A stretch of 64,000 bases of DNA from Bolinopsis microptera (Eukaryota; Ctenophora; Tentaculata; Lobata; Bolinopsidae): the NCBI RefSeq assembly GCF_026151205.1, contig NC_087074.1, forward strand, positions 15,544,962-15,608,961, written 5' to 3'. Below are positions 1-64,000 of this stretch, piece by piece. The notes beneath the pieces are model-generated. The model saw nothing but the letters and a program-made list of their open reading frames with translations. It was not told the DNA's origin and did not search any database. Both the position numbers and the translations under genes were made by a program. Each line of letters opens with the position of its first letter. Within the stretch, counting starts at the first letter, position 1.

Positions 1-3000
1 GGATGGGTAGAAATATTGAAAAGATGCGAGCTGTCATTTGGTGGTCAATGTTCTCTGCTTCAAAGCAGGACACTGTTAGAAACTCAAATATTTCCTCGTT
101 ATTTGGGGTTTTTGAAGCTGTAAAATTCAGGTAACACAGACGTTCCTTGACGGTTAACTCAGCGTCTTTCTTTTGATCAATAAGCTTCTTCAACAAGTTG
201 TCCTCAAAAGCAACTGCGAGGCTAATTAACGATTCTAAAGACATCTTTTCTAACCCTTCAATCTTGCTCCAGTCTATTTTAAAACCATGGTTGACCAAAT
301 CATTGACTGCATAAATGACAAACATATTACTTTTGCGAACAAGTTCGTTCAACACTCCATAACAAAGCTCTTCTCGGATTTTGATAGACTTCAATATTTT
401 ACTCGACATATCAGCCAGTCCATTAGATGTAAATTCGTAGACGATGAACTTCACCAAATGTTCCACACTTGCCACGCCCAAAACACCAGCCGAACTGGAG
501 ATGAATTCCAGACATGTTTTAAACAACAGTGCCTGACTCTCACTCCACATATCACCCTCACTAAACTGACCCATGTTCAAAACAGCGTATTTCTTGTGCA
601 GATCCATTAAGAGGGACATGTCCACCACTAACTTGGGTAGTTTACCCACACAGTAACTGATAACAACTTCTGGAATGTTCTTGAACACGTGCAACATACA
701 CTCAGTCACTTCTACTGGATATTTGTCCAGAATGTTGGTTATCTTTGTCATTATCATTTCTGAGAAATCAGGACATTGTTCGGTGATGTTCTTCAATACT
801 GGTGTAAGTGTCTTAAGACATTCTCCAGTGAATCCTCTGCTGAGTATAAGTTCGATTGTAGCGAGATCAGAATCTGAAGCTTTGCTCCATTTAATCACCT
901 TCAACAAAGTTACGAGCTTATCACTGAGATCAACTTCTGATGCGGTCGTGTTAACGAAATTCATCAGATGATTTCCCAGTTCTGGAATGCGTTCTGCCAA
1001 AGCAGCTAAATTGCACACAACGTTTTCGAATTGTTCACATGTTTCCCGGTCCAAAGAATCGAACATCTCAGTCATCAGACCAACAGGTAAGAAAACCGTG
1101 TCTGTGGTACAACCTGTCTGTATTTTCAAGAATGCAGAGAATGCCACAAAACTATGTTGGAAAGACTGAACTAAAGTTCTGATGAGATTATCACACGGAC
1201 CATTGGAATTATGCATGAAGTGATAAAATACCTCACATAGTCGAGATATTTTTGAAGGTGTGTACTCAGAATTAGAGAAATGTGGTATAAACAAGCCGTT
1301 AGTAAGGTTGATCAGCGCCACATCAGTTGATACTCCTTCAGTAAGTTTAGCAAACAAAACATCTGATAACCCACTAAATCGCTCCATCATGCGAACAACA
1401 TACTCAAAATTCCCACTGGCTAGCTTATCCTGGCACTTTCCAGCAAGTAATGCTACACAGTCGTCCTCATTACCAATCTCTACAAATATCCACCCTATAC
1501 AAAGTGTGTTGTTGATCTCAAACTCGTTTTGTTTTATGTTGTTGAGAACGATTTGACAGGTTTCAGAGTAGTTCTCTGTGTTTGATATGGTGATTTTTAG
1601 TGGGCTTATCATATCTTCTTTAGGTGTTACAGTTGCTGCTGTTAGAGTTGCTATCATCGCTCCAATCTGAAGTGGGATAAGAAATATCAAAATTCATTCC
1701 GTACGATAGTAAAGTTTATCATCCTTCATACCGCGACAAAGAAACTATAGAACTATATAAAGAATTATAGATCACCCTCGCAAGCACTTACAGAAGACAA
1801 CGAAGATTCTGGTATTCCAAAAGAATGCTTATTCTTGATTTCACTTGATATAGAGGCTACAAACGTCAGTAATGAAGTTTTCTCCGGAATTCCTTTGCAC
1901 TGATTCAAACTGAAACAAGATTCAGACGATTATAATACAACTTTTCCGGTTGTAGAAAGATATAAAAATTATCAATTCAACGTGAAAGAAAATTCAGAAT
2001 TTAATAAATCCAATTTCTTCTCAGCCCAGTACTACCCAGTTGTACAAACGAACCATTTAGAGGAATTTGAAAGAATGTCTTCAATCCACTTCTGATGCAA
2101 ATCTTCCTTCATCCACTGGATGGCAAATAGTTTTTTTAATCATCAGATAAAATAAATCGTAAATTTTAATGTATTACACAAATTTAAATCCTGTTCACTA
2201 TCAATCGACAAACAAGTCAACAAGCTGCAACTAGGTTTCCCAAAACAATTGCAAAACTTACATGTTGATAAATTACAGGGACAAGAACAGCAAAGTGAGG
2301 TAGAACTGATTGTAGCACCCCAGCGTTGAGCGCTTTGCTCTTCAGCGCATCGAGTAGCTGACCTCTCAAATCCCCCTGGGATACTGTCGACCAGAATTCT
2401 TCCTGGAATATTAGGGTTGTTTTAACTTTTAACAAGTTGATAAGGCAGTAGCAAAAAGAGCCCGCTGGTGGATATGAAACTGTTTCAGTGTATACTGACG
2501 TTTGTAGCCAGAACAAAGATGTCCTGCACGATGATCTCAACTTAGTTGTTTATTGGGCTAAGTGCAACAACATGGCCCTTCATGAGGATAAGTTCGAGCT
2601 TCTTGTTCACAAGCATTGTCCAAAGAATTCCTTGTTTGATCATCCATTCGCCATCCAAGCTCAAACATATGAAGTGTCTAACGGAAACATGATGTACCCC
2701 ACTCAAACGGTGAAAGATCTAGGAGTGACAGTTTCCGCTGATTTGTCATGGACCCCACACGTCAACAGGATAGCTGAACGTGCAGGAAAAGTTGCTTCTT
2801 GGGTGCTAAGTGCGTTAAAAACGAGAGACAAAGCCACCATGATGACTCTATACAAGTCTCTCGTTAGAAGCCATCTGGAGTATTGCTGTCCTCTGTGGAA
2901 TTACTCTAAGAACAAGGACATCCAACAGCTAGAAGGGATTCAGCGTTAACATCGAAAATAGATGGCACCCAGCACCTCAACTACTGGCAGAGATTAAAGG

Positions 3001-5448
3001 CCCTAGATCTGATGTCATTGCAAAGAAGAAGAGAACGGTATTTAATCATCAACATGTGGAAAGTTCTGCATTGCAAGTGCCCTAATGATATTGGTATCCA
3101 GTTCTCAGTGACTCTCAGACATGGTCAAAAAGCAGTTGTGCCCAGTATAGCTAAGTCCAGCAGTCAACGTAATCAAGCACTACATGACAACTCATTTGCA
3201 GTCACTGGACCTCGATTATGGAATGTAATCCCAACACATATGCACACCATCGAGGATCCTATGCAATTCAAAGCAGCTTTAACAAACTTTGTGAAGTCAT
3301 TTCCGGACGAGCCTCCAGCTCCAGGATACAGCCGTCGGAATGGAAACTCCTTGCTGGATTGGAGTGGTGACAAAACAGTTTCTATACTGTCCGGGGGGGT
3401 CGACTTTTTCGATGGCCCGATAGAGGATTCTATGATGCCCCCACATCATCCAAGAACCAGTAGTTGAAATACATTTTAAAATAAATTAAACACTGCACCT
3501 TCTCAAGTGGAAAAGTCAACCAAGGCCACTTAAAAATTATACAAAAGATCAATCACATTCTGTTTAATAAATAATACCTTAATTTACTAACTGTTTTTGG
3601 AAAAATTAGACCTAAGACCCACTATTTAGTACCATGTACTAACTGTTTTTGGGAAATGGACAGATGACCCACCACTAAGTACAAAAGTACTAACTGTGTT
3701 TTGACCCACTACCCCAACGTCACGCACAGTACTCGGTACCCGAACCCCCCCCCCCCCCCCCCGCGATTAATATCAGAAAATCGTATAAATCTAGCAGCCC
3801 ACTTCGATCTGCAAACAGCACCGTACACTAACCTGGTGACACGATATTAGAACAGTGACGAGCGCTGCGTAGTGCACGCTTGAAGTCTCGTGATGGCACG
3901 TGTTGAGCTGCTGTGCTAGGATCTTGTGCGCAGCAGCAGGTAGTGTGCACGTGGGCACCGCGCACAAGTCGGAGATAAAGTTGTACACGTGTCTTCTAAC
4001 CTGAAATAATAATAATATTAAACAGCATAGAAGTAATATTGATCACGTGATGCCTTTCTTATCGTTTAGTTAGAAGATAGTATGGGCAAGTTTAGTCTAG
4101 TTAGGACAAAGACTGTATCACGTAATTGATTGCCTAACGCATCATGTGCCATCCAGCTACGGCCTATTATAGAAGTCATTTATAAAAGTGAGCCGACGAA
4201 TTCCGCCGAGTATTATCACCTTAATAACACCAGAATGTGTGTGTGTGTGTGTGTCTGTCTGTCTGTCTGTCCGTGTGTAATTTCCGGTCGGTTATACAAA
4301 AAAAACGGTAAGAGTTACGGGACTGATTTTTTCGGTATAGTGTCGACAAAACTCTGATGAAGCCCATAGGAAATTTATTTTTAAATCGGCCGATGGTAAG
4401 TGGTTTAATTGATGGTTTTGTACCACAAATGTTACATAAAATTGCGTGAGCAGAACGGCAAGAGTTACGGGGCTTGCTCTCTCTCTAATTACTGTGTAAT
4501 ATGTTATAGCTGCATTTAAGTAGCGTCATAATTGGATTATCCCGGAAGATTCGCTGTAATGTTATACCTTAAGCTTATTAGGGGAGGGGGGACTGTTAGT
4601 GTTTGGGGTCTGTTTGGACTGCAGAGAGAGAGAGAGAGAGAGAGTTCATACGACAATGTTATGCGTGTTTTCAAATATAATATGCGGGTGTGGTGCGGAG
4701 TTAACAAGGGTTAATTTCTATAACGATTTAAATAAAAATAGAAAGCGGTTCAAGACGGGAGTGATGAGGTGTAATACTCGGTGTTCAGACCTTATGATCA
4801 TGGAGTGTGGTGCCTCATGGCTAATAATGACTTAATTATCCACAAGAAATAACTGATTATAAGATTATTGTTTAAGAAACTATTGGGTCACCTAATGCGG
4901 GTTTTGACTCAGCGGGTAATTACTCCTACCCTTTTTAACTGCGGCAGTGAAATCCCGGCCGTAGGCCGGGTTACACTAGTATTATTATATTCTCATTTTA
5001 ATTGCGGACGTAAGATGGGGGCCAGAGTAAGAGTCCAGAGCAAGTGTGCTCTAACATAGATGTTACTGGTTTCCCCAATCATATAGTACAGTCAAATCCC
5101 GTTTACTTGTGCCTGCCCTGAGGGGTCGTTCACATATTACGTAATCAGCCGAGGGGGAGGGGGTTTCCAAATGCTTACGGTTGATTACGGGAGTGTTTGG
5201 TTGTTGATTACGTAATCAACATTTTATTTTTTACCCTCTACAATAATAACAATTTGACAATATATTTTAATTCAAATTCCACTCAATTTCACTCTGATAG
5301 TGATAAAATTTGAAATTGATCGGATATCTGACTATAAGTTAAGTAGTTTGAAAGGTGCTTGGCCGGATATAATAACAATGATTTCAGCTCATTATGATCA
5401 GGGTAGCATCAAATGTAAAGAAAAGTATTTCCAGGGAAAAAAGTCAAA

Positions 5449-5485
<37 letters not shown>

Positions 5486-8400
5486 CAGGCCATGATTACG
5501 TAATATTGCTGTTAGGAGGGGGGTGGGGTAAAAATTGCTAAAATATTGTTTACGTAAAGACGTAATATGCGAACGACCCTAACCAGCATTTTTCCAGCCT
5601 ATAAATTCTTTGCTGCCATTGTTTTTTATATAAGTTTATTGCTGTTTAATTCGGTATTATTTGATGAAAGTTTCAAATCTAATCTATGCAGAGACCTCAA
5701 ATACATAGTTTTGTTATTTTGTAATGAACCCGTTCTTAATAAATCGTTTACACCCTGTAGCACATAATGATTGTAACCTATCACAGCTTTGAGCCCGACA
5801 ATGAGATAATGCCCCTAGCTACCATTCTATGCCCCTTGATAAGTACAAGTAATGTACGTATTCAAGCTATACGCCAAGATTCTCGGCTACTCCCTTTAAT
5901 CACATAATCTCTCATTAGACAATGGGTCAATAAACCAAAAATTAGAAAACCGATTGTTTTTGACACTGAATATCTCATTCATCTATATTCTTTATTATAG
6001 GATAAAGCGTAGGTTTGTCGGACGAGACATGAACTATTTAGCATTGTTCTTACTGAAAGTGATCATCAACGATAAAGCTATAGGTGAAAAATTATAATTG
6101 TTTGAAAAATGTTTTTGTCTTGTACGTCTGAGTTTCGAGCTCTGAATTTATGGTAAAGCATTTTACCTGATAGCCGTAAATTTCAGGTTCTTACACGAAC
6201 ATAGCTAGTGAAGGAACTGCTACCCAAGTTGATACACGCCAATGGGGTGAGGCATGGAGAGCCATAGATGGCATCACTGACAATAGATGGAAACATGATG
6301 AAAGGTACCGTGAATAATGATTTAATTTGAGTCACAGTCACAATTTCCATGATATGACTTGGTTGTACCTGATAACACAGCTGAATTTAATAGTACCAGC
6401 CAATAGGGACTGCTGATAGTTTTAGCGCACGATGTTACGGCGAATTATTAATATAAAATAAACTATGGCGGCTTATTAGAGAGGTTGTACTTGTAACTTG
6501 TTTATTTAATAATATTTTTATCACCCTAAATATTATTTTCAGTAACTCTATATCCAGCACAAATTCTGCTGGAGCTAAGGCTTGGTGGATGCTTACTTTT
6601 CCTTCTCCTGTCTTCATAAGTTCCATCAAGATTTATCCCCGGTATGATTATTTTTCCAGTTATTTGAATGGGATGACTGTCCTACTAAACGACAGCAACA
6701 TCTGGACGGTAGAAGACACTAATGGGATTAGAGAGATTCTTGAAGTAAACCTTCGCGGCAGCATTGTTAAGATTATAGGAGGGAGTTGGCGTATACAGAT
6801 GGCAGAGGTGGAGATATATGGTCAGATAGATGGTACTGATATTATTATCTATCGAGTTAATAATTCCAAGATTTAAAATCTTACTTACTTTAGGTACTTT
6901 AGGTTGGTTTGGCAGGGATTGCTTCTGGACAACAGTAACTAGTACGTCCTCCATTCATTCCTGGTTAAGATCTTTCTGTAGATTCCATTCCAGGAGTGAG
7001 TTGTTGGTGATGGCGGTGTATCCTTTGGTTGGCGGGGTATCGGGAAACGTCTCCAAAAATCGAGCAAGTGATACCTTGAAGGGTCCTAGAGCAGTTAAAC
7101 TGTTCACTTGTCGTGGGAGGAGGTTCCATAGTCTCGCTGCATTCACTCCAAAGGAATTCTCGTAATGAGTGGCCACTGATCGTTGCGATTTGTTGTTCAG
7201 TGGTGGGACTATGGCTTTTATGCCATGTCGAGCGTTTTCCTTGAATACCATGTTGATGTCATTTGGAGCAAGGTCGTTTGCCATCTTCCATGTATGGATC
7301 AGGATGTATCGCTCTCTTCGCCTCTGCAGGGAGAGCAGGTCCAGCTTCTTAAGACGGTCCCAATAGTCCAATTGCTGACAACCTAAGATACGGCGAGTGT
7401 AGTTCCTCTGAACATTTTCGATTGCTTCTATATCGGTGATTTTGCTGGGGTTCCAGACCGGGCAACAGTATTCTAGCCTGCTCCTCACCATTGTTTTGAA
7501 AAGGGTGAGCATCAGGAAAGGTGATCTGTCACTGAAGACACTGAAGACCCACGATGCCATTTTCTTAGCAGTTTTCAGCATCTGATGGATATGGGGCGTC
7601 CACGAGCAGTCATTTGAGAGGAGTACTCCAAGGTCTCTGACTGTTTGCGTTGGTTCGATAATTTCCCCGTTTGTTGAGCTGTAGCTGTAGTCTTCGTTGG
7701 AGAAGGGGAGTTCTCTCAATAGCAGGGATTTATTCAGCTTGTAGTTGATAACTTCAAATTTGGTTTCGTTTAGCTGCATGTTATTTTTCAGGGCACATTT
7801 GATGACATTAAACAGATCTTCTTCACTATTATAAAGACGATAATTGAGCGTCTCTGCACGAGCAAGATAGTAAAAAGAGCGGCAGGATGCGTAGTAACGG
7901 CATGGTAACCTGTTACAGTGCATAGCAACACGGAAATATTAAAATCATTGTATTTTCAGCACGCTGCTTGTCAGTTAACTGGGATAACGTTACCGTGGAA
8001 CCTCAACTACCAGTCGATGAGGAAACCAGTGTTACCTTCAGCTGTCCTAGAAAACATGTTAACGTAGGAAGTAACACTGCTACTTGTCAAGGTGGACTGC
8101 TGAAACCGGCCCAACCTCCTAGGTGTCTTAAAACAGGTAATTTAGAAAAAAAAATCTTATAAGATGTAACATCTATTTACGCCAAATCTATCGAGGGATA
8201 TGATTTGGAGTAAATAAATCATAGGTTTTGTAAAAATTAGTTAAATGATAGTTTCTGCTTTCTTGAAAATGATAAATCCATACTGTGGTCTCTTGAAACA
8301 ACTTTAAGTTTTAAGTATGAAGTATAACAAGGATAACAAGCCATTAAAGCCGCGCATCCCTATTCAATTATGACAAACCGTGAAGAAGGTTGGCATTATG

Positions 8401-11400
8401 TGGACCAGCCGTTCTTCTCCCATGGGCAATATTATGTGGAACAAAGCAGGGTTGTGAAGAAACAAGCCCTGCCAGTGTTGATATTTGAGAGCGGACTAAT
8501 TGATAAGTGTACACAGAGGTCTTTATAAAGAGAATTATTTTAAAAGAGATTTGTTTGTTCGGCATTTTACATTTATTTTGATTTTTGAATATTGTTTTGA
8601 AATTTATTCATTTCTAAAAGCGGTTTTTTATTTTTATTCAAAAGTAATCGGAAATTAATGAAAATGTGGTGTAAGGATGAGAAAGTTCCGTCTAGTTAGT
8701 ACAAAGAATACATCACGTAATAGATTTCTTAACGCATCACGTACCATCCAGCTAGGCCTTTTAAGCAAAATTATTCGATTATTATTTGAAGTACATGGCC
8801 TGCTAAGCAACTGTTCTTGGATATAAAACCAGTCAAATTTGAGGTCACCACTCACCATCGTTAAAGTAGAAGTCTCTAAGAACGGTACTTCCCAGTCTGT
8901 GTAAATATAGCTATCTTTACACCCTGTAGCACATAATGATTTTAACCTATCACAGCTTTGAGCCCGACAATGAGTTAATGCCCCTAGCCACTGTTCTATG
9001 CCCCTTGATAAGTAATGTACGTATTCAAGCTATACGCCAAGATTCTCGGCTACTCCCTTTAATCACATAATCTCTCATTAAACAATGGTTCAAACAATAC
9101 TGAGCTACCAGAAACCGGCCTACAATTAGCACAACAATTCGACAAATCTAGAGAGCATTCCCATATCATCCTCCTAACTCATTCTGTTTTAAATGTTTTA
9201 TTTTGGAATCCAGTTCTTTATAAATCGTTTGCTTTCAGTTTTACAGAAGATAAAAATAAAGCTTTTTTTAATAATTAAACATTTAACGCCCTTATATTTG
9301 GAGCTCAAAAAAAATTGTGCCCAAAGTTTTGGTCTCAAGATTTTGGAGACGTAAGGTATCAATGCAGAGACCTCGGTTACGTAGTTTTGTTATTCTGTGA
9401 TCAATGAACGATCTCTCCAAAAAATTAGAAAACTAATCGTTTGTGACACTGAATATCTCATTCATCTATATTCTTTATTATAGGATAAAGCAAAGTTTTG
9501 TCGGACGTCGGACGAGACATGAACTATCTAGTCTTGTTCTTACTGACAGTGCTGATCAACGATAAAGCTATGGGTGAGGAATTATTATTGTCTGAAAGAT
9601 GTTTTTCTCTTCAAGTACATCTGAGTTTCGAGCTCTGAATTGATAGTAAAGCATACATTTTTTTTCAAGGAGCAGGCTTGCCACATAGGTCTGGGAGTTC
9701 CAAGCGTTTAGGCAGGGTGCTAGGTTGTGGTACACACTCAACTAGGTAGTCTGAGAGTCCGAAAATCTCCAAAAAATATATGTCATCAGAGTATGAGCCT
9801 CTGCCTGACTAACCTGTGGATAGAGTTCGCTTGGCTCTATAATTATGGCTATTTAATTATAAGCATAAAGTAACTGATAACCGTAAATTTCAGGTTCTTA
9901 CACGAACATAGCTGGTGTAGGAACTGCTACCCAAGTTGATACAGATACATGGGAGAGGCAGAGAACGCTATAGATGGCAACACTAGCAATCGTTGGAAAA
10001 ATACTGCAAGGTACTGTGAATAATGATTTAATTTAAATTAATTTGAGTCACAGTCACAAACTATGGTAGCTTGTTAGAAAGGTTATAACTTGTTTATTTG
10101 GTAATATTGTTATCACCCTCAATATTATTTTCAGTAACTCTATATCCAAAACAAATTCTGTTGGAGCTAAGGCTTGGTGGATGCTGACATTTCCTACTCC
10201 TGTCTTCATAAGTTCCATCAAGATTTATCCCCGACTTTGCTGTTCCAATTATTTGAATGGGATAACTGTCTTACTAGATGGTATCGAGACCGGGACGGTA
10301 GAGGACACTGACAGGATTAGAGAGATTGTTGATGTGGACCGTTCCGGCAGCATTGTTAAAATTATAGGAGGAGATTGGAATATACAGATGGCAGAGGTGG
10401 AGATATACGGCAAGATAGATGGTACTATTGAGTTATCTATTGAGTTAATAATTCCAAGATTTAAAATCACCACTATAAAGACGATAATTGAGTGTCTCTG
10501 CACGAGCAAGATAGTAGAAAGAGCGGCAGGATGCGTAGTAACGGCATGGTAACTTGTTACAGTGCATAGCAACAAAGAAATATTAAAATCATTGTATTTT
10601 CAGCACGCTGCTTGTCAGTTAACTGGGATAAAGTTACTGTGGAACCTCCACTACCAGTCGATGAGGAAACCAGTGTTTCCTTCAGCTGTCCTAGAAAACA
10701 TGTTAACGTAGGAAGTAATACTGCTACTTGTCAAGGTGGACTGCTGGAACCGTCCCAACCTCCTAGGTGTCTTAAAACAGGTAATTTAGAAGAAATATAT
10801 AGAAAATAAATATCTAATAAGATGTAACATCTATTTACACCAAATCTATCGAGGGATATGATTTGGAGTAAATAAATCATAGGTTTTGTAAAAATTAGTT
10901 AAATGATAGTTTCTGCTTTCTTGAAAATGATAAATCCATATTGTGGTCTCTTGAAACAACTTTAAGTTTTAAGTATGAAGTATAACAAAGATAACAAGCC
11001 ATTAAAGCCGCGCATCCCTATTCAATTATTCAACTAACTTCAACTCTTCTTTGTGATCACATCCAATATGACCGAGTGACAAACCGTGAAGAAGGTTGGC
11101 ATTATGTGGACCAGCCGTTCTTCTCCCATGGGCAATATTATGTGGAACAAAGCAGGGTTGTGAAGAAACAAGCCCTGCCAGTGTTGATATTTAAAAGCGG
11201 ACTAATTGATAAGTGTACACAGAGGTCTTTGACAGAGAATTATTTTAAAAGAGATTTGTTTGTTTGGCATTTTACATTTATTTTGATTTTTGAATAATGT
11301 TTTGAAATTTATTCATTTCTAAAAGCAGTTTTTTATTTTTATTCAAAAATAATCGGAAATTAATGAAAATGTGGTGTACTAAGGATGAGAGAGTTCCGTC

Positions 11401-14400
11401 TACTGTAGTTAGTACAAAGAATGCATCACGTAATAGATTTCTTAATGCATCACGTACCATCCAGCTAGGCCTTTTAAGCAAAATTATTCGATTATTATTT
11501 GAAGTACATGGCCTGCTAAGCAACTGTTCTTGGATATAAAACCAGTCAAAATTGAGCTGAGGTCACCATCGTTAAAGTAGCAGTCTCTGAGAACGGTACT
11601 TCCCAGTCTGTATAAATATAGCTATCTTTACACCCTGTAGCACATAATGATTGTAACCTATCACAGCTTTGAGCCCGACAATGAGTTGATGCCCCTAACC
11701 ACTGTTCTATGCCCCTTGCCTTGATAAGTAATGTACGTATTCACATAATCTCTCATTAGACAATGGTTCAAACAATACTGAGCTACCAGGAACCGGCCTC
11801 AATTAGCACAACAATTCGACAAATCTAGAGAGCATGGCTCTCCCATATCATTCTCCCAACTCATTCTGTTTTCAATGTCTTACTTTGGAATCCAGTTCTT
11901 TATAAATCGTTTGCTTTAAGTTTTACAGAAGAGAAAAATAAAGCTTTGTTTATGATTAAACATTTAACGCCCTTATCTTTGGAGCTTAAAAATATTGTGC
12001 CCAAAGTTTTGGTCTCAAAATTTTGCGGACGTAAGGTATCAATGCAGAGACCTCTGTTAAGTAGTTTTGTTATTTTGTGATCAATAAATGATCTCTCCAA
12101 AAAATTAGATAACTAATCGTTTGTGATACTGATTACTGAATATCCCATTCATCTATATTCTATATTATACTTATAGGATAAAGCAACGTTTTGTCGGACG
12201 TCGGACAAGACATGAACTATCTAGTCTTGTTCTTACTGATAGTGCTGATGAACGATAAAGTTATGGGTGAGGAATTATAATTGTTTGCAAAATGTTGTTG
12301 TCTTGTACATCTGAGTTTCAAGCTCTGAATTGATGATAAAGGAGAATATAATATCTCTTTAGTAAAGTTCAGCTCAAGCTTATTGTTAACAGCATCATCG
12401 TTTGCAAATTGAACTACTGCAATGCTCTTTATTATGGAATTACTATAATGCCCGAGGTAATGGAAATATTTACTTCCAGGGACTTGGTATTGGAGCAAGA
12501 ACGCTGGTAAATATCTGAGCAGCTACAGCGCAGGAACCGCCAAATACGACAGTCTTCTGAAGGCTCAGAGCGAATGTCTCAAACGATCCGGTCAGTTCTA
12601 ACTTGCAGTCAATTTGATGATAAATTAGAAAATTAATTGGTTATCTTGAAATTTAATACAGAAAAGATATACAGAATCTCTGGTAAAATATCAATTCACC
12701 TTAAATGCCACCTTCTCCTACTAGACTGTGGAGGTATCACGTACGAGACCATATCCAAAAAGTTCACTCTGCGAAGAGGAATCGACCTCAAGGACAGTCC
12801 CTCCAATGAAATCTCCTGGATGGCTATCTCAAGCGATGATGAAGGTAACCAATTATTTTTGGCACTAGATAGCGCCAGCTATCGATAGGTAACACTAGTG
12901 AGCGCTAATTAGTGCTAACCATCGCGTTTAGACTATCGCAAAAGAACCGTTTCCTCTATGTCAGATCATTGTCACTCTCCACCAATTATATAAAAGAAAA
13001 ATAAGAAGCATTTGTCTGATCACAGGCTGGCTCACTATCACGTGACTAATACCAGGAATTAGTGAAAACCTCATCCACCAGCTCCAACTCTTTCAGAATG
13101 CAGCTCCTAAAGCTATAGTAGGACTATATTATATACATATGATCATCTAGGAGATACTCTGAAAGACCGTCATTGGCTGCCTATTAGTTACAGAATACAA
13201 TATAAGTTATTGCTTCTTGTCTATAAATGCGGGTTCATGGGACCAGATTATTTAAGTAATATGTTTAAATATGCCAATTATAATCATCTTATCTATTTGA
13301 CTCCCGTACATCGGGACGGTACAAAACACTGGCGGAATTCGGGAGATTGTTGATGTGGACCGTTCTGGCAGAATTGTTAAGATTATAGGAGGGAGTGGGA
13401 GTATACAGATGGCAGAAGTGGAAATATATGGCAAGATAGATGGTACTGAGATTATTGTCTATTGAGTTAATAATTCCAAGATTTAAAATCACTATTACGG
13501 GTATCGGCCTTACAAAATGACAGGCCTCACAAAATGACAGCCCACATAGACCATGCTGTAGCTTAGGTTCCCTATACATTGAACCCTATTCCTTTTACTG
13601 TATGAAAGAAAAAGCATTAATTAACACTTCCCAAGGAATGATAATGACATAGAATCTATATTTCTTACATAAATATGGACGTTTTTGCTGTTCAGTCATT
13701 GCCCCGCCTAACTGTTACCCAGAATGGAGAACAAAGTTTAGAATTTAACCCCAGAAAACCAGGTACTACCATGACTTATGTCAATCAAAGACTACTCTGG
13801 TCAAATAAAAAAACTGATTTAGTGACTTTGGTAGAAGAAATGACAAAAAAATGACCTAGCCTCACAAAATGACAGTGTTATGCCTCACAAAATGACAGTT
13901 TTATTTTATGATACAAAGATGGCATATTTATATTGGATGCCCCTTGCCTAATTATTGGTATTCTTAAACCCAGTAAGCTTATGATGAGCCTAAATGTGTT
14001 TGTTTGATCATCAATTTTGATCAAAATGCCTCACAAAATGACACCGAAAAGCCTTACAAAATGACAATGTTTCAGATTGAATTACTTTCATCATCTAAAA
14101 TGGATCAGAAACAGTCAATACAAGAAGGAGTTAAAAATAATCATAATCTGACAGTTAACAATCAAGTAGCATTAAAAAAGTGCAGTTCTGATATCAAAAC
14201 TTTGATTTCAAACTCTTTGATTTCAAACTCTGAATTCAAAACTCAACGAAATAAAGCTTCTATTTTGTGAAAGCAGAGAGTAATAACAACTCCTAAAACA
14301 TGTCAAACGTTAACTAAACACTGAAAAGTGATCTATCCATATCCAGTCAGGGAAAATATCAAATATAACCAAATACTGTGTTCAAGTATGAAAACAAAAA

Positions 14401-17400
14401 ATGATTTTTACGCCTCACAAAATGACATTTTTAAAATTTTTTCAAAGTACAAAAAATGTTCCTTTTTTAATATATTCTGGTAAAAACAGAACTGGTATAA
14501 TATAAACAACATATATATCTAACAGTAAGACACGTGAAAGAATAATGAAACTTTTTCCCAAATCGGATTTGAAGTGATGCCGTTTTGGGTTGTCATTTTG
14601 TAAGGCACTATCTCACGCGAAATTGCCCAACTTTTTTTAATCATCCTTTTTCCTGTAAAAGCTATTCTAATCTTCAATCTATTATATTTATCTAACTGTC
14701 CTAGGTGAAATCAAATTTCTATAGGCTGCTGTTAAAAAAATGACAGCCGTGACGAAATTGTCATTTTGTAAGGCATTTTTTTTTGGAAGATTTCAAAGAT
14801 GACAATTTTTATCGCAAAATTTACGGTTTTTCAATCAAATCAACCCCCGGGAAGAAAAATATACCTGTTGAACTACTTATCTGGATAATAAAACATGAAC
14901 AAAACTCATTTTTGTGCATTTCAGAGCCATCTCCTTTTTCGTGTCATTTTGTAAGGCCGATACCCGTATATAAAAACGATAATTGAGTGTCTCTGCACGA
15001 GCAAGATAGTAGAAAGAGCGGCAGGATGCGTAGTAACGGCATGGTAACTTGTTATAGTGCATAACAACACGGAAATATTAAAATCATTGTATTTTCAGCA
15101 CACTGCTTGTCAGTTAACTGGGATAAAGTTACCGTGGAACCTCCACTACCAGTCGATGAGGAAACCAGTGTTACCTTCAGCTGTCCTAGAAAACATGTTA
15201 ACGTAGGAAGTAACACTGCTACTTGTCAAGGTGGACTGCTGGAACCGACCCAACCTCCTAGGTGTCTTAAAACAGGTATATTAGAAAAAAAAAATGTTTT
15301 CATCTGATTGCACTTATTCTTAAAATTTTAGCAGTATCAAAGTAGAATGTCTGATCTTAGTATTAAATATCTGATTTAAAATGTAAGATCTATTTGCGCC
15401 TAATCTATCAAGGGATATGATTTGGAGTAAATAAATCATAGGTTTTGTAAAAATTAGTTTAATAATAGTTTCTGCTTTCTTGGGTACAACTTCATTAATC
15501 AATATGAGCTGAACATAGAGAATATCATAACAAATGAACCAGAATAATGACCATACCTGCCCCCCCCCCCCCCCATACCTCCAACAGTCAACACTGAACA
15601 CAGTACCATACTTATCTCTCATACGTATGAAATGGAGAATACCCTCAAATCTCAATACAGCACCATACATCACCATACTCTCATACGTCCAGTTAGGGCC
15701 TCCATCACTACGATTTGGTTTAGAAGTTTGTTGTTTTCCACACGATGTCGTTAGCTCAATGCCCTCCTAAGCTCTTTGGCGAATCCGGGCCTTGTATCAG
15801 GATCACATGGCCCTGAGCGACCAATAGAATTGGAGCATGTTAGGGTATTTGACTTCTACCTTATGTTTTATCTACACACATGAGAGTCTAAACATCCAAC
15901 TTATGGAAATAACAGCATTGTCTACCCTACTGACTAGACACTAAGGACAGCGAATGAATCATTAGTCTTAAACAGTTCACAGCTAGTGGTTTTAGTTAAC
16001 AGCTAATGTTCGAGTGTTAGGCACTCGACGGTACTATATATATTGTCCATCAAAGTGTTTGGATTTCGATAAAAACCTAATCATATTGGTGTTAAAAAAT
16101 TTGTGCCCAACGTTTTTTTCTCCACATTTTGTGGACTTTAGTTGTTTAATGTCATAACCTCGTGATTTGTCAAACCTCACGATTTGCCAACCAAACTTTA
16201 AAAATAAATTCTCTTGACATTGATTCTTTCATTCTTTTATAGGATAAAGTTTAGTCTTATCATTTTATCGGACGTTGGAAGAGACATGAACTATTTAGTC
16301 TTGTTTCTACTGATAATACTGGTGAACGGTATTGTTAGAGGTGAGGAAGTATTAATTTGGTAAACATTTTGTTTTCTTGCTCCTCTGAATTCTTACATCA
16401 TTAATATAATCGAGATAAAACAGAATTCTGCATACTTTCATATGTATGAGACATCCCAACTCTAATATTTAGATTATGAAAGAGTTTATGAATAAGTAAA
16501 GGATTCATATTATGGACATACAATTTCAGGTTCTTACACGAACATAGCTGGTGAAGGAACTGCTACCCAAGTTGATACTTTTCCAGGGGGAGAGGCAGAG
16601 AACGCTATAGATGGTAACACTGACAATGTCTTTAATAGGTAACGTGAATGACGCCTGACCGTCGAATTTGTCGTCAAGTTTAGTGTAGTCGATGGTCATG
16701 ACTACAATAATATTAACTCGATTTAATTTTTGGTTTTCAAATTTTCTTTCTTTATGTGAAACACGTCATATAAATTAAATGTTAAGAGTTGTTCCACAAT
16801 CACAAAAAAATAAATCATAAATAATGTTATTTTCAGAAACTCTGTTTCCCACACAGTTTCTAAGGGAACTAGTGCTTGGTGGACGCTGACTTTTCCTTCT
16901 CCTGTCTTCATAAGTTCCATCAAGATTTACCCCAGAGATTGCTGTTCTGGTCATTTGAATGGAATGACTGTCCTATTAGACGACAGCAACATCTGGACGG
17001 TAGAAGACACTAATGGGATTAGAGAGATTCTTGAAGTAAACCTTCGCGGCAGAATTGTTAAGTTTATAGGAGGGATCGAGAAGAAAACCATACAGATGGC
17101 TGAGGTTGAAATATATGGCAGCATAGATGGTACTGAAATTATTGGCTATTGAATTGTATAATCAAAAATTCTAAAATCATAAACATGATATAAAACAAAA
17201 TTCCACGTACTTTCTTAGGAATGGAACATCTCAAGCTAGAAAAGTTTATGATAAAGGTAAAGCATTTACTAACAGCCATAAATCTCAGGTTCTTACATGA
17301 ACATAGCTGGTAAAGGAACTGCTACCCAAGTGAACAGTCATGCTTGGGGTGAGGCAGAGAACGCCATAGATGGTAACACTGACGGTGCTTGGAAAAATGA

Positions 17401-20400
17401 CGCAAGGTAATGTATGTAGGTATAGTGGATGATAATAATTTAATTTAACCAAAATTGGATATAATGTTATGAATTAATCTAAAATAAAGTTAATCACTAA
17501 TACAATGCGACTATAATAGCTGAATAGAGGCTTTTAGCGATGTAAAGTGTATATTTGATAAAATCAATGATCTTTCTAACATTACATACTTGTCACTTAT
17601 CATATTACCGATTAAATTGTGACAGTAATATTATTTTCAGTAACTCCGTATCCCACACAAATGCTGGTGGAACTAATGCTTGGTGGATGCTGACTTTTCC
17701 TTCCCCCGTCTTCATAAAATCCATCAAGATTTACCCCAGAGTTCCTGGCGGCGGTGTTCTGGATGGGATAACTGTTCAACTGGACGACATCGATACCGGG
17801 ACGGTACAAAACACTGGCGGAAATCGGGAGATTGTTGATGTAAACCGTTCCGGCAGAATTGTTAAGATTATAGGAGGGAGTGGGAGTATACAGATGGCAG
17901 AGGTGGAAATATATGGCAAGATAGATGGTACTGAGATTATTGTTTATTGAGTTAAATAATTCCAAGATTTAAAATCACCACTATAAAGACGATAATTGAG
18001 TGTCTCTGCACGAGCAAGATAGTAAAAAGAGCGGCAGGATGCGTAGTAACGGCATGGTAACTTGTTACAGTGCATAACAACACGGAAATATTAAAATCAT
18101 TGTATTTTCAGCACGCTGCTTGTCAGTTTACTGGGATAAAGTTACCGTGGAACCTCCACTACCAGTCGATGAGGAAACCAGTGTTACCTTCAGCTGTCCT
18201 AGAATACATGTTAACGTAGGAAGTAACACTGCTACTTGTCAAGGTGGACTGCTGGAACCGGCCCAACCTCCTAAGTGTCTTAAAACAGGTAATTTAGAAG
18301 AAAAAAATCTTATAAGATGTAACATCTATTTACACCAAATCTAGCGAGGGATATGATTTGGAGTAAATAAATCAAAGGTTTTGTAAAAATTAGTTTAATG
18401 ATAGTTTCTGCTTTCTTGAAAATGATAAATCCATACTGTGGTCTCTTGAAACAACTTTAAGTTTTAAGTATGAAGTATAACAAGGATAACAAGCCATTAA
18501 AGCCGCGCATCCCTATTCAATTATTCAACTAACTTCAACTCTTCTTTGTGATCACATCCAATATGACCGAGTGACAAACCGTGAAGAAGGTTGGCATTAT
18601 GTGGACCAGCCGTTCTTCTCCCATGGGCAATATTATGTGGAACAAAGCAGGGTTGTGAAGAAAGCCCTGCCAGTGTTGATATTTGAGAGCGGACTAATCG
18701 ATAACTGTACACAGAGGTCTTTGACAGAGAATTATTTTAAAAGAGATTTGTTTGTTCGGCATTTTACATTCATTTTGATTTTTGAATAATGTTTTGAAAT
18801 TTATTCATTTCTAAAAGCGGTTTTTTATTTTTATTCAAAAATAATCGGAAATTAATCAAAATGTGGTGTAAGGATGAGAAAGTTCCGTCTAGTTAGTACA
18901 AAGAATACATCACGTAATAGATTTCTTAACACATCACGTACCATCCAGCTAGGCCTTCTAAGCAAAATTATTCGATTATTATTTGAAGTACATGGCTTGC
19001 TAAGCAACTGTTCTTTGATATAAAACCAGTCAAAATTGAGGTCACCATCGTTAAAGTAGAAGTCTCTAAGAACGTTACTTCCCAATCTGTGTAAATATAG
19101 CTATCTTTACACCCTGTAGCACATAATGATTTTAACCTATCACAGCTTTGAGCCCGACAATGAGTTAATGCCCCTAGCCACTGTTCTATGCCCCTTGATA
19201 AGTAATGTACGTATTCAATCTATACGCCAAGATTCTCGGCTACTCCCTTTAATCACATAATCTCTCATTAGACAATGGTTCAAACAATACTGAGCTACCA
19301 GGAACCGGCCTACAATTAGCACAACAATTCGACAAATCTAGAGAGCATTCCCATATCATCCTCCTAACTCATTCTGTTTTAAATGTTTTACTTTGTAATC
19401 CAGTTCTTTATAAATCGTTTGCTTTCAGTTTTACAGAAGAGAAAAATAAAGCTTTTTTTAATAATTAAACATTTAACGCCCTTATGTTTGGAGCTCAAAA
19501 AAAATTGTGCCCAAAGTTTTGGTCTCAAGATTTTGGAGACGTAAGGTATCAATGCAGAGACCTCGGTTACGTAGGTTTGTTATTCTGTGATCAATGAACG
19601 GTCTCTCCAAAAAATTAGAAAACTAATCGTTTGTGACACTGAATATCTCATTCATCTATATTCTTTATTATTTAAAGATAAAGCAAAGTTTTGTCGGACG
19701 TCGGACGAGACATGAACTATCTAGTCTTGTTCTTACTGACAGTGCTGATCAACGATAAAGCTATGGGTGAGGAATTATTATTGTATGAAAGATGTTTTTG
19801 TCTTCAAGTACATCTGAGTTTCGAGCTCTGAAGTAAAGCATACATTTTTTTCAAGGAGCAGGCTTGCCACATAGGTTCGGGAGTTCCAAGCGTTTAGGCA
19901 GGGTGCTAGGTTATGGTACACACTCAACTAGGTAGTCTGAGAGTCCAAAAATCTCGAAAAAAGATATGTCATCAGAGTATGAGCCTCTGCCTGACTAACC
20001 TGTGGATAGAGTTCGCTTGGCTCTATAATTATGGCTATTTAATTATAAGCATAAAGTAACTGATAACCGTAAATTTCAGGTTCTTACACGAACATAGCTG
20101 GTGTAGGAACTGCTACCCAAGTTGATACAGATACATGGGGAGAGGCAGAGAACGCTATAGATGGCAACACTAGCAATCGTTGGAAAAATACTGCAAGGTA
20201 CTGTGAATAATGATTTAATTTGAATTAATTTGAGTCACAGTCACAAACTATGGTAGCTTGTTAGAAAGGTTATAACTTGTTTATTTGGTAATATTGTTAT
20301 CACCCTCGATATTATTTTCAGTAACTCTATATCCAAAACAAATTCTGTTGGAGCTAAGGCTTGGTGGATGCTGACATTTCCTACTCCTGTCTTCATAAGT

Positions 20401-23400
20401 TCCATCAAGATTTATCCCCGACTTTGCTGTTCCAATTATTTGAATGGGATAACTGTCTTACTAGATGGTATCGAGACCGGGACGGTAGAGGACACTGACA
20501 GGATTAGAGAGATTGTTGATGTGGACCGTTCCGGCAGCATTGTTAAGATTATAGGAGGGAGTGGGAGTATACAGATGGCAGAAGTGGAAATATATGGCAA
20601 GATAGATGGTACTGAGATTATTGTTTATTGAGTTAAATAATTCCAAGATTTAAAATCACCACTATAAAGACGATAATTGAGTGTCTCTGCACGAGCAAGA
20701 TAGTAGAAAGAGCGGCAGGATGCGTAGTAACGGCATGGTAACTTGTTACAGTGCATAGCAACACGGAAATATTAAAATCATTGTATTTTCAGCACGCTGC
20801 TTGTCAGTTAACTGGGATAAAGTTACCGTGGAACCTCCACTACCAGTCGATGAGGAAACCAGTGTTACCTTCAGATGTCCTAGAAAACATGTTAACGTAG
20901 GAAGTAACACTGCTACTTGTCAAGGTGGACTGCTGGAACCGGCCCAACCTCCTATGTGTCTTAAAACAGGTAATTTAGAAGAAAAAATCTTATAAGATGT
21001 AACATTTATTTACACCAAATCTATCGAGGGATATGATTTGGAGTAAATAAATCATATGTTTTGTAAACATTAGTTTAATGGTAGTTTCTGCTTTCTTGAA
21101 AATGATAAATTAATATTGTGGTCTCTTGAAACAACTTTAAGTATTAAGTATGAAGTATTAAAAGGGTAACCAGCCATTTAAGCCGCGCATCCCTATTCAA
21201 TTATTCAACTAACTTCAACTCTTCTTTGTGATCACATCCAATATGACCGAGTGACAAACCTTGAAGAAGGTTGGCATTATGTGGACCAGCTGCTCTTCTC
21301 CCATGGGCAATATTATGTGGAACAAAGCAGGGTTGTGAAGAAACAAGCCCTGCCAGTGTTGATATTTGAGAGCGGACTAATTGATAATATTGTGTGCATG
21401 CAGAGGTCTTGGACAGAGAATTATTTTAAAAGAGATTTGTTTGTTCAGTATTTTAGATTTATGTTGATTTTTGAGTAATGTTTTGAAATTTTTTCACTTT
21501 TAAAACCGGTTTTTTATTTTTATTAAAAATAATCGGAAATTAATGAAAATGTGGTGTAAGGTTGAGAAAGTTCCGTCTAGTTAGTACAAAGAATACATCA
21601 CGTAATAGATTTCTTGACGCATCACGTACCATTCAGCTAGGCCTTTTAAGCAAAATTATTCGACTGTTATTTGATGTACATGGCCTGCTAAGCAACTGTT
21701 CTTCGATATAAAACCAGTCAAAATTAGAGGTCACCATCGTTAAGGTAGCAGTCTAAAAGTACGGTACTTTACAGTCTATATAAATATAGCTATCTTTACA
21801 CCCTGTAGCACATATGATTGTAACCTATCACAGCTTTGAGCCAAACAATGAGTTAATGCCCCTAGCTACCGTTCTATGCCCCTTGATAAGTAATGAACGT
21901 ATTCAAGCTATACGCCAAGATTCTCGGCTACCTCCTTTAAGAATCACATAATCTCTCATTAGACAATGGTTCAAACAATACTGAGCTACTAAGAACCGAC
22001 CGACAATTAGCACAACAATACGATAAATCTAGAGAACTCAGTTCTCCCATCTCTACTCTCATCTTGTACTGACTACAATGTCTTACTTAAGAAACCCGTT
22101 CTTTATAAATCGTTTGATTTCAGTTTTACAGAAAAGAAAAATAATGCTTTTTTTGATGATTTAACATTTAACACCCTTATGTTTGGAGCTCAAAAATATT
22201 GTGCCCAAAGTTTTGTTCTCAAAATTTTGCGGACGTAAGGTATCAATGCAGAGACCTTGGTTACGTAGTTTTGTTATTTTGTGATCAATAAACGATCTCT
22301 CCAAAAAATTAGAAAAATAATCGTTTGTGAAACTGAATATCTCAATCATCTATATTCTTTATTATAGGATAAAGCGTAGGTTTGTCGGACGAGACATGAA
22401 CGATTTAGTCTTGTTCTTACTGATAGTGCTGATGAACGATAAAGCTATAGGTGAGAAATTATAATTGTTTAAAAAATTTTGTTGTTTTGTACGTCTGAGT
22501 TTCGAGCTCTGAATTTATGGTAAAACATTTTAACTAATAGTCGTAAATTTCAGGTTCTTACACGAACATAGCTGGTGAAGGAACTGCTACTCAAGTTGAT
22601 ACTTATCCAGGGGGAGAGGCAGAGAACGCTATAGATGGTAAAACTAGCAATCGTTGGAAAAATACTGCAAGGTACTGTGAATAATGATTTAATTTGAATT
22701 AATTTGAGTCACAGTCACAAACTATGGTAGCTTGTTAGAAAGGTTGTAACTTGTTTATTTAATAATATTTTTATCACCCTAGATATTATTTTCAGTAACT
22801 CTATATCCAAAACAAATTCTGTTGGAGCTAATGCTTGGTGGATGCTGACATTTCCTACTCCTGTCTTCATAAGTTCCATCAAGATTTATCCCCGACTTTG
22901 CTGTTCCAATTATTTGAATGGGATCACTGTCTTACTAGATGGTATCGAGACCGGGACGGTAGAGGACACTGACGGGATTAGAGAGATTGTTGATGTGGAC
23001 CGTTCCGGCAGCATTGTTAAAATTATAGGAGGAGATAGGGATATACAGATGGCAGAGGTGGAGATATACGGCAAGATAGATGGTACTATTGAGTTATCTA
23101 TTGAGTTAATAAATCAAAGATTTAAAATCACCACTATAAAGACGATAATTGAGTGTCTCTGCACGAGCAAGATAGTAAAAAGAGCGGCAGGATGCGTAGT
23201 AACGGCATGGTAACCTGTTACAGTGCATAGCAACACGGAAATATTAAAATCATTGTATTTTCAGCACGCTGCTTGTCAGTTAACTGGGATAAAGTTACTG
23301 TGGAACCTCCACTACCAGTCGATGAGGAAACCAGTGTTACCTTCAGCTGTCCTAGAAAACATGTTAACGTAGGAAGTAACACTGCTATTTGTCAAGGTGG

Positions 23401-26400
23401 TCTGCTGAAACCGGCCCAACCTCCTAGGTGTCTTAAAACAGGTATATTAGAAAAAAAATATGTTTTCATCTGATTGCACTTATTCTTAAAATTTTAGCAG
23501 TATCAAAGTAAAATGTCTGATCTTAGTATTAAATATCTGATTTAAAATGTAAGATCTATTTGCGCCTAATCTATCAAGGGATATGATTTGGAGTGAATAA
23601 ATCATAGGTTTTGTAAAAATTAGTTTAATAATATTTCTGCTTTCTTGGTTACAACTTCATTAATCATTATGAGCTGAACATAGGGAATATCATAACAAAT
23701 GAACCAGAATAATGACCATACCTCCAACAGTCAACACTGAACACAGTACCATACTTATCTCTCATACGTATGAAATGGAGAATACCCTCAAATCTCAATA
23801 CAGCACCATACAGCACCATACTCTCATACGTCCAGTTACGCCTCCATCACTACGATTTGGTTTAGAAGTTTGTTGTTTTCCACACGATGTCGTTAGCTCA
23901 ATGCCCTCCTAAGCTCTTCGGCCAATCCGGGCCTTGTATCAGGATCACATGGCCCTGAGCGACCAATAGAATTGGAGCATGTTAGGGTATTAGACTTCTA
24001 CCTTATGTTTTATCTACACACATGAGAGTCTAAACATCCAACTTATGGAAATAACAGCATTGTCTACCCTACTGACTAGACACTAAGGACAGCGAATGAA
24101 TCATTAGTCTTAAACAGTTCACAGCTAGTGGTTTTAGTTAACAGCTAATGTTCGAGTGTTAGGCTCTCGACGGTACTATATATATTGTCCATCAAAGTGT
24201 TTGGATTTCGATAAAAACCTATTCATATTGGTGTTAAAAAATGTTTGCCCAAAGTTTTTTTCTCCACATTTTGTGGACTTTAGTTGTTTAATGTCATAAC
24301 CTCGTGATTTGTCAAACCTCACGATTTGCCAAACCTCACGATTTGCCAACCAAACTTTAAAAATAAATTCTCTTGACATTGATTCTTTCATTCTTTTATA
24401 GGATAAAGTTTAGTCTTATCATTTTATCGGACGTTTGAAGAGACATGAATTATTTAGTCTTGTTTCTACTGATAATACTGGTGAACGGTATTGTTAGAGG
24501 TGAGGAAGTATTAATTTGGTAAACATTTTGTTTTCTTGCTCCTCTGAATTCTTACATCATTAATATAATCGAGATAAAACAGAATTCCGCATATTTTCAT
24601 ATGTATGAGACATCCCAACTCTAATATTTAAATTATGAAAGAGTTTATGAATAAGTAAAGGATTCATATTATGGACATACAATTTCAGGTTCTTACACGA
24701 ACATAGCTGGTGAAGGAACTGCTACCCAAGTTGATACTTTTCCAGGGGGAGAGGCAGAGAACGCTATAGATGGTAACACTGACAATGTCTTTAATAGGTA
24801 ACGTGAATGACGCCTGACCGTCGAATTTGTCGTCAAGTTTAGTGTAGTCGATGGTCATGACTACAATAATATTAACTCGATTTAATTTTTGGTTTTCAAA
24901 TTTTCTTTCTTTATGTGAAACACGTCATATAAATTAAATGTTAAGAGTTGTTCCACAATCACAAAAAAAAATCATAAATAATGTTATTCTCAGAAACTCT
25001 GTTTCCCACACAGTTTCTAAGGGAACTAGTGCTTGGTGGACGCTGACTTTTCCTTCTCCTGTCTTCATAAGTTCCATCAAGATTTACCCCAGAGATTGCT
25101 GTTCTGGTCATTTGAATGGAATGACTGTCCTATTAGACGACAGCAACATCTGGACGGTAGAAGACACTAATGGGATTAGAGAGATTCTTGAAGTAAACCT
25201 TCGCGGCAGAATTGTTAAGTTTATAGGAGGGATCGAGAAGAAAACCATACAGATGGCTGAGGTTGAAATATATGGCAGCATAGATGGTACTGAAATTATT
25301 GGCTATTGAATTGTATAATCAAAAATTCTAAAATCATAAACATGATATAAAACAAAATTCCACGTACTTTCTTAGGAATGGAACATCTCAAGCTAGAAAA
25401 GTTTATGATAAAGGTAAAGCATTTACTAACAGCCATAAACCTCAGGTTCTTACACAAACATAGCTGGTGAAGGAACTGCTACCCAAGTGAACAGTCATGC
25501 TTGGGGTGAGGCAGAGAACGCCATAGATGGTAACACTGACGGTGCTTGGAAAAATGACGCAAGGTAATGTATGTAGGTATAGTGGATGATAATAACTTAA
25601 CTTAACCAAAATTGGATATAATGTTATGAATTAATCTAAAATAAAGTTAATCACTAATACAATGCGACTATAATAGCTAAATAGAGGCTTTTAGCGATGT
25701 AAAGTGTATACTGTATATTTGATAAAATTAATGATCTTTCTAACATTACAATTTACATACTTGTCACTTATCATACTACTATACTGATTGTGACAGTAAT
25801 ATTATTTTCAGTAACTCCGTATCCCACACAAATGCTGGCGGAACTAATGCTTGGTGGATGCTGACTTTTCCTTCCCCCGTCTTCATAAAATCCATCAAGA
25901 TTTACCCCAGAGTTCCTGACGGCGGTGTTCTGGATGGGATAACTGTTCAACTGGACGACATCGATACCGGGACGGTACAAAACACTGGCGGAAATCGGGA
26001 GATTGTTGATGTAAACCGTTCCGGCAGAATTGTTAAGATTATAGGAGGGAGTGGGAGTATACAGATGGCAGAAGTGGAAATATATGGCAAGATAGATGGT
26101 ACTGAGATTATAGTTTATTGAGTTAAATAATTCCATGATTTAAAATCACTATTATAAAAACGATAATTGAGTGTCTCTGCACGAGCAAGATAGTAGAAAG
26201 AGCGGCAGGATGCGTAGTAACGGCATGGTTACTTGTTACAGTGCATAGCAACACGGAAATATTAAAATCATTGTATTTTCAGCACGCTGCTTGTCAGTTA
26301 ACTGGGATAAAGTTACCGTGGAACCTCCACTACCAGTCGATGAGGAAACCAGTGTTACCTTCAGCTGTCCTAGAAAACATGTTAACGTAGGAAGTAACAC

Positions 26401-29400
26401 TGCTATTTGTCAAGGTGGACTGCTGGAACCGGCCCAGCCTCCTAGGTGTCTTAAAACGGGTAAATATTTGAAAAATAAATCCCTTAGTGTTAACTGTTAG
26501 TCCCATATTTTGTTTTTGCATCTGATTGTCCTTATTCTTAAAATTGTATCAGTAAAATAGCTGCTAAAGTAATGTGAGATCTATTTACGCCTAATCTATC
26601 GAGGGATGTGATTTGGAGTAAATAGTTCACATGTTTTACTAAACTTAGTTTAGTGACAGTTTATTGAGAATATAACCTGATATAAATGTAACTTATACCA
26701 AACTTGTTAACGTATACCTGCTTATATGTATGTACCACACGTAAGTTTTATAATGCCCAAGTTGTTTCTGTTTTGCTAAACTTCGTTAAATCACCACTTA
26801 CTCAACTAGTATGATAACAAATATTCCCTAATATGGCCTATGGGTATAACTTCATTACGAGTTGAAGCAGCATGCTAATCTCTCATAGGTCCAGATAGGG
26901 CCTAAACCACTACGATTTGATTTAGATGCTTGTTGTAAACCTGAAACCACACGATGTCGTTTGCTCAATGCCCTCACAAGAGCTCCTATTAAGATCACAT
27001 GGCCCTAAGCGACCAATAGAATGAGAGCACTAATATAGTACCATACAGCACAGAATATACCCCTCGTACAGCATCACATATTTAGCATGACAAGGGGGAG
27101 GGGGGGAGATGCAAGGCTGAGATAAAATCACCATGTCGAGAAGCTTGCTACCATTGTACTAGACAATAGCTGGAGCCTGCATTCTCTTGAAGAGATCATT
27201 AAACCTTTTAGCATCACAGTGCTATTAACCCAGCTGGAAATGGGTTATTCAAAAGATTGAAGCCACGGCTTGTTAGTTAGTCGTTCACCAAATCTGCATT
27301 TTGACCTGCCTCTGTGTTGTGAGATGTCTCTACGTTTGTTCACAGTTAAATGCTAAGCAGCAACCAGAGCTGGTTTCACAAAGCTCCAGAGCATCAAGGT
27401 GTGTTTTAGAGGATAGGCTGAAAACTCGTCATAAAATATTTCATATTATTATCGTTGCAAGTAGGAAACTACTGGACCGAAAATCATTTATTTAAAAATT
27501 AAATAGTTATTTTAAAGTAGATAAGGAAAGATTTATCCAGAGGTTAAAAACTTGGTTTCCATTCGGCCTCAACTTAGTTAACCCCTTTATTTTGCCCCTC
27601 CTGGGCAACATGTTATGGGATTGTTGCTAGACGCATGATAGTGATGTTTATCGTTTAGTGTAGTTATACTGCAGGGGCTAATACTATTCAGTACTAGCTG
27701 GAGTGATGTTTATCGTTTAGTTAGTTATACTGCAGGGGCTAGTACTATTCAGTACTAGCTGTAGTGATGTTTATCGTTTAGTGTAGTTATACTGCAAGGG
27801 CTAGTACTATTCAGTACTAGCTGTAGTGATGTTTATCGTTTAGTGTAGTTATACTGCAGGGGCTAGTACTATTCAGTACTAGCTGTAGTGATGTTTATCG
27901 TTTAGTGTAGTTATACTGCAGGGGCTAGTACTATTCAGTACTAGCTGTAGTGATGTTTATCGTTTAGTGTAGTTATACTGCAGGGGCTAGTACTATTCAG
28001 TACTAGCTGTAGTGATGTTTATCGTTTAGTGTAGTTATACTGCAGGGGCTAGTACTATTCAGTACTAGCTGTAGTGATGTTTATCGTTTAGTGTAGTTAT
28101 ACTGCAGGGGCTAGTACTATTCAGTACTAGCTGTAGTGATGTTTATCGTTTAGTGTAGTTATACTGCAGGGGCTAGTACTATTCAGTACTATTCAGTAGT
28201 GATGTTTATCGTTTAGTGTAGTTATACTGCAGGGGCTAGTACTATTCAGTACTACTGCAGGGGCTAGTACTATTCAGTACTACTGCAGGGGCTAGTACTA
28301 TTCAGTACTACTGCAGGGGCTAGTACTATTCAGTACTACTGCAGGGGTTAGTACTATTCAGTACTACTGCAGGGGCTAGTACTATTCAGTACTACTGCAG
28401 GGGCTAGTACTATTCAGTACCAGCTGGAGGAGTCACGACCTTCCAGACCCCAGTGCTTAGGCTTTTTTGTGAGATTGTTGTTTGTGAGTATAGCATTTTG
28501 TTGTCTAGTTTGTTTTTTTATTTACTGACCACTGTGTCATACCTCAGCAATTTGTTATTATGTTCAACATCAGAACTCATCATACCTGCTGCTGAAGATT
28601 GGCTCATAGCTGCTGTCTAGTGCATACACTCTAGAGACGTTATTGTAAGCCACATTACAACATTTGCTCAAGGCTCTCCTAAGCCTTTAGACCAATCCAG
28701 ACCTCGTTTTGAGATCACATGGCTCTTAAGCTCTTAATAACCAATAGAATTGAAGCGTTTTAGCACGTGTGAGTTATAACTCATATGCCAACATGTAAAA
28801 AAGTCTAGGTTTTCTACTAATGAGAATAACGGCACTGTCTAGTATTTACAGGCCAAGTACAAGGAGCAGGTAATGGATCATTAGTCTAACGTCACGTCAT
28901 AGTATATCACTAGGAGAGGGTTTTGTTAACATTTAGTTGTCGAGTGCTAGCAGCACTCAGTGCTATGATCTGATGTTGACTATACTGTCTAGTGGTCGAA
29001 CGGTTTGTCGTCGATTGCTCTGGAACTTGTAGGTAATTGAAAAGTGTGCTCTTCTTTTGTAGTGTTGCACTCTTGGATACTGATGGCCAAACTTTGGTAA
29101 AGCCTATTTGTTCACTAATTATACTTAATTGTTTAGGATGAAAGTGTAGTTCTATCGGAGGAGATATGCGCTATTTCTACTTGATCGTACTGATGGTACT
29201 GATGTACAATGAAGCAAGATGTGATACAGGTGAGGACTGATGAAGAAATATTGTAGATAAACACTAAATTGACTGTTCTAATTCTATCTTTTGCTTGTGA
29301 CTAAATTATTGTTGTGTAATTTGATATAATAAGCGAAAAATGTTTCAAATAAATAATCGTTGAGCTCCTTCAATTTTAAAACGACAATACCTTCCAGGTT

Positions 29401-32400
29401 GGCAGCCTACTCCGAATAAAGACAATCCATTTCCATACAATCTAGACAGGTTCCCTATGCAGATACGGACGACGACAGCTACTCAAAATGTTTGGATACA
29501 AGGCAACGTTGACCAGTCTTCCTCACCCGTAGATTCTTATGCTGGAATACTTTTCAGCTTAGCTTGGCAAATGAGTGACAACAGTATCTGGCTGGCGTAC
29601 CACAACCTAGACTATGGCGAGGAATTCTTCAACCCAACACCAACCTGTTCAGCCCGGGGAGGAGACTGGACCTTGTTCAAGTTGAAGAGGAAGATGGTCC
29701 TAAGATGTGGCAATGAAGATGTCTACGAAATCCTTTACAAAGACCTTTACGACAGCAAACTTGAACCTTTCTTGCAGAGGAGCGTTAAGGCGTTAAGCAA
29801 AACAGTCACAAACATATGGTTTGACCATGAGCATGCGGACAACGCAGAGTATAAAAGGGCAGGTAACATACCTACTTAACATACAACCTATAAACTGTAG
29901 CTTACATTATGCTTACTGTACAATAATACTACTATTATGCAATAATAGTATTTAATGAGGATCCAAAATCAAATTTTTACAGATCAATAAATAAATTCAA
30001 TGATTTTTAAGAATTCAAAACCTACCATCCCACCAGACTACTGCTACAAAGGTTACAAGATGGCATATGACGGTGGATGTGACGAATGCCCAGAAAACAC
30101 CTACAATACCAGGCTTGACAATACTGTCCAACCTTGTACTTCCTGTCCTGACAATATGATATCTCCTCCTGGATCTTCTTCAGTTGATGATTGCAAGGAA
30201 AAAGGTAGGCAGGCACTCTTCTTAAGAGAAGATACTTGTTATTTTCTTAAATAATTAATGGTACTTGATACCTATAATTACCTATACAATAAAAGAATTT
30301 TTTGACTCATTTCTTGAGCCAGAAAATCAAAAAGTTTTGTGCGCTCTCGATGTATCAACCATTTCTTTATTTGTGATATAATGTCGTTTGTTTGGTTGAA
30401 TAATTTTCATTTAATTGATCTGGATCTGACACATGTAATTCTGTAATGATCTTTTTAATTTCTAATTTCTAATTGCGTCTGTAGTGTATGATCTGTAAGT
30501 TCTGTCGTTGCATCTTGACTATGCCCGGTATCTATTTAATATTTTGAAGTTTTTTCGTGTTTTTGATATTTAACCATAATATTTTCTTTCAGGATACAAG
30601 ATACCAATAATGGCAGTGCTAGTGAATAATCAGCGAGAGAATCACAAACCAGGATATATGTTCGATGATAATACGGCAACATACTATCATCATAAATATA
30701 ATAAAATCCCAGGGGTCAAGGTTTATTTCGGCTATGAAGTTGAAGTATCCAGGGTAAAGATAACCAACCGACTCGACTATGCGAATTACCTCCCAAATTT
30801 GAAAAGCACAGCTGTTTCCGTGATGCTGAAGGACGGTGGAGTTGACGAATGCGGAACCCTAGGAGACGACAACACTATCGAGTACAAGACCTTCACCGTA
30901 TTATGTGGCAACAAAAGGGGGATAGGACTAGTGGTAGAGAGACCAAGCAGTGTTAATGGCTGGTGTATTTCAGAGCTGGAGATATATCACTATACTGGTA
31001 CGGTACAGTTAAACTAGACTAAAGAGTAAAGATATTTTGTACAGTACTCTAGAATAAAATCTCTATCTTTATTTATAATTGATCGACCAACTTTATTTGA
31101 TATTTAATCACGGATTATAAAATCCATGACAAAATCAGTAAAACACCATGTTCTCTCAGGAATGCAGGACGTCTGCGAAGCACCCACGTATTACAACCAA
31201 CTCACGAATGCATGTGAATCACCACCAGCGTGTAACTCGGGGGATCGGGAGGTATTTAACATTAACAACGGGGCCTGTGAGAAGTGTCCTAAGAAGTCAG
31301 TGTTTGTCGAAGGAGCATGCATCAAGATAAGTAAGTTACTCGGCTGGAGGTGGGGAGACGTTTTTGATTATTATTTCAGGTTGAATTTCTCAGCTACATG
31401 TTTACGTAAAGCAGTTCGAACAATAAAATGACAATAACAATGACCGACCATTTGAATTTTAAGTAAACAAATCGAGACTTTGTTTGCTTAAAAGTTATTA
31501 CAGTACACTTCAGCTCACTCCGTAAAGAATAAATTAATAACCCGTCCCTCAGGCATCAAAGATGTTTAGATCCATTTCAAAGTCAAACTTCAATGAGAAT
31601 CCAAACCTTATTCATTATTAGAAGATTTTCCAGAAATTAACAGGCCAATTTCCATAACTTAAGTTATTTCATCTAATGATTGTTAATGACGTACCTGATA
31701 CTGCTTGGATCGGCCGAGGGACCAGACACAGGACTCGTCCAACAGCTGGATAATGCTCTGACACTGCTCTGTTTGTTGGAGAATCTGGACTATCATTCTC
31801 AATGTGCTGCCTGGGAATAGAGTGTTACACAATGAATGTGCTCCTGATTATGTATAGATCTTGATATTATGTGCAGTAGGTTGTGAGTTACAGTTTCTTT
31901 TAAATGACGTTTCGAATCATAATTTACGGTATAATACTTATTGCTGGATTTTGGTGAATGATAATTCAAGATGAGGTCACAAACCATTCTCTTCAGTATT
32001 TGCCAACTTATATTAATTAATTATTGATATTATGTAACATAAATATTTTTAGATTCGAAGAGCTGAAATCTGACGACAGCTGCAAGCAACAATGATTTCA
32101 GAATTCAGCATCAGGATGATGAGAAGGTCAGGAATGTGGACACTTTTTTAGTTAATATTAGTTCCGGGGTTTTTAGTTAATATTAGTTCTGGGGTTTTTA
32201 TGTTTGCTTTCTGGTGTGCCTTCCATATCAGCATTGAGTTAAATTGGATGAGTGGGCATTTTAATAACTAGTGAGCAGTGACAGTGAATTAAGTTAAGGC
32301 AAAGCTATTCTCAGCTGTATTGTATCTAATAGTTAATTTTCTTTTTCGCTGATGAAGTGGAATTTTAAGAACCATTCAAGGGAGAATCAGTGAACTCTAG

Positions 32401-35400
32401 ACGCAAGTTACTGGTAATTTGGAATTACAAATAATGTGAAATTTATTATAACTAATTATTCATCGCGTTTTTATAATATGTAGCATTATTATTTTGTAAC
32501 GTTATGGGGGGGGGTGTCATGTCCGTCTATGTCCGCCTATGTCCTGTCCTTTTTGGATTCTATGAGACAACGGACGTGTTTTTTGGGACATTGGCGGACA
32601 CGGATGGACATTGGCGGACTCGGACGGACATTGGCGGACTCGGACGGACATTGGCGGACTCGGACGGACATTGGCGGACCCGGACGGACATTGGCGGACT
32701 TGGATGGACATTTGTGGACATTAGCGGACATGGGTGGACATTAGCGGACAAACATTTTGAGGACTGAAGAGTACTGAAGAGTACTGAGGAGGATGGCTGA
32801 GGAGGATGGCTGAGGAGGATGGCTGAGGAGGATGACTGAGGAGGATGACTGAGGAGGATGACTGAGAGGGAGGAGAAGGATCAGGAAGACCCAGGAGGAG
32901 GAGGAGGAGGAGGAGAACTGAGGAGGATGACTGAGGACTGAGGAGGAGGAGGACTCAGGAGGAGGACTTAGGAGGACTGAGAAGGAGGAAGACTGAGGAG
33001 GATGGCTGAGGAGGATGACTGAGAGGGAGGAGGAGGAGGAGGAGGAAGAGGACTGAGGAGGAGGAGGAGAAGGACTGAGGAGGAGAAGGAGGACCCAGGA
33101 GGAGGAGGACCCAGGAGGAGGACCCAGGAAAAGGCCCCAGGAGGAGGAGGAGGACTGGGGAGGAGCAGCCCAGTATAAGTAGTGCTACGATCTCGTAAGG
33201 AGAAGCATTATTTGATGCCCAGTGGCCAGTACTAGTACTCTAGTTACAGTGCATCGAGCCACAACTTCAACTATGAACTCAGCATCTATAAGTCAGATTA
33301 GTCCAGAGTCCGGTATTAGCGAACCGAGCGCTTTTACTTAGTCTTTGCCTAGACAAGTTTTATGCGTGTGACAGATTCTGGTCACGTATATTTATCAGGT
33401 GATTAGAATTCATCCTTCTATATGGCTCTGAAACATGGACTGTCAGCCAGACCCTCGCAAAACGTATTGATGGATGTTATACGAGAATGCTGAGGATGGC
33501 ACTGAACATTGACTGGAAAGAGCGGCAGACTAACGCCAAGGTGTATGGACACCTCATCAGAGCATCTGATAAGATAGCTGCACGGAGGATGAGACTCGCA
33601 GGTCATTTAGCCAGACATGAAGAACTATTGAGTCATCAACTTCTCTTCTGGAAACCCCTTCAAGGACATCGTCGAAGGGGAAGACCACATCTCACATATA
33701 TTGACATCCTTCGGAAGGACACGGGGCTTGACGACAGCAAAGAGATTAACAAACTCATGCTGGATAGACAGATTTGGAAGAAGACTATTTCTGTTCGGAC
33801 GCTGAAGCCGCCCTAAGTCGAGTAAGTCGTGATTAGAATTGTCCCGTGAGATTTAGAATCACATGACAATTCTAATCACGCGGTAAACATACTGGCACTG
33901 CAGTATATAGCAGTGGTATCCAAAACTCGAAACTATTTACGTTACTACTTTTGGCGGACTTGAATGGATATTTGTGGACATTAGCGGACATTGGTGGACA
34001 TTGGTGGACATTAGCGGACAAACATTTTGAGGACTGAAGAGTACTGAAGAGTACTGAAGAGTACTGAGGAGGATGGCTGAGAAGGATGGCTGAGGAGGAT
34101 GGCTGAGGAGGATGACTGAGGAGGATGACTGAGGAGGATGACTGAGAGGGAGGAGAAGGATCAGGAAGACCCAGGAGGAGGAGGAGGAGGACCCAGAAGG
34201 AGGACCTAGGAGGAGGAGGATGACTGAAGAGGAGGAGGACTCAGGAGGAGGACTGAGGAGGACTGGGGAGGAGGAGAACTGTTGAGGACTGATGAGGAGG
34301 ACTGAGGACGAGGAGGAAGAGTAGGAGGAGGACTGAGGAGGGGAGGAGGAAGAGGACTGGGGAGGATCAGGAAGACCCAGGAGGACCCAGGAGGAGGACC
34401 CAGGAGGAGGAGGAGGACTGAGGAGGACTGAGGAGGAGGACTGACGATGACTGAGAAGGAGGAGGACTGAGGAGAACTGAGGAGGATGGCTGAGGAGGAT
34501 GGCTGGGGAGGATGGCTGAGGAGGATGACTGAGGAGGATGACTGAGAGGGAGGAGGAGGAGGACTCAGGAGGAGGACTCGAAGGAAGAGGAGGAGGACTC
34601 AGGAGGAGGACTCAGGAGGAGGACTCAGGAGGAGGACTCAGGAGGAGGACTCAGGAGGAGGACTTAGGAGGAGGACTTAGGAGAAATGAGAAGGAGGACT
34701 GAGGAGAACTGAGGAGGAGGAGGAGGAGGACTGAATAGGAGGAGGAGAAGGAGGGGGACTGGGAGAGGACTAGGGAGGAGGAGGACTGATGAGAAGGATG
34801 AGGAGGAGGACCCAGGAGGAGGAGGACTGAGGACCGAGGAGGAAGAGGAGGAGGATGAAGAGGAGGAGGAGGACCCAGGAGGAGGAGGACTGAGGAGGAG
34901 GACTGAGGAGGACTGAGGAGGATGGCTGAGGAGGAGGACTCAGGAGGAGAACTGAAGAGGAGGAGGAGGAGGACTGAATAGGAGGAGGAGAAGGAGGGGG
35001 ACTGGGAGAGGACTAGGGAGGAGGAGGACTGATGAGAAGGATGAGGAGGAGGACCCAGGAGGAGGAGGACTGAGGACCGAGGAGGAAGAGGAGGAGGATG
35101 AAGATGAAGAATCACATGACAATTCTAATCACGCGGTAAACATACTGGCACTGCAGTATATAGCAGTGGTATCCAAAACTCGAAACTATTTACGTTACTA
35201 CTTTTGGCGGACTTGAATGGACATTTGTGGACATTAGCGGACATTGGTGGACATTAGCGGACAAACATTTTGAGGACTGAAGAGTACTGAAGAGTACTGA
35301 AGAGTACTGAGGAGGATGGCTGAGAAGGATGGCTGAGGAGGATGGCTGAGGAGGATGACTGAGGAGGATGACTGAGGAGGATGACTGAGAGGGAGGAGAA

Positions 35401-38400
35401 GGATCAGGAAGACCCAGGAGGAGGAGGAGGAGGACCCAGAAGGAGGACCTAGGAGGAGGAGGAGGAGAACTGAGGAGGATGACTGAAGAGGAGGAGGACT
35501 CAGGAGGAGGACTGAGGAGGACTGGGGAGGAGGAGAACTGTTGAGGACTGATGAGGAGGACTGAGGACGAGGAGGAAGAGTAGGAGGAGGACTGAGGAGG
35601 GGAGGAGGAAGAGGACTGGGGAGGATCAGGAAGACCCAGGAGGACCCAGGAGGAGGACCCAGGAGGAGGAGGAGGACTGAGGAGGACTGAGGAGGAGGAC
35701 TGACGATGACTGAGAAGGAGGAGGACTGAGGAGAACTGAGGAGGATGGCTGAGGAGGATGGCTGGGGAGGATGGCTGAGGAGGATGACTGAGGAGGATGA
35801 CTGAGAGGGAGGAGGAGGAGGACTCAGGAGGAGGACTCGAAGGAAGAGGAGGAGGACTCAGGAGGAGGACTCAGGAGGAGGACTCAGGAGGAGGACTCAG
35901 GAGGAGGACTCAGGAGGAGGACTCAGGAGGAGGACTCAGGAGGAGGACTCAGGAGGAGGACTCAGGAGGAGGACTTAGGAGGAGGACTTAGGAGAAATGA
36001 GAAGGAGGACTGAGGAGAACTGAGGAGGAGGAGGAGGAGGACTGAATAGGAGGAGGAGAAGGAGGGGGACTGGGAGAGGACTAGGGAGGAGGAGGACTGA
36101 TGAGAAGGATGAGGAGGAGGACCCAGGAGGAGGAGGACTGAGGACCGAGGAGGAAGAGGAGGAGGATGAAGAGGAGGAGGAGGACCCAGGAGGAGGAGGA
36201 CTGAGGAGGAGGACTGAGGAGGACTGAGGAGGATGGCTGAGGAGGATGACTGAGAGGGAAGAGGAGGACTGAGGAGGACTGAGAAGGAGGAGGAGGAGGA
36301 CTGAATAGGAGGAGGAGGAGGGGGACTGGAGGAGGATGGAGGACTGAGGAGAAGGATGAGGAGGAGGACTGAGGAGGACTGAGGACTGAGGAGGAAGAGG
36401 AGGAGGATGAAGAGGAGGAGGAGGACACAGGAGGAGGAGGAGGACTGGGGAGGAGGAGGACTGAGGACGAGGAGGAGGAGGAGTAGGAAGAGGACTGAGG
36501 AGGGGAGGAGGAAGAGGACTGAGGAAGATCAGGAGGAGGAGGAGGAGGAGGACTGAATAGGAGGAGGAGGAGGGGACTGGCTGAGGACTGAGGAGGAGGA
36601 GGAGGACTGGGGAGGAGGAGGACTGTTGAGGACTGATGAGGAGGACTGAGGACGAGGAGGAGGAGGAGTAGGAGGAGGACTGAGGAGGGGAGGAGGAAGA
36701 GGACTGAGGAAGATCAGGAGGAGGAGGAGGAGGAGGACTGAATAGGAGGAGGAGGAGGGGGACCGGCTGAGGACTGAGGAGGAGGAGGAGGACTGGGGAG
36801 GAGGAGGACTGTTGAGGACTGATGAGGAGGACTGAGGACGAGGAGGAGGAGGAGTAGGAGGAGGACTGAGGAGGGGAGGAGGAAGAGGACTGAGGAAGAT
36901 CAGGAAGACCCAGGGGGAGGAGGAGGAAGAGTAGGAGGAGGAAGCATCTAAATGTTATTTCCATTTTTGTCCGTTTTTGTCCATTTTTGTCCGTTTTTGT
37001 CTGCTCTATTTTTTGTCCGTTTTGAAAATATAGGGTACCGAACGGACAAAAAACATGATCCCCCCTATAACAGCAAAAATTGAACATTTTATTTAGCAAT
37101 TTAGGTGTCCATTAATGTCCGCCTATGTCCGTCTATGTCCGTCTATGTCCGCCTATGTCCGTCTATGTCCGCCTATGTCCGTCTATGTCCGCCTATGTCC
37201 TGTCCTTTTTGGATTCTATGAGACAAGCGGACATAGACGGACGTGACACCCCCCCCGTTATGGATAAAATGAGAGTAAAACAATAAATCTAAATTATAAA
37301 ACATATTTTTTCAACAAAAATAAAATAATGATATCATGATGATTTATTCCGAATGAAGAAGATGCCAAAATGACACTTAAAAATAAGACCCACCAATAAC
37401 TCTAGAGTATTTCTCCTCCGCATCTACCGGATCTGTAACCTTCATATCTGACAAGGTATTAGGAGAGGATCCCAGTCTCTCTCTAACGTGCTGAAATATA
37501 GATAAATAAATAAATTCTATTACACGCTTCGATATTGAATATACCCGAAAAGATATATATAAGTCATTCAAGCGACACAATGTCATCATTATGATGCGTA
37601 CAGCTTGTAGGTATGGGCGGATCATGATAAATATGTGTTATGTAATTGAGTTGTTCGTTGCAGTCAGCAGTTATTCAAGCGACACAATGTCATCATTATG
37701 ATGCGTACAGCTTGTAGGTATGGGCGGATCATGATAAATATGTGTTATGTAATTGAGTTGTTCGTTGCAGTCAGCAGTTATCACCAACCTTAACAATACC
37801 CTTTTCACAGAACTTTACAGCAGAACTGAGTTTGTCTCCTGGAAAAGCTGCTACAAGAGCATCTGATGCTATCTGGGCAGTTGTTGAGTTTATGTCACAT
37901 GTGCTCTCCAGCCATGAACCTGGGTGGTTGTTATTCAACTATTAGGGTTTAGTTGAACTTAGTTAAGATTCAGTTGAGACTCCATTTTATTTGTTAGTGA
38001 TCAAGGTCTAGGTGTCTCGAAACTTTTTCTACATTTGCAGAAACAATGTTGGACACAGACAATAAAGAATCAGCAATGCAAATTTCAAAAGCCCATAATG
38101 GCTGAACACTATATAAATAATAAGTGCAAGTACCCATGATACTGCCAAGATACGGAGCCAGGTTCCGCCCAGCCAATGAGACTATTTTACTGTGAACTTG
38201 CTGGGAAAGTTCTCGAACTTTCCTTTCGTTATCCTAGGTAAATTTGTAAATAACTGTACAATCTGTCAATATGAATGATGAACAATTATTTTATCGTTTA
38301 AAAGTCGCATATTATAACAGGAATCACATTGCATGGAACTATTGAGTATTGAGTAATTAAAAAACTTACTATTGATATTTTTTGGTAGTTTCTCGCCCAT

Positions 38401-39053
38401 AGCAGCAAGCAACCCTCAATATTCTCCTCTGATACTGTTTCTAGTATCTCTACCAGCGCCTGTTAAATACACAGTTAGAAAAAATATCCCAGTAAATATT
38501 TATTTATTTGAATTCCAGATCGTTTCACCACATACAAATAAAAGTAAACTATACACTTACACTTCTGCACTGTATGACGGCAGGGGGGAGGTGATGCACT
38601 TTACCTTTTGTTTGGTGACGGCCTCCTTCTTGCCCAGCTTTCTGAACGAGGAGGAGAGGGTTGAGTCAACACTAGCAGCAGACTCGGCTCCATCCTTGCA
38701 GAACCCTAGACTTGGGGTGATGTTCACATTCTTACTTTGTAATAGCTGGGCTGCTCTCGAGCTTGACGAGGCCTGAGAGTGAAGGCCATTTAACAACTAA
38801 CACGTTTAAAACTGATGTCTTTCTTTGTATATACAATTCGTGTATTTATCTTCATGCGAAGGTTAGCAAAAACACATTCCCAGTTCCCAAACAAAATTGT
38901 TACGACAGCCTGGTCGCTTAACAACTTGAATAAATTACTATGTCTTTCTGATACACGTGATTATGTCAAGGTAAGTTTTGAAAGCAAATTGTTCATAACT
39001 CTCACCTGTAAGTTTCCTTTCGTTCTCTGAGATTGCTGCTGTTTTTTACCCAT
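1..39053 (-). CDS. LTN1: Listerin E3 ubiquitin-protein ligase, 5' part (12 exons, continues past left edge)
   Basis: Listerin ubiquitinates stalled nascent chains on 60S ribosomes in the cytosol. Exons, in transcript order: 39053-39006, 38772-38605, 38459-38370, 38233-38134, 37919-37789, 37490-37394, 31810-31695, 4000-3833, 2402-2262, 2115-2036, 1909-1792, 1666-1 (still open at the edge). All junctions are GT-AG and the frame stays continuous, giving about 974 residues. The N-terminus MGKKQQQSQRTKGNLQ, then SSSSRAAQLLQ, SSSFRKLGKKEAVTKQK, DNERKVRELSQQ and LAPYLGSIMG follow the listerin N-terminal HEAT-repeat region closely (human: RTKGNL, GRAAELL, LRKLSKKDVTTK, DHDRRVREATQQ, APYLKSLMG). Later exons are weaker matches but align in order. 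The C-terminal RWD and RING domains lie outside the window. Intron 7 is 27.7 kb and holds an opposite-strand lectin gene array. Intron 6 holds a 4.75-kb repeat element. The plus-strand open frames between 287 and 1556 are antisense shadows of the last exon. Confidence 0.9.
2480..3470 (+). mobile_element. Non-LTR retrotransposon 3' fragment (CR1/Jockey-like RT C-terminus)
   Basis: Two open frames (2488-2949 and about 2950-3467) join into one reverse-transcriptase C-terminal region if a single frameshift near 2947 is allowed; a TAA sits at the break. Hallmarks are the DLGV-x-W-x-H block, LYKSLVRSHLEYCCPLWN and SLQRRRERY, typical of CR1/L2/Jockey-type LINEs. It is 5'-truncated, lies in listerin intron 8 antisense to that gene, and is related to but clearly different from the copy at 6889-7826. 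It is dead as a protein-coding element. Confidence 0.8.
4235..4272. repeat. (TG)n(TCTG)n microsatellite
   Basis: About eight TG units are followed by four to five CTGT units. The repeat sits inside A+T-rich listerin intron sequence. The phrase AAGAGTTACGGG occurs beside it and again near 4459, suggesting an old repeat element. Confidence 0.8.
4622..4644. repeat. (GA)n microsatellite
   Basis: A pure GA run of about 11 units. No gene is seen between listerin exon 8 (4000) and the first lectin gene (6029), apart from the repeats listed. Confidence 0.8.
5123..5579. mobile_element. MITE-like element with poly(G) core
   Basis: The ends are inverted: GGGTCGTTCACATATTACGT at the left and the complement of GGGTCGTTCGCATATTACGT at the right, one mismatch in 20. 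Internal TTACGTAA-type motifs repeat. A run of 36 G lies at 5449-5484. No coding frame is credible and target-site duplication is unclear. It is probably a non-autonomous DNA transposon in listerin intron 7. Confidence 0.65.
5740..5960 (+). promoter_or_regulatory. Class I conserved upstream block, gene A
   Basis: Conserved block found upstream of A, B, C, E and F only. It begins at CACCCTGTAGCACATAATGA, continues through GAGCCCGACAATGAG and a GATAAGTA donor-like site, and ends at CTCTCATTAGACAATGG. The A copy lacks the TATA-like left flank seen upstream of C. Confidence 0.35.
6029..8162 (+). CDS. Gene A: secreted F-type-lectin-like plus sushi protein
   Basis: Predicted exons: 6029-6083 (signal peptide), 6187-6304 and 6543-6832 (lectin/discoidin-like domain), 7960-8162 (sushi/CCP). 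The sum is 666 nt, or 221 residues, in one frame if the last exon reads through its GT at 8137 to the TAA at 8160. An AATAAA follows at 8213. The start MNYLALFLLKVIINDKAIG is a short hydrophobic signal. The lectin domain has AIDG, WWMLTF, IKIYPR and MAEVEIYG, as in the F5/8C and fucolectin fold, but the usual adjacent Cys pair is replaced by YDYFSSY. The CCP has four Cys (RCLS, FSCPR, ATCQG, PRCLK). The intron before the CCP exon carries a LINE insertion on the opposite strand. Ligand unknown. Confidence 0.7.
6889..7826 (-). mobile_element. 5'-truncated LINE insertion (CR1/Jockey-like), open frame intact
   Basis: Against the uninterrupted intron in genes D and E (ATTTAAAATC then ACTATAAAGACGATAATTG), the insertion is bounded at about 6889 and 7826. 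Read on the minus strand it encodes about 290 residues of RT C-terminal sequence: DLGVLLSNDCSWTPH, KTMVRSRLEYCCPVWNPSK and SLQRRRERYILIHTWK. No stop interrupts it. The 3' end carries two ACCTAAAGT units, the microsatellite-like tail of CR1-type elements. The first ~30 residues of the 322-residue frame are host intron sequence, not LINE. Confidence 0.85.
8366..8570 (+). repeat. Downstream conserved tract, copy after gene A (degraded)
   Basis: One of four copies of a tract that can encode about 73 residues containing GWHYVDQPFFSHGQYYVEQS. This copy lacks the 48-bp left part containing the acceptor-like site and has a stop after CTTTAT where the other copies read CTTTGAC. Confidence 0.6.
8890..9100 (+). 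promoter_or_regulatory. Class I conserved upstream block, gene B
   Basis: Same block as upstream of A. The A+T motif reads GTGTAAATATAGC here, where gene C has GTATAAATATAGC, so a TATA-like box is degraded in this copy. Confidence 0.35.
9519..10809 (+). pseudogene. Gene B: F-type-lectin plus sushi gene, frameshifted
   Basis: The exon layout is that of E: 9519-9573, 9894-10010, 10135-10421, 10604-10809. The signal exon (MNYLVLFLLTVLINDKAMG), lectin exon 3 (including LCCSNYLNG) and sushi exon all stay open. Exon 2 is 117 nt instead of 118: ACATGGGAGAGG replaces the ACATGGGGAGAGG of gene E. The lost G shifts the frame and gives a TAG about 24 nt later, before the second half of the lectin domain. 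Splice sites are intact, so a transcript is still possible. A sequencing or assembly error in a G run is the main alternative. Confidence 0.75.
9655..9850 (+). repeat. Intron 1 insertion shared by B and E (copy 1)
   Basis: Intron 1 is 103 nt in A and F but 320 nt in B and 313 nt in E. The extra ~210 bp is a common insertion that starts near AGGAGCAGGCTTGCCACATA and has no coding frame. It supports B and E being a recent duplicate pair. It could be a SINE-like element. Confidence 0.6.
11036..11297 (+). repeat. Downstream conserved tract, copy after gene B
   Basis: Open for 73 codons from the GTG at 11076. It is preceded by a pyrimidine-rich stretch (TTCAACTCTTCTTTGTG) and an ACCGAG acceptor-like AG. 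If the sushi exon donor (phase 1) were spliced to that AG, the frame would continue as VTNREEGWHYVDQPFF. Whether it is a real C-terminal exon or just a duplicated repeat cannot be decided here. Confidence 0.5.
11600..11780 (+). promoter_or_regulatory. Class I conserved upstream block, gene C, with TATA-like box
   Basis: TATAAATATA at 11611-11620 is followed by the conserved CTTTACACCCTGTAGCACAT block and a TTGATAAGTAATG donor-like site. A short non-coding first exon followed by an intron ending at the acceptor near 12177 would fit. Confidence 0.4.
12212..15307 (+). CDS. Gene C: secreted PAN/apple-like plus sushi protein
   Basis: Predicted exons: 12212-12266 (signal peptide), 12480-12590 and 12725-12844 (apple-like module), 15099-15307 (sushi). 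All junctions are phase 1; the sum is 495 nt, or 164 residues. The middle module contains YWSKNAGKYLSSYSAG, SECLKRSDCGGITYE and SPSNEISW, resembling PAN/apple-like domains of invertebrate secreted proteins. The signal exon and sushi exon are near-identical to those of the lectin-bearing paralogues, so the lectin domain has been replaced. A 5'-truncated remnant of lectin exon 3 survives at about 13308-13464, next to LINE debris. A 1.47-kb DNA transposon sits in the last intron. The reading frame is unbroken. Confidence 0.65.
13060..13307 (+). mobile_element. LINE RT C-terminal fragment in gene C intron
   Basis: It translates, with one frameshift, to QLQLFQNAAPKAI and then YDH, HWLPISYRIQYKLLLLVYK and GPDYLSNMF. 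This is the HWLP-x-x-x-RI signature found near the end of L2/Rex/CR1-like reverse transcriptases. Its right edge abuts the truncated lectin exon 3 remnant, so its arrival may be tied to the loss of the lectin domain. Confidence 0.7.
13308..13464 (+). pseudogene. Lectin exon 3 remnant within gene C
   Basis: The last ~50 codons of the lectin exon (GTVQNTGGIREIVDVDRSGR through MAEVEIYGKIDG) remain. The acceptor and 5' half are missing. It is now intronic in gene C. Confidence 0.75.
13498..14966. mobile_element. Non-autonomous DNA transposon, 25-bp perfect inverted ends, TA target
   Basis: The ends at 13498-13522 and 14942-14966 are perfect 25-bp inverted repeats beginning CGGGTATCGGCC and running into CTTACAAAATGACA. 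TA flanks both sides (13496-13497 and 14967-14968). The empty site is seen at the same intron position of gene G (CACTATTATAAAAACG). The 16-mer GCCTYACAAAATGACA recurs ten times: direct at 13507, 13524, 13859, 13882, 14028, 14051 and 14412, inverted at 14591, 14759 and 14942. No transposase frame is present. TA duplication suggests the Tc1/mariner or a similar superfamily. Confidence 0.85.
15715..15850 (+). promoter_or_regulatory. Class II upstream block, gene D
   Basis: It contains GATCACATGGCCCTGAGCGA followed by CCAATAGAATTGG, an imperfect palindrome with a CCAAT box. The same block precedes G and H and occurs at 26993. TATATATA lies downstream near 16035. Confidence 0.35.
16286..18344 (+). 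CDS. Gene D: secreted protein, two F-type-lectin-like domains plus sushi
   Basis: Predicted exons: 16286-16340 (signal peptide), 16530-16638 and 16837-17129 (lectin 1), 17289-17406 and 17641-17927 (lectin 2), 18112-18344 (sushi, reading through to a TAG). The sum is 1,095 nt, or 364 residues. Lectin 1 keeps YPRDCCSGHLNG, the adjacent-Cys motif typical of F-type lectins. Lectin 2 has YPRVPGGGVLDG instead. Each lectin unit enters and leaves in phase 1, which explains how a second copy could be added without breaking the frame. It is near-identical to G. AATAAA follows at about 18366. Likely secreted; sugar specificity unknown. Confidence 0.7.
18532..18789 (+). repeat. Downstream conserved tract, copy after gene D
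   Basis: A 72-codon version of the tract after B. It differs by a 3-nt deletion (KKALP for KKQALP) that keeps the frame, and it retains the acceptor-like ACCGAG. Confidence 0.5.
19080..19290 (+). promoter_or_regulatory. Class I conserved upstream block, gene E
   Basis: As upstream of B, with the same degraded TGTAAATATAG motif. The 3' splice site normally found just before the start-codon exon has changed here to TTTAAAG. Confidence 0.3.
19712..20995 (+). CDS. Gene E: secreted F-type-lectin-like plus sushi protein
   Basis: Predicted exons: 19712-19766, 20080-20197, 20322-20608, 20793-20995; 663 nt, 220 residues, no interruptions. The signal MNYLVLFLLTVLINDKAMG is cut around the exon junction. 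The lectin domain reads AENAIDGNTSNRW, WWMLTFPTPVFISSIKIYPR, then LCCSNYLNG, retaining the Cys pair. The sushi exon has the four expected Cys. This is the intact duplicate of pseudogene B and can serve as the reference for the deletion there. AATAAA follows at about 21045. Confidence 0.72.
19840..20045 (+). repeat. Intron 1 insertion shared by B and E (copy 2)
   Basis: Counterpart of 9655-9850, with about ten small differences. Confidence 0.6.
21215..21478 (+). repeat. Downstream conserved tract, copy after gene E
   Basis: A 75-codon version. A 6-nt gain (LIDNIVCMQRS for LIDNCTQRS) again keeps the frame. Confidence 0.5.
21770..21985 (+). promoter_or_regulatory. Class I conserved upstream block, gene F, with A+T-rich TATA-like run
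   Basis: A TATA/AAATATA-rich run precedes CTTTACACCCTGTAGCACAT, as upstream of gene C. Confidence 0.35.
22396..23473 (+). CDS. Gene F: secreted F-type-lectin-like plus sushi protein
   Basis: Predicted exons: 22396-22450, 22554-22671, 22796-23082, 23265-23473; 669 nt, 222 residues. The signal starts MNDLVLFLLIVLMNDKAIG. Intron 1 is 103 nt and resembles that of A rather than E. The lectin domain retains LCCSNYLNG and MAEVEIYG. The sushi exon ends in a read-through tail like that of C. By position F is the duplicate of C, yet it carries the standard lectin module, so one of the two was converted after duplication. GAATAAA follows near 23594. Confidence 0.72.
23835..23990 (+). promoter_or_regulatory. 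Class II upstream block, gene G
   Basis: GATCACATGGCCCTGAGCGA and CCAATAGAATTGG at about 23943-23974, nearly identical to the block upstream of D. Confidence 0.35.
24445..26500 (+). CDS. Gene G: secreted protein, two F-type-lectin-like domains plus sushi
   Basis: Predicted exons: 24445-24499, 24689-24797, 24994-25286, 25446-25563, 25812-26098, 26283-26500; 1,080 nt, 359 residues. It is almost identical to D through both lectin domains (DCCSGHLNG in the first, VPDGGVLDG in the second). The tail after the sushi exon differs: KTGKYLKNKSLSVNC and a TAG, with AATAAA overlapping the last codons. The flank after the gene no longer matches the rest of the array, so the duplication ends here. Confidence 0.72.
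26501..27639. other. Intergenic stretch after gene G, no gene seen
   Basis: A+T-rich sequence with a degenerate copy of the class II block (GATCACATGGCCCTAAGCGA plus CCAATAGAATGAG near 26993-27033). Short open frames have no recognisable content. A decayed lectin gene upstream region is possible. Confidence 0.5.
27640..28420. repeat. Two-register minisatellite (62-bp then 28-bp units)
   Basis: About ten units of ~62 bp begin AGTGATGTTTATCG and end in the palindrome CTAGTACT-ATTC-AGTACTAG. From about 28226 roughly seven 28-bp units (ACTGCAGGGGCTAGTACT plus ATTCAGTACT) repeat only the right half. Copies are nearly identical, implying recent expansion. The array lies between genes G and H. Confidence 0.9.
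28660..28765 (+). promoter_or_regulatory. Class II upstream block, gene H (divergent)
   Basis: GATCACATGGCTCTTAAG and CCAATAGAATTG at 28713-28752 match the blocks before D and G, indicating common ancestry of the upstream regions. Confidence 0.35.
29166..31384 (+). CDS. Gene H: secreted multidomain protein with ephrin-receptor-like and lectin-like domains
   Basis: Predicted exons: 29166-29229 (signal, MRYFYLIVLMVLMYNEARC), 29398-29862 (about 155-residue domain, not recognised; contains WLAYHNLDYG and DWTLFKLKRK), 30037-30204 (Cys-rich, CDECPENTYN and CTSCPDN, like GCC2/ephrin-receptor repeats), 30593-30997 (discoidin/F-lectin-like, VSRVKITNRLDYANYLP and ISELEIYHYTG), 31160-31330 (six-Cys module ending GACIKI), 31380-31384. 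The sum is 1,278 nt, or 425 residues, every junction phase 1. The last intron is only 49 nt. A TGA at 31382 and AATAAA at 31422 close the gene. It sits 0.3 kb from listerin exon 7 on the other strand. Confidence 0.65.
31432..31694. other. Gap between gene H poly(A) signal and listerin exon 7
   Basis: A+T-rich. It holds only the listerin intron 7 donor side. No gene seen. Confidence 0.5.
32587..32760. repeat. 20-bp tandem repeat (GGACATTGGCGGACTCGGAC)
   Basis: About five close copies followed by diverged GGACATTNGNGGACAT variants. The diverged variants recur at about 33950 and 35210, marking the left edge of each larger unit. Confidence 0.85.
33411..33828 (+). mobile_element. RTE-like LINE 3' fragment with target duplication
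   Basis: The frame reads LLYGSETWTVS, MLRMALNIDW, RRMRLAGHLARHEEL and RRRGRPHLTYIDILRKDTG, the C-terminal end of RTE/craTE-type LINEs. GTGATTAGAATT occurs immediately before (33399-33410) and after (33829-33840), a 12-bp target duplication. The 3' tail is a short TAAGTCGAG repeat. It is a 418-bp 5'-truncated insertion into the satellite element. Confidence 0.85.
33857..36230. repeat. About 1.25-kb higher-order tandem duplication inside the satellite element
   Basis: A non-satellite leader starting AATCACATGACAATTCTAAT occurs at 33857 and again at 35110. It is followed in both by the same series of GGACATT units and purine words. The offset is 1,253 bp. A partial third unit begins near 32696 without the leader. 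Confidence 0.8.
37566..37779. repeat. 107-bp tandem duplication beside a listerin splice donor
   Basis: Two essentially identical 107-bp copies (37566-37672 and 37673-37779) begin ATTCAAGCGACACAATG. They lie in listerin intron 5 and the second stops about ten bases short of the exon 5 donor at 37788. Confidence 0.9.
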
Positions 39054-39572
39054 CTATCATATACACTTACTACACTAGAAAACAGGGATTAAAAGTTGTG
39101 GCTGCGTCGAGCTTCATTTGAGTACTTCATCGCTCTTTTAAAATATTTATAGTTTAATTATTGGTTGTCTGGTATGTACTTTATTTCTACAAATCTAGAC
39201 GAAAATTATTTGTACACTTACGTGAAATCAAACTTCCGGTTTTTCAACCTTTTCAAAAAAACAATTTATAAAATTTTCAGACAAAATTCGAGCAATAAAT
39301 AGCCTCATTGCGAGTAAGAAAATATGGTTTATTCTACCTATACACACTAGGTAAAATGATAAAAATTTAACATTCTATTCACACCCTGGCAATTATCTTT
39401 ATACAAACCCCTCGATTCGTTCAAATTAACTTAACAAAAATACTTGCTTTATCAGAGCAAAGTATAGTATTTTAAAAACGAAATTATCAATCAATAATGC
39501 TTATCCGTAAATGATAATATTTATATCATTATTATCGCAAAAGCAGATTCTCAGCCGAACCAGTGGTTGTTA

Positions 39573-42079
39573 TCAGCCGAACCAGTGGTTATCCTGACAG
39601 TCTGGTGTCCACTCAGTTACACAGATCCAGCACCAAGAGAACTTACAACGTGCCACCGGGCACTCCATGTGCATACACCCTCCACTTTTCTCTATCGGCG
39701 TTCTGGGGCACGTGATCAATAAAGCCAGGTGATTATTAATAGTAATGATAGCCAATCAAGCCTCTCGAAATTTTACACAACTAAAAGACAATTTGACGAT
39801 GACAACATGGTCATAACATTTGACAGGTTCTAGAACCTACCCGCACTGAGGACAAGGTTTAGTAGTGTTCCGTATAGTGCTGGCAGACTCAGTGTCGTAC
39901 TTAGAGAGGGACATGTTGACTGCGTAGTGGCTCAGTACGTTGCTGTTTGATGCGGCCATGTCTCCCAGACTGTTTGTACACAGCTCTTCTCCGTGGTATT
40001 TCTCTTTACACAGCACACAGAAATGTAACTGAGAGAGAGGGGATGGTTCAGAGAAGAAGTAGAGAGTGATTAAATAAACTGAAATCTGCAACATATGGAC
40101 AAGTGAGGAGGTGATATAATGGATAAAATTATGATTATCCCCCGAAATTTATGCATCATTGCAGTATAGCTCATATTATGATATTCATACAAACCCTACT
40201 ATAACTACCAGCATGATGGAAGATCTTACAAAGAATGACCAGTGTGTTGATAACTAACCTTACATTCAGAACACTCAACATGATGGGTCTGTTCGGTCTC
40301 ATCCTCCAGGAATATTCCCATACCACAGTTAGTACCAGGACACAGCACACCTGAGTAATGGTAACAGCTAAAACAACACACACGTTCAAGCTAAATATTG
40401 TAGGAAAATTAAAAATTGAAACTCAGGTACTGATTATAAATCAGTATTATAAATCAGTATTGCAGTAAAATTGGAAGTAAACAACATACCTCCCATCTTC
40501 AAAAGACACTCTTCAGCTCCAAACTGTTTGTAACGCTCATAATTCTCAGGTCCCATAATACCAAAGTGATGTACATCCAACACATAGGCTGATCTACATT
40601 CAGAGTCAAAACCTGAGGCAAATTTTGTGTTAAATGTAAATATTATATTATATTATGATACTTTCGACAAAATTTAATGGTGAGTAAAAAGTTCTATAAG
40701 TACTTTGTAAAGAACGTCTCATCTAACAAAAGTACAGTAAAAGTCCAGACCTGGACAAGAGAGAGTGTAGCCCGCTGTCTCGTGCTCCACAAACTGTCTT
40801 GAGTTAAGCTGGTGTAAACAGTAAGACTCAAAACAAGAGATACACATTGCATGGTTTGAGGGGCACGGGAACACTATTACAGGGTTACTGAAATGTTTAG
40901 AAACATGTTTTAGTACTGAATAGCAACTCATTGGGAAATTGAAGAGTTTAATTATACAATATAATTATACTATAGAATTGACAGAGTGATATGACGTAGG
41001 TAATTTAAGTTATTGCTATGTCAACGATTATAACACTTAACAGATAACAGGCTCAGAAATGTAGCACTTAAAACCTGTCTTCATCCAAACAGGTCATGCA
41101 GGACACTTTCAGGAAGTTGTTTCTGACATGTGGCAGCGGTACCACGTGATCATGATCCTGTCCCTCATGTCCCCGACACTTGAAGTAAAACTCCGGCTGA
41201 GCACCACTGCAACCCCGCGTGTGACAAACCCCCTGAATCCTCCCTTTTTCCAGGATATCTGACCACTGCTGAGGTTCTGTCGTCAGGACTATCTTGTCCT
41301 CACGACATCCAACACATCTGATTCTGAGTTTCCCAGGTTTCACTGCTCCACAAACTCTTCTACATAGGACGAAGTATGTCGGAACACTTGATTTACCAGA
41401 TGGGTCTGATCCTAGTGAACTCACCCTGGAAAATTATCTTCTTATAAAATTTTACTCTCTACTGTTATAATAACCCCTTTTATATTTCATCAAAAGGTTT
41501 TAACAAAAATGAACCAAGAAGTGAAAACGATGTAGTTTAAAATGAATATTTTTACTTTTGAAGGTGGAGAGGTGTTCTTGGTTCCAAGTGTCTTCCCTTG
41601 AAGGCATGAACAACTGTTTGACTCTGGATATCCATGTCCTGAAACCGTAGATCATAATAATATGAAAATTAGCTAGATGTACACCAACTAATGATTTATC
41701 AACAGTCCAGTGTCCAGTGAACATCTATCAAGCAGTTTTGTAAACTTTGTGATATTAAAATATGTTATTACCAATCACTCCGATTAAAGATTACCTTCAA
41801 CTTTTGGTGATCATGTAACTCTTTCCCAGCAAAAATAATCCTGACTTCACCAGCTCTTATATTATTTGTCTTCGATATCTCTGTTCTGAAATCATATCAT
41901 GAGATATATAATCGAAACTTGATAGTTTCATTCATTCAAACTTTACAGGGAGGCATTGTTTTATTGTCTATACTATCGAAAACCACATACCTAATATCAT
42001 GAACAGTGCTGGAGCTGTTGACTGTAATAGGAACTGTTGAACTGTTAAACTTTACAAACACATGCATGTCAGAATCCAT
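39573..42079 (-). CDS. PRKN: Parkin, RBR E3 ubiquitin ligase
   Basis: Nine exons: 42079-41991, 41885-41795, 41638-41556, 41425-41075, 40887-40751, 40612-40490, 40350-40259, 40028-39841, 39702-39573; 1,284 nt, 427 residues (human 465). The order is Ubl (MHVFVKFNSS, RIIFAGKEL), a short linker, RING0 (PTYFVLCRRVCGAVKPGKLR), RING1 (SCMTCLDEDR, HAMCISCFESYC), IBR (GGVLCPGTNCG, LCKEKYHGEELC), a repressor-like segment, and RING2 with catalytic Cys in SGGCMHM. The C-terminus NHWFG matches human HWFDV. Parkin acts with PINK1 on damaged mitochondria. The Glu of the human C431/H433/E444 triad is Ser here (KFSWCWIC). The start is the first Met before the Ubl. It lies tail-to-head just upstream of listerin on the same strand. 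Confidence 0.95.
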
Positions 42080-42401
42080 AGTTTTACTGCAGTAGGAAAA
42101 TTTGTCTAGTTAGATGATGAACATAAAATGACACACAAACCAAATACATTCCTCCGACATTGTAACAATCAAAATAACATTTATTATACCTACTTCATAA
42201 TTAACTGAATTATACAGAGTAAGTTGTTGTACTAATATTAGGTTTATTTAGGTTAATTTCTTCTTCACCGATGGCCTGCTTTAGATAATTCTATGTGATG
42301 TTACTGAGTGCCTACAACTGTTATCTCATCAAAGACGTCGATTCATCTGAATCACAGTAACCTCTTTGTAAAGTATAGTATAGTAAAGCATAGTATGATA
42401 C

Positions 42402-42638
42402 CAGTGGCGTAACGTTGCCTGTTCCCCCCGCCGAAAAAGCGCCCCCTGTTGGCGCCACCTCACCTTTTGGTGCCCCTCCTTATAATGTGTGTATCCCTAG
42501 CAAAACGTGCAGTTTTGCTAGTACTTAAGTTAAGTTTTCGAAATTGTCCCACATTCAAACGACGATTTGGTGCCCCCCTCAGACGCCCCCCCCCCCCCCC
42601 ACACAGCGGGGTCAGCGGGGCCCTTCGTTACCCCACTG
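42402..42638. mobile_element. hAT-type MITE
   Basis: The ends CAGTGGCGTAACG and the complement of CAGTGGGGTAACG are inverted. The flanks TATGATAC and TATGATAT fit an 8-bp target duplication with one change. It is 237 bp, includes a run of about 15 C, and has no coding content. Confidence 0.7.
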
Positions 42639-43001
42639 TATGATATTATGGATTGCAGGGTACCCTTAGTATAGTGTCTTACACGATTCTTTTTGGCATG
42701 GCCCCTTCTATTCAGATTTAACCAAGGCTTTCCTAATCATTGAGCTGACTCAACCGAGGAGATTTTACACAAATGTATAATGTAGCAATGGAATCCTTAT
42801 TATAGCGTTCTGAACAGTGAACAAGGACCCTCTGCTTGAGACTTGAAAGGCGGAATTGTTAACCATTCGGCCTTTTAGTCTTTAAACTTTTTACATGCAT
42901 ATCCTTTCTAATTACACTGCCACTCTTGCAGCTCTATTTTTCTAGCTACGCACTGAAGTGCAGTGTGAATACATGAAGTAGAACTGCTCTGAGATTATAT
43001 A

Positions 43002-43768
43002 CAGGGTGGGCCAAAAGTCAGTGTGCAAACGTTGGGTCTTATACCTCCGCCGTGTTTTATATTTGAGAGCTGTTGCTTTGCAGATGGCATACTGTACTTA
43101 CTGGTTCGAGGATTCCGTCGTCAAAATTTGAAAATTCGAATATTTTAGACCACGCCCATTCAATATTAAAACACCTATATTGTTTTCTCTGAACATGCTG
43201 AACGCCTAATTTTTTCAGAGACGGTAGATTATCAAATGTTGCATATGATCCGAAAACATGAGGCAAAACGGATTAGAAATGACGAAGTTATCAAGCATTT
43301 TGTGTATCTCGTTAACAAAATTGACTGGGTGATTATGTGACACCGTGACACGACACCTTAATTGGGCACCCTTAACAATTCCCATAATGTTTAACGGGGT
43401 AGTTAACAGGGGCACCTTATCACGTGATTAGGTAAACCAATCACCTGATCACACGTAATGAATAAACTCGTTATGCTTCATATCTCGGTCATCTGAGAAG
43501 CTACAGTTCTAATTCTTTCAGGACAAACGTAATTCGAATGGCCAAACACAATTCAATAACATTTAGCTTGATCCGACTATCTAAACTATCAAATAAATGT
43601 GAAAATGAACCTCCATTTGAAAAAAATGAACGCGAATATTTTTCGAGTTGACAAATTCCTCGAACCAGTGGTGGTACTAAGTCATACCAGAAGGAAGTAT
43701 TTCAATTGAGCACTCAGTGACTGAGCTATTAAGGCCAACGTTTGCACACTGACTTTTGGCCCACCCTG
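43002..43768. mobile_element. Tc1/mariner-type MITE, perfect 34-bp inverted ends
   Basis: 43002-43035 and 43735-43768 are exact inverted repeats starting CAGGGTGGGCCAAAAGTCAG, flanked by TA on both sides. The element is 767 bp with no intact transposase frame. The end sequence resembles mariner-like elements. Confidence 0.88.
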
Positions 43769-44024
43769 TACTTTTGCTTAGTAAAACAGCTTTTCCAACA
43801 AAAATATTTAAAGCCATTATCCATTATCAATTATATGGAAAAATTATTCAAACAATATACACATAATATAGCAATGACCCTATATAAAAATTCTTTAAAA
43901 ATGGTACAAATTTTAAAAACTCAAGGTAAAACTAAAAACCCTTTGCAATAATATATAACAAATCCACATCACAACAAAAAGCAGTTTAGACCCCCATACC
44001 ATCCAACAAGCACTCAATGACCTT

Positions 44025-44255
44025 TTAGGGTTTAGGAGTGTTGATCAGGTTAAGGTCCAAATCACGTATTGCCGTGGGTGGAAGAGTTCTGGTACCTCTG
44101 TATCCCCTGATAGAGATTATACAGGTTCTGAGTAGATCAAAGCGCAGTCTGCGTCTGACAAATGACATCACATCACAATACCGTTGGCCTTTCTTAAGGC
44201 TGATCTTTTCAGCGAGATGTTTTAGGAACTGAGAAGCCTCAACTACCATTATCAA
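44025..44255 (-). mobile_element. Possible retroelement protein relic
   Basis: The minus-strand frame contains FVRRRLRFDLLRTCIISIRG, resembling a short conserved motif seen near the end of many invertebrate retroelement polyproteins. Nothing else in the frame is recognised and no ends are visible. Confidence 0.3.
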
Positions 44256-44459
44256 TTATATTGCTTTAAACTGATTCCCCGGAGCTAAAGGAATCAGTTT
44301 CGAATTCCTGACCAACCTCAGGATTTTATAAAACGATGTTTTCCTTTCATTTTCATAATCGTCCTGTATTTCATCCTGATACTGGCAATAGGGCCAAATG
44401 ATCGGTTCAAAGTTTCACATAGCCATGTGTATACGCGTACTGCGTGACGCGCTTGTTTC

Positions 44460-44870
44460 ACAGGTAGAATAATTCCTTGCCGCCTTCGGTGGTCGCGCGC
44501 TACTACAAGCGAAAGGGCTCTGGTTAGAGCAAGTTTAAATTTGACACAAATTTTATATTGATGTACGTAACCCTTTTTCGCGCTGCGCGGCGCGCGCGCG
44601 GCGGCCTCCGGCCACAGAAAAGGGTACAGTGCCAATTGTTAATTGCACTACTTTTACGCAAAATTTACGCGGCTCTATTATAAAATTTAACCATATTTTA
44701 ATGTAATTACTGAAAATGACGCTTGAGTTGATGTGGGCGCGCGTTGTCATACGTTGCTTGACCCGCCGCGCACGAAGTGCGCGGCTCCCCAGCTGTATCG
44801 TTAGGACGATAAAGTGAAACGACTGTCGACTGTGGGGTCGCAACGTGATACAAAGCGCGCGTATCTAAAC
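44460..44870. other. G+C-rich island with CGCG hairpins
   Basis: In otherwise A+T-rich DNA this stretch holds CGCGCTGCGCGGCGCGCG, GGCCTCCGGCC and the hairpin CCGCGCAC-GAA-GTGCGCGG. The open frames in it look compositional. It could be a MITE or a decayed element. No function seen. Confidence 0.45.
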
Positions 44871-46433
44871 CATTTTAATTGTTAACAATAAAAGTATTTT
44901 TAAATCAATACATTTTTATTTTAACTGGTTTATTATTCATTCAGAATAACAAGCTGACTGCTGAGCGCCGCCCAGTAATTTAGCTCATGTATGATAATTA
45001 ATATGATAAAACTTATGCCGCGTGTTTTGAAAATCAAGCGCTTATATAATGGAAATCAAACTTGTTTATATTTTCATTTTGTAATTTTGGGTGTTTATAT
45101 TTTAATTTATGTGCTCCACTACACGGTAATATAACAAATCTTTTTGCGTGGACTTATAAGTTGTTTCTATGCGTAATTTGATTTTTAATGGTTTTTCTCA
45201 TATTACAATAAATCATTTGGAAAGTTTACACAAAAAACTAACACATGTGACCTTTAAGCTCTTTTTTATTTCGAGGGATGAGGTTGAATTATATAAATAC
45301 ATATTGCAGTCAAACATTTCGGTCGATGTGGTTTTCATTGTCGTACATCGAATTGTATGTCTACTGAAATTATTGGCTTCATAAGTTAACCTTTTTTATG
45401 CAGGGTCAACATAGTTTAAGCTATTGTACTGACAATATTTATTAAAATTATGTTTGATAAATAATTAATGCCGGTGGGAATTTACTTTTCTTAATGTGAT
45501 GATAGTTTGTAGAGATGCATGATGATAAGATGTTATAAATTTTAATATACTTCACTTTATGCTGAGGATTGGTTTAAATTGCAGGATTCATTGCATTAAA
45601 AGTTAAATTGCTAAGTTGTATGTTACATATTATATCGATGCAGATGAAGAAGAGCTGAGACACCTCACAGCAAGTAGACCAAAGTGGCTCTTGCTTGTGA
45701 TCGGTGCATCAACTACCCGCTGAAGCGGTGGGTTGGGAGTCCCCCCTGGGATTATTTCGTCCGTAAAATTGTATACAATATAAAATAGTACAGTAAAATA
45801 TCTACAAAATTTACATAAACAAATCTAGGAGACCTCAAAGCTCGTCTTCTGGAGGATGAGGTTGAAGGACACGTATCGATGCAGATGTGGTGTAAAGTCT
45901 TGGACAAGTCAGCCACTAAAATGTTCAGGTTGCGTAGCAGGGTAATGGACACAATTACTCAGTGCTTCAATGTGCCTGTTGGCTACTAGTACTGGGAAAA
46001 TTTATGTGGAGTCTTTCCAGTTGGCATTTATTGGTGTGGGCACTTCAGGGTTATGCAAAAGCCAGGTTGCAGAGTTCCAGTTCATTATTCAAAGCATAGT
46101 ATATACATCATGTTAATATATTATCAGAGAAGCCTAACCATAAAGGCTGAGTGTCCCTGATGAGAAGACCTCTGTGTTGATGCACTGATATGTTTTCAGT
46201 GTTTGAAAAAAAGCATATTACAGCTTTTCATTTAGAATTAAAACAAGTCCTTCATATCATGGAGCCAGGGCGTGGACTGGCTACACCTGGTTAAATCATT
46301 TCCATCCCATTACATAATACCCAATAAATGTAATAGATAAATATATCTACACTACTTATTATATGTATATAACCGAACTTGCTCTCCACCTCCCACCACT
46401 GGATGTGCAACTCGAAGCTCTTTCGGCAAATTC
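44871..46433. other. Gene-free A+T-rich stretch
   Basis: No gene or clear element ends were found. Short open frames (for example 45169-45384) show no recognisable content. Confidence 0.5.
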
Positions 46434-47123
46434 ATGTGCAAAGTACTCACACAAGGTGACAACCTCTCAGCTACACTCTACCAAGTTGACGAAAGCAGAA
46501 TACCAAGCTTTCATGTCTTAACAATGTCACTGAAAAAGTACTTCCTTTGGAAAGAAAATAAGTCACACGGAACCAGAATGATAGACCTAACGCAGCAACA
46601 TTTCAAGGATCTGGCCTATTACACTCAGGCAGACATAATGAGCTACAAAAATAAGATCTGGATTGACAGCATCGAAACAAATCTGCAATGCAGAACTGTC
46701 AGTAACAACAAGGAGACCAAGATACTTGGTGTGATCACAAAGATCAAAAACAGTGGGCTGCTCCTAGACAAAAACAACTTCTTATTCGGGCACAACACGA
46801 GTAAAAATCTGGACAGCCGAATAATGGACTACATTCACGGCAGCTCACCACTCTTTGCGAATATCCAAAAGATCATGGGTGGTGACAGTGGTGAGGCCTG
46901 TCGTTTCTGCAACAGCTTCGATGATTCTCCTGTACACCAGCTCCTATTGTGTCTGGAGGTGCAAGACACCAGTTACCTGCAGCTAAAAGAAGAGCTGGGT
47001 GGGGCTGACTCACATTCCTATCTAGATGAAGTGTTAACAAAAAGCAGCACACAAAAAGCATTCATTAGAAGAGTCGAATTTCTTTGGGGTCAAAATGATG
47101 CTCTCCAGGATTTATCCAACTAA
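46434..47123 (+). mobile_element. Retroelement C-terminal fragment, open frame of 229 codons
   Basis: The frame ends with CRFCNSFDDSPVHQLLLC, a CxxC...HxxxxC finger typical of the C-terminus of several non-LTR retrotransposons, preceded by a helical region. The open frame probably extends left of the first Met. The segment to about 47440 looks like a 3' flank ending near AATAAAGCAG. It could also be a domesticated ORF, but no splice or promoter evidence supports that. Confidence 0.55.
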
Positions 47124-47712
47124 ACTAGAAAGATCATAAAATAAAGACTCTGCAAACATCTCAGAGAAATAACACCACCGTAAAGATTAAAGAGGGAGGA
47201 TCCTGGACCCCGAAATCCACCACTTTTCTGTACTTTCAGAGGTACCAATGTGGCAGGAAACCAGGGCTCATGCTGCCGCTGAGCTAAAGCAGTAGAGGGG
47301 ATGGCGGCTTCTCTAGGATCTAACACGTCCTGAAGCAGACCAACACTATGTCCCAACGCACTGGTGTTGGGATGTCTGCCCCCCGGTGCCTGTCCGGGTC
47401 AATAAAGCAGTCAAGCATCATGTATGTTATGTTGAGCATTCTCAACCAACAAATGTGGGAACTCCCACAAAACACCAAAACAGATCTAAAGAGACACTTA
47501 ACAACATTGGAAAAATAGACTGCAATTTGTTTATATAATTTATAAAGCGTATATTATTGCCCACGTTAAGGGGCCTGTTAATAATTTATTAAATTATTAG
47601 CTATTTTAGATTTAATAATAATATTATATGTATTGTTGTAATAATTTTAGAACATTCTTATAAGCTATCTTTCATTGTGCACTAAAATATTTAATCCTGT
47701 TAGATAGAAATC

Positions 47713-48478
47713 ATGGTGGCTAAGTCAGACAAATCAGTGGGATACAGGTGGAAAATAGATTTTAACGGAAGAGCAAAGAATTCCTGGCACAACCCTCCCT
47801 CCCTGGCTAACCCAATAGGATATTGTGACGATTTTGAGAGGCTCCCAGACCACGAACAGGAGGACAATAACGCTCATCTCATCGTCAAGAGATCATGGGA
47901 TATAGCTCTTGTTCCTCTGAAGCAGGTTTGTTGGGTGTCACTTCATACAATAATTCAGGTTTCCCACGATTTTAATTAGCTTTATTATCCTTATATTATT
48001 GAGTTTTGTTAAACTTCAGAAAATAAGGTTTAATGACATTCCACTTGTTTCAGGTGCCCATGAATTTGTTCCTAATGTACATGATTGGAAATACGCTGTC
48101 ACTGTTTCCTATTATTATGACAGTGATGATGTTCAAATCTCCCTTCTCCTCCCTCTTCTCATATAAAGCTACTTTCCAGAAGCTTGAAGGTATTTAACAA
48201 AATTAAACTCGTGATGCTTTAATGAGATAATGAGATAATTATTCATTATATTCTGCTATATCTGGCTAATTCGGCTTAATTTTTAATCAATTTCAGGCAG
48301 CCACCACATCTTACAGAAGATGGTTTTCATTCTGTCAAACTTCATCCTGATCGCAATGGCTTTGTACAAATGTAATGCTATGGGACTGTTGCCAATACAT
48401 CCTTCAGATTGGATTGCATTCGCCTCTCCCAAAACAAGGATGGAGTTTGCTGTAGGAGGTCCTGTCCTTATGTCTTGA
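47713..48478 (+). CDS. EMC4: ER membrane protein complex subunit 4
   Basis: Exons 47713-47925, 48054-48189, 48297-48478; 531 nt, 176 residues (human 183). EMC4 is a subunit of the ER complex that inserts tail-anchored and multipass membrane proteins. Diagnostic stretches are KRSWDIALVPLKQVPMNLF, MYMIGNTLSLFPI, FQKLEGSSHHILQKMVFIL, ALYKCNAMGLLPIHPSDW and RMEFAVGGP, in family order, with two hydrophobic segments in exons 2 and 3. The start Met is followed by VAKS, close to the usual N-terminus. It is transcribed divergently from parkin, with 5.6 kb of repeat-rich DNA between. Confidence 0.95.
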
Positions 48479-49235
48479 GGTGAAGAGTTGAGGGCATATT
48501 ATGGTAAAAGAGCAGGAGTCAGGACTTATCATGATGAAGACGAAAATATCAAAGAGATATGATATCAAGTTCCTGATCCTTCTTTGGGATAACTTTTATT
48601 CTGATTCGATTGCGAATTTCACACTTGTGTGATGTTTGCTGTATTGTTCGTTTGGCCTGACCGTTCAGAGTGGAACCTGAAGATAAAAGATAGCTTTAAG
48701 TTAATTAAATTCTAATGAATTAATTCTATTGGTTCTAAATAATATATATTATAATAAGTTTATAACAGAATCTTTTTCACCTGTTTTAGTTTTCTGCCAT
48801 AGTAAATTATCACTAAATTGATTTATAATTGATTTATATTCGATCAATTGTAATATTTCTGAAAATGAATGTATATGCCTACTATACTTTCTTTCAAAAT
48901 TGCCCCCTTCCCCATTACAGCTAGCGAGGGATTTTGTGACTTTGAACAATTGTGTTTTCTATCCATATAGTATTGTAGTATTTAATCCAATTGATGTGAC
49001 CTTGATATTCCTTATCAATGAACTTTCATTTTTTTAACTGTTTATTGAATCGAAATTGAAGATTAAAATCACTGCAAACTGCGATAATTGCTTGAAAACA
49101 CTCTATACCTAGCCATGATATGGAATATTAATTTACTTAATACTTTCGTAATTACTATACTAATTACAAATATTATAAATTTTAACTACTGAACTAGGCT
49201 GTTTCGGAGGTAACCCTGCCCTTTCTCTTCTTATC

Positions 49236-52200
49236 ATGGGCTCTTCCAAAGAAGAAAAAGAAAGAGAAGCTGAAAACGTCAGTTTAGTTTTCCTGTTTTT
49301 TAGATTTTAAAATTACAATAAGTAAGTGTACAGTGTACACTTAACTGATAATCCAGAAACTTCATTTTTTTACTTTTTAAATTTTGTAACTATTTAATTG
49401 ATATTCCATTGCATAGTTTTTAGGTTCAGTATAACCAATAACCATAGACATTTTTCTAACTATTCCAACATCGTAAGTATGGTGATGAATTGATCTGACC
49501 ACCAAATAATATAATATGATCCTATCATTTTCAGAGAGAGAGGGCCAAGAAGATAAAAAGGTTAATGAATGAAGTCAGCAAATATTTACAAAATGAGACT
49601 GCAACTATAGAAGGAAAAACCAAAGAAAAATCCATTAAATATTTCTCAGGTAAATGCTCACCCTAGCAGCAGATTATAATTTACAGCTCAGGCTTTTAGC
49701 TTTTTCACCTAACATGAACCCTGACTAAATCTCTAGTGCGATTTAGTTTGATCTAACATATCCATTTACTTTTTTGATAAATAATGAATCCACAGCCTCT
49801 CGATAAATACTGAGAATTCGCTTCACATTTACTTACCTCAATGTTCTGAAATACAGGGGGTGCTTTGGTGGATACTTTAATGAGTTCCTCTTGGGCGGAT
49901 GCTAACGATGACTTACATCTTGAAACGAGATTTGACGCTATCGAGTTCTGCACGGGCCTCCTTTCCAACGAGTTCTTTATTGCTTTGAAACTGAAATCTA
50001 AAAAACGTGTAACAGACGGAGGTAAGTGAAAACGAGTAGTTCTTGAAAAGATACAGCAGACAAGAACACAATTGTTTCTTTTATTATCTCAAAATATAGC
50101 TTTATGATTTGAAAACAAGTTTAATACGTTCAACCAATCTCCACATTTTTATGAATGTAAAGTAAATGTTACTATTCACAGAATCATCGAAACCGAAGAA
50201 ATCGAAGAAACCCCTCAAGTTTGATGTGATAATCGATGCGGGAGAGTTCCTTGATAGTCCAGAACAGTTTTACATGTGGAAATACAGTCCGATGGGAATA
50301 TGGGCATACATTATCGGTACCTAAATAACTTATATCACTTTATCATGCGCATTATCTCTTATATATTTTTTGGTTCAAAGATACAGTCAAATTCGACTGG
50401 GTCGACATTCAAAGTCGACATTCTAAAAATATCATTGTCCAATTTTGTGAATTTTCTCTGCATATTAGTTTTTATGATAAAAACATAAATCAGATGAATT
50501 TGCCTTTTAGTTTGATACTTTAAAAAAAGAGGATGAATGTTGGAAAATGAATAACTTGTCAAGCTGGATCGCAATTTTTCGACAGATTGAAATTGAGTCA
50601 CTTAAGTCACGATACAATAGCTATACATAAAATTAGATAATATAATAGTTTGCAGGCAGTTTAGCCTATTATACATATTACTATTATACACACATTGTAC
50701 ACACATTGTACTATTATACACACATTGTGTTCTTTGGGGGTAATCCAAGATTTATACATCTTGAATTGTCACAAAACTCAGTGTAAGCCATATTAACATA
50801 TTAACCACGTAAGGTATTTGTTATGTTAAGGCTGGGGGTTCACCCTGAATTTTTTGTGAAACTTGGTTTCGAGATAGCAGTTGACCAACAAACTAGGACC
50901 GGTGACCGAACTTTTGAGGGGGTCCCGGACCCCAACCGCCAAACGGTGCCCGCGGGGCAGCCACGCCCATATTTGGTCCAAATTAGGCCCAATTTAGCCA
51001 AATACCCTGAACATGCCCAAAACCCAGATTTTAGGTGCTCTACTTGTAGCTAGTGGTCCCCTGAACTCGTATATGAATTTTCATCAAGATTGGACAAAAA
51101 ATGACTGAGTTATGAGCCAAAAACCATATGACCATATTTGGGCATACGCACCAAATTTGATCGATTTTGGCCCATAAATTGGTCAAATATCAATATTTTT
51201 GAATGAAACCAACTTTATATGGAAGATAAGCCTATACTACAGATTCTCTATGATTATCAGCTCAATATCTACCTAACTGTGGATTCTGTGTTCAATTAAT
51301 TGCAAAAAATGAACAAAATCGCCCATATCTCAGTTCGCGATATTTGCGAAACTGATTTCGTTCAAAACAATAGAACTCAATAGGGTTTCAATATTTTTAC
51401 ATGAAATTTTCAGAATCAACGTAGAATCGCATTTCGACCTTAAGTTTTAATATGGAATTTTGAGTTAGGCCTTTAAAAAAATTTGGCGGCCAAATTCTGA
51501 AAAATGCCCGGCAAATTTCAGAATTTGGCCGCCAAATTTTTTTAAAGGCCTAACTCAAAATTCCATATTAAAACTTAAGGTCGAAATGCGATTCTACGTT
51601 TATTCTAAAAATTTCGTGAAAATATTGAAACCCTACTGAGTTCTATTGTTTTGCATTTGAGCGAAATCAGTTTTGCTAATATCGCGAACTAAGATATGAG
51701 CGATTTTGCTCATTTTTTCAACACAGAATCCACAGTTAGGTAGATATTGAGCTGATAATCATAGAGAATCTGTAGTATAGGCTTATCTTCCATATAAAGT
51801 TGGTTTCATTCAAAAATATTGATATTTGACCAATTTATGGGCCAAAATCGATCAAATTTGGTGCGTATGCCCAAATATGGTCATATGGTTTTTGGCTCAT
51901 AACTCAGTCATTTTTTGTCCAATCTTGATGAAAATTCATATACGAGTTCAGGGGACCACTAGCTACAAGTAGAGCACCTAAAATCTGGGTTTTGGGCATG
52001 TTCAGGGTATTTGGCTAAATTGGGCCTAATTTGGACCAAATATGGGCGTGGCTGCCCCGCGGGCACCGTTTGGCGGTTGGGGTCCGGGACCCCCTCAAAA
52101 GTTCGGTCACCGGTCCTAGTTTGTTGGTCAACTGCTATCTCGAAACTAAGTTTCACAAAAAAATCAGGGTGAACCCCCCCCCCTTAAACTCAACGATCAT

Positions 52201-54248
52201 GCAATGCAACGTTATATGTACCACGCTGTTGAATAATCCAACCTGAGAGTACTTAATAACCTAAAAGTTGCCAATTTGGCGAATTGTTCATCACAATCAC
52301 GGTGTTTATTCCTCTAAATTTGTCGCACATAAAAATGTCGCACTATTTGAAAACTTTTACTACACTTATATGTCGCCTCTGATCTCCATGCTAATATTGT
52401 GTTGTTCAGGTGGAGGGTTGCTGCTCGGAGTTATAGCAATGGCTCTTGTGCCAGTGTGGCCGGGAGAGGCCCAGATCGCATTCCAATACATTACTAATGG
52501 TTCCGGTGTCATTGTGGGCGTCTTCTTTGCTCTTTTGATTGGTAAGTAGTCCATAGATTTCTAATTCAACTGAAACCTACAGAATTAATCATCTACATCA
52601 TTCATATCAAGACCACTTTTAGTATTTTTTTTTACACACTTTACGTTACAGTTATCTATCAATGAGAGCCGAGTCGCCGAGAGGTAATAAAATTCATCCT
52701 GATACTCAGCATGTTACTGAAAATATTTGTACTTCTCAGTCAGATTAATTCTATTTGTGTTGGTGTGGGCGTTTTCTAAAGGAATCTACCACTTTTGGCT
52801 GTTGCCGAACATCAACGAAGATAAACTCGGAATAATTGAAACTTTTAAACCGCTTTATTCGTGAGTAACATTTAATTACTACTGAAGTTAAATTTGAATC
52901 CTAGTTTCAACGTTTAGCAGTGTTTTAGCTCCATGATATTTTTATATACGGGTTTAGGTTTTTGAACGTTGTTAGTAAGCAGTAATCTAATGTTCTTGGT
53001 GATCATTAAGAAAACAACGTATCTCCTTGTGACCCGACTAGTTTTGGCTTTTGAAAGCTATCCACAAGGGAGTATCACCTACCAGATAAAAAAAAAAATC
53101 TTAATGAATTATATAAGAAATCAAATTACAACTATATTTGTATATTTTAATCTGCTAGGTGATACTCACTTGTGGATAGCCGTAAAAAGCCGAAACTTGT
53201 TGTTGCTGTTGTTGTATGACCACCATTAAGGCCAGAAGGGGGGGGGGGGGGGGGAATTTTTAAAAAATCGACATTTATATTATTCTTTAGATAAGTTCAT
53301 TTTTGATGACAAAAATTTTGCTGCCATTCACATATTTGTAGCTGCTTAACTTTTTTTGATAAATGAGGTTAACCGATTCTTACAAAATTAGCTTTACAAC
53401 ATTAAAGTAATTAAAATTGAGGTTAAGATTTTATTACACTCCAAGATTTTTTGTTATTTCGATCAGTAAATTTTAACTCTAAATTCTAGGTTCATAATTG
53501 TCAGAAAAAACGAAATCTAAACGAAATCATCAAATATGATCATACAGTGACAAAGGTGATTTGAAATGACCATATTTAAGTAGAAGAGTCCGCCCGTAAA
53601 TGGCTAAAAATTGATTTTAAACTCTCATTTTTTGACTATCTGGCCAGTCAATCACATGTTAACCTCAAAAACTTAATCGTTACACTGAGCAAATGTTTTA
53701 TTATATAATATATAACAATATATTGATAAACCAATTCCAGTGTAATACGGTCTTTAGCGAGGTTAACAACCATATTATGTTTACTACTACTACTGCAACA
53801 TATCATGATAGTTAACCTCATTTTTAAATATGAAACACTATGAAATTTATGTATGTGAAAACTGGGAAAATAGTCATTTACCCCTCCCCCCGCCCCCTCT
53901 GGCCCTAATAACATCAGAACTGACTTTTCATCAACTTCATGCTCAACGTCAGCTAACGCTCATCATAACTAATCTACTGTTCTATATTACCTGTGCAATT
54001 ATGTCTTTACAGTGTACACTTTACATATTATAACTTTATCAATGCATAATTGCATTAATATTTTTAAATTCCTGTTCCTAATATAGGACATAAACATCGA
54101 TTGCAAATAAATTCTGTGCAGGTTAGACAATTACTACGAAGAAAAAGAGAAGAAAGAGCACAGGAAAAAGCGGAGAGAAGCTCGAGAAAGAGAAGGAATA
54201 TCTGGAAGTGAAGTAACCAGCGCTACAGAGGACAAGAAAACCATTTAG
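49236..54248 (+). CDS. SEC62: Translocation protein SEC62
   Basis: Seven exons: 49236-49277, 49535-49649, 49857-50021, 50182-50316, 52410-52541, 52740-52860, 54122-54248; 837 nt, 278 residues (human 399, which has a longer acidic tail). SEC62 works with SEC61/SEC63 in post-translational import into the ER. The order is a basic N-terminus with SKYLQNE, SSWADAN, FDAIEFCTGLLSNEFF and VFLD-type EFLDSPEQFYMWKYSPMG, then two membrane segments (LLLGVIAMALVPVWPGEAQ and RLILFVLVWAFSKG), the family signature YHFWLLPNINEDKLG, FKPLY, and a short charged tail. Intron 4 holds a 1.35-kb fold-back. Intron 6 holds other inverted repeats. A possible poly(A) signal AATAAA is at 55008. Confidence 0.93.
50830..52183. 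mobile_element. 1.35-kb fold-back element, TTAA-flanked
   Basis: Two ~665-bp arms are near-perfect inverted copies meeting near 51507 (AATTCTG / CAGAATT). The outer ends read GGGGGTTCACCCTGA inward from both sides. TTAA flanks both ends (50826-50829 and 52184-52187), as in piggyBac-type integration. The mirror frames at 50823-51053 (+) and 51959-52156 (-) are the same sequence read from either arm and are not genes. Confidence 0.85.
53041..53199. repeat. Imperfect inverted repeat in SEC62 intron 6
   Basis: Arms at 53041-53087 and 53150-53199 pair through GCTATCCACAAG / CTTGTGGATAGC, GGGAGTATCACCTA / TAGGTGATACTC and TTTTGGCTTTT / AAAAGCCGAAA. About 60 nt of A+T-rich loop separates them. It could be a small MITE or a hairpin transcript source. 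Confidence 0.6.
53226..53908. mobile_element. Putative MITE with G/C-run ends
   Basis: TTAAGGCCAGAAGGGGG at the left and the complement of TTAGGGCCAGAGGGGG at the right are inverted. The left G run is 17 long. The interior is A+T-rich and non-coding. The target duplication is uncertain. Confidence 0.45.
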
Positions 54249-55392
54249 AAAACAACAGGATAGTTAATCTCGTTAAACTGACCCTTCAATCGTTCTGTGA
54301 AATTAATTGTAAATTAGGTTTTTGAAAGAATAGCAATTATCAACAGATTAGATAGGTATTAGGACGCTATTTGTTTTGAAATTAGGAATTTAAGGAATCA
54401 TGCATACAGAATATTATTTCCAACTTGCAGAATACAATAGCTAGTCTATATAATAGCTTGAATTGTTAAGTCAGAAAAATGAGTTTTAAAGCTTCAGATT
54501 TTAAGAATTACCGTTCCCAATCACTTTAATGAGCCGCAAGAAATTTGTTGTTGGTTAAATCCCTAATTCTGATGTATTGTGCCGACTGATTTTATACGAT
54601 TGCATATAATTGGGTTTATGATATAAAGTTTATACAGCTTGGGGTAAAATCAGCATTACTTGAAAATTTGAAAATGAGTTATTACTTAATAGTGGCATGG
54701 GGTTCTCGACCTTGGGAAGTTCAGACATGTGAAAAGTTTGGATATATCATAGTTGAATTATTTCTTGTTCTGATGCCTAAAATGATTCCAAGGACCGAAA
54801 GTCTCCATGAAAGAGGCTAGTTAAAAGTATCTGGTATTATTCATCGCCACCTTGATCAATGATTTGAATTCTTATGGTCGGATACCTCACCCGTTCCCCT
54901 CAGTTTCGGCTCAGTTTCGGCCCACCCTACTACGAAGAATCTAGATTTTTTTGTTAAGAATTTTAGCATGCTCTCGTTTATCAAAATTCTATAATTTCGG
55001 TTTGACTAATAAAGTTTTACAGTATATTTCATTTGCACTAATTCAATGATAAAGATAGTCAATGACATTGTAAATATAAATGCACTTTTTAAACAGAACA
55101 GATGGTTTTACTCATACTGTAATATTAATTTCGCATTTTCCTTGCTTTTATGTTATAGTTTATACATATAATATTTGAAAATACTGATAGTTGGATAATA
55201 TCCGGTTGATACAACCGGATATTATCCAACTATCAGTATTTCAATCATGAGACTAATAATCAGCGAACTACTCCATCATATAATTAAATATTTTAACACA
55301 TTTTGTTGATGCTGATGACAAAATATTTTACCGAAATCCCCGTCTAGATCTTATTTACCACTCCCTAGAATGTAAAATGTGAAGAAGTCGCA
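54249..55392. other. SEC62 3' region and spacer
   Basis: A+T-rich 3' untranslated and intergenic DNA with a candidate AATAAA at 55008 and the hairpin listed at 55179-55241. No further gene seen. Confidence 0.5.
55179..55241. repeat. Perfect 30-bp hairpin with 3-nt loop
   Basis: 55179-55208 and 55212-55241 are exact inverted copies containing ACTGATAGTTGGATAATATC. The loop is ATA. It lies 150 bp upstream of the SLC7A6OS start codon. Confidence 0.9.
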
Positions 55393-56199
55393 ATGTCAGA
55401 TAGTTCACAACCTAAAGAAACCACCGCCGCCCCACCTAAAGAAACCACTGCCGCCCCCTTATCAGTGCTTTATGTGAAACGTAAGCGTGATGAACCCAGC
55501 AATCCTTCACTTTTTGTTCAGTTCGATACAAAACGTCAGAAAGTTTTCAATGAATTCAAATTCGTGACGTCAACTCCGACGGAACCTAAGAGACTTGACA
55601 GAGACGAACTTCACAAGAAATACAAGCATGAGAACACTGTATCAGATATCAAGGAAAAATGTCGTCGTGACCAGAACACTGCACGTAAAAACAACAAATA
55701 TAATCTGATCTCTTCGCTAAGGACCGACGACGGTGCCCTGTTCTCAGCAGAGGTTCAGGATCCAAACGAAGATGATATTATTTGTAATGCCGAGAAAATG
55801 TTATCCGAAAAACTCAGCCTTAACGAGGCGCCACCTTCGTTTGTTAGCAATGGAACTGAGGAGTGGGTATATGATGTTTACCTTTGTGAGAATGTCTGCC
55901 AAGGTGATATTGACGCTATACATTCTGAACAATTAGAAGAACTCGACTTTGAGCCCGCAGAAAAACAGAAGTTTATCAATGAATACGATGAGGACTCAAA
56001 TGATGAGAACTTTTACGGGAACGACTATCCTGATGAAGAAGCATCCTCGTCAGGGGACTCCGAGAAAGATTCTGATGATTCTGAGAGAGTTGTAAGTAAG
56101 ATGAGGTGTTCTAACGAGTTCTTTGATTCAGAATATCATGGTGTTAATAAATCTCATTATCTTGACAAGTATTTGTGCAGTGATACTGATTCAGATTAG
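55393..56199 (+). CDS. SLC7A6OS: RNA polymerase II nuclear localization protein (Iwr1 family)
   Basis: Single-exon gene, 268 residues. Iwr1/SLC7A6OS binds assembled RNA polymerase II and directs its nuclear import. The N-terminal part carries SVLYVKRKRDEPS (the basic Iwr1 signature), then FKFVTST and LRTDDGALFSAEVQDPNEDD. The middle has EEWVYDVYL, and the acidic YDEDSNDENFYGNDYPDEE is the hallmark Iwr1 core. The tail is Ser/Asp-rich and ends DTDSD. A short duplication, KETTAAPPKETTAAP, lies near the N-terminus. The lack of introns among intron-rich neighbours could mean an old retrocopy or simple intron loss. Human SLC7A6OS has introns. Confidence 0.92.
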   Translation: MSDSSQPKETTAAPPKETTAAPLSVLYVKRKRDEPSNPSLFVQFDTKRQKVFNEFKFVTSTPTEPKRLDRDELHKKYKHENTVSDIKEKCRRDQNTARKNNKYNLISSLRTDDGALFSAEVQDPNEDDIICNAEKMLSEKLSLNEAPPSFVSNGTEEWVYDVYLCENVCQGDIDAIHSEQLEELDFEPAEKQKFINEYDEDSNDENFYGNDYPDEEASSSGDSEKDSDDSERVVSKMRCSNEFFDSEYHGVNKSHYLDKYLCSDTDSD

Positions 56200-56536
56200 T
56201 GCTGTTGTTTTTACCTGTTTACCTATATTTTATCTTTTTAACTATTTTGTGGCTTGCTTTGTATTTGTTAAAATTTTTGGAATTTTAAAGTCATATAATT
56301 TTGCTATTTAACGATTTGTTGTTTTTCTTCAACCAATTATCGATTTAATCGAATCATGGTGATGCATTGTTTTGTTTAGGTCCCTAAAAAAAACCATACA
56401 TGCGCGAGTAAGGTCAATAAGGTAAATAATAGTATGGCTCAATTAAAAACTGTTTACACAATTATTAACTTATTTTCACTGTCAAGGGAGGTAAGAGAAT
56501 GTTTGAGTGAAAACGATGACTAAATGTTAGGAAGGC

Positions 56537-64000
<7,464 letters not shown>

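Follow-up and report, generated by a model that had tools for sequence, protein, structure and literature searches.

An antisense array of F-type-lectin-like genes inside one long listerin intron of the ctenophore Bolinopsis microptera

In insects, clusters of paralogous genes have been described that lie within a single intron of a conserved gene unrelated to them. For example, the TipE-like cluster occupies the last intron of CG18675, is regulated apart from its host and correlates poorly with it in expression, and GMC oxidoreductases are nested in a large intron of flotillin-2 (PMC3240667). In the ctenophore Hormiphora californensis, 2,357 nested genes, each lying wholly within one intron of another gene, were reported in 1,654 hosts, and 1,109 of them stand beside a transposable element (PMC8527503). 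The locus described here shares the nested position with these systems, whereas it differs from them in several respects. The Hormiphora figures amount to about 1.4 nested genes per host (calculated here), as against eight units, seven of them from one family, in a single intron of the listerin gene. The TipE-like cluster has genes on both strands, whereas the listerin array lies on the plus strand only, and the TipE-like and GMC clusters belong to other protein families; the available text of PMC3240667 describes no recent mosaic exchange for the TipE-like and GMC clusters, in contrast to the array in the listerin intron. The surprise expressed in the initial annotation at finding such a cluster within a housekeeping intron is thus not warranted, given that nested paralogue clusters are in print and that another ctenophore has 2,357 nested genes. 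We found no published report of this locus in the open-access literature searched; the array is new as a locus, whereas nested paralogue clusters are already known in animals.

The window, i.e. the whole analysed stretch of 64,000 nucleotides (C3:15544962-15608961), carries the first twelve exons of the host gene, as follows.

39053-39006, 38772-38605, 38459-38370 and 38233-38134, minus strand: listerin exons 1-4 (GT/AG sites, continuous frame, match to human listerin)
37919-37789 and 37490-37394, minus strand: listerin exons 5 and 6 (GT/AG borders, frame, alignment with human listerin)
31695-31810, minus strand: listerin exon 7, phase 0 at 31695 (splice sites, alignment with human listerin)
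4001-31694, minus strand: listerin intron 7, 27,694 nt, which holds the nested genes (splice sites)
3833-4000, minus strand: listerin exon 8, phase 0 at 4000 (splice sites, alignment with human listerin)
2402-2262, 2115-2054, 1909-1792 and from 1666 past the window edge, minus strand: listerin exons 9-12 (open frame and splice sites)

Exons 1-12 have GT/AG borders and an unbroken frame. Introns 1-5 are short (136-298 nt), intron 6 measures 5,583 nt and intron 7 reaches 27,694 nt, followed by introns of 1,430, 146, 144 and 125 nt. The 27.7-kb separation of exons 7 and 8, from phase 0 to phase 0, had been proposed at the outset and was borne out: the donor gtacgt at 31695 and the acceptor tcag at 4000 are both in phase 0, and the alignment with human listerin is gapless at the junction, which falls after residue 250. 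Over query residues 7-276, the first 413 residues of the spliced product align with human listerin (3j92 chain w) with an E-value of 1.2e-37, and Ltn1_1st in Pfam matches this product with an E-value of 1.2e-23. The human alignment ends at residue 276, so that exons 9-12, which lie outside it, are supported by splice sites and an open frame; the long frame of exon 12, searched alone against the PDB, returned no matches. The C-terminal part of the gene was found as UBC-like and RING pieces 1.6-2.0 kb left of the window (the RING at about 2.0 kb), where UBC_like (PF23009) matches with an E-value of 1.3e-16 and the RING matches are above the Pfam cut-off, the exon models between exon 12 and the RING being incomplete. 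Both the N-terminal domain and the UBC-like/RING C-terminus that characterize the listerin class are thereby present.

Copy number was addressed in the genome of 264,652,675 bases in 232 contigs. A query made of listerin exons 6-9 gave four matching places, all of which are these very exons, with the reservation that an unmatched place in such a search does not prove the absence of further copies. The Pfam listerin model had no match in the genome and likewise matched none of 14 control genomes, so its empty search says nothing; the search by the listerin protein itself did work, unlike that with the model. In agreement with the initial view, the listerin host gene looks intact, as judged from in-frame splicing, the human listerin and Ltn1_1st matches and the UBC-like and RING pieces, and it appears to be single-copy.

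A hydrophobicity scan of the plus strand proposed 14 starts, from which eight signal-peptide-like exons within intron 7 (at 6029, 9519, 12212, 16286, 19712, 22396, 24445 and 29166), called by hydrophobicity, were retained on the grounds that seven repeat the same exon and that a phase-1 GT closes each of the eight. The units that they open, together with the repeats among them, are the following.

6029-8162, plus strand: gene A, 221 aa; signal-peptide-like exon 6029-6083, lectin exons 6187-6304 and 6543-6832, CCP-like tail 7960-8162
6955-7938, minus strand: open frame resembling a reverse transcriptase, within the last intron of gene A, recognized by eye, no Pfam match
9519-10780, plus strand: gene B, same plan as A, with a frameshift in the first lectin exon 9894-10010
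12212-15275, plus strand: gene C, a remnant; signal-peptide-like exon at 12212, lectin remnant 13313-13444, tail 15099-15275
16286-18344, plus strand: gene D, 364 aa, two lectin domains; exons 16286-16340, 16530-16638, 16837-17129, 17289-17406, 17641-17927, 18112-18344
19712-20995, plus strand: gene E, 220 aa, one lectin domain; exons 19712-19766, 20080-20197, 20322-20608, 20793-20995
22396-23473, plus strand: gene F, 222 aa, one lectin domain; exons 22396-22450, 22554-22671, 22796-23082, 23265-23473
24445-26500, plus strand: gene G, 359 aa, two lectin domains; exons 24445-24499, 24689-24797, 24994-25286, 25446-25563, 25812-26098, 26283-26500
27639-28420: minisatellites with 62-nt and 28-nt units, between G and H
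29166-31428, plus strand: gene H, about 425 aa or more, distinct and longer architecture; signal-peptide-like exon 29166-29229, exon 29398-29862, ephrin-receptor-like exon 30037-30204, F5/8-like exon 30593-30997, Cys-rich part from 31160

All eight units are flanked by listerin exons 7 and 8 with the frame of the host continuous, which makes them nested intronic by position, and the proposed antisense arrangement holds for every one of their signal-peptide-like exons. Eight genes had been announced; eight such exons were indeed counted, whereas only six models (A, D, E, F, G and H) are intact, B being frameshifted and C truncated. Units A to G form one family with a signal peptide, one or two F-type-lectin-like domains and a CCP-like tail. 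Five members (A, D, E, F and G) have complete models in which the frame is open and the GT/AG sites are canonical, and in A, E and F the lectin domain is split over two exons. The counterparts of the frameshifted first lectin exon of B are intact in other copies, and B is probably a pseudogene. Gene C retains 44 residues of the lectin domain, most of which is gone, and its first lectin exon was looked for and not found; a stretch that by eye resembles a reverse transcriptase adjoins this lectin remnant. Gene H has an ambiguous 3' end, with either a splice site near 31330 or a stop at 31428. Its domain of about 155 residues at 29398-29862 has no Pfam match, and the F5/8 and ephrin matches of the spliced product are under the Pfam cut-offs, the ephrin exon alone scoring just over (23.7 vs 23.1). 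An open frame downstream of A, B, D and E was considered as a further exon and rejected; it also occurs at ten other places of the genome, one of them within a 1,466-aa open frame, and was for this reason taken to be a likely piece of a mobile element.

A profile search of the PDB with five lectin domains of the A to G family gave six distinct sequences below an E-value of 0.1, the best being FBP32 (6.1e-21), followed by two named Sm-hPAF, two fucolectin-related proteins and the lectin 1k12. All six are, we take it, F-type-lectin-domain proteins, going by their names and in part by PMC5712786. In Pfam, gene D matches F5_F8_type_C_2 (6e-17) and F5_F8_type_C (5.1e-13, over the cut-off), and gene E falls slightly under the F5_F8_type_C cut-off (27.4 vs 28.2 bits). 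By sequence profile, the A to G domains match the F-type lectin domain. The fucose-binding motif of this family reads HX24RXDX4(R/K), and departures from it may mean another specificity or lost binding (PMC5712786). None of the eight domains tested (seven full ones and the second exon of B) fits the motif, even when spacings of 22-30 were tried besides the 26 of the strict form used in our script; gene H does not fit it either, and a loose form fits the two tested relatives on contig C1. We therefore file the domains as F-type-lectin-like and not as fucose-binding F-type lectins: profile evidence makes them homologues of F-type lectins, and we make no claim of fucose binding. Inspection by eye of the cation motif h2DGx (x = N, D or S) gave AIDGN in five of the seven domains (D1, D2, E, G1 and G2), with AIDGI in A and AIDGK in F at the same position. 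The tail exon has four cysteines in all seven copies, also by eye, and no match in a Pfam search. As described in PMC5712786, F-type lectins occur as single or tandem domains, as here, and combinations with CCP modules are known in other animals; in contrast to those described there, the A to G products are small proteins with a CCP-like tail and without an intact fucose motif in the domains tested. A C-type lectin identity of the array was rejected, the corresponding model giving at least 25 genome matches, with none of those listed on this contig. The array had been called a secreted lectin-type one, which agrees with the signal-peptide-like starts and the F-type-like relationship of A to G, whereas H has another architecture.

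Outside the locus, matches that cover most of the second lectin exon do not exceed 44% identity (brief partial matches go up to 56%), the short first lectin exon reaches 71% over 31 residues, and the nearest matches of the tail exon are on contig C4 at 65-66% (62-63% in a second alignment). By eye, the relatives on C1 adjoin thrombospondin-type repeats, and the C4 stretch gave no lectin-domain match; phase-1 modules thus seem to have been combined differently in different places. Gene H has two relatives on C7 with identical module order.

Recent duplication, as suggested initially, is evident from two block matches.

7823-26481, plus strand: duplicated block, recognized from two pairwise matches

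Positions 7823-12340 match 17975-22524 at 92.0% over 4,624 columns, and 14969-18309 match 23135-26481 at 96.2% over 3,374 columns; on these alignments, a block of about 10 kb has been doubled, and the extra sequence of the first copy sits in gene C. Among the seven lectin domains (the frameshifted B left out), dS is 0.22-0.50 in 18 of 21 pairs, the three close pairs being D1-G1 (0), D2-G2 (0.027) and E-F (0.105), whereas dS of the tail exon is 0-0.10 in all 21 pairs of its seven copies. Sliding identity jumps abruptly inside genes, with no gradient (six copies and 14 of their 15 pairs, C and the pair A-B being excluded). For example, D and E, 62-85% identical in the initial part of the last lectin exon, reach 90-100% beyond it, and B and E match, drop to 78-80% and match again. 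Judged by these patterns, blocks were duplicated and copies exchanged segments in patchwork fashion as the array grew, and such exchange is the simplest reason for a uniform 3' end beside a diverged lectin part. In the 18 divergent lectin-domain pairs, dN/dS is 0.35-0.73. In four of five pairs, Fisher tests show a deficit of non-synonymous relative to synonymous changes (p = 0.035, 0.0013, 0.032 and 0.041; 0.32 for A-E), these p-values being uncorrected and from non-independent pairs, so that only one of the five survives correction for five tests. Weak constraint on A to G is a fair reading of these numbers, and the averages show no positive selection.

Signals that might accompany expression were compared on both strands. 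Genes A, D, E and F each have a polyadenylation hexamer 22-55 nt past the stop codon; the 400 nt after the stop of gene G contain none. Such hexamers turn up about once per 454 nt on the plus strand, and A, D and E probably inherited theirs as a single site; the hexamers are therefore weak evidence for transcript ends of their own. The GT after the tail exon is kept in seven of seven copies, and the tail may be spliced on to a further exon. On the host strand, AATAAA occurs 40 times in intron 7 against 27.2 expected, and, with no depletion, there is no sign that the intron is adapted to host transcription. GTAAGT falls short of expectation on both strands (2 vs 8.6 on the host strand, 4 vs 9.4 on that of the array), the expectation coming from 30 resamples of this single hexamer with no significance test. 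A search of the whole window with Rfam gave no matches at gathering scores, and the Hormiphora spliced leader, queried with 38 of its 44 printed letters, was not found in the genome at up to three mismatches, a result that is neutral or speaks mildly against close kinship with Hormiphora. The opposite orientation keeps the polyadenylation and splice signals of the nested genes off the host strand. Since tandem duplication copies orientation, the shared orientation of the units stands for at most two founders (A to G, and H) and not for eight independent observations.

The most probable explanation, in which we have good confidence, is that the nested array is tolerated in the listerin intron, has expanded in place and is transcribed independently of the host. 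Two types of secreted-protein genes would have settled antisense in one very long intron of an intact listerin gene, and the A to G type would then have multiplied there through duplicated blocks and patchwork exchange. Since every unit possesses a signal-peptide-like exon of its own as well as a tail exon reaching a stop, the simplest reading is of independent transcription units on the plus strand, and listerin RNA would lose the whole stretch as a single intron. We infer that the A to G products are transcribed, secreted and capable of binding, probably as soluble glycan- or surface-binding proteins with a variable lectin domain and a constant CCP-like tail, and that their nesting is tolerated rather than functional.

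A misplacement of the array into the listerin intron during assembly is very improbable. The region does contain tandem repeats, and its placement derives from assembled sequence rather than reads; against this, the window contains no N, the queried listerin exons occur once in the genome and all here, their order and frame are correct on both sides, and an error would have to fall within an intron on both sides. The array might instead be largely decaying, as a burst of copies of which two are dead and the others weakly constrained. Such decay would accord with the broken B and C, with a fucose motif intact in none of the eight domains and with five constraint tests of which one is non-significant and only one remains significant after correction. 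We consider it unlikely, yet the least so of the alternatives, since five of the seven A to G frames are open through all exons with canonical splice sites and dN/dS stays at 0.35-0.73 in the divergent pairs.

Coupling between sense and antisense transcription, whereby the array would interfere with listerin elongation or splicing, or the reverse, and so link recognition proteins to ribosome rescue, finds some support in the eight units lying entirely antisense within one intron; nested genes are also described as able to cause intron retention, exonization and cryptic polyadenylation of the host in human cells. We hold this to be rather improbable, because the nested TipE-like cluster correlates poorly with host expression (PMC3240667), host-strand AATAAA is not depleted, and an orientation inherited through duplication is weak evidence. 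Slightly more doubtful still is that the array works as one mix-and-match locus, in which read-through transcripts would join any signal peptide, any run of lectin domains and any tail; the pieces are bounded by phase 1 at the domain level and the GT after the tail is kept in all seven copies, which makes such joining possible. If true, many secreted binders would come from seven units inside a housekeeping intron.

The locus is a clear and checkable case of a recognition-type family that expands and exchanges segments inside the intron of a conserved quality-control gene. It is also well suited as a natural test of the cost, if any, that large antisense nested arrays impose on the host. With a variable lectin domain and a homogenised tail, it would offer a concrete locus for the diversification of secreted binders in an early-branching animal.

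The N-terminal domain of gene H (window 29398–29862, plus strand), the gene that differs from the lectin-like genes A–G of listerin intron 7 and is longer, gave no hit in the Pfam search. Six further genomic places, distributed over the large contigs C5, C6 and C7 of the same genome, match this domain at 35–45% identity, and together these sequences constitute an unnamed domain family. Two overlapping minisatellites with 62-nt and 28-nt units (98% matches) are located between genes G and H (window 27639–28420).

The nearest relatives of the CCP-like tail exon of genes A–G (62–66%) were found in a second small cluster on the minus strand of contig C4 (C4:14062500–14072000), for which a Pfam search returned no hits. 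As judged by eye, each of these relatives is preceded upstream by another secreted-looking domain, and the cluster adjoins a gene that seems to encode a membrane-spanning segment.

Within the host gene, intron 6 of listerin contains a minisatellite (window 32586–36944) that is purine-rich on the plus strand, with 80–84% purine in its main parts and a GC skew reaching 0.63 (2-kb steps). Between listerin exons 5 and 6, there are two copies of a 107-nt unit with 99% identity (window 37562–37781).

Immediately upstream of listerin, on the same minus strand, lies a parkin-like gene (window 39580–42110, with an approximate 3′ end). It encodes a RING0-type zinc domain (PF17976, 41071–41433, Pfam E-value 1.5e-24); its other parts were read by eye. 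The parkin-like gene and listerin form a head-to-tail pair of ubiquitin-ligase genes.
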